This document shows positions 1-64,000 of a stretch of DNA of 64,000 bases, piece after piece. The notes under the pieces are model-generated. The model saw only the letters and a program-made list of their open reading frames with translations, was not told where the DNA came from and ran no database searches. Made by a program: the position numbers and the translations under genes. Within the stretch, counting starts at the first letter, position 1, and each line of letters opens with the position of its first letter. The stretch is from Thuidium tamariscinum (taxonomy: Eukaryota > Streptophyta > Bryopsida > Hypnales > Thuidiaceae), in NCBI GenBank assembly GCA_947034885.2, contig OX344753.2, positions 10,912,001-10,976,000 on the forward strand, in the 5' to 3' direction.

Positions 1-162
1 CGTTGATGAGGTGGCACATGACGTGGCAATGACATGACATGCCATGTGGCAATGAAGAACTGGATGACGTGGCACCCAAATATATTGAGGTGGCTGGCTA
101 CATCAGCACAATTTTGTGCCACTTAAAAATTTCAAATTGTCCATGGACCTATGTAGGAGCCC

Positions 163-1474
163 TTGACTGTAGCGGCTTTGAAGGCCTATTTGGCAACCTC
201 AATGTTCATTAGATTGAAAAGACAACCCAACATGAAGACATATTGGGCGAAAAAAGGTTCTTTCTTCCATTGCCCTAGAATATCTCAAATTTTTACCCAT
301 GCTAGATTTCAAACAATTATAAGATGTCTTCATGTGACAAACCCATCTACATATGTGAGAGAAAAAGAACAACCAGTTTATGACAAAATGGGACAAGTTC
401 ATTGGCTAGTGAATGAGGTGAGGGACAATTTCAAACAAAATTGGACATTAGGAAAATTCCTTACAATCGATGAGATGATGATTAGATACAAAGGGACCTA
501 TTGTACCGCTAGGCAATACATGCCTAAAAAGCCCCAGAAATGAGGCATCAATGTGTGGTGTCTAGCGGATTCCGTGTCAAAGTATGTATATAACTTTGAC
601 ATTTATTGTAGGGCCAACCCTAATATAGAATTTGATGAAGTGCCCGTTGTAGTCTGTAGAGAGCCATGATTAGCTCACAACATTGTAATCCAATTAGTGC
701 AAGTTCTTGAGGAAAAAGGTCATATTCTTGTGATTGATAATTTCTTCTCAAATATAGGCTTGTTTACGGAGCTAGCCACCCTACACATTTATGCCATAGG
801 GACAATACGATGTAATCGTGTTGGCTTGCCTTTGGAATTGAAGATAGTGAAAGATTGGAACAACTCTTTACAAGGGACATTGCAATGGAAAATGCACAAG
901 AGTAGGGGAATATCTTGTGTCATTTGGAAAGATAGGCGGCCCGTCCTTCTAATTTCCACCCATGCATTGCCTCTAGGATTTCCTTGTATTCTTATTCCTA
1001 TAGTGCCTCGGAGGGATAGAGCAGTGAAGAATCTCGTTTCTACTTCTCCAATGTACTTAGAATATACGACACATATGAGGGGGGTGGATGTTGCAGATTA
1101 GTTGAGGGCATCATATTCATGCCAAATTAGATCCCACAAATGGTGGCACCGTGTGTTTTCATTTCTCTTGGATACCACCGTGGTGAATATGTACATTTTG
1201 TACAAAGATATTTTGGTACAAAGTGGTGGTGATAGAAAACCAATGACACACTTACAATTCAAGACAAAATTGTGTGAAGCTTTATTACAAAACTGGGAAG
1301 GGCGTGCTTGGGCCCCGGGATGTTGAAGAGGACAATCCAAGAAGGCATCTTCCAACATGGAGTTGCATACGCCGTCGTTGTCAACTTTATGGCGACCCAT
1401 GTTGTAGATATTATTGTTGTGCATACAACTGGACATACCTTTGTCTAAACCGGGGTTACTTTGAAGAATTTCAC
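163..1474 (+). pseudogene. piggyBac-type (PGBD / DDE_Tnp_1_7) transposase relic
   Basis: A decayed cut-and-paste transposase of the piggyBac superfamily. One reading frame runs from about 163 to 1326 and carries family landmarks: an N-terminal stretch with TYWAKKG-like spacing, a first acidic motif (LTIDEMMIRYKG, about 460-495), a second (VIDNFF, about 733-750), and a third (MRGVDVAD, 1075-1098), matching the three catalytic Asp positions known for the family. Three in-frame stops interrupt this frame: TGA at 541, TGA at 667 and TAG at 1099. The first sits where relatives usually have Trp and the last where Gln is usual (CAG to TAG). The frame then shifts by +1 near 1290-1325 into a Cys-rich tail ending about 1474 (RRRC, YCC, LCLNRGYFEEFH), like the C-terminal zinc-binding domain of piggyBac transposases. 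The N-terminus is missing and no terminal repeats could be assigned. It is non-functional as it stands. The family call is confident. Confidence 0.85.
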
Positions 1475-1639
1475 TAAGGGTTGAACAACCGTGGAGGTGA
1501 TCGTGGTCCATGCTGTCGAAATATGTAAAGGTTTGTTATTTGTTTTCCTTTGTTGTATTTTGTTGGGGCCTTCTTTCAATTTTTTTATATGGACTTTCTT
1601 TCCCTATTTTTTTTACATTGTCTAAAATTCTTTGTAGAG

Positions 1640-2265
1640 TTTATTGACATGTTTTTGAGGCCTTTTTCCCATCTTTTGTCTCTTTCCTATATATCTTGTA
1701 GGTATCTTCTTACAATTCTTTTTTCATTTCTTATATTCTTTTGAACATTTTTTGCATGTGTTATAGGTATGTTTTTACAATTCTTTTTTCTTTTTAATAT
1801 TTTTTGGGACTTTTTTACATATCTTACAGGTATCTTTTTACATTTCTTTTTTCATTTCCTTCATTGTTTTGAATAGTTTTTGCATGTGTTATAGGTATGT
1901 TTTTACATTTCTTTTTCCTTTCTAATATTTTTTGAGACTTTTTTACATATCTTATAGGTATCTTTTTACAATTCTTTTTTCATTTCTTATATTTTTTTGA
2001 ACATTTTTTGCATGTGTTATAGGTATGTTTTTACAATTTTTTTTCCTTTCTAATATTTTTTGGGACTTTTTTACATATCTTATAGGTATCTTTTTACAAT
2101 TTTTTTTCATTTCTTATATTTTTTTGAACATTTTTTACATGTGTTATAGGTACGTTTATACATATTTTTTTCCTTTTTAATATTTTTTGGGAATTTTTTA
2201 CATATCTTATAGGTATCTTTTTACATTTCTTTTTTCATTTGTATAATTTTTTGGGGACTTTTGTT
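1640..2265. repeat. 128-bp tandem repeat array, about 5 copies
   Basis: T-rich tandem array immediately downstream of the transposase relic. The anchor AGGTATCTT recurs at about 1700, 1828, 1956, 2084 and 2211, a constant 128-bp spacing. Each unit contains two related half-units with TTATAGGTAT cores, one followed by TTTTCATTTC and the other preceded by GCATGTGTTATAGG. The internal near-duplication suggests the unit arose from an older 60-70-bp repeat. No coding signal is present. Confidence 0.85.
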
Positions 2266-2269
2266 TACT

Positions 2270-2935
2270 ATTATTTTTCACTAATTACAGTAGTAAATAA
2301 AACATAAAAGAAAGGCTAATGTTCTAAAGGCATAAAACAATTTCTATGTATACAAATGAGCTAAGGCCATTTGAAATGTAGATTTGCAGCCTGGAAGGGT
2401 TCTGAACTTCACTCCCTAGACCAAACAAGAGTGTGTGCATTAGGAACAAGGGTGAACTATAATTGCAGTGCGGATGGATGGTAGAGGAAGGATGAAGCCA
2501 ACCCTTGTAAAGATTTTTTAGCCACCCCTTAGCCAGGCCAACCTCCTTTGCATGGAGGTCAGCCTGGCCAATCGGGCCAACCTCCATTTATGGGGGTAGT
2601 GACCAGCCTATGGCTTGGTAGGTCACCTGCTCTAGTGGACGGTAGGCCCGCCTGGGGTGTTTTGCATCCTTGGCCTTTTTTCTCAGGATGTCAACCAAGC
2701 TCAATGGGTGCATCTATGAGCCCGTCATTTTTATGAAGTTCACCATGTTTTCAACTTGCCCTAATGGGGAGTAGGTTCAAGAACTCAATCTGCATTACAA
2801 ATTGGTGAGATTTTACAATTTTAGGGGTCCGACAATTTCTTGTAATAGAGGACATAACATTGTAGATGATAACCGTTCACTTTGTGTAAACATGTTTTTA
2901 TGAAGAAGATATACAATTTCAAGAATTTGCCCTCG
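2270..2935. other. spacer without recognised gene
   Basis: A slightly more GC-rich patch at 2500-2700 carries short inverted words (AGGCCAACCTCC and related). The reading frames here are short and overlap on both strands without family resemblance. Nothing coding is supported. Confidence 0.5.
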
Positions 2936-2939
2936 TATG

Positions 2940-3345
2940 CCTTTTTTTGCAAACAGTGTCTCACATTTCAATTTTTTGATACATGTTCTACAATTCAAAA
3001 CAACTTGAAACTTTTGGAGCATGTAGATTACTTGTAGTGAAGAAGGAATCTAAAGTTGCACAAGTCACATGGACCATTACAAGGGTGAATTAATGCACCC
3101 AAAGTGAAGCTGCCTGGATTTTTTCAACCCCAAAAAATGTTTTTTGTCAACCAAAACACTAATTTCTTCCAATCCACACGGTCAAACCTTTTGAAAAAAA
3201 ACCCATATGTTTCTAAACCACCTCAATGGAAGATCCTATGGTTAAATATGGCAAAAACCTAAAAAAGTAAACTATGATAAAACTGCAATACAAATGATAG
3301 TTTTGGAGCAATTTTTGTTAAAATATAGTAAAGAAACTTTAGGGA
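2940..3345. mobile_element. degraded right half of a TTAA-flanked element
   Basis: Diverged match to the right half of the 925-bp elements at 27.7, 61.4 and 62.9 kb. It has the same order of landmarks: a 'catgttctacaattc' stretch, 'gctgcctggatttt', 'caatccacacggtcaaa', 'gatcctatggtt', then 'ttttggagcaattttt'. It ends in CTTTAGGGA next to TTAA at 3346-3349. The left half was not found. Confidence 0.55.
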
Positions 3346-3835
3346 TTAAACATTTTTCTAAATTAATCATCCAATTTGTCACAACTTGTTTCAAGTTACT
3401 TTCATTCTTACTTTAGCTTCAATCACACTTGACTCATTCTTCACTATCTTCTCAAAAGATGTGTCCTACTCTAGCTAGTTTTCTCCCTCCTCCTCTCCAA
3501 AAATTTACAGGCCGTTGATTGATTTAAGAAAAAATACTAACCTTCAAAATCGTGGTTGATTTCTCAAAAAATCACAAGCCGTTGATTTTGTAAGATTTAA
3601 TCTAAGCTGTCCAAATATCACTACAAATACGGATACAAACATGAATATTGAGTATGGAGACAATATTTTATACAAATATATAGAGAATATTGGATTATTG
3701 GATATGAATATGAATTCAAATACTGAATATGGATATTGAATAAGGATACGGGTACTAGATACAGGATTGAAAGTCCCATATTGATTGTCAATTACATTGG
3801 CTTCTAAAAATTTAAAGGAGGGAGAAAGCGGGGAG
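3346..3835. other. spacer with degenerate GATAT-type short repeat
   Basis: At 3610-3775 there is a run of degenerate ATGGATATTGAATA words, followed by 'cccatattgattgt'. The same kind of run followed by the same words recurs at 26775-26960, so this is a dispersed repeat. No gene is seen. Confidence 0.5.
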
Positions 3836-3839
3836 TTAA

Positions 3840-4389
3840 CCCTTTAGGGCCTAGCATGCCAATTTTGGTTCTTTTAAATTGAATTTTAGGAATTTTAACA
3901 CTCTCTTGGCCTTAGTTGCTCTTGAGTATGAACAAGATGTGAGGGCACATGTATTCTGCTTCCAATGAGCCATTGGCCATCAAATTTGGAGCAATGATGA
4001 TTTGTCTATGGCAATTTGAAGTTGGGAATTTTAGAGTTTCAGAATGCATTGTGGAACATGTTTCTCTATTGAATTTATTTTTGTATAACTAAAGAGAACA
4101 TGCCAACTTCACCATAATGTTCAATATAATGAACTCTATTTTCAATAAAAATTTCATGGTAAAGTGAGCTTTTTTGTAATTACTATGATTTTTTAAACAC
4201 ATAAACTTTAAGAAATTATATAAATTTTATTTTATTTCCAAAAATAAATAAAAAATCACATTAGATAGAAGATATAAATTTTTATTTGTAGAAAAATAAT
4301 AATCTAAATTAAATTATAAAATTTTAATATGCAAATTTGATTTTAGAAGAATTCAAGAAGTTGTTTGGGGCTCCTTAGGCCCTAAAGGG
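3840..4389. mobile_element. 550-bp TTAA-flanked inverted-repeat element
   Basis: Flanked by TTAA on both sides (3836-3839 and 4390-4393). Its two ends are perfect 14-bp inverted repeats: CCCTTTAGGGCCTA at the left and TAGGCCCTAAAGGG at the right. A TTAA target duplication with ends beginning CCC is the signature of piggyBac-type elements. The interior is AT-rich and has no significant reading frame, so it is non-autonomous. The subterminal words CATGCC and TTTTGG also occur in the 925-bp family. Confidence 0.75.
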
Positions 4390-4623
4390 TTAAAATTTTT
4401 AAATTTTAAATTTTAAATTTTTTTTGGGGGTGGGTGGGGTGAGTTAATAATTTATTTAAAATTCTTTTGGGTGGCTAGTGAAGCCTCATGGTACCTCTAC
4501 CTCACTACCCACTTAAAAGACAGGTCACAATGTGTTGATGTGAGATAGGTCACTCATCCTTCACATTTCATCACCAATTTGTCTCTTAAATTACCATATT
4601 TTCATCTAACAAACTCCATAGTT

Positions 4624-5270
4624 TCATATTAGGATGATCATTTCAATTTTTCAGTTCACCATACATAGCATTCTCATCCAACTAGCGTCTCACACTAGGA
4701 TGATCACTTCAACTTTCCAGCTCACCGCACATAGCGTTCACATCCAACTAGCGTCTCACATTAGTGAGATCACTTCAACTTTCCAACTCACTGCACATAG
4801 CGTTCACATCCAACTAGCGTCTTACATTAGTGAGATCACTTCAACTTTCTAGCTCACTACACATAGCCTTCACATCCAACTAGCGTCTCACATTAGTTAG
4901 ATCACTTCAACTTTCTAACTCACCACACATAGCATTCTCATCCAACTAGCATCTCACATTAGTTAGATCACTTCAACTTTTCAGCTCACCACACGTAGCG
5001 TTCACATCCAACTAGCGTCTCGCATTAGTTAGATCACTTCAACTTTCCAGCTCACCGCACATAGCATTCACATCCAACAAGTGTCTCACATTAATTAGAT
5101 CACTTTAACATTCTAACTCACCGCACATAGCATTCACATCCAACTAGCGTTTTACATTAGTTAGATCACTTCAACTTTCTAAATCACCACACATAGCATT
5201 CACATCCAACTAGCTTATGATGACTTCAATTTTTTAGCTCAACACACATAGCATTCACATCCAACTAGCA
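4624..5270. repeat. 66-bp minisatellite, about 9-10 copies
   Basis: The word CATCCAACTAGC recurs with its ACTA at 4681, 4747, 4813, 4879, 4945, 5011, 5077, 5143 and 5209: an exact 66-bp period. A last, shortened unit has it at 5264. Copies differ by scattered substitutions. Because 66 is divisible by three, one frame stays open for three units (4634-4852). No family resemblance or codon pattern supports translation. Confidence 0.9.
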
Positions 5271-5274
5271 CTTC

Positions 5275-8200
5275 CACGATTCAATCACTATGACTTGCAC
5301 AAACTTAAACTAAATCAAATACACAACCAACTTTGGATTGGGACTCGCACTGGACACATTCAATACTGGAAGTTGGACCTTGGCGGTTACCTAAATTGGG
5401 AGAGACACCCTAAGTACTCCCAACTACTTAATTGGAACATTAATTCTAACCAACTATTTTCCTACTTGGACACCACTTGGACCTATTCACCTACTTGGAC
5501 TTGATTGACAATTACTTCAAATGAATTAGGATTTCCATTTGTGATCCTCAACCAATTCTTATTTGGCTTGACTTTAAGAAAAAACTAGTTGGCAAAACCA
5601 CTCACTATTTCCAAATTGGAAATGAAACTTCTAAAACCAATATAAAAATATCATTCCAAATCGGCAATTTCATACTTCAAAACACCAAATTGGAACCTAA
5701 ATATGAGAAAAAGCATAACAAAACTCCAAAAAAATATTTATATTCACAACAAAATTTTAGAAACTAAATTTAATTACACTATCTACAATATTTTGAATAT
5801 ATTCAATTTATTTCTACAAATTATTCTTTTTTTGAAAAGCACCCCCTTTTGATGATAGCCAATAGCCTAATACTACCAATTGTCCTAATGTTTGAGTCGA
5901 TACAATTTTGAAAAAATCACAAGAATGCAACTACCAAAATTCATGTCTACCTAATGTGATTCCAAACTTGGCTTAAACCTAATTTAGAAAGTATTACAAA
6001 GACAACAACACTATAACCTTCACACCATTGTAGTTATGTCCTCATCTTTTGAACTTGCATTGAAACAAATTGAGTTAAAAACAAGCACTCATATTTCTCT
6101 TGGAAGAAATAACTTCCTTTTAATCTATATTTGAAGCAATCGAGTGCCTCCCCGTCTTACAAATCTTAACTCTATAGTGAATTCTTCTAAACTGAAAATC
6201 CATTGCTTTGTACCTAAAATTTCAATAACAAAAATGTTGAGGTTTCTAAATCAATGCTAGCAAGTAATCCATAGTATTATAATCATGTGTTGCCAAACTT
6301 GACTATGAGATCCACCATTGCCAATAGTATGTAGCAATTGCAATCTACAAGACATTCCTAAGTTTGGTCCCAAATTTTGCTTTTGTGAACCTTCAAAGTT
6401 CCCTAGCAATACTTTAGGGAAGTGTTTGGATCCTAAGAAGGGTTCTGTAAACATTAAAAAAAAAAAATTCTTACTTACATTCTACCTTTTAATTTTCATT
6501 AATAAAATAAGAGTAGAAAATAATTCATAGTTAGAAGAAGCCTTGGAGAATTATAAAAAAAAATAGAGGGATATTTACTTTAGAATCCACATTTTATTTT
6601 TTATTTACAAAATCAAAGTAAAAATGGATCATGGATAATTTTCTTACAGATTGTGTCTCTCAAAATGAAAACCCTTATTTCAACAAGTAATCACTTCAAT
6701 AATTCTAGACATGATTTGGAATAGGCAATTGAAAGCAAATATTGTTGTATGTGTAAAGATAGAAATGATAAGGATTGCAAAAAAATTTAGTAATTTTATT
6801 ACTTGAGCTGAAATTACCATGAAATTTGAAAATCAAAAGTTGGTCTAGACCCATGTCCAATGTCTAGAGTCTTCTAAAGTTGCTCTCTTAGAGACTACTT
6901 GGTTTTGACTACCACATCCAAAATTAGGGACACATGTCATGGTACTTTGATACCTAAAGTGTTCAAATAACCAATTTTCCTATGTACTTAAAATCACAAA
7001 AATGAATTGTCCCAGACTCTCTTAAATTTTAGACACCCTATTGTGTACTAATGGGGTGGTATTTGGTAATGAGTGCCTTTTGTGTAAAGTATCAATTGAT
7101 GCATGGGTCACTCAACCTTTCTTCTTGAATTTTAGACATCCTATTAATTAATTGTTGCTATAACAATTGTTGATAATGGATGACCCATTTTAAAGTGTCA
7201 ATTGATGTAGGAGGCAACTTAGCCTTTCTTGAGTTTTACACACCCTATTAATTAATTGAAGGAGGAGGAGTTGGTATTGGGTGTCTTTGGCAATATAAAG
7301 TGTTAATAGATGTAGAAGAAACAATACAATTTACTGTTGATGGGCAATAGTTGACATGAGATCTCTAGCATTCATGTCAAGAAAATTTTACACTGTCACC
7401 TCATGAATGATGAGAAATTCTTTTATTGTATTCTATTTAGGTAAAATTTTGCATTCATGTACCATCCAAGATTTAAACATTGTTATCATCTCCTTTATAA
7501 TTACAACATTTGTGCACATTGGTTGCATTGCAAGACAAATGTACAAGACCAAGCTTGTAGGACTCATTTTTGTTGTTACAAATCTTTAAAAGACAAGGAA
7601 TTACTTGGTGTGCCATTGTGCCACCACTGAATAAATTCAATGTTGGGGAGGTTTATCAATACCTCTTTGGTTATGGATTGGCTTTAAGTTGCAGTATACA
7701 TTATAAGTTAAATAGAATTTGTTGTTTCTTGAAGTGGATTGCAGGAGAGTTTGGTTTTATATTTATAGCCAACATCTATGTGAAAATGTTTGTTAAATTT
7801 TTCAAAAATGCTTGTAGTATTGAAAATTTTGAAATCCATGTGAATTGGTTTGGTAGACAAGCTCATTTTTTTGTTCTAATATATGCTATAATAATGATGT
7901 TTAGAAATGAGTCTTTGGAAGCTATTAAGGATTTATTGTAATTTTAATTGATTAGACATGTACCAATCATCTTACAGTCAATAGTCAATTTCCTATTCTT
8001 TGTTCAAATCAATTTAAATTAAGCTTAAAAATTTAATTTCTTTACGGTGTGTCAATTGTTAAATCTCTCAAGTAAAATAGTGTTATGTCACCTCCTGAGA
8101 GTATAGTGTATTAGAAATATGTGCAAGTATTCTAAGATTATCCTATCGCATGTAAATAGGTGGAATGAAATTTTTCTTCAAATCATTTTCTATACCATCT

Positions 8201-9349
8201 GTACCTTGCCTTCTTTTCCAACTTTGTAAACCACCCAAGGTCACTAAGATGATGACATTATATAATTCTTGGTAGCATGCTCATTGCTCAAACTTGCATG
8301 ATATATTTTATGACCAATTTACATTTCAATCATATTCTTATAAATTAAATATTAAGATGATTCATCAAAATTGGAAAATTTATTTTAAGTTCTTTGCACT
8401 CATAATTTTGATAATGATAATGGTGTTTCAATGGAAAAACTATTTAAAGGTGCTCTTATTTGTTGATTTTTTTGGTGCAATACTCCAAACAACATTCATG
8501 ATAGTCCACAATATACAAATTTTTTCAAACAATTGAACTCTAGTTACAAAGAATAGTTGGAAAAATATATGTTTAAAAAATTTGATTCAATGAAAAAAAA
8601 GAATTGTAAATTTATAATTGAAGGGTAAATTCTACCATTTCTACTTCATGATATGAGTACAATTAGAATAGTTGTTGTAGGTGAATCTTAGGTTGAACCT
8701 TGAGTGAATTTTATCATATAATATTTAGGGTTTTATGAAATTTAAACAAAAAAATGATTGCATTCAATTTAATTACTAATTAAAGGATTGACTTGTGTTT
8801 ATTTGGAAATACTGTGATTTTGGCCATTTCATTACAATTGTGTTTCTTTTCATTGAAATTTTTACACAATCTTCTTGAAAACAAAAATGTTTCAATCACT
8901 TAAAGAAGTACACCTATAGTCACCTTTCTTTGCATACATCTCTTCAGAAGAGAAATTATTTGTTTAAAGAGTTGTTTTTTCTTGCACTCATGGTCACTCC
9001 TTATATGCATGGACTTTTAAGAACAAAAATCATGTATTCACAAGATGACCTTAATTTCTATCATTTGTTTTTTTATTTATAAATTAAAAGTAACAAAGAA
9101 GTCTTTATTGAAAGGAATTGAAGAAATTTGGAAAAATTAATAGGGAATTCAAACCCTAATCATTGCATTGAGCCTCCATATATCCATTTTGCTATACATA
9201 GAGGTGGAAGATTTCATGACCATCTATTGTAGAGCCAAGGGAGAGATAGTGTATCCTAATGAGTGTTGCACTTGAGATGTATAAAAATAAATGAATAATT
9301 TCTTATTCAAATTTCTACTTTCAAAATATTAAGTTGAAATTTTTTTAAC
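5275..9349. other. 4-kb AT-rich spacer
   Basis: Gene-free as far as can be seen. A degenerate repeat lies at about 6440-6640 (words 'ataattcatagttagaa', 'aaaatagaggg'), related to stretches at 10.4-10.9, 11.85-12.1, 21.4-21.85 and 24.4-24.6 kb. The reading frames at 7407-7589, 7570-7941 and 8294-8536 are AT-rich and hydrophobic, lack recognisable domains, and are not treated as genes. Confidence 0.5.
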
Positions 9350-9353
9350 TTAA

Positions 9354-10385
9354 CCCCTAAAGGTGCAATTACTATTTTTTTTGGCAATATAGCAATTTTG
9401 GGCAATTCATTGCAGACATAAGAGGTTTTCTCACCATGTTGGGAGACTGCGAGTTCCCGGATTGTGGGAACTCGCTGGTAACAGTCCCAGCAACAGATCT
9501 GATGTGGCATAGAGACTGCCACATCAGATAATAATATTTTATTTAATTAATTAATTAATTAATTAATTATTTATTTATTTCATTTTTTAAATGTTTTTAT
9601 TTTTTAATATTTTTTAAATATTTTTTAATTCTGACCAGCAGTGGCTGGTTCACAGAAAGGGGAATGAGGCTGAAACAGTCTTTCAATACCCCGAAAAAAC
9701 CTCTTATGTGGAGTTTGTTTTTCTTTGAAATTTTTACACGATATGTAGCTATGTACCTAGAGAATAGCTTTCAAGTGCAACAATTTTCACAACTTTTGAC
9801 TACATGGTTAAAAAACTTTTGCATGATATGTCATTTTCATCATTCAGCAAGAAGCCCAGGTAGCTCATAATGTTTAATTTTACAAAAATCATTGTTTTAA
9901 GAATTTAAAAAAAATGGCTCTCCAGATTTGTATATACATTGGAAGCTTTGAATCATTCTATTTTAATTTATGAGATCTAGTTATGAAGACTGAGGAGTTT
10001 TAGTTTGTAGGTAGGTATGAAGTCTATAAAAATCATACCTACTTGCAAACTAAAACTCCTCGGTCCTTGTAACTTTCATCTCATAAATTAAAATAGAATG
10101 ATTCAAAGATTTTAAGATATATACAAATCTAGAGAGCCAACATTAAATTCTTTTTCCTTAAAAAAATATTTTTGAAGAAGCTTTATGAAATGTCCACTTT
10201 GCCCACCAAATGATGAAAATGACATATTATGCAATAATTTTTTTACCATGTAGTCAAAATTTATGAAAATTGTTGGGCCACAAAGCTATTTTTTAGATAC
10301 ATATTGTATAAAAATTTCAAGGAAAAAAAAAATTCCATCTATATATAGTGAGGTGCCCAAAATTGCTATGTTGCCAAAAAATGGT
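9354..10385. mobile_element. TTAA-family element rearranged into a long hairpin
   Basis: The left end reads TTAA (9350-9353) followed by CCCCTAAAGG, as in the 925-bp family. From about 9715 to 10020 the sequence is the reverse complement of 10034 to about 10370. Shared landmarks are 'gctctc(c/t)agatttgtatata', 'gaatcattctattttaattt', 'actaaaactcctcgg' and 'ttgggca'. The loop is only about 12 bases (10021-10033). The left arm is longer because a second element is inserted at 9417-9708. Two head-to-head copies of the left half would give this structure. Confidence 0.7.
9417..9708. mobile_element. 292-bp nested inverted-repeat element with two hairpins
   Basis: Interrupts the left arm of the surrounding hairpin element. 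The ends are perfect 13-bp inverted repeats (CATAAGAGGTTTT at 9417 and AAAACCTCTTATG ending at 9708). Inside are two perfect stem-loops: GCGAGTTCCC with GGGAACTCGC (about 9448-9474) and TCTGATGTGGCA with TGCCACATCAGA (about 9497-9527). A run of (TTAA)n follows at about 9541-9567. No clear target duplication or coding capacity is visible. Confidence 0.7.
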
Positions 10386-10389
10386 GTTT

Positions 10390-10943
10390 GGATTTGTAGG
10401 GGATCTTCATCTTTTATTTCATTTTTATAAAATCAAAGGAAAAAATAATTCATTATATTAAAAAGTCTTGGATTATTGTGAAAAAATAAATAGTGTAGTT
10501 CATATCTAAATATTCATCATTATTTTTTAAATTAGATCAACATAAGAAATATTTCACAATTTTAAAGGATCTTTGACAATTTCTTATTGCTAAAGTTTAT
10601 TAATATAATAGAATGCATTTCGTATTCTAATCTTCATGTATAATTTTTTAATTTATAAAATTGAAGAAGAAACAATTCACAATAAAGAGTCTTAAAATAC
10701 TTTAAAAAAAAATAGGAATGTTTTTACTTAAATCTCTGTGTTTTGTTTTTAATTTATACATATATAGCCAAAGTGACAAATAATTCATTATTAGAAAAAT
10801 TCTTTGTGAACTGAAAAAAATAATTAATTTTTTTTGTTAACTTAATGCCCATTTCATTTTTTGATTTCTTAATTTGGTATAGAGAATAGTACTCGATCAA
10901 AATGAGATTTTTTTTAATTTCTGAAAGATAAAATGAGGAAGTC
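10390..10943. repeat. degenerate dispersed repeat, about 3 tandem-like units
   Basis: Loosely repeated units of roughly 130-190 bp share the words 'ataattcattat', 'agtctt', a run of A's, then 'aaatctc'. Similar units occur at 6.44-6.64, 11.85-12.1, 21.4-21.85 (opposite strand) and 24.4-24.6 kb. No gene is seen. Confidence 0.4.
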
Positions 10944-10947
10944 TTAA

Positions 10948-11060
10948 CCCCTAACTACCCAGTTGGCCATATATGGTTGATCTGAAATTTCAGGTCCATT
11001 TCTGAGCGGGCAGTTAAATTCTTTTGACTGTTTAAAAAAAATTTCGGGTAGTTTTAAGGG
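10948..11060. mobile_element. 113-bp TTAA-flanked miniature element
   Basis: Bounded by TTAA at 10944-10947 and 11061-11064. The left end CCCCTAACTACCC matches the inverted right end (GGGTAGTTTTAAGGG) with a two-base gap. The length and TTAA flanks suggest the smallest member of the TTAA-targeting group. Confidence 0.6.
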
Positions 11061-11064
11061 TTAA

Positions 11065-12333
11065 TTATTGAAAACTTTCATTTTTCACTGAAAAGAATAC
11101 ATATTTGATTATTGAGAGGTCTTCAAAGGCATACATGTACCAAAAGTGAAGAGTAAAGCTTGCCAATTTTACTTCATTTCCTAGCATTTAGCAATTTTAC
11201 TTGATTTGAGATCTAAGAAATTGTACATATCCATTTGCTTCAAGAATGGTTTCAATTGAAAGTGTAAAGTGTTTTCATGATATTCACCATTGATAATTTT
11301 CACATACAACTATTGATTTGGAGCTATTTGCAATTTCTACTTATAAAAAATAATGCATTTCAACAATTGCAAGGTAGATTGTGTAATGAGTTTAATAGCT
11401 TTTTATGTGAAATCAAGTTTTTTAGAAGTGCATTTTAGTGTGCTAACACTCTACATAGTTGTTCATATCACCTCTAATCCCCCCAAAAATTTATATGCAA
11501 ATTTGGGAAACAGTGTGGAAAAAGGTAGCATACTAAATATAGAAAATGTACTCTTCTCACATTATAATTTCACAACTCCTATATAATTTCGCATTCAAAA
11601 TTTGTGTACTTAATAATAAACAAACTCTTTATACATTTGTATGGTTAGATTTTGAAAAAAAATCAACTTGCTTCATTAGAGATGACTACAAGCCAATGCA
11701 CTTTTTCCATAATCAAAACACACTTGAAAAGGCTTAGGCATTTAGGGGTTAATTTAAACCCTATTGGTGAAGGAGACAAACTTTGTTCCCTTTTCAATGT
11801 ATTATGAAAAACTGCAAGGGGTGAGGGGTTAAATCTTTAGTTGTCATTTGTTATTTGTAATAAGTAATTCATTATAAATTAGACTCTTTGAAAATTGAAA
11901 AAAATAACAAAAAATGTTTAATTTTACTGAAATTTTCATTCAATACTTTTAATTTTAATTTTAGTATAACAAAAATTACTTGATTAGGATGAGTGTTTTT
12001 AAATATAAAAATAATGGAAATTTTCTACATAAATCTCCAACTACCATTTATTCTTTACTTACAAAACTATAGTAAAAAATAATTTATATATATAGATATA
12101 GATAAATGTAGGTACCTTTTTTCCACACTTGAAAAATGTTTTGAAAAAAATTAAGCATGAAAATCATGATGATCTATATCCATTAGAAGAGGGATAAAAA
12201 AATTTGGAGCATTTTTGAGTACTTTGATTTTGGAGTATGTACAAAACATTGCCCATCTAAACATCTTTGATTCATCAATTTTGTCAATTGTGATGTTTTC
12301 TTAAAGCTTGACAATTTCATTGATCTAATTTTT
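11065..12333. other. AT-rich spacer
   Basis: Contains a degenerate repeat unit at about 11850-12100 and two isolated end-like motifs next to TTAA (TTTAGGGG at 11741, GAGGGG at 11823). They could be remnants of further TTAA elements, but no partner end is identifiable. No gene is seen. Confidence 0.45.
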
Positions 12334-12337
12334 TTAA

Positions 12338-13165
12338 CCCCTAAAGAATTGTTGTCTCTTTTGGGAACAAAATGGATTTTGAACAAGTTCCTATGACCTC
12401 AATTTTTGGTGAAACTTTTTGAAACCTTCTCATAAGATAGAAAAATTGATTAACTTTGTGGGAATATTTTCTTAAAATTTCAATTGGTGCCCAAAAGCAA
12501 AAGTTATATCACAAAAAGCTCAAAACTAAATTTGGCAAGCGACAATTTTTTTTTGGAAAGAAGATAAAATTTAAATTAATTTTTTTTCCTCAAATAACAT
12601 ATAATTGCCTACATTCAAAGCCTTGGATCATTTTATTTGAACTTGAAATGAGAAAGTTATGGACAATATTGTTTTTTATCAAAAAACTTATTGGAAAAGT
12701 TTTCATTTACTTGCTAGAACAACCTCACCATTAAAATTATCGTATTTCAATCCTGTCTTACAGCTATTAACCATTTAGGTTTTTTTCAATCTTGGACTTA
12801 ACAATTTTTTTAATAAGGAAATCATGTGTTTTTTGGGGGAATTTTTTTCCTAGATACTTAGCTCTTTAACACAAATTTTCTTTTAATTCAAGTTCCATTG
12901 TTTGCAAAAAATTTCCAAAAATAGTGGTCAAAGTCATCTAAAATTGCAGACTGTAGTTGACAAAAAGTTTTTTTCCAAACTTTGAATGCTTATATCTTCT
13001 AATCCATATGGTCAAATTTCATGAAATTTTTACCACATGATTTCAAACAAATTAAGTACAAGATCCTATGGTTAGATTCTTAGAATTTTTTTTCTTGAAT
13101 GAATGTAACAAAAATGAAAGTTTTGAATGATTTTTGACAAAAAAATGGTGTTAAATCTCTATGGG
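12338..13165. mobile_element. old, diverged TTAA-family element (about 830 bp)
   Basis: The left boundary is TTAA (12334-12337) followed by CCCCTAAAG. The interior matches the element at 41744-42419 along most of its length ('caattggtgcccaaaagcaaaag', 'cagctattaaccatttag', 'tgcttatatcttctaatcc', 'gatcctatggtta') and, more distantly, the 925-bp copies. The right end is degraded (GGGTTAT at 13163). Confidence 0.6.
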
Positions 13166-13604
13166 TTATGATAGGAGCTACATAAATCTTTTTTCATTCC
13201 AACTATGATGATCATCAACATTATTCCACATGCATGAGAAATCAAGCTTGCTATTACAAGAACTAATCAAGAAAACAAGAGTGGTACACTTGTGCTTAAC
13301 CCCACGTTTTTTTTTCGGCTTAACAGTTCCCAATACCAAATTGGGCTTGTTTTTTGGCTTTATGGTGCTAGATTGCACTAGAAAAAAAAAATCTGGCTAA
13401 AAAAGGTTCTAAAAAATGTGAAAAAAATTGGATGAAATCGCTAGACAGCTTTGAAATTTAAAAAAATACTAGATGAAATCACTTAATTGTGGATGAAAAC
13501 CATACTATACATCCAATAAGTGGATGAATGTTGCAATTTGGAGCACCACTATAACATTTTATATTGCCACTATGGCACTTCTTCGAAAACGAAAAAAATA
13601 GCCC
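13166..13604. other. spacer upstream of RWP-RK gene A
   Basis: AT-rich sequence up to about 13600, where it switches abruptly to GC-rich sequence shared with the upstream flank of gene B. That switch marks the edge of the duplicated segment. A short repeat 'tggatgaaa' occurs at 13430-13530. No gene is seen. Confidence 0.5.
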
Positions 13605-14222
13605 TCATACCAACTCCAAATTATGGTCGGTAATGAAAATGGAGGTCAGGAGCACGCCAGTCGGTACCCGGGCAACGCCATAGCCGGCCAGTGCAACGTC
13701 CGAGCTCCCAATGTCAGCGGCCCGAACCCCATCGCCACGCCCCGTTCGAGAAGACGAACCGTGGAACCTCCCCACGATGCGGTTACACAGCGCCCCCCTC
13801 TCCCCCACATCTCCAGCTCTCCTACATTTCCACCGTCCCATGTACCCAGGGGGAACAAGCTTACCCTGCTTGGCCTCGGGCAGCGCGAGCGTGAAGAGCC
13901 AACTCCCTAAAAGACAGGGTCGGAGCTCCGATCCGAGCGATGCCTACGCCCATGCAAACCCCATATATATATATGTTACAGTCTCTGAAACGCTCCACAC
14001 TTGCGCCTTTGTCTCATCATCTCGGGATACACAGCAATTCCACACACAAGTTCATACAGTTTCAAGTCACGTTGAATTCTCCGATCCCGCGGGACTCCAA
14101 CTGTTTTGTTGCCACCAATTGTACATGGTTTCCCTTCTGTGAGATCAGATATCGGTTGGGAGTAATTGGATTCAAGAGGTTTTGTGGGTTTGTAGCTGGT
14201 GTGTGCGTGAGAGTGTGGAGCG
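13605..14222 (+). promoter_or_regulatory. GC-rich promoter and 5' leader of RWP-RK gene A
   Basis: About 600 bases conserved between gene A and gene B (inverted at about 38692-39310), in contrast to the AT-rich DNA outside. A TATA-like run CATATATATATATG at 13962-13975 is preserved in both copies about 250 bases before the start codon. If it is the TATA box, transcription would begin near 14000. Several open frames cross the region, but they are not conserved as proteins between the copies. Confidence 0.6.
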
Positions 14223-17200
14223 ATGGTGGGCGGCGAGAGAGAGGGAAGCTTAAGGGTTCATGCAATTGCACCTTCTGGGGGTGTGCATCCACCTGCGGCA
14301 GGGCCTGTGCCTGTTGTTGCGAATGGGGGAAGTGGAAACGGTAACGCCGGAAAGGGAGGTGGAGGTTTAGTTGTGGAGAAAGTGAAGTTCACGGTGTCTG
14401 TGAGGGGTCACCAGTGGAGCTCGGCGCGTCATGTCAACGAGACGCTGGAGGAGTTTGCTGCTGCCATTGAGGTTCGTTTCGCAAGGCTGTTGTTAGTTTG
14501 TTACCAACTGGGTGAGGCGTTGTGTGCGCTTTAACTGCATGTGCGGTTGTGTACGTACCCGTCTGTGAGATATTGCGCATCGTTAGTGAAGCTTGATCAT
14601 TGTGGTGCTTACGGTGACAGCCGAAGTAGGCGATGAAACTGCTTAGGAATGGTTGATGTATGTGATTGTCATTTCGGTTGCTTTGGACGCAATTGAGAAA
14701 TGTTGTTGGAGATCGGTACACTGGGGGGTACGTAGTTACTGACTTTTGGTGGGTTTTTGATGAAGGACATCTGAAAGGTTACTGAAAATTACTTGTGCGC
14801 GCTTGGTCTGAGAATTGACCGGTAGCGAGTCGTTCGCGTTGCGGTTGCAAAATAGAGCATGTTGACATCGCTTTGCTGTCGATTATTAAGAGCCAATTGT
14901 CGTTGTGAGTGGTGCTTGCTGACGTTCAGTTTCCTGTGTGGCAGCGCAACGCACGGCGTCTGGCCTTCATCGACAACGACGACAGCATCCAGCGCTTGCA
15001 GCTGGCGTACAGCGATGGCTCCGAGCCCGAGGATCTGGATGTGGACGCCACGCTCGGCGACGTGATCATCTGCATGGGCGACAAGCAACTTCTGGCCATT
15101 GTGAATTCCAACCAACGAATGCCCAGCAACGGCCCTCTCACGCAACGCAGAGACTCGGAGTCCCCCCCGCAAATCACCAACGCCATAGCCAGTCACTGCA
15201 ACGTCAGCGTCGCAGCTCCTAGCAGCTCTCCCGACCTCGTCGCCCCCACCGCGGCGCCGAAGTTCCCGATCCCCGATTACAAACCTCCTTGCAGGTCCAC
15301 TGTAACCACCGACCCAAGAGCGTCCAAACTGAACGCACTGCCTGAGTCTCCGTCCCTGCAATTCCAACCCGTGGAAAGAGCATGCTCGTTCCACCCGGAT
15401 TCCGCAGCAGGCGCGGGTCTGCCGCCGTTACCAAGACCCAATGGCAAACTCAACATGGGTGGCGCAGGCAAACCAGCCAGCGGCCCCGGCACGGTGCAGC
15501 AGCAGTTCTGCAATCCAACGCCATCGCCAGCGGAGCTCGCCAACATGCTAGTGCGAAGCTCCTCTCAACGCATGCAAGGCCACGGCGTCACTGGCGTCTC
15601 CGGCGCCACAGGAGTGAGTGCATCCACCAATACTCGTTCCCCTGCGACGCCTGCACCCACTGCAGGTTTTCAGTCCTTCGCATCCGCGTTGCTGAGTCGG
15701 TTGCCGATGCTTCCCAATCAGAACATCCAGTGTCCGCACGGCGCCACCACCAACATCGCGCTCCTGGCGCAGTTCCTGGCGTCGCAGTTGCGAGCGTTTT
15801 CAACTCCCGGCGCCGCGCTCCCCACTCCTGCGTCGTGTGGCGATCACAAGGCGCCCAAAGTCACGAATTCCGCCGCGAATCCTGTCGTGAATCCCGTCTC
15901 GAATGCTTCCCCGGCTTGCAACCTCCAAGCTGAGAAGGAGAACCGTCCTGACCACGGCGTGCAAGCGAATAATTTTGGTTCCCCCAACCATCCTGATGCT
16001 GCGAATAATGCGAAGCTGCCTGTGAGTGGCGCGACCAGTCATGATGAAAATTCGAAGGAGAAGTCTTCGTCGTCCTCGTTCTCGTCGGCGGATGTGCACA
16101 ACTCTTCGGCGCCGCCAAGCGGAGATGGCGAAGGAGTGGATAGCGAGTTGCCCAACGGAGGTTCCGAGATCGTGTTTCTGGTGAACCGACGCAGCAAGAC
16201 GGTGAGTTTCAGTGTAGTCTATGTCTAGCTTTGGGTTATATAATGACTGCTCTTGGTATCATGGTCTGTAGATAATGAAGTTGACTGTGAAGGTTGCGAA
16301 TGCTGTACAATGCATGCATGTGAAAGTCAGTGTGCTGTTGTACTGATTTCAGCGCTGTTGCTGTTGTTTTACCATGTAGCGGCCGCAGGGAGTTGGAACG
16401 CATCAGTTAAGGATGTCGGACTTATCCGTGTACTTCCATCTGAGTGTTGTTAATGCTGCGAAGAAGCTGGGAGTCTCGCAGACAACTCTGAAGAAAGCGT
16501 GCCGAAAGTTTGGGCTGAAACGATGGCCTGGCCGTAAGGTAGCTTCTAATTTTCAGAATTCATTCCAGTTCCACGCATTTGCATATTATTAAAATCAATC
16601 AGCGTTTCGAAATGAACCGTGTGTATGTTGTGGCATCTTTTTTCTCATGCTTGGATTGGTGGTGTAAACCTGTCACAGTTAGGGTCTTTGAAATAGTATT
16701 AATCTGACTTTGACTAGTAGTGGGATCAAGTCCTACTCGGGCCACCCCCACGGAGTCCACGTATGCAACTTGATGAAACAGGACATGATTTCCCCTAATA
16801 AACGTGCTTTAATTTCTTATACTTTCTTTTTCTGTAAAATTTTGACGTCAACAGCAGAGAGCTCACATAATTAGGTTTGGTATACATTTACGATTCATGA
16901 CGCCCACCTTGAATACTTAGAATGTCATGTATTTCCAACAATTTAGTGAAATTGATGCCCATTTGCTCATAAATGGAGCGTTTATAACAATCATATATTG
17001 CATAATTATTGTTTGTAGTAACTTGATGATGCATTCAGGTCAGGAGCTTGGAGAGCACTATACATGGCCTCGAGCACACTATTGCTGTAGGTCAGGGGGC
17101 TGGCTTGGAGGAGTTGACCGAAGCCTACATGCGGTCCGAAGTCTCTAAGCTGCAGCAGGAGATGGACCAGTTAGTCCACGGTACTCCTGCGCAGGTAACA

Positions 17201-18405
17201 CAGAAAATGGTAATATTTTTTCACTAACACACACCTCTTTCTCTTTTGATAATGCTTGATGTTCCAAGGATTTTCATTACCAACATCAAATTTCATGCAG
17301 TCACCTTGTTACCCAAATTAACGATTACTCCTCATACTGATGACCGCCTTACTTAAACGTCAATTTCGTTGATTTGGCGGTATTCCAAGCCACTTCAGAA
17401 CACGTACGGTCGTACGCCGCCAGAAACATAAATCTGTACCCGACCTAGTTTCTAGAGCTTTGTGCTCATTTTTTTTATCACCGTTTTTAGTAATCTAATC
17501 AATTTAGTATGCTTACTTTGATTGCTTTTGTTGTTAGCCACAAAGCTAATAAATGAACCGTCGTTTCTTACTTCACTTCTTTTTACTGTATGTTGATAAT
17601 CATCTTGATAATTACTTAGCCTTGCTTCCTTGTTATAATATGCAATATAATAACGAGATTCAGAGCCCCAGAATTGTGTCCTTCAACTAAGGTACAAAAG
17701 CTCCTGAATATAAAACTGTTACAGATTACGTGTGAGGGCGCCATCCAGCATGGAAAGTTCCAAAGCCATGAACAACCGTGAATTTCACGGAATTCACGTT
17801 CTTTACTGCTGTTGATGACGGGATTAACTCACTGCTTCGAATTCCACTGAGTCTTTTCGAATTCCTTGATTTTGCAGCGTTCGCCCGGTGTGAAGACTGG
17901 GGATACATACAAGCGCCTCTACTCCCGCGGCTGGCGCTCCAGATTCCACAGCGCAGGGCGCCCTGACACGATCCCCCTCGACACCGGCAACCCCACCAAA
18001 CGAGCCTCCGGACTTGCACCGCCAACCAAGCGCAAATACAGAAAATCCGCCACAAGAGAGTACCGCAGGGGACCTCGAAAGGCAATCGCCGCTTCCAAGG
18101 AGGACCCTGTGGTAACGCCAACGTCGGTCAAGAACCGTCCTCGAGACACCGTGATGAAGGATTGCGACATTGAGGGGTTGTTGCCTGAGGTTCATGACAT
18201 TCATCCAAATGAAGCTCCAGCTCCAGAGACTGCTTTGTTGGCGGAGAATGGCAACCACAATCATGGCAGTCCCAAGAGAACGAGTGGTGAGAAGGAGCAA
18301 GATGTGGCGTTTGGGGAGGATACCCTGATTGCTGAACGAAGTCCCAAGCGACAGAAAACGGAGCGTCGGAATGATGCTGAAGATGGGGATGTAGTGCAAG
18401 GCTGA
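14223..18405 (+). CDS. RWP-RK (RKD-like) transcription factor, copy A
   Basis: A predicted nuclear DNA-binding regulator of 784 aa in five exons, all joined in phase 0 at GT-AG introns: 14223-14471, 14930-16201, 16389-16538, 17039-17194, 17878-18405. Residues 1-45 are Gly-rich. About 50-145 form a compact conserved module not assigned to a family (exon 1/2 junction at 83/84). About 150-500 are Ser/Pro/Asn-rich and probably disordered. The RWP-RK domain spans about 508-575, with AAKKLGVSQTTLKKACRK and the signature RWPGRK (552-557) ending exon 3. Exon 4 continues with VRSLESTIHGLE and a coiled-coil-like stretch. Exon 5 is basic (KRASGLAPPTKRKYRK, SPKRQKTERR), a likely nuclear localisation region. 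The start is the first ATG after the conserved TATA and is shared with copy B. RWP-RK proteins are known to act in nitrogen responses (NLP), egg-cell and gametophyte fate (RKD) and algal mating type (MID). The lack of NLP N-terminal domains and of a C-terminal PB1 favours the RKD-like side. Its exact role is unknown. Confidence 0.9.
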
Positions 18406-19210
18406 AGCTGCAACACTTGTGCTGTCTGATGAGCCGGGATCGGAGCAGTTGTTTTTCATTGTACAGCGGTTCGTAATGTTAATCAACGTCGGTTGATTTC
18501 AGGAACTTTGGACTACGTAAGCACTAGATATTCCTGTTTTGCTGAAGACCCAGGAATATCATTTTGTACTATTTCCTAGCCAGTGAAGTTACAAAGACAT
18601 TATAAATACTAATCCCTATTTTACGGAAGTTTAGTACGTTATCACGGATTGCTGCCGAAGCTGGTATTGTAGAACAACCTGGCTTAAGCTCCAGCTTTTG
18701 CACCGTCTGCAGGTAGCATGGCTCCGGCCAAGTCGCATAGTCTAACGGTTTCTAATGTTGATCAACGTCGGTTGATTCACGGAAGCTAGAACTACGTCCT
18801 CAATATTGGCCTGTTTTCCTGAACCCAAGACTATGGAATATATCTACCATAATTTCTGTAATCGTTGTCGAAATACTAGATATTGGAGGCTATTTTACGG
18901 TTGTTTAACTAGTTTTCACTGATTGCTGCTGAAGCGGGTGTTGAGGGCAAGCTTGAAGCTCCAGCACCAGCGCCGTCGATCAGAAGGTAGCAATGCTAGC
19001 TGTGCATGACCAAGTCGTTCGATCTTACAGCCGTTTCTAATGTTGATCAACGTGGGTTAAATATCGCTGAGTCATGGAAGTTTGAACTACTAACGTCGTT
19101 GGCATAGTCTGAAATTCCTGTTTTGCTGAAAGATAATTAATGCAATGTCATTCTTGGGTCTCATAGTAATGCTAGTTACAAGATGTTAGAGGCTAATCCA
19201 CGGTAGTTTA
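18400..19210 (+). repeat. three tandem ~280-bp modules at the 3' end of gene A
   Basis: The segment starting at the stop codon of gene A is repeated three times with moderate divergence. The anchor GTTGATCAACGTCGGTTGAT (or a close variant) occurs at 18478, 18757 and 19042. Each module also has a 'gctgaag(c)tgc...gtctg' block resembling the last codons of exon 5 and an 'attgctgc(c/t)gaagc' block. Gene B has two comparable modules. These may be 3'-UTR duplications. Confidence 0.75.
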
Positions 19211-19369
19211 ATTGGCACAGGAAGAAGCAGGGCTTGGATGAAAGTTTCAATTTAATTTTTTATTTTAAATCAATGGCCAGAAAAATTTAGGGGGGGTTGT
19301 TTCAACTTGTTTGGAAGGGGATGGAGCCATCTTTTCAGTGTATTTAGTCTATTTATGATCCATTCCTTA

Positions 19370-19480
19370 ACTAGTTCAATCAATTTGCCTCTAGGCTCTA
19401 TCAATTTCATTATGATCCATTCTTTAACTATTTCAATCAATTTGCCTCTAGGCTCTAACAATTGAAATTGAGTCAATTTG
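19370..19480. repeat. two-copy tandem repeat, about 58-60 bp
   Basis: The phrase 'caatcaatttgcctctaggctct' occurs at about 19377 and 19435, each preceded by 'atgatccattc(c/t)ttaact'. It lies directly before the 71-bp array. Confidence 0.6.
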
Positions 19481-19489
19481 TCACTAGTT

Positions 19490-19848
19490 CTTCGAGTAGT
19501 ACCTATAACCAAGCTAAATAATTTCTAGTTGAATGATCTCTCTATGTGTCTTCCACTTTAATACGAGTAGTACCTATAACCAAGCTAAATAATTTCCAAT
19601 TGAATGATCTCTCTATGTGTCTTCCACTTTAATACGAGTAGTACCTATAACCAAGCTAAATAATTTCCAATTGAATGATCTCTCTATGTGTCTTCCACTT
19701 TAATACAAGTAGTACCTATAACCAAGCTAAATAATTTCCAATTGAATGATCTCTCTATGTGTCTTCCACTTTAATACAAGTAGTACCTATAACCAAGCTA
19801 AATAATTTTCAATTGAATGATCTTTCTATGTGTCTTCCACTTTAATAC
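19490..19848. repeat. 71-bp tandem repeat, 5 copies
   Basis: The word ACCTATAACCAAGC begins at 19501, 19572, 19643, 19714 and 19785, an exact 71-bp period with very few differences between units. Units run together without spacers, so this is a satellite-like array and not CRISPR. High identity implies recent amplification. Confidence 0.9.
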
Positions 19849-19849
19849 C

Positions 19850-22120
19850 TTGATGACGACATGCTCACAACTTTTAGAAATAATCACTATTGCATACAAA
19901 TGAACGTAATCAATATTATGCTATTGTGACAATTAGATGAATTATTGACCAAATTCACTTAGCTATTACACTATATTGATTAGTCTCTAAGATCCCATTG
20001 CTTGTCTATAAAAATTATAGAGGGATCTTATAACTCCACCAGTCTCTCAATTGTTGATTGTAAATGGACAAGATGCAATCTAATTCAACATACACACATT
20101 CAACAATCATTGCAATTTGAAGTGTAGTTAGAGTGCTTAGGTTGTAGGTTATATTTTCAATTGACTTCTAGTCTCAAGTTTGTTCCAAATTAACACATTT
20201 GATCTTCAATAATTAAATTCTTTCTACTTGTAGACCACATGAACAATTAATCCCATCTCATCAACAAACACTTTGCAAACCTTAAGTAATTAATTGTGAT
20301 TCAATATCACACCAAACCTCAAACTTTGCAATTTTGTTCAAACATACAAATTACAAGCTCTATACTCATAGAAAAATAGATTGGTTACATTTCATCATTC
20401 ATTCTTGCAATCTTTTTGATTCACAAACAAGACATCAAATTATGGGCTCTACACTAATGAAAAATAGATTGGTTACACCCAATCATTCAGTCTCACAGTC
20501 CTTTCAACTTACAAACATCACATCAAATTTCCTCTCCAACAATTTCATTCAATTTTCTCACTAAGATTTGCAGCTCAAGACAACTTGTTTCACAATCAAT
20601 TTTACTGTCACAATCCTTATACAAATGACAAGTAGTCAATCAAGTATTATTACACCACCAGAGAACTTGATTTGTCAATTCAACCACTCATCAATTTTTT
20701 TCAATTTTATTTTTATTCTTTTCTCACAATGACAAAATCACTTACATAATGTTGTACAACAACTTAGGTACTCAACAAATAAAGAATTTCATACAAAACT
20801 TGGGAGACTAAAGCATGTACATTCAAATTTTGTAACTCATAAATTATAATAGTAGACTTAATTGTTTGCAAATTGCCTAAGATTGGCAAGAACATTTCAT
20901 TCAACAACTAACATGAAAGAGCCTCAAAACAAAGAAAAAGTAAAAGTGAGAAGATTCAATGGAGTAGAGATAAAATTTATTGTTCAAAATTTTTCTACAA
21001 AATGACGACTTTTCAATGAAAGGACACAAGTTCAACCTAACTTCTTGCACATCTCAAATAATAAATCCTTTTTAAGATCATGCCTTTGTGCCAAGTAGAT
21101 ATCTCAAGTAAAATATCTAATACTTTAGCTATTCAAAAATGGATATGATTCAATTTGACTATAGCTTATTTGCACTTGCAAAACAACTTGCCCATAGAAT
21201 TCAAAAATTGGACACACTACATTCTAGCATAACACAATGTCTTCAAAAGAATTTTTTCCCCAAGGATGTAGATGAATGTAGCTATTGCAGGTTAACAAAA
21301 AGGTCATTTTTTTCAACATATTTTCTTATCCTCAAAGGACGCTTGTAGGTTAGAGGGCAAGGTGACTATACATGTAGCAATCATAGAAAGGAAAACCCAA
21401 AATAAATGAAAAGGCCAATCTCCTTCAAAAATAATGAATAGAGATTTATATAAGAATTCATCCATTTCATTTTTGCAATTCTCCAAGAATCAAATGACTC
21501 ATGTATTATTAAATCTATTTATTATTTGAAACTTTCAAAGACTCTTCCTAATCGTGAATGATTTATGACTTTGAATGTATAAATAAAACCCAAAGGTGGT
21601 AACAACTTTCCCTTTTAAATTTTGCAATTCTTTGCTTGTCCTAATAATCATAAATTATTTGCCTATGTTGTTTGTAACATGAAAAATGAAGGGTGGAGAT
21701 TTGAGTAAGCACTTCCCTGTTATTTTTTCAAATTTTGAAGAATCATTCTATTCATGTATTTTTTTTATGTTGATCTAAAAATAAAATAAAAGATAAAGAA
21801 TGAAGTAATAGGGTAACTATTTATTTTTGTAATTCTCAAAAAATTGTGCTATCTATATGGCTATATATTATTTGGCACAATGAATTTAATAATAAAACAT
21901 GGAGGACAAATGTTTAAAGAAAAGCTTGCATATTTGTTTTCTGCAATTTTTTTAACACTCTTATTAGAGGGGATTCGTATTACAAATTTTTGAGCCATTG
22001 ATTGGCGGTCTTCTTGTGCTTGTTTCTTCGTTTTGCTAGGAATTGGCAGGTTTCGATGTTTGGACAATGGGCCAGGGATTGGTTATTGTTCCATTTCTTG
22101 TTTGTTGTTTTTCTTTTGGG
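19850..22120. other. AT-rich spacer
   Basis: No gene is recognisable. A loose two-copy repeat of about 95 bp lies at 20345-20535 (shared phrase 'aaaatagattggttaca'). A degenerate repeat unit related to 10.4 kb, in opposite orientation, lies at 21420-21850. Confidence 0.45.
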
Positions 22121-24285
22121 AGTTTTTGTCAATTAGTCAAAGAGGGCTGATTTGCCTGATTGGTATCAAGTTCATAGTTGTATTCAATCTATGATCTGTT
22201 TATTTGACAAATTGACATTGTACAAGTCTGTTTCACAAGTCGAATAGACAAAGTATATTAAGTTGAGGTAGAGTTAATCCAGTGAGTGGCTAAAGATTTG
22301 ATATTTTATTAGTGTCAATTAGCCAGTGATTGGCAATATTATGCTTTAGTTTGTTGTTTATTAGACCAGCTAGGAGAGGTATGGGAAGTATAGAAAGAGC
22401 ATTTCACTTCTTTAAATAAAACTAGGGAGTAGTTATGGAAGTTGGTCAATTAATCAAATTGTCTGTATTTGGAGCTGCTAAATGGAGTTCAAGCCAAGGA
22501 ACAGAAGCTGAGGAGCTAAAACTGTCGATATGCAAATTGAAAGACAAATAGACTATAAGTGAAGTTTCTGACAATGGTTAGTCAATTTGTCAATATTATT
22601 AAAGAATATATCCTTGTTATCATCTTTGCAATGTATTTTGGACAATGCACAAATTTATAATTAAGGTTTAATAATAAGTGATTGGTATTTTAAGTCAAAT
22701 AGACTAAAAAGGGAAATTTGGTTAAGCCAGAGATTGACTTACCTTATTTGTTTCAATTGAAAAATTTTAAATTTAAAATAAAGTCATGTCTAATGGTCTG
22801 TGGTGATTAATAAGTGATTATTTGATGTCCAATAGACTATAAGAAATTTGTTGGAAGGAGAGAAATTAAGTTTGCATTAAATTTGTCAAGTCAATGATTG
22901 GCATTATTACTTTTCTATGTTATCAGTCTAATAGTCATATGGGTTAAAGCTAAATCTTGGAAATTTAGAAGTTTAAAGTCAAATCAACAATGCTGGATAG
23001 CAAGATAGATTTTCTTCAAGTTATAAAATATATCAAGAATGTTTATTTTGTGAAGTCAATTAGTCTATTAACTTACCAATTAAAGAGTCAAGGATTGGCT
23101 GAGGCTTTGAAATTTAAAGTCAATTATATTTGATGTATGAAAGTCTGAATACCATGAGAATTAATCTGGATGGGTCTAATGGTTTGGACAAAAATTATTT
23201 TAATAAATATTAATGTGAGATGAAATATTCAGTAAGAAACTGAATATGTGTGCTGAAATTAATTGTCTAATTGACTAAGTATCTTCCTAGTTGTCATTGT
23301 AGTGGTGTTACTTGTTAATATCTTAGAAGAAAATTTTTGAATATAATATTTTGGATTATAATAAACCAATCAATTAGTCTATGCCAAAGAAGATTAAAAT
23401 TGTTGAATTAAATCAATATGTATGTTTCATTAAAATAATGAATTAAATGGTTTAATTATAAAATTTCAATGCAATCAAATTGCTTGGTGTTTGAAACAAT
23501 GTTGACAAATCATATTTAACATTATGTGACAAGTTGTTTGTTGCAAGGAAATTAGGAAACATAATCTTTTGTAATAGATAGAATCTTTGATATGTTTTGA
23601 TGAAATCTAATGTATATACCTCTGGACAAATGGACAAAACTTGATCAAGAGACAAATTGACAAAGTTAGTTAGAAATAGTTAGCTAGAATATGGTAGCAA
23701 GACCATTTGACCAAGTAAATAGTATGCAATTGTAAATGCATGTGTGATTATGGACCAATTGGCTCCTAGCCTAATTTGGAGAAAGATGTTGCTATGACTA
23801 ATTGACTCAAAGGATAATGAAGCAGGGAGTATTTTTTGTTGTCTTTTGTGTGTTTTGCAAACTGGCCCAATTGACAATTAGTGACAGTGAAAATATGGTT
23901 TTCCAATTAAAGCAATTAGATTAGTAAATAGAGATATTGGACCAATTGACAAAATATTAAAAATAAAAATTAATTAAGGAATTACAAAGCTATATCTTTA
24001 CACCAATATACATATATAAATTGTGGGTTTGATTAAGTCGATAGAACAGGAGCCAAGACTATGTGACACACCTTGACTATTTGACATTAGAATTCTAGTT
24101 TAAGATTGTGACAATAAGTCAAGGATTAGTTTCCATGGGAATTGGACAGAATTTAAGATAGGTTAGGACAAGAAATACCTTTAGAAAATTAATTCTTTTA
24201 ATTTTTAATCTTTGATTTCCATAAATGAGTAATAATCCTATATAAAAGTGACTTTAGATACAAAACGATAGACTATTTGACTTTT
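22120..24285. repeat. domain with many degenerate GAC/GTC-(A/T-rich 4-5)-GAC/GTC words
   Basis: Roughly two dozen short words of the type GTCAATTAGTC, GACAAATAGAC, GACAAATTGAC or GACCAATTGAC are scattered through 2.2 kb, for example near 22128, 22206, 22239, 22443, 22542, 22578, 22695, 22826, 23060, 23263, 23645, 23795, 23860, 23938, 24060 and 24270. The intervening sequence is not obviously repetitive. No gene is seen. The meaning is unknown. Confidence 0.45.
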
Positions 24286-24289
24286 TCCC

Positions 24290-25258
24290 AAATGAAAGAA
24301 CCACCACTAGGGGATTCCTTGGATTTTGTTTCCTGAGCAATTTTTCACTACACTTTATTACCATGAATTCATTTTTTTTAATTATATAAATAAAATAAAA
24401 GGGTGGAGATTTTAGTAAGAACTTCCCCATTTTATATTGATTTGTAATTTTCAAAGAGTCTTCCTAATTTGGAATGATTTGTTATTGTGATCTAAGAATA
24501 AAATATAAAAGATGAAGATTTGATTTTTTTTTTTTCTATTTTTTTCACAAGTCTTCGATAATTCATCCTACTTAAGTATCATTGTTTCAAGTTGTCACTT
24601 AATAATTAAAATTATTGGATGAAGATTTAAGAACAAACTTTCCTATCAATGGAAACCACCATTATATGTAGCATTTAGTATTCCATGATTGAACAACTTA
24701 AATGGAAACTGAGATGACAAGAAAAGTAATATTAAAATGTCCTAAGTAATTTGTCAGGTTTTGGCCAAATAAGCAACATATATGTGTCTTTCTTGTTTTT
24801 TTAATTTGTTTTTAAAAAAAATGAAACAAAATTTCATTGTAAAAGGAACTCGTTTGTTTTTTGACACTATATTGGTGCATGAGCGAACTTTCTTGAACAC
24901 TCATACACAATGTAAAGAAAAGAGGCAATACAACTTGTTTTCAATTTTCTTGACCTCTCCCCCCCCACCACCACAAGGGAAATGGGCCCTAATCTACAAA
25001 ATTTTTGATAGAATAGTGTCCGAAATGACAGTCACAACTTGTGAAATTTTGCTTTTGTCTATCAAATTTCTTATCAATTTTTCAATCAATTTTGACAAAC
25101 AAAGTTAATGTTTTTCTAGAAATCCAAGAAATTTTTATATACAATTTTTATTTTAGATATAAAACGATGCAACTATTACTTACTAACTTTATAAGGAAGT
25201 ATACCTCATTGCAATCTTTAAGCATTCACCATCAACACCTTAATATGATTTGTCTTTA
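24290..25258. other. AT-rich spacer
   Basis: Contains a degenerate repeat unit at about 24400-24620. The longest reading frame (24782-25108) has low-complexity composition, including a poly-Pro run from a C-tract, and no family resemblance. No gene is supported. Confidence 0.45.
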
Positions 25259-25261
25259 AGG

Positions 25262-26245
25262 GAGAGAAACTCCCTCTATATATGCAGAGGTAGGAGGTCA
25301 ACCAACCTATATGGGATAGGTGAATTTTTGAAGTTATGAGAGCTCATAGTGAAGTTAGAAATCCATAATTTTATAATAAAACTAAGATTTTAGACCTCAT
25401 TTGAGCATAGTATAATATCTTTTTTCAAAAAAATTTGAATTAAGACTATTTAGGATATGAATTGGAGTTTCAAGTTCAAAAATAATTTTGACATTTTAAG
25501 TTTTCAATCAGAAGTTATAGGCATATTTCAAAGAGGAAGCTTCAAAAACTATAATAAGAACAATTTCAAACACTTCTTTGAAATTTCATAACTTTTGATT
25601 GAAAACTTGAAATGTCAAAAGAATTTTTGGATGCAAAACTTGAGTTTATTTTTGAACTAATTTAGTTCAATTTTTTTTTTATAAACACATTCTTCTATGC
25701 CTAAATGAGGTCTAAAGTTTTACTTTCAACACAATTCCTATTTCTAACTTTACACATTACTGAATTAGAAATAGGAATTGTGCTGAAAGTTGAACTTCAG
25801 ACCTCATTTAGGCATAGAAGAATGTGTTTTTTCAAAAATAATTGAATTAACATTAGTTAGAAAATAAACTCAAGTTTTGCATTCAAAAATTCTTTTGACA
25901 TTTCAAGTTTTCAATCAAAAGTTATGAAATTTCAAAGAGGTGGTTGAAATTGTTCTTATTATATTTTTTGAAACTTCCTGTTTGAAATATGCCTATAACT
26001 TCTGATTGAAAACTTGAAATGTCAAAAGAATTTTTGAACTTGAAACTATAATTTATATTATAACTAGTCTTAGTTCAAAGTTTTTTGAAAAAAGACATTA
26101 TACTATGCTCAAATGAGGTCTAAAATCTTAGTTGTATTATAAGATTACAGATTTCTAACTTCACTATGAGCTCACAACTTCAAAAAATCATATCCCATAT
26201 AGGTTGGTCGACCTCCTATCTCCATATGTGTATATAAAGAGATTC
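25262..26245. repeat. 980-bp near-perfect palindrome (fold-back element)
   Basis: The left arm (about 25262-25750) is the reverse complement of the right arm (about 25765-26245), with the centre near 25757. Outer landmarks are 'gtaggaggtcaaccaacctat' against 'ataggttggtcgacctcctat'. Inner landmarks are 'aattcctatttctaa' against 'ttagaaataggaatt'. Each arm also contains a smaller inverted repeat around 'cataacttttgattgaaaac'. Arm identity looks well over 80%. A transcript would form a very long hairpin. There is no coding capacity. Confidence 0.85.
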
Positions 26246-26249
26246 TTTT

Positions 26250-27738
26250 CTCAATTCATTTCACATAATACAAATGATTCATGGTGGAGAATAATTTAGT
26301 AAATAAATTAACTCTATGTTTTTGATTTGTTTTAGTCAACATTTTGGAAAGTTGATAAAAGAAATTTAAAAATTTCAATCATTCCAAAATATTTCATCTA
26401 AAAATTTATCATTCATTTGATAAAATTTCATCCAATTTTTTTTCTAGCCATTATTTCTAGTATTTTATTAAATCCTTGAAAAATATTTTTTAGGATTAAG
26501 TACGTGATGTGGAAATTAAAAAAATCCACAGTGGCAAAGGAGTGAGAAGAAGACTTGCTGACGTGTATCTTTGTTCGAATTGACAGCCAAATTGATAGAA
26601 TTCTGTCAAAAAAGCGTCCGAAACAGAGGCCCCTAATCTATCGCACAATCGATAGAATTTTGTCAAGTTGGCTGTCAATTCGGACACAATTTTCTCTTGT
26701 AGTGCCTCCTTATCAAAAAATTAGGAGCCTTTAGATTTGAAATCAAGAAAATCACACACCCCTCCAAGAAAAATCAACAATGGTTGGATACATATATTGA
26801 ATACAGATATAGATATTAGATACGAATAGTAGATATAGATATTGAGTACGGATATTGAGTATGGTTATATGAATATGAATATTGAATATGGATATGGATA
26901 CTAAATACAAATACAAATATAATAATGCAAATGTGAATGCCATTTTTTATCCCATATTGATTGTATGAAGGCCCACCTTATCAAAATTATAAGAAGGGGT
27001 AGGGGTGAGGAGTACTCAAAATTAATAAATTTTTAATATTTAAATTTTAATATTTAAATTAGATTTGGGGTTGAAAATAATTAAAATTTTAAAATTTTAG
27101 AGCTCATTGTGACAATTTGTCACAACAATGAACTCAAAAGAAGCAGTAACTGACCTTAATAAGGACATATATACAAAAAAAAGTTGATAGTAATTAGACT
27201 TGAGGGATGAAAGATAATAAATTTTCAATTTCGAATCTCATAAAAAATTTAGAAGTTTGGACAAAAATTAGAAAATTGGTTGTAGAAAATTATCATAGAA
27301 CACTTCACCCATCACGATATTGAATTGATATTTTTAGTTTTAGTTTAGTTTTTCAATAAATTACTTTTATCATTATTTTGATTTTAATTAAAATTAAAAA
27401 AATAATAATTTTCTTGCCAATATTTTTGCTATTTCTATATGCCAAATAAATATATTTTTTTAAATAAAAGAACTAATAGAACACATGACATTAAATGTTA
27501 GTGTTGCAAATGATTTTCTATATTTAAAAAATTCTGAAAATGGATATGAAAAGAAATTAAGGAAGTCTTAGCCATTATTGTTGTTACTATTACAAATGAC
27601 ATAAATTACTAATGGTTATTACAAAAATAAGGGGCATACTAATTAGAATGAAGATATCTATGGTGAAACTCTTTTTGTAGAATATAGAATACAAACTATA
27701 CTATAATAATATAGCCCTAGAATTAAAATATTAGTTTA
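26250..27738. other. AT-rich spacer with second GATAT-type run
   Basis: A degenerate ATATTGAATATGGATAT run lies at 26775-26945 and ends in 'cccatattgattgta', matching the one at 3.6-3.8 kb. A short inverted repeat around 'ttgacagccaa' lies at about 26578-26590 and 26670-26685. No gene is seen. Confidence 0.45.
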
Positions 27739-27742
27739 TTAA

Positions 27743-28667
27743 CCCCTAAAGGACCAACATGCCTTTTTTGGCAACATAGCGATTTTGGGCAGGTACGTGT
27801 GGCTAGAGATTTCAATATTTTGGAACTAAAATTTAATAGAAGGTGTGGACGAGGAGTATCTTCAAAGCCCAACAGTTTTCGTGACTTTTGACTACATGGT
27901 TGAAAAGTTATTGTATAAAATGTTGTTTGTTTCTCAACTCGGGCAATTTGGGCAAATATAAAAAAATCACTTTTTTTGGAAATAAAAATTTGAATTTGGT
28001 CTTATAGATTAATATATATATGGAAAGCTTTGAATCATTCCATTTGGATTGATGAGTCAAAAATTATGAAGAATTTTAGTTTGCGGGTAGTTATGGATTC
28101 TCCTCTCTAAAATAAACTTTGAAGTCCTTTATTTGACTCAATTTTCAATATTTTTGAAAAAGAATAAAAACATTGGGTGTAGATTGTTTATTATGATATT
28201 TGAACCATTGGGATTGACATTTTTCAATTCAATAAATAAATTGTTACCATTTTTGTATTTTGAATCATTCTCTACTTCTTCCTACTTACTATTTTTTTTG
28301 TACATGTTGTACAATTTCAAATAATCTGAAAATTTTCAAGCATGTAGCCAACTTGAATTGGAGAATTAATTCAAAGAGTTGCAACCATTTTGGACATTTT
28401 TTCATACAAATGTGGCCTTCTGAAGTGCAACTGCCCAGATTTCCGCAGTGGAAAAAAAATGATTTTTGTAACTTCAAACACTATTATCTTGCAATCTACA
28501 TGGCGAAAATTTCTGAAATTTTTTTTACATCTTCCCAAACTAGTGAACTAAACGATCCTATGGTTCTATGTGGCGAAAAATGTTTTTTTTCTGAAATTTG
28601 GTAGTTGTCCGAGAAATGACAGTTTTGGAGCAATTTTGGTGGAAACATAGTTGCGGTCCTTTAGGGG
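27743..28667. mobile_element. 925-bp TTAA-flanked non-autonomous element, copy 1
   Basis: Flanked by TTAA at 27739-27742 and 28668-28671. The ends are perfect 13-bp inverted repeats, CCCCTAAAGGACC and GGTCCTTTAGGGG. It is collinear over its whole length with copies at 61424-62348 and 62951-63897. The internal frames are short and differ between copies, so it does not encode a transposase. TTAA target duplication and CCC-type ends match the known behaviour of piggyBac elements. Confidence 0.85.
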
Positions 28668-28671
28668 TTAA

Positions 28672-28938
28672 ACAATAATGAAATTTCTAATATCAAATTA
28701 TTTTACAATCGATTTCTACTAGAAAAATTATTTTTTCCATCCTTGTACTATTAATATTTGAAATTAACATGTGTAGGACTTAGACATTTATTTACACTTT
28801 AAATTTAAAAGAAATACATGTATTTTTAAAAATCTTGCATTAATTCAATTGCAAAATCTATACTTTAAGACAAATAGTTTGTTTTGTTTGTTTTGTTTGT
28901 CATGTTGAGATCTCCTGGCCTATGCATCCCCCAGTGGC
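28672..28938. other. short AT-rich spacer
   Basis: Contains a (TTTG)n-type run at about 28878-28902. No gene or structured repeat is seen. Confidence 0.4.
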
Positions 28939-28939
28939 A

Positions 28940-29212
28940 TACTTGGTACCATCAAAAAGTTCTTGGCGAGGAGGGATGCACGAGCTTGGTGCTATGAAAG
29001 TTATTGAATTTCAAAGTTTTTATAGTTCTCAAAAATCAAAAAATTACTTTTACTTTGATTTTGGTCACACTCTTGGTACCATCAGAAAGCTCTTGGCAAG
29101 GAGGCATGCATGGGCTTTGTTTCATGACATTCTGACTTAGGGTGTGAAGTTATTGAATTTCAAAGTTTTTATGGATTTCAAAAATTAGAAAATTACTTTT
29201 ACTTTAGTTCTG
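28940..29212. repeat. two-copy tandem repeat, about 135 bp
   Basis: The phrase 'cttggtaccatca(a/g)aaag' starts at about 28941 and 29072. In each copy it is followed by 'tcttggc(g/a)aggagg(g/c)atgca' and then 'gttattgaatttcaaagttttta'. The frame at 28922-29140 follows the repeat and is not judged to be a gene. Confidence 0.75.
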
Positions 29213-29214
29213 AC

Positions 29215-30363
29215 TGTGGCATCACACAAGGCACACTAGTCATTTAATAAAAAGTCTCATTTCTGCTTTAGTTGGTGATTAAATTGTATACAACACAAAG
29301 AAAAATCACACATTAAAAACAAATCCACACATAAAAGCCACTAACTACTAAATACTAATACAATAATAACAATACAAATGTCCACATTGTACCAAGCTTT
29401 GAAACAAATCTATTTGGTACAGCAACAATAGCTTTAGATTAAAATAATACAACAATAATATACAAGTACAGAACAATTAACATAATTGCTATGCACCGTG
29501 AACTATTCACGATAATGAACATTTCAGATGCACGTCAATAGAATGATTTTCTGTGTCGATTCGACTCTGATGTTGTCAATTGGTGCACTCCCTGCTGCAA
29601 CATGCCCTTGGCTGAAGAGCACTGCACCCAGAAGTCAATATATCTACAAAACTCAAAATAGAAACACTTCAAGTGAGCAGTCGACGTCGCCATCAGTTCC
29701 ACAATGTCTTCGACTTGAATGTCTTCCACAATGCCATGCAAGCATTGCAGCTTCGTAGTCCGGACGAACTGCCTATGAAGAAGAATGTGTAGATCATTGC
29801 AAGTGGTGTCATCTTGATGTGATCTTGGCGTCACCATCAATCTTGACTGATTCCTGTCCTGAAGAAAATCAATCTAAAAGTCTACTCCATGTGAACAAGC
29901 AGCTACGCAATGAGAAGCTCTGTCCCTGTAGCACTTTTTGCGCAGCAACCTTCCTCACTGCTCCCTTGGGTCCAGTGCCAACAAGAGTCTTGCCATGATA
30001 AACTGGTAACCAGTTGGTGAAAGATATATTCTGAATCCCCAAATGTTATGGGAATCAATCACGAACGCTGGCCACGAGCTCCAAAGTAAGAGATGACCAT
30101 CTGCTCATGCCAGGGCCACACGAGTGAGCAAGGCACTGAGGAGTTAAAAAATATGTTGGCCAAATGGGGAACAAGGAGCTGTGCAAAATCGGTTACGAGT
30201 GCTGATTGTCTGAACGTAACCTCAGCTTGTAGATGCCAATTCAGGGTATCATTACCAAGAGAAAGGACTGCCAGTTTGGTTGTACATATATATTCTTGAA
30301 CAAGTAAGGACCGTCAATTCGTTTCTACAAGGTCTTACCTATTAAACGCCAGTTGTCTGGTCT
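29215..30363 (-). other. 3' flank of the transporter gene
   Basis: From about 29520 the composition becomes more balanced than in the repeat fields, so this stretch may include the transporter's 3' untranslated region. Frames at 29535-29840 (-) and 30093-30299 (+) lack any recognised domain. No separate gene is supported. Confidence 0.4.
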
Positions 30364-33026
30364 TCACGCTTCAACCACTCGCTGCAAATTTTGCACCTGC
30401 CGTGTTGAGAGGGCCCGATAAACAAGCCCAGCTATGCAGAAGCCCACAAACCAAGCATTGTCATAGATGAGGGTGAAGATGTGCGCGCAGTGATGGAGAG
30501 CTCCAGTTGAGGCCAGGAACCCGGGGATGTTGGGGAGGATGCCTGCACAAAGGGCTACAATAGCTGCCACATTGTACCCATTCGTGTACCAGTACAAGCC
30601 ACCCTTATCACGAGAGAAGAGGTCATCAATATTAAGCTCCCGACCTCGCAATCCAAAGTAATCCACCAGCATGATCCCCCCCACGGGGCCCAGTAACGCA
30701 GAGTATCCGATCAACCACGTGTAGATGAAGCCCTGGCTGGATTGAATGAGCCGCCAGGGTTGCAGAAGGATTCCAAGGAGAGCAGTGACGAGTCCACCTG
30801 TTCGGAAGGAAAACACGGCCGGGTTCAAGTTCACGAGGGCGTTGGCTGGGGCCACCACATTCGCAGCAATGTTGGTGGTCAGTGTTGCTAAAATTACTCC
30901 TATGAGGGATAAAACGAGAGGTACGACACCGTCGATGCGAGACAACAACTCAATAGGGTCTGAAATTGCCTCCCCAAAGATCACTACAGTGGCTGAAGTC
31001 ACAGCCAGGCCTACAAATGTAAACCCCGCCATGAAAAAGGGTAATCCAATTGCTTGTCCTGCCAATTGGTCTACCTGGCTCTTGGAGTATCGAGTGAAAT
31101 CTGCATTAACACAAATATCACACACTCCATAAGATTCTCAAGATTCACCAGAAAGTTGGTGTTATCCCAATTGGATTAAAGATGGGAGCATAATAATCAG
31201 CAGCAGACTCACCTGGGATGTTCAAACTGAGAGTGACCCAGAAGCCAACATTGGCAGTCAAGGCTGGGAAAAAAGTTTGCCAAAACTGCCCGGCTTTAGG
31301 ACCTCCAGGGACGAACTGCGAAGGGAGTGACAACATGGGCCCGAAGCCGCCAGCTCGAACGTAAGCCCATGCTAATAATGCTCCTGACAGAACGATGAGG
31401 ATTGGCGCCCCCAGATTCTCCAGCGATCGGATACTCCCAATTCCATTCCAAATAATTCCCACCTGCACATACCAAACCCAAAACATCTTAAACCCTTAAG
31501 GACCAAGGATTCATGCTCTGAAAATGACCAATTCAATTGATCGTATTGTGAAAATAATAGAATCAAGATGTGGCCAAATTTTATATCACCAAAATCGGTA
31601 AAGAACACTGCATGTATATGTCGAAAGACGCAAAAAAATTGGACTGCAGAGTCTACGAGAGACTTACTCAAAGCTGCTAAAAAACGTTAAAAAATCAACA
31701 CATCATCTTAAAAGGACCGAGGATCCATGCTCTGAAAATAACCAATTCAGTTGATCGTATTGTGAATATGAGAGAATTCAGATGTGGGCAAATTTTATAG
31801 CACTAGAATCAGTGAAGAACACTGCATATGTTGGGCAAAAGTGAAACAAAATTCGACTAAAGAAAGTCCCAATGCGACATGCTAAAACACATAAAACTCC
31901 ATTTGGACCCCTTGATCCTTCAAAACGTTAATTCAAGAACCGAATAACAGTTGTCCATGATCATCACAACCCCATTGCAATTGTTCAAAGAAAAAACCGA
32001 AATTGCATTGGAACCTAAATCTGCCCATAACCTAACGGCTCAAATTTCGTAATATATCTAATTCTCCTTTCTACTCTGTACACGAATTGTTGGGCATAAG
32101 GCATCTTCCCAATTGTAGTGTTAGGCACCAAATAAGCCTTAATTTGCGTAAACGAAACTCAAAAGCAGCGAACAATATTGACAAATGTGTAACAAAGACG
32201 AGAAAAACCCTAGACCCGGTACTACTCCCCCCTGCGAGCAAAAATTCAAAGATTCACAACTTCTTCATGCGGTATTCAATTCCTACACTTTTGAATCCAT
32301 TGCAACCCTCTCAAAAGGACCTACAAGATTCTCACAAAAAATCATCAACAGAACAAATAGGACCCCCCACCTTACCTGCAGCCCCCAGAACGCCAAGAAA
32401 CACGCAAACTCCCCCACACTGATCCCCAATCCCGGCACCGCAGGCCCCTCCATCCCCCCTCGCAGAAGAGCATTCATCAGCTGAAACACCGCCTTCCCTC
32501 CAATCCACGTCTGAATTCCAAACCACCCACACGCCACGATCGCCCTCAACAGCGACGGCACATTCGCCCCTCGAATCCCAAAGCTCGCTCTCGCCAACAC
32601 GGGAAACGGCACTCCGAATTTAGTCCCCGCGTGTCCGCTGAGCACCAACGGCACCAACACCACCAAGTTCCCGACCAACACAGTCAAGATTCCCTGCCAC
32701 CACGCCATCCCGAGGTCGACCAAACTCCCTGCCAAGTAGTAAGTGGGCACCCCCACCACGAGTCCCACCCACAGAGAAGCCAAGTCCCCGAGGGAGAAGA
32801 TGCGGGCGTCGGGCATGGTCGGGGCGAAGTCCGCGTTGTAGAGGGAGGGGTCGGGGTGGTGAGGAGCGCGGGGAGCGATGGGTTCAACCAGCCCCGAGAG
32901 GAAACCACGGCGGGCGCCGTGATCGTGGTCGTCGTCGGGCTTGAGGAGGCGGTCAGTGGCGGAGGAGGTGTTGGAGCGGGCGTCCTTGCGGTCCATGGTG
33001 GCCAGGCGGCCGAAGATGTTCACCAT
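30364..33026 (-). CDS. NCS1-family nucleobase transporter, PLUTO-like
   Basis: A predicted membrane transporter for nucleobases of the NCS1 family (nucleobase:cation symporter 1). The plant member PLUTO imports uracil, adenine and guanine into plastids. There are three exons on the minus strand: 33026-32376, 31462-31213 and 31100-30364, with introns of 913 and 112 bp (phases 0 and 1), giving 545 aa. Residues 1-60 are polar with basic and His/Asp patches and could hold a targeting peptide. The NCS1 entry motif is visible as [13 protein letters not shown], followed by about a dozen hydrophobic segments. Conserved blocks include [43 protein letters not shown] and [16 protein letters not shown]. 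The start chosen is the ATG at 33026; a second ATG lies at 32996. Length fits the family (PLUTO is about 600 aa with transit peptide). No internal stops are present. A truncated second copy lies at 39.3-40.7 kb. Confidence 0.92.
31490..31890. repeat. ~205-bp tandem duplication inside transporter intron 1
   Basis: The phrase 'ggaccaaggattcatgctctg' at about 31500 recurs with small changes at about 31715. Each is followed by 'aaccaattca(a/g)ttgatcgtattgtg' and 'gaagaacactgcat'. The first begins TTAAACCCTTAAGGACC, similar to the ends of the TTAA elements. The pseudogene copy at 39.6 kb carries only one unit. Confidence 0.65.
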
Positions 33027-33340
33027 GGAGCAAGGCAAGGCGGAGGGAAGTGTCGAAGGGGGAAGCAAATTACAAGGGCGCCATGAGGCAATATAGGAAG
33101 CGAGGAACGCAATCGAGGAGGAGGCTCAGGGAGGCAAAGGGGAGGGATCAGTAGTCAGAGTTCCGGGGTTTGGGAATGGGGGGTTATGGAAGTTAACTTA
33201 CTGGTGGTGACGATGGCATCTGGGCCTTGTGTGGGGTTCCTTGGGTCCCTCCGCACCCACCAGCGCCCTCGTTCCCCGCCAGGTTCTGTGAAAAAATTCC
33301 ATTTGCACTTGATGCACAACATTGTATAATCAAGCAATGC
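33027..33340 (-). promoter_or_regulatory. 5' leader and putative promoter of the transporter
   Basis: GC-rich sequence directly upstream of the transporter ATG, extending to about 33290, where composition drops. No firm TATA box is recognised. The next feature outward is the inverted repeat that carries a piece of RWP-RK upstream DNA. Confidence 0.4.
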
Positions 33341-33344
33341 TCCT

Positions 33345-33865
33345 CGTGCTGGAAAGGTATTATTCGTTAGGAGCATGTTTGTTGTTGCTATTAAACAATG
33401 TTATGTGTTTGGGATCACCGTTTTTTCAAGAGAACAGTAATTCTCCTTTGCTGTTCTTACCTCATTCGAGAATATTTCGAGAATATTTCGAGGGCCGTCA
33501 CAATAGAGGTCGCTTCGCTTTCTGTGGAATGTGGCGAAAGGTAGCAGTTCCCAATCCTTGCAGCTAGTACTGTAGTGAACCATGGAGTTCAGAACTCAGA
33601 AGCAGGACGTCACTAAGGGCAACGCTATAGCCGGGATGCACTACAATTTCACACACAATTCATACAGTTTCAAGTCACATTGAATTTCGCCACATTCCAC
33701 AGAAAGCGAAGCGACCTCTATTGCGTCGGTCCTCTAAATATTCTTGAATGAGGCAAGGAGAGCAAAGGGGGTTTACTGTTCTCTAGAAAAAACGCTGCTC
33801 CCAACAGCAAGAACAAATGGAACTTAAACGCTTCTCCCAACAGCAAGAGCAAATACAACTTTTGC
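33345..33865. repeat. inverted repeat with about 120-200-bp arms and a 150-bp loop
   Basis: The left arm ends with 'cgcttcgctttctgtggaat' (about 33512-33531). The right arm begins with its complement 'attccacagaaagcgaagcg' (about 33695-33714). Outward pairing continues through 'aatatttcgagg'/'cctctaaatatt', 'cctcattcgagaa'/'ttcttgaatgagg' and, with gaps, 'gttgttgctatt'/'ccaacagcaag'. The loop at 33540-33690 is a fragment of RWP-RK upstream DNA. Confidence 0.7.
33546..33690 (+). pseudogene. fragment of the RWP-RK gene upstream flank
   Basis: Matches the DNA upstream of genes A and B in plus orientation with internal deletions. 'cagttcccaatccttg' matches the edge of the B flank (inverted at about 39304-39320), 'gggcaacgctatagccgg' matches 13670-13687 of A, and 'catacagtttcaagtcac' matches 14053-14070 of A. 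It contains no coding exon, so it is a third, relic copy of the promoter region. Confidence 0.7.
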
Positions 33866-33989
33866 ACAGATGTAAGGGCTATGGAATATCATTTCTGATT
33901 CTGTGCACTACTAATAAACCAAGGATTCATGATCGAACATCAGTGTTCACATAAGAGGTAAACACATTAGTGCTCATGTTCTATATAAA

Positions 33990-34469
33990 AGAAGGCTTCA
34001 ACCAAGCCCAGTGAGAACTAGACAACCGTGAAATATATACCCTCCAATGTCTTGTAACTTCACAATGAGGTACAAAAAGGATATTCCATATTCTTAGTTT
34101 CAGGAAAACAGGAATATTGAGGACGTAGTTCTAACTTCCATGAATCAACCGACGTTGATCAACATTAGAAACCGTTATATTACTTGGCTGCAGCCATGCT
34201 ACCTTTTGACGGTGCAAGTGCTGGAGCTTAAGCCTTATCCTACAATACCCGCAGCTTCGGCAGCAATCCGTGATAACTGAACTATCGTAACATATCTAAC
34301 CATGTCTTTGTAACTTCACTAGCTAGGATACCAAAAAATGATAATCCTTGGTCTTTGAGCAAAACAGAGATATCTAGTACGTAGTCCAAAGTTCCAGAAA
34401 TCAACCGACGTTGATCAACATTAGAAACCGCTGTAAAATGAAAACAACTGGGGAATAGCACTGCTCTCA
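33990..34469 (-). repeat. two tandem modules at the 3' end of gene B
   Basis: Read on the minus strand, two modules of about 255 bp follow the gene B stop. Their anchors ATCAACCGACGTTGATCAAC lie at 34399-34418 and 34143-34162. They correspond to the modules behind gene A, which has three. The module count therefore differs between the paralogues. Confidence 0.75.
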
Positions 34470-37400
34470 TCAGACAGCACAAGTGCTGGAGCTTAAGCCT
34501 TGCACTACAACACCAGCTTCAGCATCATTCCGACACTCCCTTTTCGGTCGCTTGGGACTTCGTTCAGCAATCGTGGTTTCCTCCACAAGCACTACTTCTT
34601 GCTCCTTCTCACCACTCGTTGTCTTGGGACTGCTAACGTGGTTGCCATTCTCCGCCAACAAAGCAGTCTCTGAAGCTGGAGCTTCATTTCCTTCCACATG
34701 AATGTCATGGACCTCAGGCAACAACCCCTCAATATCATAATCCTGCATCACGGTGTCTCGAGGACGGTCCTTGCCCGAGGCTGGCGTTACCACGGGATCC
34801 TCCTTGGAAGCGGCGATTGCCTTTCGAGGTCCCCTGCGTGGCTGATTCTCTTTGGCAGATTTTCTGTATTTGCGCGTGGTTGGCGGTGCAAGTCCGGAGG
34901 CTCGTTTGGTGGGGTTGCCGGTGTCGAGGGTGATCATCTCATGGCGACCTGCGCTGTGGTACTTGGAGCGCCAGCCGCGGGAGTAGAGACGCTTGTATAA
35001 ATCCGCAGTTCTCACAGCTGGAGAATGCTGCAAAATCAAGGAAAGACCCAGTTGAAGCAGTAATACCATCGTCAACAGAAGTAAAGAACATGAATTCCGC
35101 CGGAAGTTCATGGCTTTGGAACTATCCATGCTGGCACCCTCACACGTAAATCTGTAGCAGTCCTAAATTTGGGAACTATTATAGTTGAATGCCACAGTTC
35201 TGGGGCTCTGAACCTCGCTATTATATTGCATATTATAATCAGGAAGCAAGGCTAAGTGATCATCAACATACGGGAAGTAAAGAAAGGAATAACTATTTAC
35301 TGACTAACAAGGTGGCCAACAATAGAAGAATCAAAGTAAGCATAGTAAATTGATTAGATTGCCAAAAATGTAGTTGCAAATGAGCACAAAGCTCAAGAAA
35401 CTAGGACGGGTATAGATTTGTGTTTCTGGCCGCGTGTCCGGAAGTGGTTTGGAATACCGCCAAATTAACGACATAGACGTTTAAGTAAGGCGGTAAACAA
35501 TAGCATGATTAATTGAGCAGCATGGTGCATGAAATTTGGTGTTGGTAATGAAATCCTTGGACCATCAAGCATTACCTATAGAGCAGGAGTTGTGTGTTCA
35601 TGAGTAAATATATTACCATTTTCTGCGTTACCTGCGCAGGAGTGCCGTGGACTAGCTGGTCCATCTCCTGCTGCAGCTTACAGACTTCGGACCGCATGTA
35701 GGCTTCGCTCAACTCCTCCAACCCAGCCCCCTGGCCTACAGCAATAGTGTGCTCGAGGCCATGTATAGTGCTCTCCAAGCTCCTGACCTGGATGCAAATT
35801 AGGACAAGAAGAAATATTGTTACTAAGGCTCCATGTGTGAGCAAGCCTGAAGTTCAATATAGTTCTTCAAACATCATCAATTTTATTAAATAAGTGAACT
35901 TTCATGACAATGCCTTGTTTTTAAAGGAAGGCACCCTGAAGCGCAAATCTGTACTAGTCCTAGAGCTAGGTGCATCTGAATGTCACGATTTTTGGATCTC
36001 TGAATAGTGCCAATATAACGAAATTAACTTTAAAGTCTGAAGCCTAGCCTCGAAGTACAAAAGCAGTACTTTTCTAGCAACAGAGGCTTCCGCGCAGTAC
36101 ATATGAGCAAGTCTCATGTGCAGGCAGTATAACATAGTATTACAAATTAAAGCCATATTCACTACAGGCATGGAAATCATGTCCAGGTGGGCGGAAACCC
36201 TGGCAAAAGGACATGATTTCCTGTACACTTATTGTCACAGAATTTTTATTACATAGGCCCTGAGTGTGAAGTTCATTAAAATATTCAAGAACGAACAAAC
36301 ATTAAAAGTGTACAAAGAGATAACAGGACACGCAAATGCGTGAAACTTGAAAGAATCCTAAAAACTAGCAGCTACCTTACGGCCAGGCCATCGTTTCAGC
36401 CCAAACTTTCGGCACGCTTTCTTCAGCGTTGTCTGCGAGACTCCCAGCTTCTTCGCAGCATTGACAACACTCAGATGGAAGTACGCGGACAAATCGGACA
36501 TCCTTAGGTGATGCGTTCCAACTCCCTGCAGCCGCTAGATGGTAAAACAACAGCAACAGTATAGAAATCAATACAACAGCACAACTTTCACATCATTCAC
36601 AACACTCACAGCCAACTAAATTAACTACAGACCGTAATGCCAAGTGCGGACATTGTATAGTCCAAAGCTAGACATAGACTACACTGAACCTCACCGTCTT
36701 GCTGCGTCGGTTCACCAGAAACACGAGCTCGGAGCCTCCATTGGGCAGCTCGCTATCCACTCCTTCGCCATCTCCGCTTGGCGGCGCCAAAGAGTTGTGC
36801 ACATTCGCCGATGAGTACGACGACGACGAAGACTTCTCCTTAGAGTCTTCATGGCTGGTCGCGCCACTCACAGGCAGCTTCGCATTATTCGCAGCATCAG
36901 GATGGTTGGGGGAACCAAAATTATTCGCTTGCACGCCTTGCACGCCGTGGTCAGGACGGTTCTCCTTCTCAGCTTGGAGGTTGCAAGCCGGGGAAGCATT
37001 CGAGACGGGATTCAAGACAGGATTTGCGGCGGGATTCGTGATTTTGGGCACCTTGTGATCGCCACAAGACGCAGGAGTGGGGAGCGCGGCGCCGGGAGTT
37101 GAAAACGCTCGCAACTGCGACGCCAGGAACTGCGCCAGCAGCGCGATGTTGGTGGTGGCACCGTGCGGGCACTGGATGTTTTGGTTGGGAAGCATTGGCA
37201 ACCGGCTCAGCAACGCGGATGCGAAGGACTGGAAACCTGCAGTGGGTGCAGGAGTCGCAGGGGAACGAGTATTGGTGGATGCACTCACTCCTGTGGCGCC
37301 GGAGACGCCGGAGACACCGTGGCCTTGCATGCTGTGAGAGGAGCTTCGCACTAGCATGTTGGCGAGCTCGGCTGGCGATGGCGTTGGATTGCAGAACTGC

Positions 37401-38691
37401 TGCTGCACCGCGCCAGGGCCGCTGGCTGGTTTGCCTGCGCCACCCATGTTCAGTTTGCCATTGGGTCTTGGTAACGGCGGCAGACTGGCGCCAGCGCCAG
37501 CTACGTAATCCGGGTGAAAGGAGCATGTTCTTTCCACGGGTTGGAATTGCAGGGGCGGAGACTCAAGCGGTATGTTCAGTTTAGACGCTCTTGGGTCGGT
37601 AGTTGTAGCGGACCTGCAAGGAGGTTTGTAATTGGGGAATGGGAACTTCGGCGCCACGCTTGGGGCGAGGAGGTCGGGGGAGCTGCTAGGAGCTGCGACG
37701 CTGACATTGCAGTGGCTGGCTATGACGTTGGTGATTTGCGGGGTGGACTCGGAGTCTGGGCGTTGTGCGGGGGTGCCGTTGTTGGGCATCGGTGGGGGCG
37801 GAGTTGGTTGGTTGGAGTTCACGATGGCGAGAAGTTGCTTGTCGCCCATGCAGATGATCACGTCGCCGAGCGTGGCGTCCACATCCAGATCCTCGGGCTC
37901 GGAGCCATCGCTGTACGCCAGTTGCAAGCGCTGGATGCTGTCGTCGTTGTCGATAAAGGCCAGACGCCGCGCGTTGCGCTGCCACACAGGAAACTGAACG
38001 TCAGAAAGTACCACTCACAACGACAATTGGCTCTTAATAATCGACAGCAATGCGATGTCAACATGCTCTATTCTGCAACCGCAACGCAAACGACTCGTTA
38101 CCAGTCAATCCTCAGACCAAGTACAAATTATTTCCACTGCCCTTTCGGAGGTCCCTCATCAAAACCCACCAAAAGTCAGCACGTGCCCCCCAATGTACCG
38201 ATCTCCAACAACATTTCTCAAATGCGTCCAAAACAACCGAAATGACAATCACATACATCAACCATTCCTAAGCAGTTTCATCGCCTACTTAGGCTGTCAC
38301 CGTAGTTACGCACCACACTGATCAAGCTTCACTACCGATCAGCATTCTCTCACAGACGGGAACGTACACAACTGCACATGCAAGCGCACACAACGCATCA
38401 CACAATTAATTACAACAGCCTTGCAAAACGAACCTCAATGGCAGCAGCAAACTCCTCCAGCGTCTCGTTGATATGACGCGCCGAGCTCCACTGGTGACCC
38501 CTCACAGACACCGTAAACTTCACTTTCTCCACAACTAAACCTCCACCTCCCTTTCCGGCATTGCCGTTCCCGCTCCCCCCATTTCCAACAACGACAGGCC
38601 CTGTCGCAGGTGGATGCACCCCCCCAGAAGGTGCATTTGCATTCCCATTTCCATGAACGCTTACGCTTCCCTCTCTCTCGCCTCCCACCAT
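34470..38691 (-). CDS. RWP-RK (RKD-like) transcription factor, copy B
   Basis: An intact paralogue of copy A on the opposite strand, 806 aa, with the same five-exon, phase-0 structure: 38691-38434, 37993-36695, 36525-36376, 35787-35632, 35027-34470. The RWP-RK exon has the same length as in A (50 codons) and differs by only two residues (His for Gln and Ala for Val near its start). The signature RWPGRK lies at 564-569. The disordered exon 2 product is longer by nine codons (insertions such as PTPPPP and GAS), all multiples of three. Exon 5 ends GLSSSTCAV, so the stop lies several codons beyond that of A. No premature stop or splice-site loss is visible. In-frame indels and intact splice sites suggest both copies are, or recently were, under constraint. 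The upstream flank carries the same TATA run (38927-38938). Confidence 0.9.
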
Positions 38692-39320
38692 CGCTCCACA
38701 CTCTCACCACCAGCTACAAACACACAAAACCTCTTGGATCCAATTACTCCCAACCGATATCTGATCTCACAGGAGGGAAACCATGTACAATTGGTGGCAA
38801 CAAAACAGTTGGCGTCCCGCTGGAGAATTCAATGTGACTTGAAACTGTATGAACTTGTGTGTGGAATTGCTGTGTATCCCGAGATGATGAGACAAAGGCG
38901 CAAGTGTGGAGCGTTTCAGAGACTGTAATATATATATGGCGGGGTTTGCATGGGCGCAGCCATCGCTCGGATCGGAGCTCCCCCTGCCTTTTAGGTAGTT
39001 GGCTCTTCACGCTCAAGCTGCCCGAGGCCATGGTGGGTAAGTTCGCCCTGGGTACATGTGACGGCATAAATTGCTTGATTTGGGTGTGGAATGTAGGAGA
39101 GCTGGAGATGTGGGGGAGAGGGGGGCGAGGCTTGGGCTGTGTAACCGCATCGTGGGGAGGTTCCACGGTTCGTCTTCCCGAACGGGGTGGGGCGATGAGG
39201 ATGGGGCGGTCGGGGGTTGACGTGACGGGAGCTCGGACGTTGCCGGCTATGGCGTTGCCCTTGACAGACCTCCTGCTACTAACCTCCATAATCACTACCA
39301 GCTTCAAGGACTGGGAACTG
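38692..39320 (-). promoter_or_regulatory. promoter and 5' leader of RWP-RK gene B
   Basis: The inverted counterpart of 13605-14222. The TATA-like run (CCATATATATATTACAG on the minus strand) at 38922-38938 is conserved with gene A, as is the 'gtctctgaaacgctccacac' stretch just downstream. At about 39320 the flank ends abruptly against exon 2 of the transporter pseudogene, so gene B's more distal upstream DNA differs from gene A's. Confidence 0.6.
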
Positions 39321-39321
39321 C

Positions 39322-40676
39322 TCAAACTGAGAGTGACCCAGAAGCCAACATTGGCTGTCATGGCTGGGGAAAAAGTTTGCCAAAACTGCCCGGCTTTAGG
39401 ACCTCCTGGGACGAACTGCGAAGGGAGTGACAAAATGGGCCCGAAGTCGCCAGCTCGAATGTAAGCCCACACTATTAATGCTCCTGATAGAACAATGAAG
39501 ATTGGCGCCCCCAGTTTCTCCAGCTCCTAAATGCTCCCGATTCCATTCAAAATAATTCCCACCTGCACTTGGCAAACCCACATCATTTTAAACCCTAAAA
39601 GACCAAGGATTCATGACCAATTCGATTGGGCATGCAGTGAAACTAGAGGAATTCAGATGGAACAAATTATAAATCATCAGAATCAGTGAACACAGAATGT
39701 TGCTCCAATTGACAGGGGTTGCGATGATTGGACTAACGCAATTGATCGACGACAGCCCTAAAAACATGCATCGAAACCTCAATCTGTCCACCGTCTAATC
39801 ATTCCAATTTCGTAATAGATCATTCTTCCAATTCTGTATACGAATCGTTGTGCGGAAAGCGCATTTCCAATTGAAGTGTATGGGCCCCAAATACTCATTA
39901 AATTGCGTAAACGAAACTCACAGGAATCCAATAAGAATAACAAAGCTTAACAGCTCAAGAGCAAAAGCCTACACAATAAACCCCATTTGGACCCATTGAT
40001 CCTCGAAGGATGAAGGATTTATCCAAGAACCGGCCTAACAGCTATCCATGATCATCAAAACCCCATTACAATTGTTAAAAGAAAAACCCGAAATCGCAGT
40101 GGAACCTAAATCTGCCTATAACCTAACGGCTCAAATTTCGTAATATATCTAATTCTCCTTTCTACTCTGTACACGAATTGTTGTGCATAAGGCACCTTCC
40201 CAATTGTAGTGTTAGGCACCAAATAAGCCTTAATTTGCGTAAACGAAACTCAAAAACAGTGAACAATATTAACAATGTGTAACAGCTAACGAGAAAAACC
40301 CTAGACCCGGTACCACTCCCCCCTACGAGCAAAACTTCAAAAATCCATAACTTCTTCATACGGTATCCAATTCCTACACTTTTGAATCCATTGCAACCCT
40401 CTCAAAAGGACCTACAAGATTCTCACAAATTTTCATCAACAGTACAAATGGGACCCCCACCTTACCTGCAACCCCCCGAACGCCAAGAAACACGCAAACT
40501 CCCCCACACTGATCCCCAATCCCGGCACCCCAGCCCTTCCATCCGCCTTTGCAGAAGGGTATTCACCAGCTGAAACACCGCCTGCCCTCCAATCCATGTC
40601 TGAATTCCAAGCCCTCAGCAGCGACGGCACATTCGCGAAGCTCGCAAAGCTCGCTCTCGCCAACAGGGGAAATGGT
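39322..40676 (-). pseudogene. truncated PLUTO-like transporter copy
   Basis: A second copy of the transporter covering the end of exon 1 (about 40676-40466), intron 1 and most of exon 2 (39562-39322). Exon 2 has a Trp-to-Leu change and a TAG stop in place of the Arg after GIGSI. Exon 1 lacks the IVACGWFG block and starts inside LARASFG. The last exon is absent because the sequence passes directly into the upstream flank of gene B. The intron is still similar to that of the intact gene ('cataacctaacggctcaaat'). It is non-functional. Confidence 0.88.
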
Positions 40677-40679
40677 AAG

Positions 40680-41739
40680 GTATGACAGGCAGAATGAGTG
40701 GTCTGACTTGTTGCAATTTGCAAAAAAAATTCAGGATTTTTTCCATTCAAAGATAAATATGAGGAATGATGAGAACATTCTAAAATTCTATTTTTTTGGA
40801 TAGAGTATGAGCTTTTAATGAATTTTTGAAGTGTACTGCCACTTGGTCCAAAAGAATCTGTAGACTATCCCAAATCAACAAAAAGTATTTCCATAACCGT
40901 CATCTTACCACCTATAGCAATCACAACATTTTCAAACATGGCTATATGATTTCTTAACATGGCTATGACATGAAAGAACAAGAATAGTGTGACAACGAGG
41001 CTCTATCTTAAGTGAACTACAATATTAGATTCATTGCTAAAAAATACTAAACAAAGGGGAAATTAAACGAGATTATTTAAATGAAATATAAAGTAGACCT
41101 CGACCAAGTTTGCCTAAGTGACCCTTCTTAACCAACTGCAGAATGGTCTAGGCAACCCCTCCTTGAGCAAGCAAATGTTTGTCTACATTAATGTGGTGCA
41201 ATGTAAATAAGGTTATAGATAAGATTTGGATACAAAGATCCAAAATCCTTGATTGATGCCATAGTCTGTATCCAAGAGGACAAAGTTAATAAAGAAATAA
41301 CATTTTATAATAAGTTTATACTAAAAAGGTGTATGTGTTCTATAAGAGTCATTTACTAATAATTCCATGACCATCTCCGTAGGTATTTAATATGACCACA
41401 AATCAACCTAATGTAATTCTAATTCCAATTTTTAGAAAAAGTCTTTCATGGATAAATAGAAAACTCTAATGGGTAGTTAATTAGGAGTGTCTTATGGGTG
41501 GTTGGAGTGTCATAGGCCGGTTTACCTTACTATGCACTTAAGCTTTTGGCATTGCCGGCAAGTCCCACAAATTTAGGGGCATAGAATATTCAAAGATTTA
41601 GAACCTAGATGTGGATAGTTGGATTGAAATCAAATTTTTTCTACAACAATTCAATTCTACTCAAGCCAGGGAGAATTGATGTCCTATTTGCCATGTTCAC
41701 ATTACAATAAATAGAATCGTACACTACTCAAGATGGCCC
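40680..41739. other. spacer beyond the duplicated block
   Basis: Similarity to the transporter stops near 40676. Beyond it is AT-rich sequence without recognisable gene or array. Confidence 0.45.
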
Positions 41740-41743
41740 TTAA

Positions 41744-42419
41744 TTCCTAAAGGCCTATTGTCTTCTCATGAGACAGTTTGGGATTTGGATAGGTTCTCTT
41801 GACCTCAATTATTAGTAAAACTTTTTGAAACTTTCTTATAAAATATAGAAACTAATAAGTGGAAATATAATTTTATTTCAATTGGTGTTTAGGAGCAAAA
41901 GTTATAAACAAAAAGCTCTATATTCAACTTAGTGGGTAGAAAAATAAATCCACTATAACTTGAAGTTTAAATTATTGCATTTTAATCCCATTTTAGAGCT
42001 ATTAACAATTTAGAATTTTTTTCAATCTTAGACCCACTTGTGCTTAACATTTTTTTAAAGAACAAAAACCAAACATATAAAAAATAAATTATTAGGCTTT
42101 CAACTCAAATCTTTAAGAATTTTTTTTTTAATTCAAAGTGTGTAGTTCAAAAATTTTCCACAAACAATGGTCAATGTCATTTGAAATTGCAAAACGATGT
42201 TTAAAAATACTCTTTTTTTCAACATTGAATGCTAATATCTTTCAATCTATAAGTTCAAACTCTTAAAATTTTTATTATATAATCTCAAACAAATAAAGTA
42301 CCAAATCCAATGGTTAGATTCTAAAAAAGTTTTGTTTTTTTCTCTTGGAAGGATGAACTCAGTAGAAATGGCAATTTTGAGTGGTTTTAGAGGAAAAAAT
42401 AGCCTTCAACCTTTAAGGA
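41744..42419. mobile_element. old TTAA-family element (676 bp)
   Basis: Flanked by TTAA at 41740-41743 and 42420-42423, with degraded ends TTCCTAAAGGCC and CCTTTAAGGA. Its interior is clearly related to the element at 12338-13165 and distantly to the 925-bp copies. The last part preserves the 'aaatggcaattttgagtgg' block that precedes the right end in all copies. It is non-coding. Confidence 0.7.
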
Positions 42420-42423
42420 TTAA

Positions 42424-43123
42424 TTCCAATTTGTACTTGTCCATGTAATGTAATGTACACCATTTAGGAAGTCCCTTCCTATTCATTTTCCCTTTCAAAA
42501 ACAAGGGACAATTTTGAAGAATAGTCCATTTTATGTGTAGACCTTACAAGACACATTACTTTAGGGGTGAAACAATTTCCAAATGATTTATCCTCGTACT
42601 AATAATAACACTATCTCAAGTTGGACAGGGCCCATAAATTTGCCACTTGGTTATTTAGGGAATAAGAATAACCCGTAGGTCATATACAAAAAAAGGTGTG
42701 GACTGTGGAGAGGAGCCATAACAGAAGTTGCACTTGGATGGAAAAGGAAACATTCATTTGTCACAATGTCAAAAAACTTGTAACTCATCAATTCAAAAAA
42801 TTCCTGCTAATAAGCCGTTTGAATTTGAGAAAAATCTTACTTGAAGTAAGAATTGCTTTGAACCCTACAACATGAAACCGAGCTAATAAATTGATAAGAG
42901 AGAAGGAAAACAAAACTCTCCAGGTACACGGTTGATTGTCTTCGAAAATTCAACTCACTGCTCTTGCTAATGAATAAAAAATTGTCCCCTCAATATTGTG
43001 GATGACCAATCCGGTCAAGCATTTAGAAAACGATTGCTGTATTACCCTCGTCCAGTTGTGTCCAATTAAATGTCATGATCTTCTTGTTAGAAATGCTGAA
43101 TTTATCATCAGTCATGCAAAGCT
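42424..43123 (-). other. 3' flank of the queuine transferase gene
   Basis: AT-rich and probably includes the 3' untranslated region next to the stop codon at 43124-43126. The plus-strand frame at 42996-43283 overlaps the last coding exon and is its shadow. No other gene is seen. Confidence 0.45.
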
Positions 43124-48415
<5,292 letters not shown>

Positions 48416-48433
48416 TGCCGGAATTGACAGCAT

Positions 48434-49080
48434 AGGCAGAGGTTTCTTCAGAAACCGAATGGAACACTTAACTAAATCTCCATTCAAAAAGCCTCTAATC
48501 CAGATAGCAAATGGCGAAGATTCGGGAATGTGGAGAAAACATCTTAACAACTAACTATTGTACTGATTCTGCGTCGCTCAAATCCCCTGCAATCTTGTGA
48601 AAATCATAACTTTTCGGGAAATTTTTCTAAGAACCCCGGTCGTCGGAAATATGAGAGCGCAGGTTTCTCAAAAGGCAAGGCGTCGGGTAAGTGATGAAGT
48701 CAGATGCGAGCTTGCATTCGAGATCGTTGTAATGACGAGAGCTGGATTGCATATGCTTAGTTGACTTCTTGCCATCACCAGTTGTACGCGGTTCAGTGCG
48801 TAAGAGAAATCATCAGAAGACTCATGTACGCATTCCCTGCAATTTTGATCAGATTTTCTAGGTCTCTCCCGAAATATTTCACGTCGAGGGAGGAGCAACA
48901 TTAGGGTTTAAGCATCGTCGAAGGTTTTTAGGCGGTAGGGTTTTAGGGGCACTTCGCTCGAGAGGTTTGTCCAATGGGGGCAAGCTACCATTTTTCTGGT
49001 CCCACTTCTTACCTGAGTGGCCTACAGTGGAAACACCCAAAACCGTCCAAATAAGGAATTCTATAGTTGGAGGCAATGTT
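48434..49080 (-). promoter_or_regulatory. 5' leader and upstream region of QTRT1-like gene
   Basis: More balanced base composition than the flanking repeats up to about 48960, consistent with a leader and promoter. Minus-strand frames at 48668-48901 and 48879-49076 show no family resemblance. No TATA box is obvious. Confidence 0.4.
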
Positions 49081-49084
49081 TTCT

Positions 49085-50712
49085 AAAAATGATTTTTTTT
49101 CTAGTATTAGTGAGTGAAAATCATGAATATTAAAAAAAATTTAGATTTTTTGGATATAGTATGTAATTTTTACAAATTTTCAAAGTGTTGGCTCCCTAGA
49201 CTTGTGGAACCGTCCTGTAGGTGCCCCCAAAACTAAACCCTGTAAAAATCAGCACTTAGCCAACCAAATTTCCCTATGTATCCTTCAATTGTGTCAGCAA
49301 ATTACAATCATACATGTGGCGAACACATTAAGGGAAGTCTACTGATACATTTGGGTGAATCTACAGTCCACTACAAGGAACAGGTGCAGCAATGGGTGTT
49401 TTGTCCTTAATGTCCAAACAAAAAAATTTGATGAGATTACTAGCAAACCCAAGAGAAATGGAAACCTAATTGCATTGTAATTGTTCATTTCTCAAGTCAT
49501 ATTTTGTAAAATTTTAAGGATCCAATATATAGGATATCATAGGCTTATACATAACATTAGACCCACTTTGAAGGACCTTCTTTAAACAAAAAAAGTCTTA
49601 ATTGTCATTGAATGTTTCAAGAAAATCCTCACTTCCCATCCATTACAAGGGATTTGAGGCTAATGGCGCTTGTTTCAAGCCTCTTGATCTTGTTGTTTTC
49701 AAAGTAGTAAGAGACCAATTGGCTACTGTCAAGGTAATATTTATTTATTATTTATTTTATATTTTATACTACTAAAATCATGGTGACCTCTGTAATATCA
49801 CATCTACGAACTCTATGATATTACCAAAATTCAATGACTTCTTTAATATCACATCTTACAAACTTGTCTACTTTAAAAAAAATATACTCATTCTAGGTCA
49901 TACTAGTATAATACTAAAATAACATTAAAAAAAGGTCTTGAAATTTTTTTTAATTTCAAAAAAAAATTATTGTATTAAATATATTATGAGATAATCTCCC
50001 AACCACATTCGATGTTGATTTGGTGCAATTTCCAAAATCCCTTGTGTCCTATCAGAGAACTCCAAGTCTTATTTAAAGTTTAATTTCATTCAATGGATTG
50101 CTTTTGAAAAGTTGTGGTGGTTTTGAATCTGAGAAGTGTTCATTCAAATCAATTTATTATGTGTTAGAAAGTCAAAGGTGTCATAGTTAGGTGAGCTTAC
50201 TTTGTTGAAACTAAATACTTTTGGTTGCCTTTCTAATTACATTGCCGATCTAATATATAGATTTGTGATCAAAAACTAAATTTTAAAATCTATAATGTAA
50301 GTACATAAATAGAAATAAAAAATATCTAACTCAATATTTTATTAATTACATAAATTAATGTAGAATGTCAAGGAAATAGTGTGGGACAATCTTTTAGTTT
50401 TTTTAGGGACATAACTAGCCTATAATGTAGTACAAATTTTTTTAATTGAACATAATATTGTTATACATATATTAAGTAGTATGATTTTTCTAAATTAGTA
50501 TTGCACACTAATACGAAAAAATAATTAATAGGCAAGTATCTTATATCAATAAAATCTATTTTTATGTATACTATATTGGATGCAAATATTTCCATAAAGA
50601 TCATCAATTATCTCATAATAAAAATCTAAGATGTCAATAGTAATTACATTTGTACTATAATTTCTTCTTTAATCCTAAAAATTTGGTCCATTATCCCTAT
50701 GGAAGATACAAT
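49085..50712. other. AT-rich spacer
   Basis: No gene, array or paired inverted repeat is recognised before the left arm of the palindrome begins near 50712. Confidence 0.45.
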
Positions 50713-52320
50713 AATAAATAAAACCAAGTACAAATGTGAAATGTTTTCATTCAAACAACTATAGAAGTTTGAAGAAAAAATTAGCTGTGATTTGAAAGAT
50801 AATAAATTTCAAAGTTTTCTATGTCTAAAAGTAACTTGGTTTAATTTGTTCAACATGATTTGGCTTTCTAGGGGAGGACACTTCCTGTTTTTTAATAACC
50901 TATGTGCGGCGGAATATAGGGTACATTCAAATAATCTTAGGTAAAATTTATAAAAAATTTACATATAAAATAGGGGACATTAAAAAGGCAAAGTGTTTTA
51001 AAAATAAAATAGGGATGATAATATGGCTGATTTTTCCACTTTATGGTAAAATAGGGGCTCTTTTAATGTTGCCAAGTAATGATTACAAGTAATTGATAGC
51101 CCCCCTAAAAATACCCCACCACCGCATGTGGGTCCCCCAAATATACAAGAAGTGTCCTCCCCGGGTTGGCTTTACTTTATCTTATGTCAATATTTTCTTA
51201 TAACTCCAAAAAAAATTTTGCACCTCAACATGTTAGTAAACATCATTTTGGATTGTCGTGTACAAAAACTAAGGGATATTTACATTTATAAGATTAAAAA
51301 TATTAAAAATTTAATAAACATGCAAATGATGTTGGTTCTCACAATATTTGAATTCGTTTAGAATTAAGAGCATAGGATTGCGTTAGCTACTATAGAAGTA
51401 TAGGTTGCAATATAGACCATTGTTATTTCTAAATGTCTTTGCATTTGAAATCTTTGTTGAATTGGGCAATGTGTACAATTTATATTTAACAATTGTATAA
51501 TGTATTTTTAGATTCAAATTTTGTATACAAAGACTACAATTCATGATGCATATAATTCATCAAAACAAATTCCAAAAAATTCCATCATCATTCTCAATAT
51601 CATAAAAAATTTACCAATTTTATGAATACTAGTGTAATTTTTGGCAATTTTTAGTTTTTTTTTATAATATTGACAATGATGATAGAATTTTGGGGATTTG
51701 TTTTGATGAATTATATGCATCATGAATTGTAGTCTTTGTACACAAAAATTGAATTTAAAAATGCATTATACAATTGTAAAATATAAATTGTAGACATTGC
51801 CCAATTCAACAAAGATTTCAAATGCAAGGACATTTAGATATAACAATGGTCTATGTTGCAACCTATATTCTTTCTACAAGAGCTATTGCAATCTTATGCT
51901 CTTAGTTCCAAAAAAATTCAAATATTGTGGGAACCAACATCATTTGCATGTTTGTTAAATTATTAATATTTTAAATTTTATAAATGTAAATATCCCTTAG
52001 TTTTTGTATACAACAATCTAAAATGATGTTTACTAACATATTGAGGTGCAAATTTTTTTTTGGATTTATAAGAAAAAATTAACATAAGATAAAATAGAGC
52101 CTAATCATGTTGAACAAAACCAAGTTTTAGACATGGCAAACTTTGAAATTAATTATCTTTCAAATCATAGCTAATTTTTTCTTCAAACTTCAATGGTAAT
52201 ATGTGGTATGTCACACTCCACAACTATCATGTATATACTTTGGGATTTTATGAATTGATGCTTATAGTATGGTTGTTTGAATGAAAACATTTCATATTTT
52301 GTACTTGTTTTTATTTGTCA
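50712..52320. repeat. 1.6-kb palindrome (fold-back element) with an insertion
   Basis: The left arm (about 50712-51625, less an insertion at 50868-51165) is the reverse complement of the right arm (about 51640-52320), with the centre near 51630. Matching landmarks are 'gaaatgttttcattcaaac' against 'gtttgaatgaaaacatttc', 'gatgatgttggttctcac'-type words against 'gggaaccaacatcatttgc', and 'ttcatgatgcatataattca' against 'tgaattatatgcatcatgaa'. The right arm has about 85 extra bases near its outer end. It is non-coding. Confidence 0.82.
50868..51165. mobile_element. 298-bp hAT-like miniature element
   Basis: Inserted in the left arm of the palindrome; the right arm lacks it. The ends are perfect 14-bp inverted repeats, GGGGAGGACACTTC (50871-50884) and GAAGTGTCCTCCCC (51149-51162). 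The 8-bp TTGGCTTT flanks both sides (50860-50867 and 51166-51173), an 8-bp target duplication as known for hAT elements. The left end reads TAGGGG, also hAT-like. The interior has no transposase. Confidence 0.75.
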
Positions 52321-52324
52321 CTAT

Positions 52325-52535
52325 AAAATGGATTCTAATAGGTTGCTATTGTCTTAAATTTTGTTGTAGTTTTTTAAATTTCTTTTAAGACAAAAAATTA
52401 CATTAGCTTTGTGATAATATCAATTTTAATTCCAAGCAATGATCAAGAGAAAATGCTATGCCACAATAACCTCAACTAATGAAGCCTTGGATAACAAAAT
52501 ATTCTATAAAAATTTGAAATAAAAAATTATTTCTT
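52325..52535. other. short AT-rich spacer
   Basis: Nothing recognisable. Confidence 0.3.
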
Positions 52536-52539
52536 AAAT

Positions 52540-53276
52540 AATTGCTTACATAGAAAGCTTTTATTTGTTCCATTTGGATTAGTGATGTAAAAGTTATTGA
52601 GCTTCTTGTTTTGAAGGCAATCATAACATCTTCTTGAAAAAATAATATATTAGATTTGTTTCTAAATTCAATTTTCAAGACTTTCAAAAACAAAAAACTC
52701 TATGATTTATGTTATGCTTGCTAGAATAATCTCACTATAAGAATTAGTGTGTTTTGATTGTATTGTAGAGTTAATAAAAACTTTTTTTTTCCTTTCAATT
52801 TTAAAATTATCTACTTCTATTTAACAATTTGAGATCAAATGCATTTATTTTTTAAATTATATATATATATCAATTTTGTATATTTTTATCTTATTTTTTC
52901 AAATTATTAATTTGAATCTTCAATACAAAAATTTTAATTAAAAAGATTGAAAGTCAAATAATCTAGTCAAAAAAGGTGAAAAAAAACCCAATTTTTTTCA
53001 CTTTAAATTCAAATATCTTACAACCATTGAGCTCAAAAGTTTTTGAAATTTCTTCTACACATTCATGTATTAATTGAGTGGAAGATCCTATAGCTAAATA
53101 TGCAAAAATAAAAAATAAAAAATAAATTCTTTTGCTTTGAAGTTTTCTAAAGATTCCTTAACATTTATATAGTATTACTTATCAAGACTTAGCTATATGT
53201 AAAAATTTGCTCTTTACACAAGAAATGGGAGTTTTAAGCATTTTTTTAAGAAAAAAGAGCCTTGAGACTTTATGAA
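52540..53276. mobile_element. strongly diverged TTAA-family copy
   Basis: Shares the order of landmarks with the 925-bp elements: 'ggattagtgatgtaaaagttat', 'caaatatcttacaaccattgag', 'gatcctatagcta', then 'ggagttttaagcatttttt' followed by ACTTTATGAATTAA. The left terminal repeat is not preserved. Confidence 0.45.
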
Positions 53277-53279
53277 TTA

Positions 53280-56200
53280 AATGCATATTAGGACCAAGTT
53301 ACACAAAGTAATCAAGCTTTAAAAGTTTTTACAAACAAAAAATTACATATTATCATTTGTAATATACCAATTCTATTCAATAATTGATTGACAACATACA
53401 TATTAAGGGGTGGATATTTTTAGAGCCTCATATGATTCCAACTCTAGGATTTATAAAAATTTCTATAAAGTTCCAGAAGAAATGAAATGCGTTAATATGC
53501 TAGAACTAGATGCCAATTTCATTAACCTTTCAAAGGAAAATTTATTAAAAAAATATTTCAAGAAGACAAATCCCTTGAAATTGTAAATGAGTTGGTAAAT
53601 GACCACCGTATGGACCTCCCATCTTATTAATTAGACCCTATCATTACCTTATTTTCTAATATATATGCCATATTCTTAAGTACCATACACTTCCTTTGAA
53701 TTTAAAGGAGTGGTCAATATTCAACACGGAATTTGTTTAGTAAATCAAAGCTCTCCGTCTAAGGGATTAGATACAAGCTTAGAACCCACGTGATGGACTT
53801 TTGCAATAAAAATCTAAGAATTTTGGCAATAGCTTTGCCGTACTAGAGGGATTAACCTTAAATTCTAGGATAATTTTGGAAGAGCTTTGTCTACTCAAGG
53901 GCAAAAAAAGTAGGTTTGGATCCTATCCAAACTTCTAAATGCAATTTGGGCCTCAATTAAACGTTTAAGTTTGGGGGGATCCTCAATAAGCCAATCTAGG
54001 CTGTGAATCCTTTATCAAAAGACTTAAATCAAGTAATTGAAGTATCAAGACTTTCAAACTAAATACCAATGTAATGATTAAACTCTCCAGTGGTACCCCA
54101 AAGGCCTTTGGAAGAGCTTCAAACAAGAAGAATTCAAAGAATGCAATGGAGCTCAAAGTATACTAATTCAAAGCAAGAATTTTGGATAGTACCAAACTTT
54201 GCAATGTGGATGCGTAGAGAAATGAAATGCAATAATAGTTGAAAGGATGTTGAAAAGAATATATGTGTTATGCAATAGTTGGGGTATAATGAATGTAAGA
54301 GGTGTGAAATGAGGGGAGGGGGAGGCCTTTTATACTTTTCCAAGGCCTCCTCCCCCCTCAAGTTACATTCTAATCTACTTAAGAAAAAATCAAATTAATG
54401 TTTAAAAATCTACTCTACTGCTGTGACTACTCTAACTTTAGGAGGAATGGTCCGATTGCCAAAGGTATAGCGCCATTAGCTTTAAAAGATCCAAATTAGC
54501 CTATGGAAATCCCTACCCCTTACTCCCGGAACCTAATTGCGCTCAAAAGCTAACAATTACGATCCAGTGAAAAGGGTAGAAAATCTATCTTTTGGAATTG
54601 ATTTTTCTCAAAAGTTTTGACTAGCTATGGTTGTTGGTAATGTCCAAGAATGTTAGGAAAGAGTCTAAGTTGACCCAAATCGGACTCCGTATGCTCCCTG
54701 TATGTTGGTCAACTTGCAAGGAATTTGGTAAAACCATTAAAACTTGTTGCCGTTGCCAGTTCTGGTGTTTGTTGATGTCAAAATGTCTTGAAATTTGTCA
54801 AGGCGCTTATTTATGCTAAAATATACTATCTTAATTTTTAGTGGGATTTTACCACTATCGTGGAATTTTCTATGAATTTCCAATTGCCACTAAAAGCGGT
54901 TGACTTCCCATGGAGTCATTTCCGTAATTCAAAAAATTACAAAACCTTTAGGGGATCTTCTAGGAATTCCCCTAAGGACAAGTGCAAAGTTTAGCTAAAA
55001 ACCCACACTGTCTAAATAAAATAAAAATTGTACTATAACGGAATTAATTCCTCCGGGGAAGAATCATTCCCATACAAGGGAATCTCGACAAGTTAGCTTC
55101 GCCGTGACGCTCTTAGGTGACTATTGGAGTCCTATGGTTGCCAGTTAGAGCCCAATCCTACCACAATCCTCCTTAAGAATTCTAATAAAGTTTGTCTTAG
55201 TGCTTTTGTACTAATTCGTCTTCCGAATATTAATTAGTGCAACCTCCTGGTAACTACTTAATATCATATCTAATCATCTAACATGACATAGAAATTGGCT
55301 CTAAGGAGTCTTTTAAGGTATTCCGGAATGATTATAACCAATTCCTCGTAATTATAGGGAATTGTATCAATCCTATTTTGAACACTCTTTTTAGTTGATT
55401 TTAAACCATAATAACCCTAAATATGAGCAATAAGTGAAAAAAAGAAAAATCCGAGGCTTGAGTGACAATGACAGGACTCACACCAAATAAAAGTAATTTT
55501 TTTTTGTTTGAAATTTTCTAGTTCTCTTTAAAATATGGATGAAGTCACCGAATTTGGATGAAAAGTGCATGAATATGATGGTAAAGTATTTTAAGTCGAA
55601 AAGACAGAGGAATGTAGAAATACAATGCTTCACCAAATTTGAAGTAATCACCATCTTGGCACTTTCTCAAAAAGTAAAAAAAAAGGGTTGGTTAGAATCC
55701 CAGTTGGAAGAAGAACAAGTTAGTAGTATGATTGTAGTTGTGAGAGAATCCTACGGTTGGTCATTAAGTTAATGTGCAAATTATGAGTGAGATACGTTAA
55801 TTATGTCCTTGTTGTTGGAGTGTATGTGTTAGAAGTTGGAGAGTTATGAGATAATGGGAGAATTTGTCGCTGTAGAAGTGCGGATCGGAGTAGGATTAAT
55901 TTTAAAATCAGAGCAGTGAGATGTTAAGAACAAGAGAGATATTGAGCAAATTGACAATTTATATAAGGGTGATTTGATCACCAATTTGGAAAAGTGGCAT
56001 AAAAATCTTCTATTCTGAATTGGTGTCTTATGTGATGAGATAATGTATATGAAAGTTAAAATTTTTAGAGTTGAGTTCAAACTGTCCATTAATGTGAAAA
56101 TGGTTGATTCAATTAATTGTAGAAATTAATTTTGTAAGCCTAATTGTAAACCTAATTGAAAGACTATATGTACTATTATGAATTCAGTGTAATACAAGTG

Positions 56201-57635
56201 AGAAGATAAAATTTATGGATTAGTGTTATGTTGTTAAGTCCAAGTAGGGATTAAGAATATTTGAGAATGAATAAGAGTATTTGAGAATGAGTAAGAATAT
56301 TTGAGAATGAGATAGAATAATAGTTGATTAAGTTTGAATGATGTTAGTCAATGTTTCTAATTTGGTATTCAATTCTGAGTGTACAATATATGCTAAATTG
56401 GAGAGAGTGTCGAATTTGGTTTAAGGCATTTTAATTAGTCTTCTTAGAACAAGTATTATATATTTTCTTAAATGTAGAAATAAAAAGCTACAATTTTAAT
56501 TTGGTTGTAAACAATTGCAAGTATTGTCAATGTGGGAGTTACTAGAAGCTGAAGTGTGAAAGTTTGAACGAGATAAAGAAGTTGGTGAATAAAGATTTGG
56601 TGGTATTTGAAGTTGGAGACAAGGCAAATCTGTGAAGATTCAATACCAATTTGGAAGTCCAAGAGTCCTAGATGCAGTGTTTGAAGTCGAGCCAAATTGG
56701 AGATGATTGATACAGAAATGCTAAAAGATAAAGATAAAGATAAAGAAAATACAATTTGGATGTTTATCCTCAATCCTTGTGGCCTTTAAGAATATAGAGT
56801 GAAATTTTGAAATTAGATTCATCATGACAAAACAATAAATTACATGCTATTAAGGAACATTTATTTGTATTCTTTGGTTGCAATGGTCAATTAGGAATAT
56901 AGTTGGAAGCAATTCTATTTAAAAGGCCTCCTTTGGAATGAACTTTAACTATTAGCTTTCACTATTCCAATTAAAAACCAGACTTATCTATAGGAATTGA
57001 TAAGACTACATGACCCAAAATCCATTGATTTTGATGTTTTCAATTCACATTTAATACAAGTATCACTTAGAATTTGGTTCATGTTCAACAATTTTGTACT
57101 TGTGATTTTAAATTTTTTAGTATTCACTAAATTTTCTTTGTTAGAAACTTTTTGAAGTTATAAATTTTTTAAATGATTGAAATTTTGGATTATATAAAGT
57201 TCTCATAAAAGTTGCATACCTCAAGCTAGTGAGGCATTGAAGTTCATACACTAATAGACATATGACAATGAGAAAGGGGCTTTTTTGAGATGTATACAAT
57301 TCCAATGTTTGGGGTATTATATGCCTTGCATCTTGCAATTGCACCTCCTAATTCTTACTTAGTTCATCATTGTAATAGGCCATGATACTCTTAAATAGTT
57401 ACTTAATAAGACATAGTAATTACATATTAATGTGGGTACATTACTATATGATGAAATATCAAGTAACACTAAACATTTAATATGTATCATTGGTCTTAAC
57501 TAGTATACTAGTTGTAAGAGATAGAAAATGATTTAGTTTCAATGTTAAAGTACTGTAGTTCTAAAAGTTTATATCAAATTCTAAAACTCTAATTTCAAAC
57601 AGAAATTTTAGATTGTCATTAGAGGGATTTGCCAT
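53280..57635. other. 4.3-kb gene-free spacer
   Basis: Composition at 53.6-55.4 kb is more balanced than its surroundings, but no frame shows a known domain. A GC-rich stem (GGAGGCCTT with AAGGCCTCC, flanked by G- and C-runs) lies at 54313-54360. A 21-bp repeat built on 'tatttgagaatga' occurs three to four times at about 56258-56315. The balanced stretch could be decayed retroelement DNA, but nothing proves it. Confidence 0.4.
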
Positions 57636-57639
57636 TGGA

Positions 57640-57867
57640 CCCCTAAGAAGGGCCATTTGACTACTTGACAAATGTAAAATTACATGGAAAAAAATTAATA
57701 AATTAAAAAAATCATTACTAAAAATATTTTTTGGCCCATATAATCACCGTGTGTGCCACATAGTACTCAAAACTAATTTCTCTCAAATTCTAAATAAATT
57801 AAAAGACTTTTAAAAAAATCCCTTGGATTTGTATATCAGTTGAAAGTCAAATGTCCCTTCTTAGGGG
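57640..57867. mobile_element. 228-bp terminal-inverted-repeat element
   Basis: The ends are inverted repeats of about 22 bp with one mismatch: the left begins CCCCTAAGAAGGGCCATTTG (57640) and the right ends with CAAATGTCCCTTCTTAGGGG (57867). It is not flanked by TTAA, and no target duplication was identified. The interior is AT-rich and non-coding. It resembles a miniature inverted-repeat transposable element of unassigned superfamily. Confidence 0.65.
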
Positions 57868-57869
57868 CT

Positions 57870-59515
57870 ACATTTTCTTTAATGCTTCAATTCTAGACAT
57901 GTATTTCAAATTGTTGGAGGTCCTATATTAAAGAACTTTTTGAAAATATATGCCAAAAATGTGACAAGAAGCCAATGTAATGAATACTACATATTAGAGA
58001 TGACAAAAAATGATAAGCCTACTTGTCACAAAAATGATCATAACAATAAGAGAGGATTCTTTCTATACAAATTTTAAATACTACAAACTATTAAGGAACT
58101 ATATTCATATTTCCTTTTATTTTGACTATATGAACTTGATGTGTTTCCACTTATTACTCATTGTTATCACTAATTTGATGACTAATGGAGACTTGAAGGC
58201 TTTTAAAAAAAATTTACCACCTAATATAATTCCAAAAAGATTCATCAAAAGAAAAGTGTTTAACTAAAGGTATCCATCTCATAATTTATTAACTACCTAT
58301 AAATCAATAAATAAATCATTTTGTGTCACTTAGCAAATTCTAGAATAAAGCATTAAATGATATAATTGACAATTTCAAAATTAATTTTAAATGAAAAATG
58401 CTACACATATCAATGTACTAATTGGATTAGTTTTTGGTATCATAGAAGAGGAATAGTCATTGCATGAAAGAAATATAATTATATTTTGGTTGACATCCAA
58501 TTTTATTTTAAAGGCAAAAGAATACAAGAAATGTTAAAGCATCAAATACCACTTGTATAGCTTTAAGTCTCAATGTCCTATTTATATACACTAATTTTAA
58601 TATGTAGGGCCAACAATAAGATGTCACCAATCTCTAGAGAGACTTCTAGTTTTCTTATATCATATGAATTTCAAGGACTCAAAAAGCAATAAATCCTTCT
58701 ATATGTTGTTGATGATCATATACTCATATAGAAATTAAATAGTGAGGCTCACATAAGTAAGTTGATTACCAATCCTATGAACCATCATTTATAACATGAA
58801 TGTTTTTATATCTCAATGTCATGTTTATATGCTTACTTCCATTTCTATTGATTGTATTAGATTTGCTAAATTAATAGTCCATAAGGTCAATATATACTCA
58901 CAACTATAATAGCCACTAATTCTAACTTAAGTATAGTTGACTATTGACTATTGTTAAACATGCATTACTTTTATTGGATCATTTGGCAATTGAAAAAAAG
59001 ACTCCAAGACCTTATAATCCCTGCGTGCCCATCCCATATTCATTGAAATCCAAACACCTAAAAAAATATCCACACTAACTAATTATACTGATTGGTAGTA
59101 GAAAGTAGAAACATGCCTAGAGGTACATGGAAACAAGGACATCTTCCAAAATTGAGAGGCCATATTTTATAAGTTATAAATATTCAAAATGAAGTCCATA
59201 GATGTATCAAAAATCAATGCTAGGCTCTCAAAAGGCTGTGATATTTTGAAGACTTTACAATTCATTTTAGTCTAAATTATATAGATGTTTGATTTTGAAC
59301 AATGTTGATTACGAATTCTTGCAAATATCTTAGTCATATTGCTAGATATATCATTGCTAGATTATATTCAATAGGAAGACTATTGATTGTGCACCTCACT
59401 TCAATGTAAAATTTCTCAAAAACCGCCAATTTTGACATTTGAATATAATTCAAATGCTTAAAGAGTGATATAATCTATTTCATAATAAAATTTTCAAGTT
59501 TTAATTTGAAATTCC
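57870..59515. other. AT-rich spacer
   Basis: No recognisable gene or repeat. The frame at 58010-58267 is AT-driven and without family resemblance. Confidence 0.4.
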
Positions 59516-59517
59516 AA

Positions 59518-59632
59518 TAGTACAGAATGTTGAAAACATGTAGCTTAGGGTAGTTAGCACAAAGAAAAATGTTCAAAAGGGTAGAATGTTGAAAACATGT
59601 AGCTTAGGGTAGTTAGCACCAAAAGAACATTT
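59518..59632. repeat. 61-bp tandem duplication
   Basis: The phrase 'agaatgttgaaaacatgtagc' followed by 'ttagggtagttagcac' occurs at about 59523 and 59584 with almost no difference, so the duplication is recent. The second copy is followed by the complement of the spacer ('aaagaaaaatgtt' / 'aacatttttcttt'). Confidence 0.8.
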
Positions 59633-59639
59633 TTCTTTG

Positions 59640-61419
59640 AACTCCATGTACATTACTTAAAGTATTAAACTTAAAGGATTTGAAAAGACACACCCTCAAT
59701 TGAAAAAGAACCCCTACAAATCCATGGATTAGAGTTGATAAATTATATGTTACATTGGTGCAATTTAAAGTGCCAAAATTGTCACAATCACAAGTTCAAG
59801 ATTTAAATATTGAGACTTAAATAGATTTATATTTCAAGATGGCTATTGAAAAATGTGTTAATAATATCTTGAATTCATTCTAATACAACAAAATTGGCAT
59901 TTATTGCTTTGATTTAAGTATCCTATAGGCAATTGCATTCATTGTTACTAAGTCTTTAGCTCATTAGAGTTCACTTAGAGTCAAATAAACAACATGATTG
60001 TATAAAGAATCAATCTAGACAATTTTTAGTTAAATATTTACTTGGGTTGATGTAACTCAAATATTTTTCATTAAAAAAGTGATTTTAAGCGTTTTTGGCT
60101 TATTGATGCATATGAAAAATCAAGAAATAGTAAATTGTTAAAAAAAATGGCCAATGATTACACAACTATATTGAACTTGCTTGATTCAATTTGAATTGAT
60201 GTAATAATGCATGTATGAAAAGCCAAATTAAATGTAAAAGAATAAGGTATTAAGATGTTTGTAGTTTTTTTTATAGTGAACTATAGTTATTTATTAATCC
60301 AATTACCTTAACTTAAAATAAACAAAGAGACCTTAAAAAACTTTTTACATTTACAAGCTAAATATGTAGGAATGAAAGTTTGAAAGAATTAAGCATGCAT
60401 GCATTTAAGGTTTAATAAGTTTAATTAAGCAATGTTAAAATATGATATATTTATCTACTTGATATATTAAAGTCTTTTTGAGTTTTTGAGTTTAATAAAT
60501 ACATTTTTGAGCTAATACTACTTAGAAAGCTAATACTACATTTTTTGACAATCCAAATTAATGAAGCTCTAGTTGACAACCAACTTGTCTTGATAGCCCT
60601 TCTATATAGAAAACAAATTTATTCCTTAGTAATAAGAAGTGATTAACAAATGAATCAATCAAGATCAATTTAATTTTACTAAATATTTATATATACAGAT
60701 CAATGCCAAAAATTGCATTAAAAAATTAAAATAAATCATCTATTATGAATGCACAAAATACTTGTATTATTTGGCATTAGTTGTTGCATGCTCACCACAA
60801 AATTGAGCATCACTTTTAGAGGGTTTTTTTTGTTGTACTTGAGATTTATACTAGAAGTGAATAGTGCATTGTGTAAATAAATATATAATTTTTTTAATTT
60901 CTAATTTTTTTAATTATATACTACTAGGTGATTGTAAGAAACACATGTCCTATTTTGCGTCACACATTGTGTGTAGATGTCTTTTTTGGTCATAACTTTT
61001 GTGTTTTGGTTGTAAATGACTTAAAATTTTTAGGAAGGTACTCATGACTATTGTACACCTAGCCTGATTTTTTCATAAATTTCAAAAAATAATTTATTGT
61101 TCATAAATAGACCCCAATTTAATGTCACACTTGCCAATTTGGAGGTTTTTAGTACTAAATTTAGTATCCAAAAAAACAAATTTTGAGTTGAAATCTAGAA
61201 GATATAGTCTTCAAGTAGATTTTAAGCTAATGGTCAAAGGATTTCTTAAAATAATTAATTTTATGTGGTATAGAGGTCTACAAAGTATACCTCTTTCTGC
61301 TTGTATTTTAAAACATATGAAATATTATTTTAGTATATTTTTTTGGTGAGTGACCATTTCCATAGGGTTGTTATAAATGGATACTTTTTATTTTTTGTAT
61401 TTACTTATTTTTACTATTT
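59640..61419. other. AT-rich spacer
   Basis: No recognisable gene. The frame at 61122-61349 has no family resemblance. Confidence 0.4.
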
Positions 61420-61423
61420 TTAA

Positions 61424-62348
61424 CCCCTAAAGGACCAACATGCCTTTTTTGGCAACATAACTATTTCGGGCGGGTACGTGTGACTAGAGATTTCCATATT
61501 TTGGTACCAAATTTTAATAGAAGGTGTGGACGAGGAATATCTTTAAAGCCCAACAATTTTCGTGACTTTTGACTGCATGGTTAAAAAGTTATTGCATGAT
61601 ATGTGGTTTATTTCTCAACTCGGGCAGTTTGGGCAGATCAGAAAAAATCACTTTTTTAGAAAATAAAAATTTGAAATTGGTTTAATAGATTTATATATAC
61701 ATGGAAAGCTTTGAATCATTCCATTTGGATTAATGAGCCAAAAGTTATGAAGAGTTTTAGTTTGCGGGTAGTTATAGATTCCCTACTCTAAAATAAACTT
61801 TGAAGTCCTTTATTTTACTCAATTTTCAATATTTTTGGAAAAAAATAAAAACATTGGATATAGGTTGTTTATTACAACATTTGAACCATTGGGATTGGCA
61901 AGTTTCAATTTCACAAATAAATTTTTAACAATTTAGTATTTTGAATCATTCTCTACTTCTTTTTACTTACGATTTTTTTTCTATATGTTGTCCAATTCCA
62001 AATGATTTGAAATTTTTTGATCATGTAGCCAACTTGCCTTGGAGAATGAATCCAAAGAAGCACTACCATTTTGGACTCTTTTTCATGCAAATGTGAGCTT
62101 GTAAAGTGCAGCTGCCCAGATTTTCGCAGTGATAAAAAAATGATTTTTGTAACTTTGAACACTAATATCTTGTAATCCAGACGGTAAAAATGTCTGAAAT
62201 TTTTTCCTCATCTTCTCAAACTTGAATACTACAAGATCCTACGGTTATATGTGTCCAAAAACAATATTTTTCAAATATTTGGTACTTGTGTTAGAAATGG
62301 TAGTTTTGGAGGGTTTTTGGTGAAAACATAGTCAAAGAACTTTAGGGG
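61424..62348. mobile_element. 925-bp TTAA-flanked element, copy 2
   Basis: TTAA at 61420-61423 and 62349-62352. The left end is CCCCTAAAGGACC, identical to copy 1; the right end keeps CTTTAGGGG. It has the same length as copy 1 and is highly similar throughout. It is non-coding. Confidence 0.85.
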
Positions 62349-62950
62349 TTAACTAATTTACACATCAAAGCATCTATTATCTTGAGATTTGGCACTTCTC
62401 TAGTTTTCCTAGTACTTAGAGAATTTTTCTATAAATTTCCTTTAGTGGTTACCTTTGTCTTAAAGGTGTATCATTATTCATGTTTTTAATATTTAAAGAA
62501 ATTAGTTTTTAAATTTGAAAGTACTCCCCAAAAAATCATGAGAACTACTAAAAACGCAACAAAATTGATAAGTGTTTCTTGCTATCATCCTATTCAATTT
62601 TTTCTAATTTGTCATACCCTAGGTTAGTAGATAAGTTAGGTTATAGAAAATTTTAGTATTGTTATGAGTACTAAAACAATGATTTTCACTCAAATTTTTG
62701 GAAGCCATCATATTATAAATCTATAATATTTAGTTCACAACTACTTATTGAAGTTTTTTTCTAAAAATGATCTTTATCTTACTTATAAATGCAAATAAAG
62801 CTTTGTTGGGCATAACCAATTACAACTAGGTATTCTAAACATGATCTAGGGTATTGCAAGACAAAACAAATATTTTAAGAGGTTTAATTCCAATTTAAAG
62901 AAGGAAATCAAAATTTTAATTGAAAAAATGAGTATATAGAAGGTGTTTAA

Positions 62951-63897
62951 TCCCTAAAGGATCAATGTGGCTTTTTTGGCAACATAACTATTTCAAGCAG
63001 GTATGTATAACTAGAGAATTTCATATTTTGGGACCAAATTTTAATAGAAGTTGTAGATAAGGAATATCTTTAAAGCCCCAAATTTTTTGTGATTTTTGAT
63101 TACATGGTTAAAAAGTTATTGCACAATATGTTGTTTATTACTCAACTAGGGCAGTTTGGGCAGTTTGGACAGTTTGGACAAATAAAAAAAATCACTTGTT
63201 TTGAAAACAAAAATTCGAAATTGGTTTTATAGATTTATATATACGTGGAAAGCTTTGAATCATTCCATTTGGACTAATGAGTCAAAAGTTGTAAAGAGTT
63301 TTATTATAAGGGAAGTTATGGATTCTCTACTCTAAATTAAACTTTGAAGTCCTTTATTTTACTCAATTTTCAATATTTTTGAAAAAAAATGAAAACATTG
63401 GGTGTAGACTGTTTATTACAACATTTGAACCATTAAGATTGGCAAGTTTCAATTTCACAAATAAATTCTTAACAATTTAGTATTTTGAATCATTTTTTAC
63501 TGCTTTTTAGTTTTTACTTACTATTTTTTTCCTATATATTGTCCAATTCCAAATGATTTGAAAATTTTCAAGCATGTAGCTAACTTACCTTGGAGAATGA
63601 ATCCAAAGAAGCACTACCATTTTGGACTTTTTTTCATGCAAATGTGAGCTTGTAAGTGTAGCTGCCCGGATTTTCGCAATGGTAAGAAAAGGATTTTGTA
63701 ACTTCGAACACTAATATCTTGTAATCCACATAGTAGAAATTTCTGAAATTTCTTCCTCATCTTTTCAAACAAGCATACTACAAGATCCTATGGTTACATG
63801 TATCTAAAAATTATGTTTTAAAAATATTTGATACTTGTGTTAGAAATGGCAATTTTGGAGGGATTTTGGTGAAAATATAGTCAAAGAACCTTAGGGG
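62951..63897. mobile_element. 947-bp TTAA-flanked element, copy 3
   Basis: TTAA at 62947-62950 and 63898-63901. The left end is TCCCTAAAGGATC and the right CCTTAGGGG. It is collinear with copies 1 and 2, with a few short insertions such as a repeated 'gggcagtttggacagtttgg'. It lies only about 600 bp from copy 2, in the same orientation. Confidence 0.82.
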
Positions 63898-64000
63898 TTA
63901 ATAAGACTTTCATTTTTTATCATCTAAAAATATCTAAAGATCTATCAAACTCTATAGTATAATCTCTTCTCTATTAACTTCTTAAAAATGATTTATTTAA

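Follow-up and report, generated by a model that had tools for sequence, protein, structure and literature searches.

Two intact, convergent RWP-RK paralogues in the moss Thuidium tamariscinum, probably derived from a tandem duplication and a later inversion

The literature on bryophyte RWP-RK proteins, as far as its excerpts reach, centres on RKD, MID and NLP proteins. NLPs (NIN-like proteins) are defined, besides their RWP-RK domain, by a C-terminal PB1 and an N-terminal GAF-like/NRD region. In RKD proteins, egg-cell or gamete regulators such as MpRKD, the RWP-RK domain is followed by a coiled-coil-like stretch, and their signature is presumably MPITQA...KKRCRE.GIPRWPHRK. The MID or RKD(C) group, for instance MpMID (MpRWP2) and PpaMID, consists of non-NLP RWP-RK proteins found in bryophytes, and loss of MpMID still leaves males fertile (PMC6290024, in excerpt). 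Linkage to sex or mating type is known for some RWP-RK genes of green algae, and the female chromosome of Ceratodon carries an RWP-RK gene as well (PMC8000587 and PMC8566403, both in excerpt).

The window considered here, a stretch of 64,000 nucleotides, harbored two RWP-RK genes on the same contig (C5, 30.6 Mb). The plastid psaB sequence agreed with a moss, its highest-scoring PDB matches being the Physcomitrium entries 8htu, 6l35/7xqp and 7ksq/7kux (1694-1698 bits), followed by others at 1663 bits or less. Gene A (14223..18405, plus strand) encodes 782 aa in exons 14223-14471, 14945-16201, 16380-16538, 17039-17194 and 17878-18405; gene B (34470..38691, minus strand) encodes 804 aa in exons 38691-38434, 37978-36695, 36534-36376, 35787-35632 and 35027-34470. 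Gene models and matches to PF02042 agreed with the original prediction of two intact, inverted and convergent paralogues 16 kb apart, whose start and stop coordinates were exact. The common exon number and intron phases which it announced were also recovered, as each gene displayed five exons (249/258, 1257/1284, 159/159, 156/156 and 528/558 nt in A/B) and four introns, all of phase 0 and all GT-AG. The 779 aligned codons were devoid of stops and frameshifts and no splice site was broken, in line with the predicted absence of disabling mutations; the stop codons were nevertheless non-homologous, B continuing eight codons beyond the stop of A. Length differences, all of which had been described as multiples of three, were so in the coding alignment (10/10 gaps), but not in introns 1, 2 and 4 (5/22) or in the 5' flank (5/12).

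Both proteins scored well above the curated PF02042 cut-off of 29.3 bits (70.0 for A, 71.7 for B) and displayed the RWPxRK motif as RWPGRK. A conserved N-terminal domain whose fold was not recognised was followed in both by a long middle part of low complexity and by the RWP-RK domain; behind it came a stretch resembling a coiled coil and a basic tail at the C-terminus, both judged by eye. Most of the RWP-RK domain is encoded by exon 3 (16380..16538, plus strand, in A; 36376..36534, minus strand, in B), which in A ends at RWPGRK; together with the start of exon 4 the domain covers residues 512-559 of A and 524-571 of B. DNA binding and dimerisation would be expected from the family. In searches with protein A, 15 matches were found in the genome among the best candidates, which alone were scored; ten were the exons of A and B and the other five were pieces 39-53% identical. 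None of the 23 viral-contig stretches fitting a pattern encoded a relative of the RWP-RK segment, and PDB searches with this segment gave no E value below 0.22.

A and B share the RWP-RK domain with NLPs, but neither displayed a PB1 or GAF match in Pfam at E <= 1, and by sequence they do not appear NLP-like. An NLP-like arrangement was encountered at two other loci, L029 (contig C2) and L030 (contig C9), with a PB1-like C-terminal stretch as judged from weak PDB matches. The N-terminal domain of A and B was considered as a PB1-like candidate, but this found no support, with an hhalign probability of 1.8% against the PB1-like ends of these two loci, few sequences being available on either side. 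Among PDB sequences nothing matched it with an E value below 0.42, and its single-sequence fold prediction (mean pLDDT 39) was unusable; the domain may yet have a PB1-like fold. RKD proteins resemble A and B in the order of RWP-RK domain and coiled-coil-like stretch, the latter again judged by eye. They differ in that A and B possess RWPGRK, an intron directly after it and the N-terminal domain; the counterpart of the presumed RKD signature reads HLSVVNAAKKLGVSQTTLKKACRKFGLKRWPGRK, which does not correspond to it. An RKD-like form of the presumed signature is carried by L027 (contig C11), to which A and B are 51% identical over 43 residues. A and B thus do not seem RKD-like by sequence either. 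Their likeness to MID is that of non-NLP RWP-RK proteins of bryophytes; membership of the MID or RKD(C) group would require orthology to MID proteins and motif 12 outside the RWP-RK domain. The gamete and MID link of the original prediction has the RWP-RK domain as its basis, the presumed RKD signature occurring in L027 and A and B lying elsewhere on a short tree.

In this tree, A and B clustered with three other genes of the same genome. One of them, L024, shares the N-terminal domain of A and B, with the motif W..AR...ETL..F.A...RNA..L..ID.D and later DLDVDATLGDV.ICM, while L026 shares with A and B the intron directly after RWPGRK and the C-terminal motif YxRLYx(2-3)GWRSxxH. Tentatively, and with the odds rather against it, A and B, L026 (contig C9) and L024 and L025 (contig C6) might form a separate moss RWP-RK subfamily, neither NLP nor RKD, of which one part (A, B and L024) would carry an undescribed N-terminal domain, another (A, B and L026) the RWPGRK intron and C-terminal motif, and in whose latest duplicates a conserved upstream-ORF leader may control translation of both. 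A and B, a well-preserved duplicate pair whose origin can be read and whose leader is conserved, may represent a further RWP-RK branch and offer a case study for the retention of transcription-factor duplicates; taken alone, the pair is uninformative on sex determination.

The duplicated tract extended around A from ~13.61-13.63 kb to ~19.2 kb (13612..19195, plus strand) and around B from ~39.30-39.32 kb to ~34.0 kb (34009..39322, minus strand), all ends being approximate. Identities of exons 1 to 5 were 93.5, 93.5, 94.3, 96.2 and 88.4%, those of introns 1 to 4 were 91.1, 85.6, 58.6 and 83.5%, intron 3 being unalignable, and those of the 5' and 3' flanks were 90.5 and 79.6%. Divergence amounted to 0.095-0.187 in introns 1, 2 and 4 and to 0.13 at fourfold sites, and 209 of the 1601 silent sites differed. 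Pairwise dN/dS, which had been proposed as a check, was 0.34 (bootstrap 0.25-0.46; dS 0.16) and hence not near 1, and introns (59-91%) were mostly less alike than exons. With this ratio and all ten coding gaps in frame, both copies look constrained; a single copy evolving neutrally at an equal rate would be expected to raise pairwise dN/dS to at least 0.5, above the upper bootstrap value. Exons 1-4 displayed a ratio of 0.22 (0.15-0.32) and exon 5 one of 0.81 (0.48-1.44), indistinguishable from neutral. A and B are seemingly under purifying selection on average, with a relaxed last exon. When relative rates were tested against the C9 gene, the outcome of two unique changes versus two, with 14 sites at which all three genes differ, had no power.

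An NCS1-type nucleobase transporter gene (PF02133; 30364..33026, minus strand) lay immediately 3' of B and in its orientation. Its three exon pieces, 33026-32382, 31462-31214 and the open frame 31137-30364, covered profile positions 7-145, 151-222 and 219-440 of 440. A truncated second copy (39323..40675, minus strand), comprising exon 2, intron 1 and part of exon 1, abutted the 5' flank of B; its exon-1 piece displayed deletions of 20, 3 and 1 nt and an insertion of 1 nt. Homology between A and B ended at 39299 by blastn, being weakly traceable to ~39322, and homology between the transporter copies began at 39311-39323, so that one tract ended where the other started. As the truncated transporter adjoins B where the match to A fades, we infer a tandem duplication followed by an inversion. 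The block [RWP-RK -> NCS1 transporter], in transcription order, would have been duplicated in tandem, the junction joining the 5' flank of B with the second transporter copy at its exon-2 end; a subsequent inversion of ~21 kb, in which sequence was lost around the breakpoints, would then have broken this copy and rendered the RWP-RK genes convergent. Such an origin, with both genes functional and retained, is given a probability of about 0.72. The transporter copies diverged by 0.07-0.11, the same order as the silent divergence of A and B; the distal alignable part of their intron diverged by 0.073 versus 0.16-0.19 in introns 2 and 4 of A and B, the middle of that intron being unalignable. The truncated copy and the history proposed for it are newly recognised here.

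Sensitive blastn detected in the window neither the part of the second transporter copy upstream of position 32609 nor the intergenic stretch expected beside A after inversion, and a deletion must therefore be assumed. This missing remnant would also suit a history without a tandem stage, in which a copy of the RWP-RK gene was inserted ectopically beside an unrelated and already broken transporter duplicate. Local movement of gene pieces is indeed indicated by a palindromic element (33409..33804; arms 33409-33539 and 33685-33804, 81%) enclosing a 147-bp piece of RWP-RK 5' flank and leader (33540-33686). An ectopic insertion is nonetheless rather improbable, as it would take two independent events ending within ~12 bp of one another (blastn), and an RNA-based copy is excluded by the introns, promoter and 3' modules which travelled along. 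The near-neutral exon 5 could suggest that one copy is an assembly artefact or a pseudogene of recent origin. This is very unlikely given the uninterrupted 779 codons with in-frame gaps, the upper dN/dS bound of 0.46 and the distinct introns and flanks; intron identities of 59-91% also argue against the misassembly which had been named as a possible pitfall. Points against the tandem-then-inversion reading are the missing transporter remnant, the lower divergence of the transporter intron and its unalignable middle, the faint A-B match beyond 39299, exon 5 and an ATG found only in A (see below).

An inverted gene pair around a spacer resembles the layout of Y-chromosome-type palindromes, an analogy drawn by the original prediction. 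Conversion-maintained palindromes of this type lie on a sex chromosome and have arms that are nearly identical in coding and non-coding sequence. With inverted arms of at least 5 kb, the sex- or mating-type-linked RWP-RK genes mentioned above, an identity which changes from part to part (introns 2 and 4 more diverged than intron 1, P = 0.0003) and identical runs of 151 bp in exon 2 and 95 bp in promoter and leader, the locus could be conceived as a palindrome linked to sex or mating type, in which conversion maintains the similarity of the arms while the spacer flips. Its arms are far more diverged than those of such palindromes: introns and flanks were at most ~91% alike, intron 3 was unalignable and dS was 0.16. 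No clear conversion tract emerged from sliding identity, from the positions of fourfold differences or from permutation of silent sites; fourfold-site divergence ranged from 0.085 to 0.214 across eight segments with no near-zero stretch, and the longest identical silent-site run (57 of 1601, P = 0.06) was short of significance but near the line. The analogy is unsupported, and a sex-linked or mating-type palindrome maintained by conversion is considered highly improbable. Older or partial conversion between A and B may have occurred, constraint being the simpler reading of the 95-bp run. The flipping of the intervening DNA also put forward survives as the old inversion of the proposed origin, while ongoing flipping was unsupported. 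A and B are an ordinary yet well-preserved paralogue pair.

The core promoter and the leader (13967..14222, plus strand, in A, with a TATA-like run; 38692..38937, minus strand, in B) are common to both genes as predicted, differing at 7/246 sites versus 209/1601 silent sites (Fisher P = 1.9e-7), and are thus far more conserved than silent sites. Since selection would have preserved the core promoter, the leader and the greater part of the protein in both copies while the C-terminal tail diverged, A and B most likely act as regulators with partial redundancy, through dosage or mild subfunctionalisation. Both leaders contain the upstream ORF MVSLL*, and these five codons may control translation of A and B. 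The additional ATG of A, at -250 and without a stop before the gene, is absent in B; it sits at the TATA-like run and probably lies outside the transcript.

The window lies at 10912001-10976000 of contig C5, in a genome of 363.2 Mb and 19 contigs. The organism is most likely a moss, since the PsaB encoded on contig C19 gave its best PDB matches with three sequences of Physcomitrium photosystem I (1694-1698 bits, the next ones reaching 1663 or less). The earlier models of the RWP-RK genes A (14223-18405, + strand) and B (38691-34470, - strand) proved exact to the base. As originally predicted, both displayed the same exon number and intron phases, with four introns each, all phase-0 GT-AG. Their proteins were 782 aa (A) and 804 aa (B) long, and in neither did any Pfam family other than PF02042 exceed its cut-off. 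Exons 1 to 5 differed in length by 9, 27, 0, 0 and 30 nt, respectively, and the stop codons were non-homologous: B displayed a sense codon at the stop of A, followed by eight more residues. That length differences are multiples of three was borne out by 10 out of 10 coding gaps, also when codons were not enforced in the alignment; among gaps of introns 1, 2 and 4, this was true of 5 out of 22. Intron 3 (16539-17038 in A, 35788-36375 in B) was effectively unalignable while its flanking exons were 94-96 % identical.

Over 779 codons (NG86), dS was 0.160 and dN 0.054, a ratio of 0.34 (bootstrap range 0.25-0.46). A ratio of at least 0.5 would be expected if one copy were unconstrained at equal rates, and both A and B therefore seem to be under purifying constraint, as judged from the pairwise ratio. 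By exon, dN/dS was 0.22 (0.15-0.32) for exons 1-4 and 0.81 (0.48-1.44) for exon 5, the latter not distinguishable from neutral.

Exchange between the arms by gene conversion had also been suggested. No sign of recent homogenisation was encountered in intron divergence (0.095, 0.16 and 0.19 for introns 1, 2 and 4), in fourfold sites (0.13 overall; 0.085-0.214 when exons 1-5 were split into eight segments) or in the longest run of identical silent sites (57 of 1601; permutation P = 0.06). Divergence was lower in intron 1 than in introns 2 and 4 (P = 0.0003). Older or partial conversion may have occurred. The promoter announced as common to both genes was recovered: over the 256 bp preceding the start codon of A, only seven of the 246 aligned sites differed from B, compared with 209 of the 1601 silent sites (P = 1.9e-7), and divergence reached 0.20 further upstream. 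The five-codon upstream ORF MVSLL* was present in both leaders, while an additional upstream ATG at -250 was displayed by A and lacking in B.

Self-comparison of the window revealed a second duplication, in direct orientation. The NCS1 transporter gene next after B (30.4-33.0 kb, - strand; PF02133) was accompanied by a truncated copy just upstream of B (39.31-40.68 kb, - strand), which lacked exon 3 and whose exon-1 piece carried deletions of 20, 3 and 1 nt as well as an insertion of 1 nt. A-B homology ended at 39299 (blastn; weakly traceable to about 39322) and that of the NCS1 copy started at 39311-39323, which is the junction expected from tandem duplication of a block RWP-RK -> NCS1. We infer that this duplication came first; an inversion acting between the second copy of the RWP-RK gene and the remainder would then have produced the arrangement seen today, namely A(+), spacer, NCS1(-), B(-) and the broken NCS1 copy(-). 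Divergence of the NCS1 copies (0.07-0.11 in three alignable pieces) was of the same order as that between A and B. The counterpart expected beside A was not found within the 64-kb window, so that a deletion has to be assumed. A tandem array of 71-bp units (19493-19848) is situated near the breakpoint proposed for the inversion on the side of A.

An exon-by-exon search of the genome for the RWP-RK family yielded at least ten matches among the best candidates, including A and B; the eight further loci (L024-L031) were each read. The arrangement of L029 and L030 appeared NLP-like: for the profile of their C-terminal part, the top PDB hits were PB1 proteins, albeit weak ones (E 0.02-0.11). L027 is RKD-like by its signature; L028 and L031 were other forms. 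A 43-residue tree grouped A and B with L026, L024 and L025 (support 0.97), separate from the other loci, with unsupported inner branching (0.33). Identities to A (L026 58 %, L028 55 %, L027 51 %, L025 44 %, L024 39 %) partly disagreed with this tree, and the position of the fast-evolving L024 and L025 may thus be a long-branch effect. L026 had in common with A and B the RWP-RK exon and the exon that follows, together with the C-terminal motif YxRLYx(2-3)GWRSxxH, while L024 shared an N-terminal domain (50 % identity over the aligned segment, 45-48 % in other comparisons). L024 (C6:14834404) and L025 (C6:14897152) are diverged RWP-RK-like genes on opposite strands, 63 kb apart; a single open frame of L024 encoded both its N-terminal domain and a degenerate RWP-RK domain, the latter below cut-off at 25-28 bits.

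Ceratodon carries one RWP-RK gene on its female-specific chromosome (PMC8000587), mating type in volvocine algae is under the control of MID (PMC8566403) and males remain fertile upon loss of MpMID (PMC6290024); without orthology, these facts are inapplicable to A and B. No description of the pair was found among the listed titles and abstract openings of the largely open-access RWP-RK literature.

Among other features, two open stretches at 157-1101 (+ strand; 80 and 56 bits) were pieces of a PiggyBac-type transposase (PF13843). The arms of the palindromic element at 33409-33804 enclosed a segment of RWP-RK 5' flank, and diverged relatives of these arms occurred on contigs C3, C9 and C10; the element looks like a dispersed one with captured gene sequence. 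Two hairpin-type palindromes of about 0.95 kb (25280-26227 and 51168-52101) were 88-90 % self-complementary. A dispersed element of about 0.94 kb was present in three copies, 79-87 % alike (27736-28671, 61417-62352 and 62944-63901); fragments of it also occurred at 9.7-10.4, 12.9-13.1 and about 42.3 kb. A queuine tRNA-ribosyltransferase gene (PF01702; 45365-47690, - strand) comprised at least three exon pieces, and 66-bp units formed a tandem array at 4558-5280. Elsewhere in the genome, contig C19 (115 kb) carried psaA and psaB, both devoid of internal stops.
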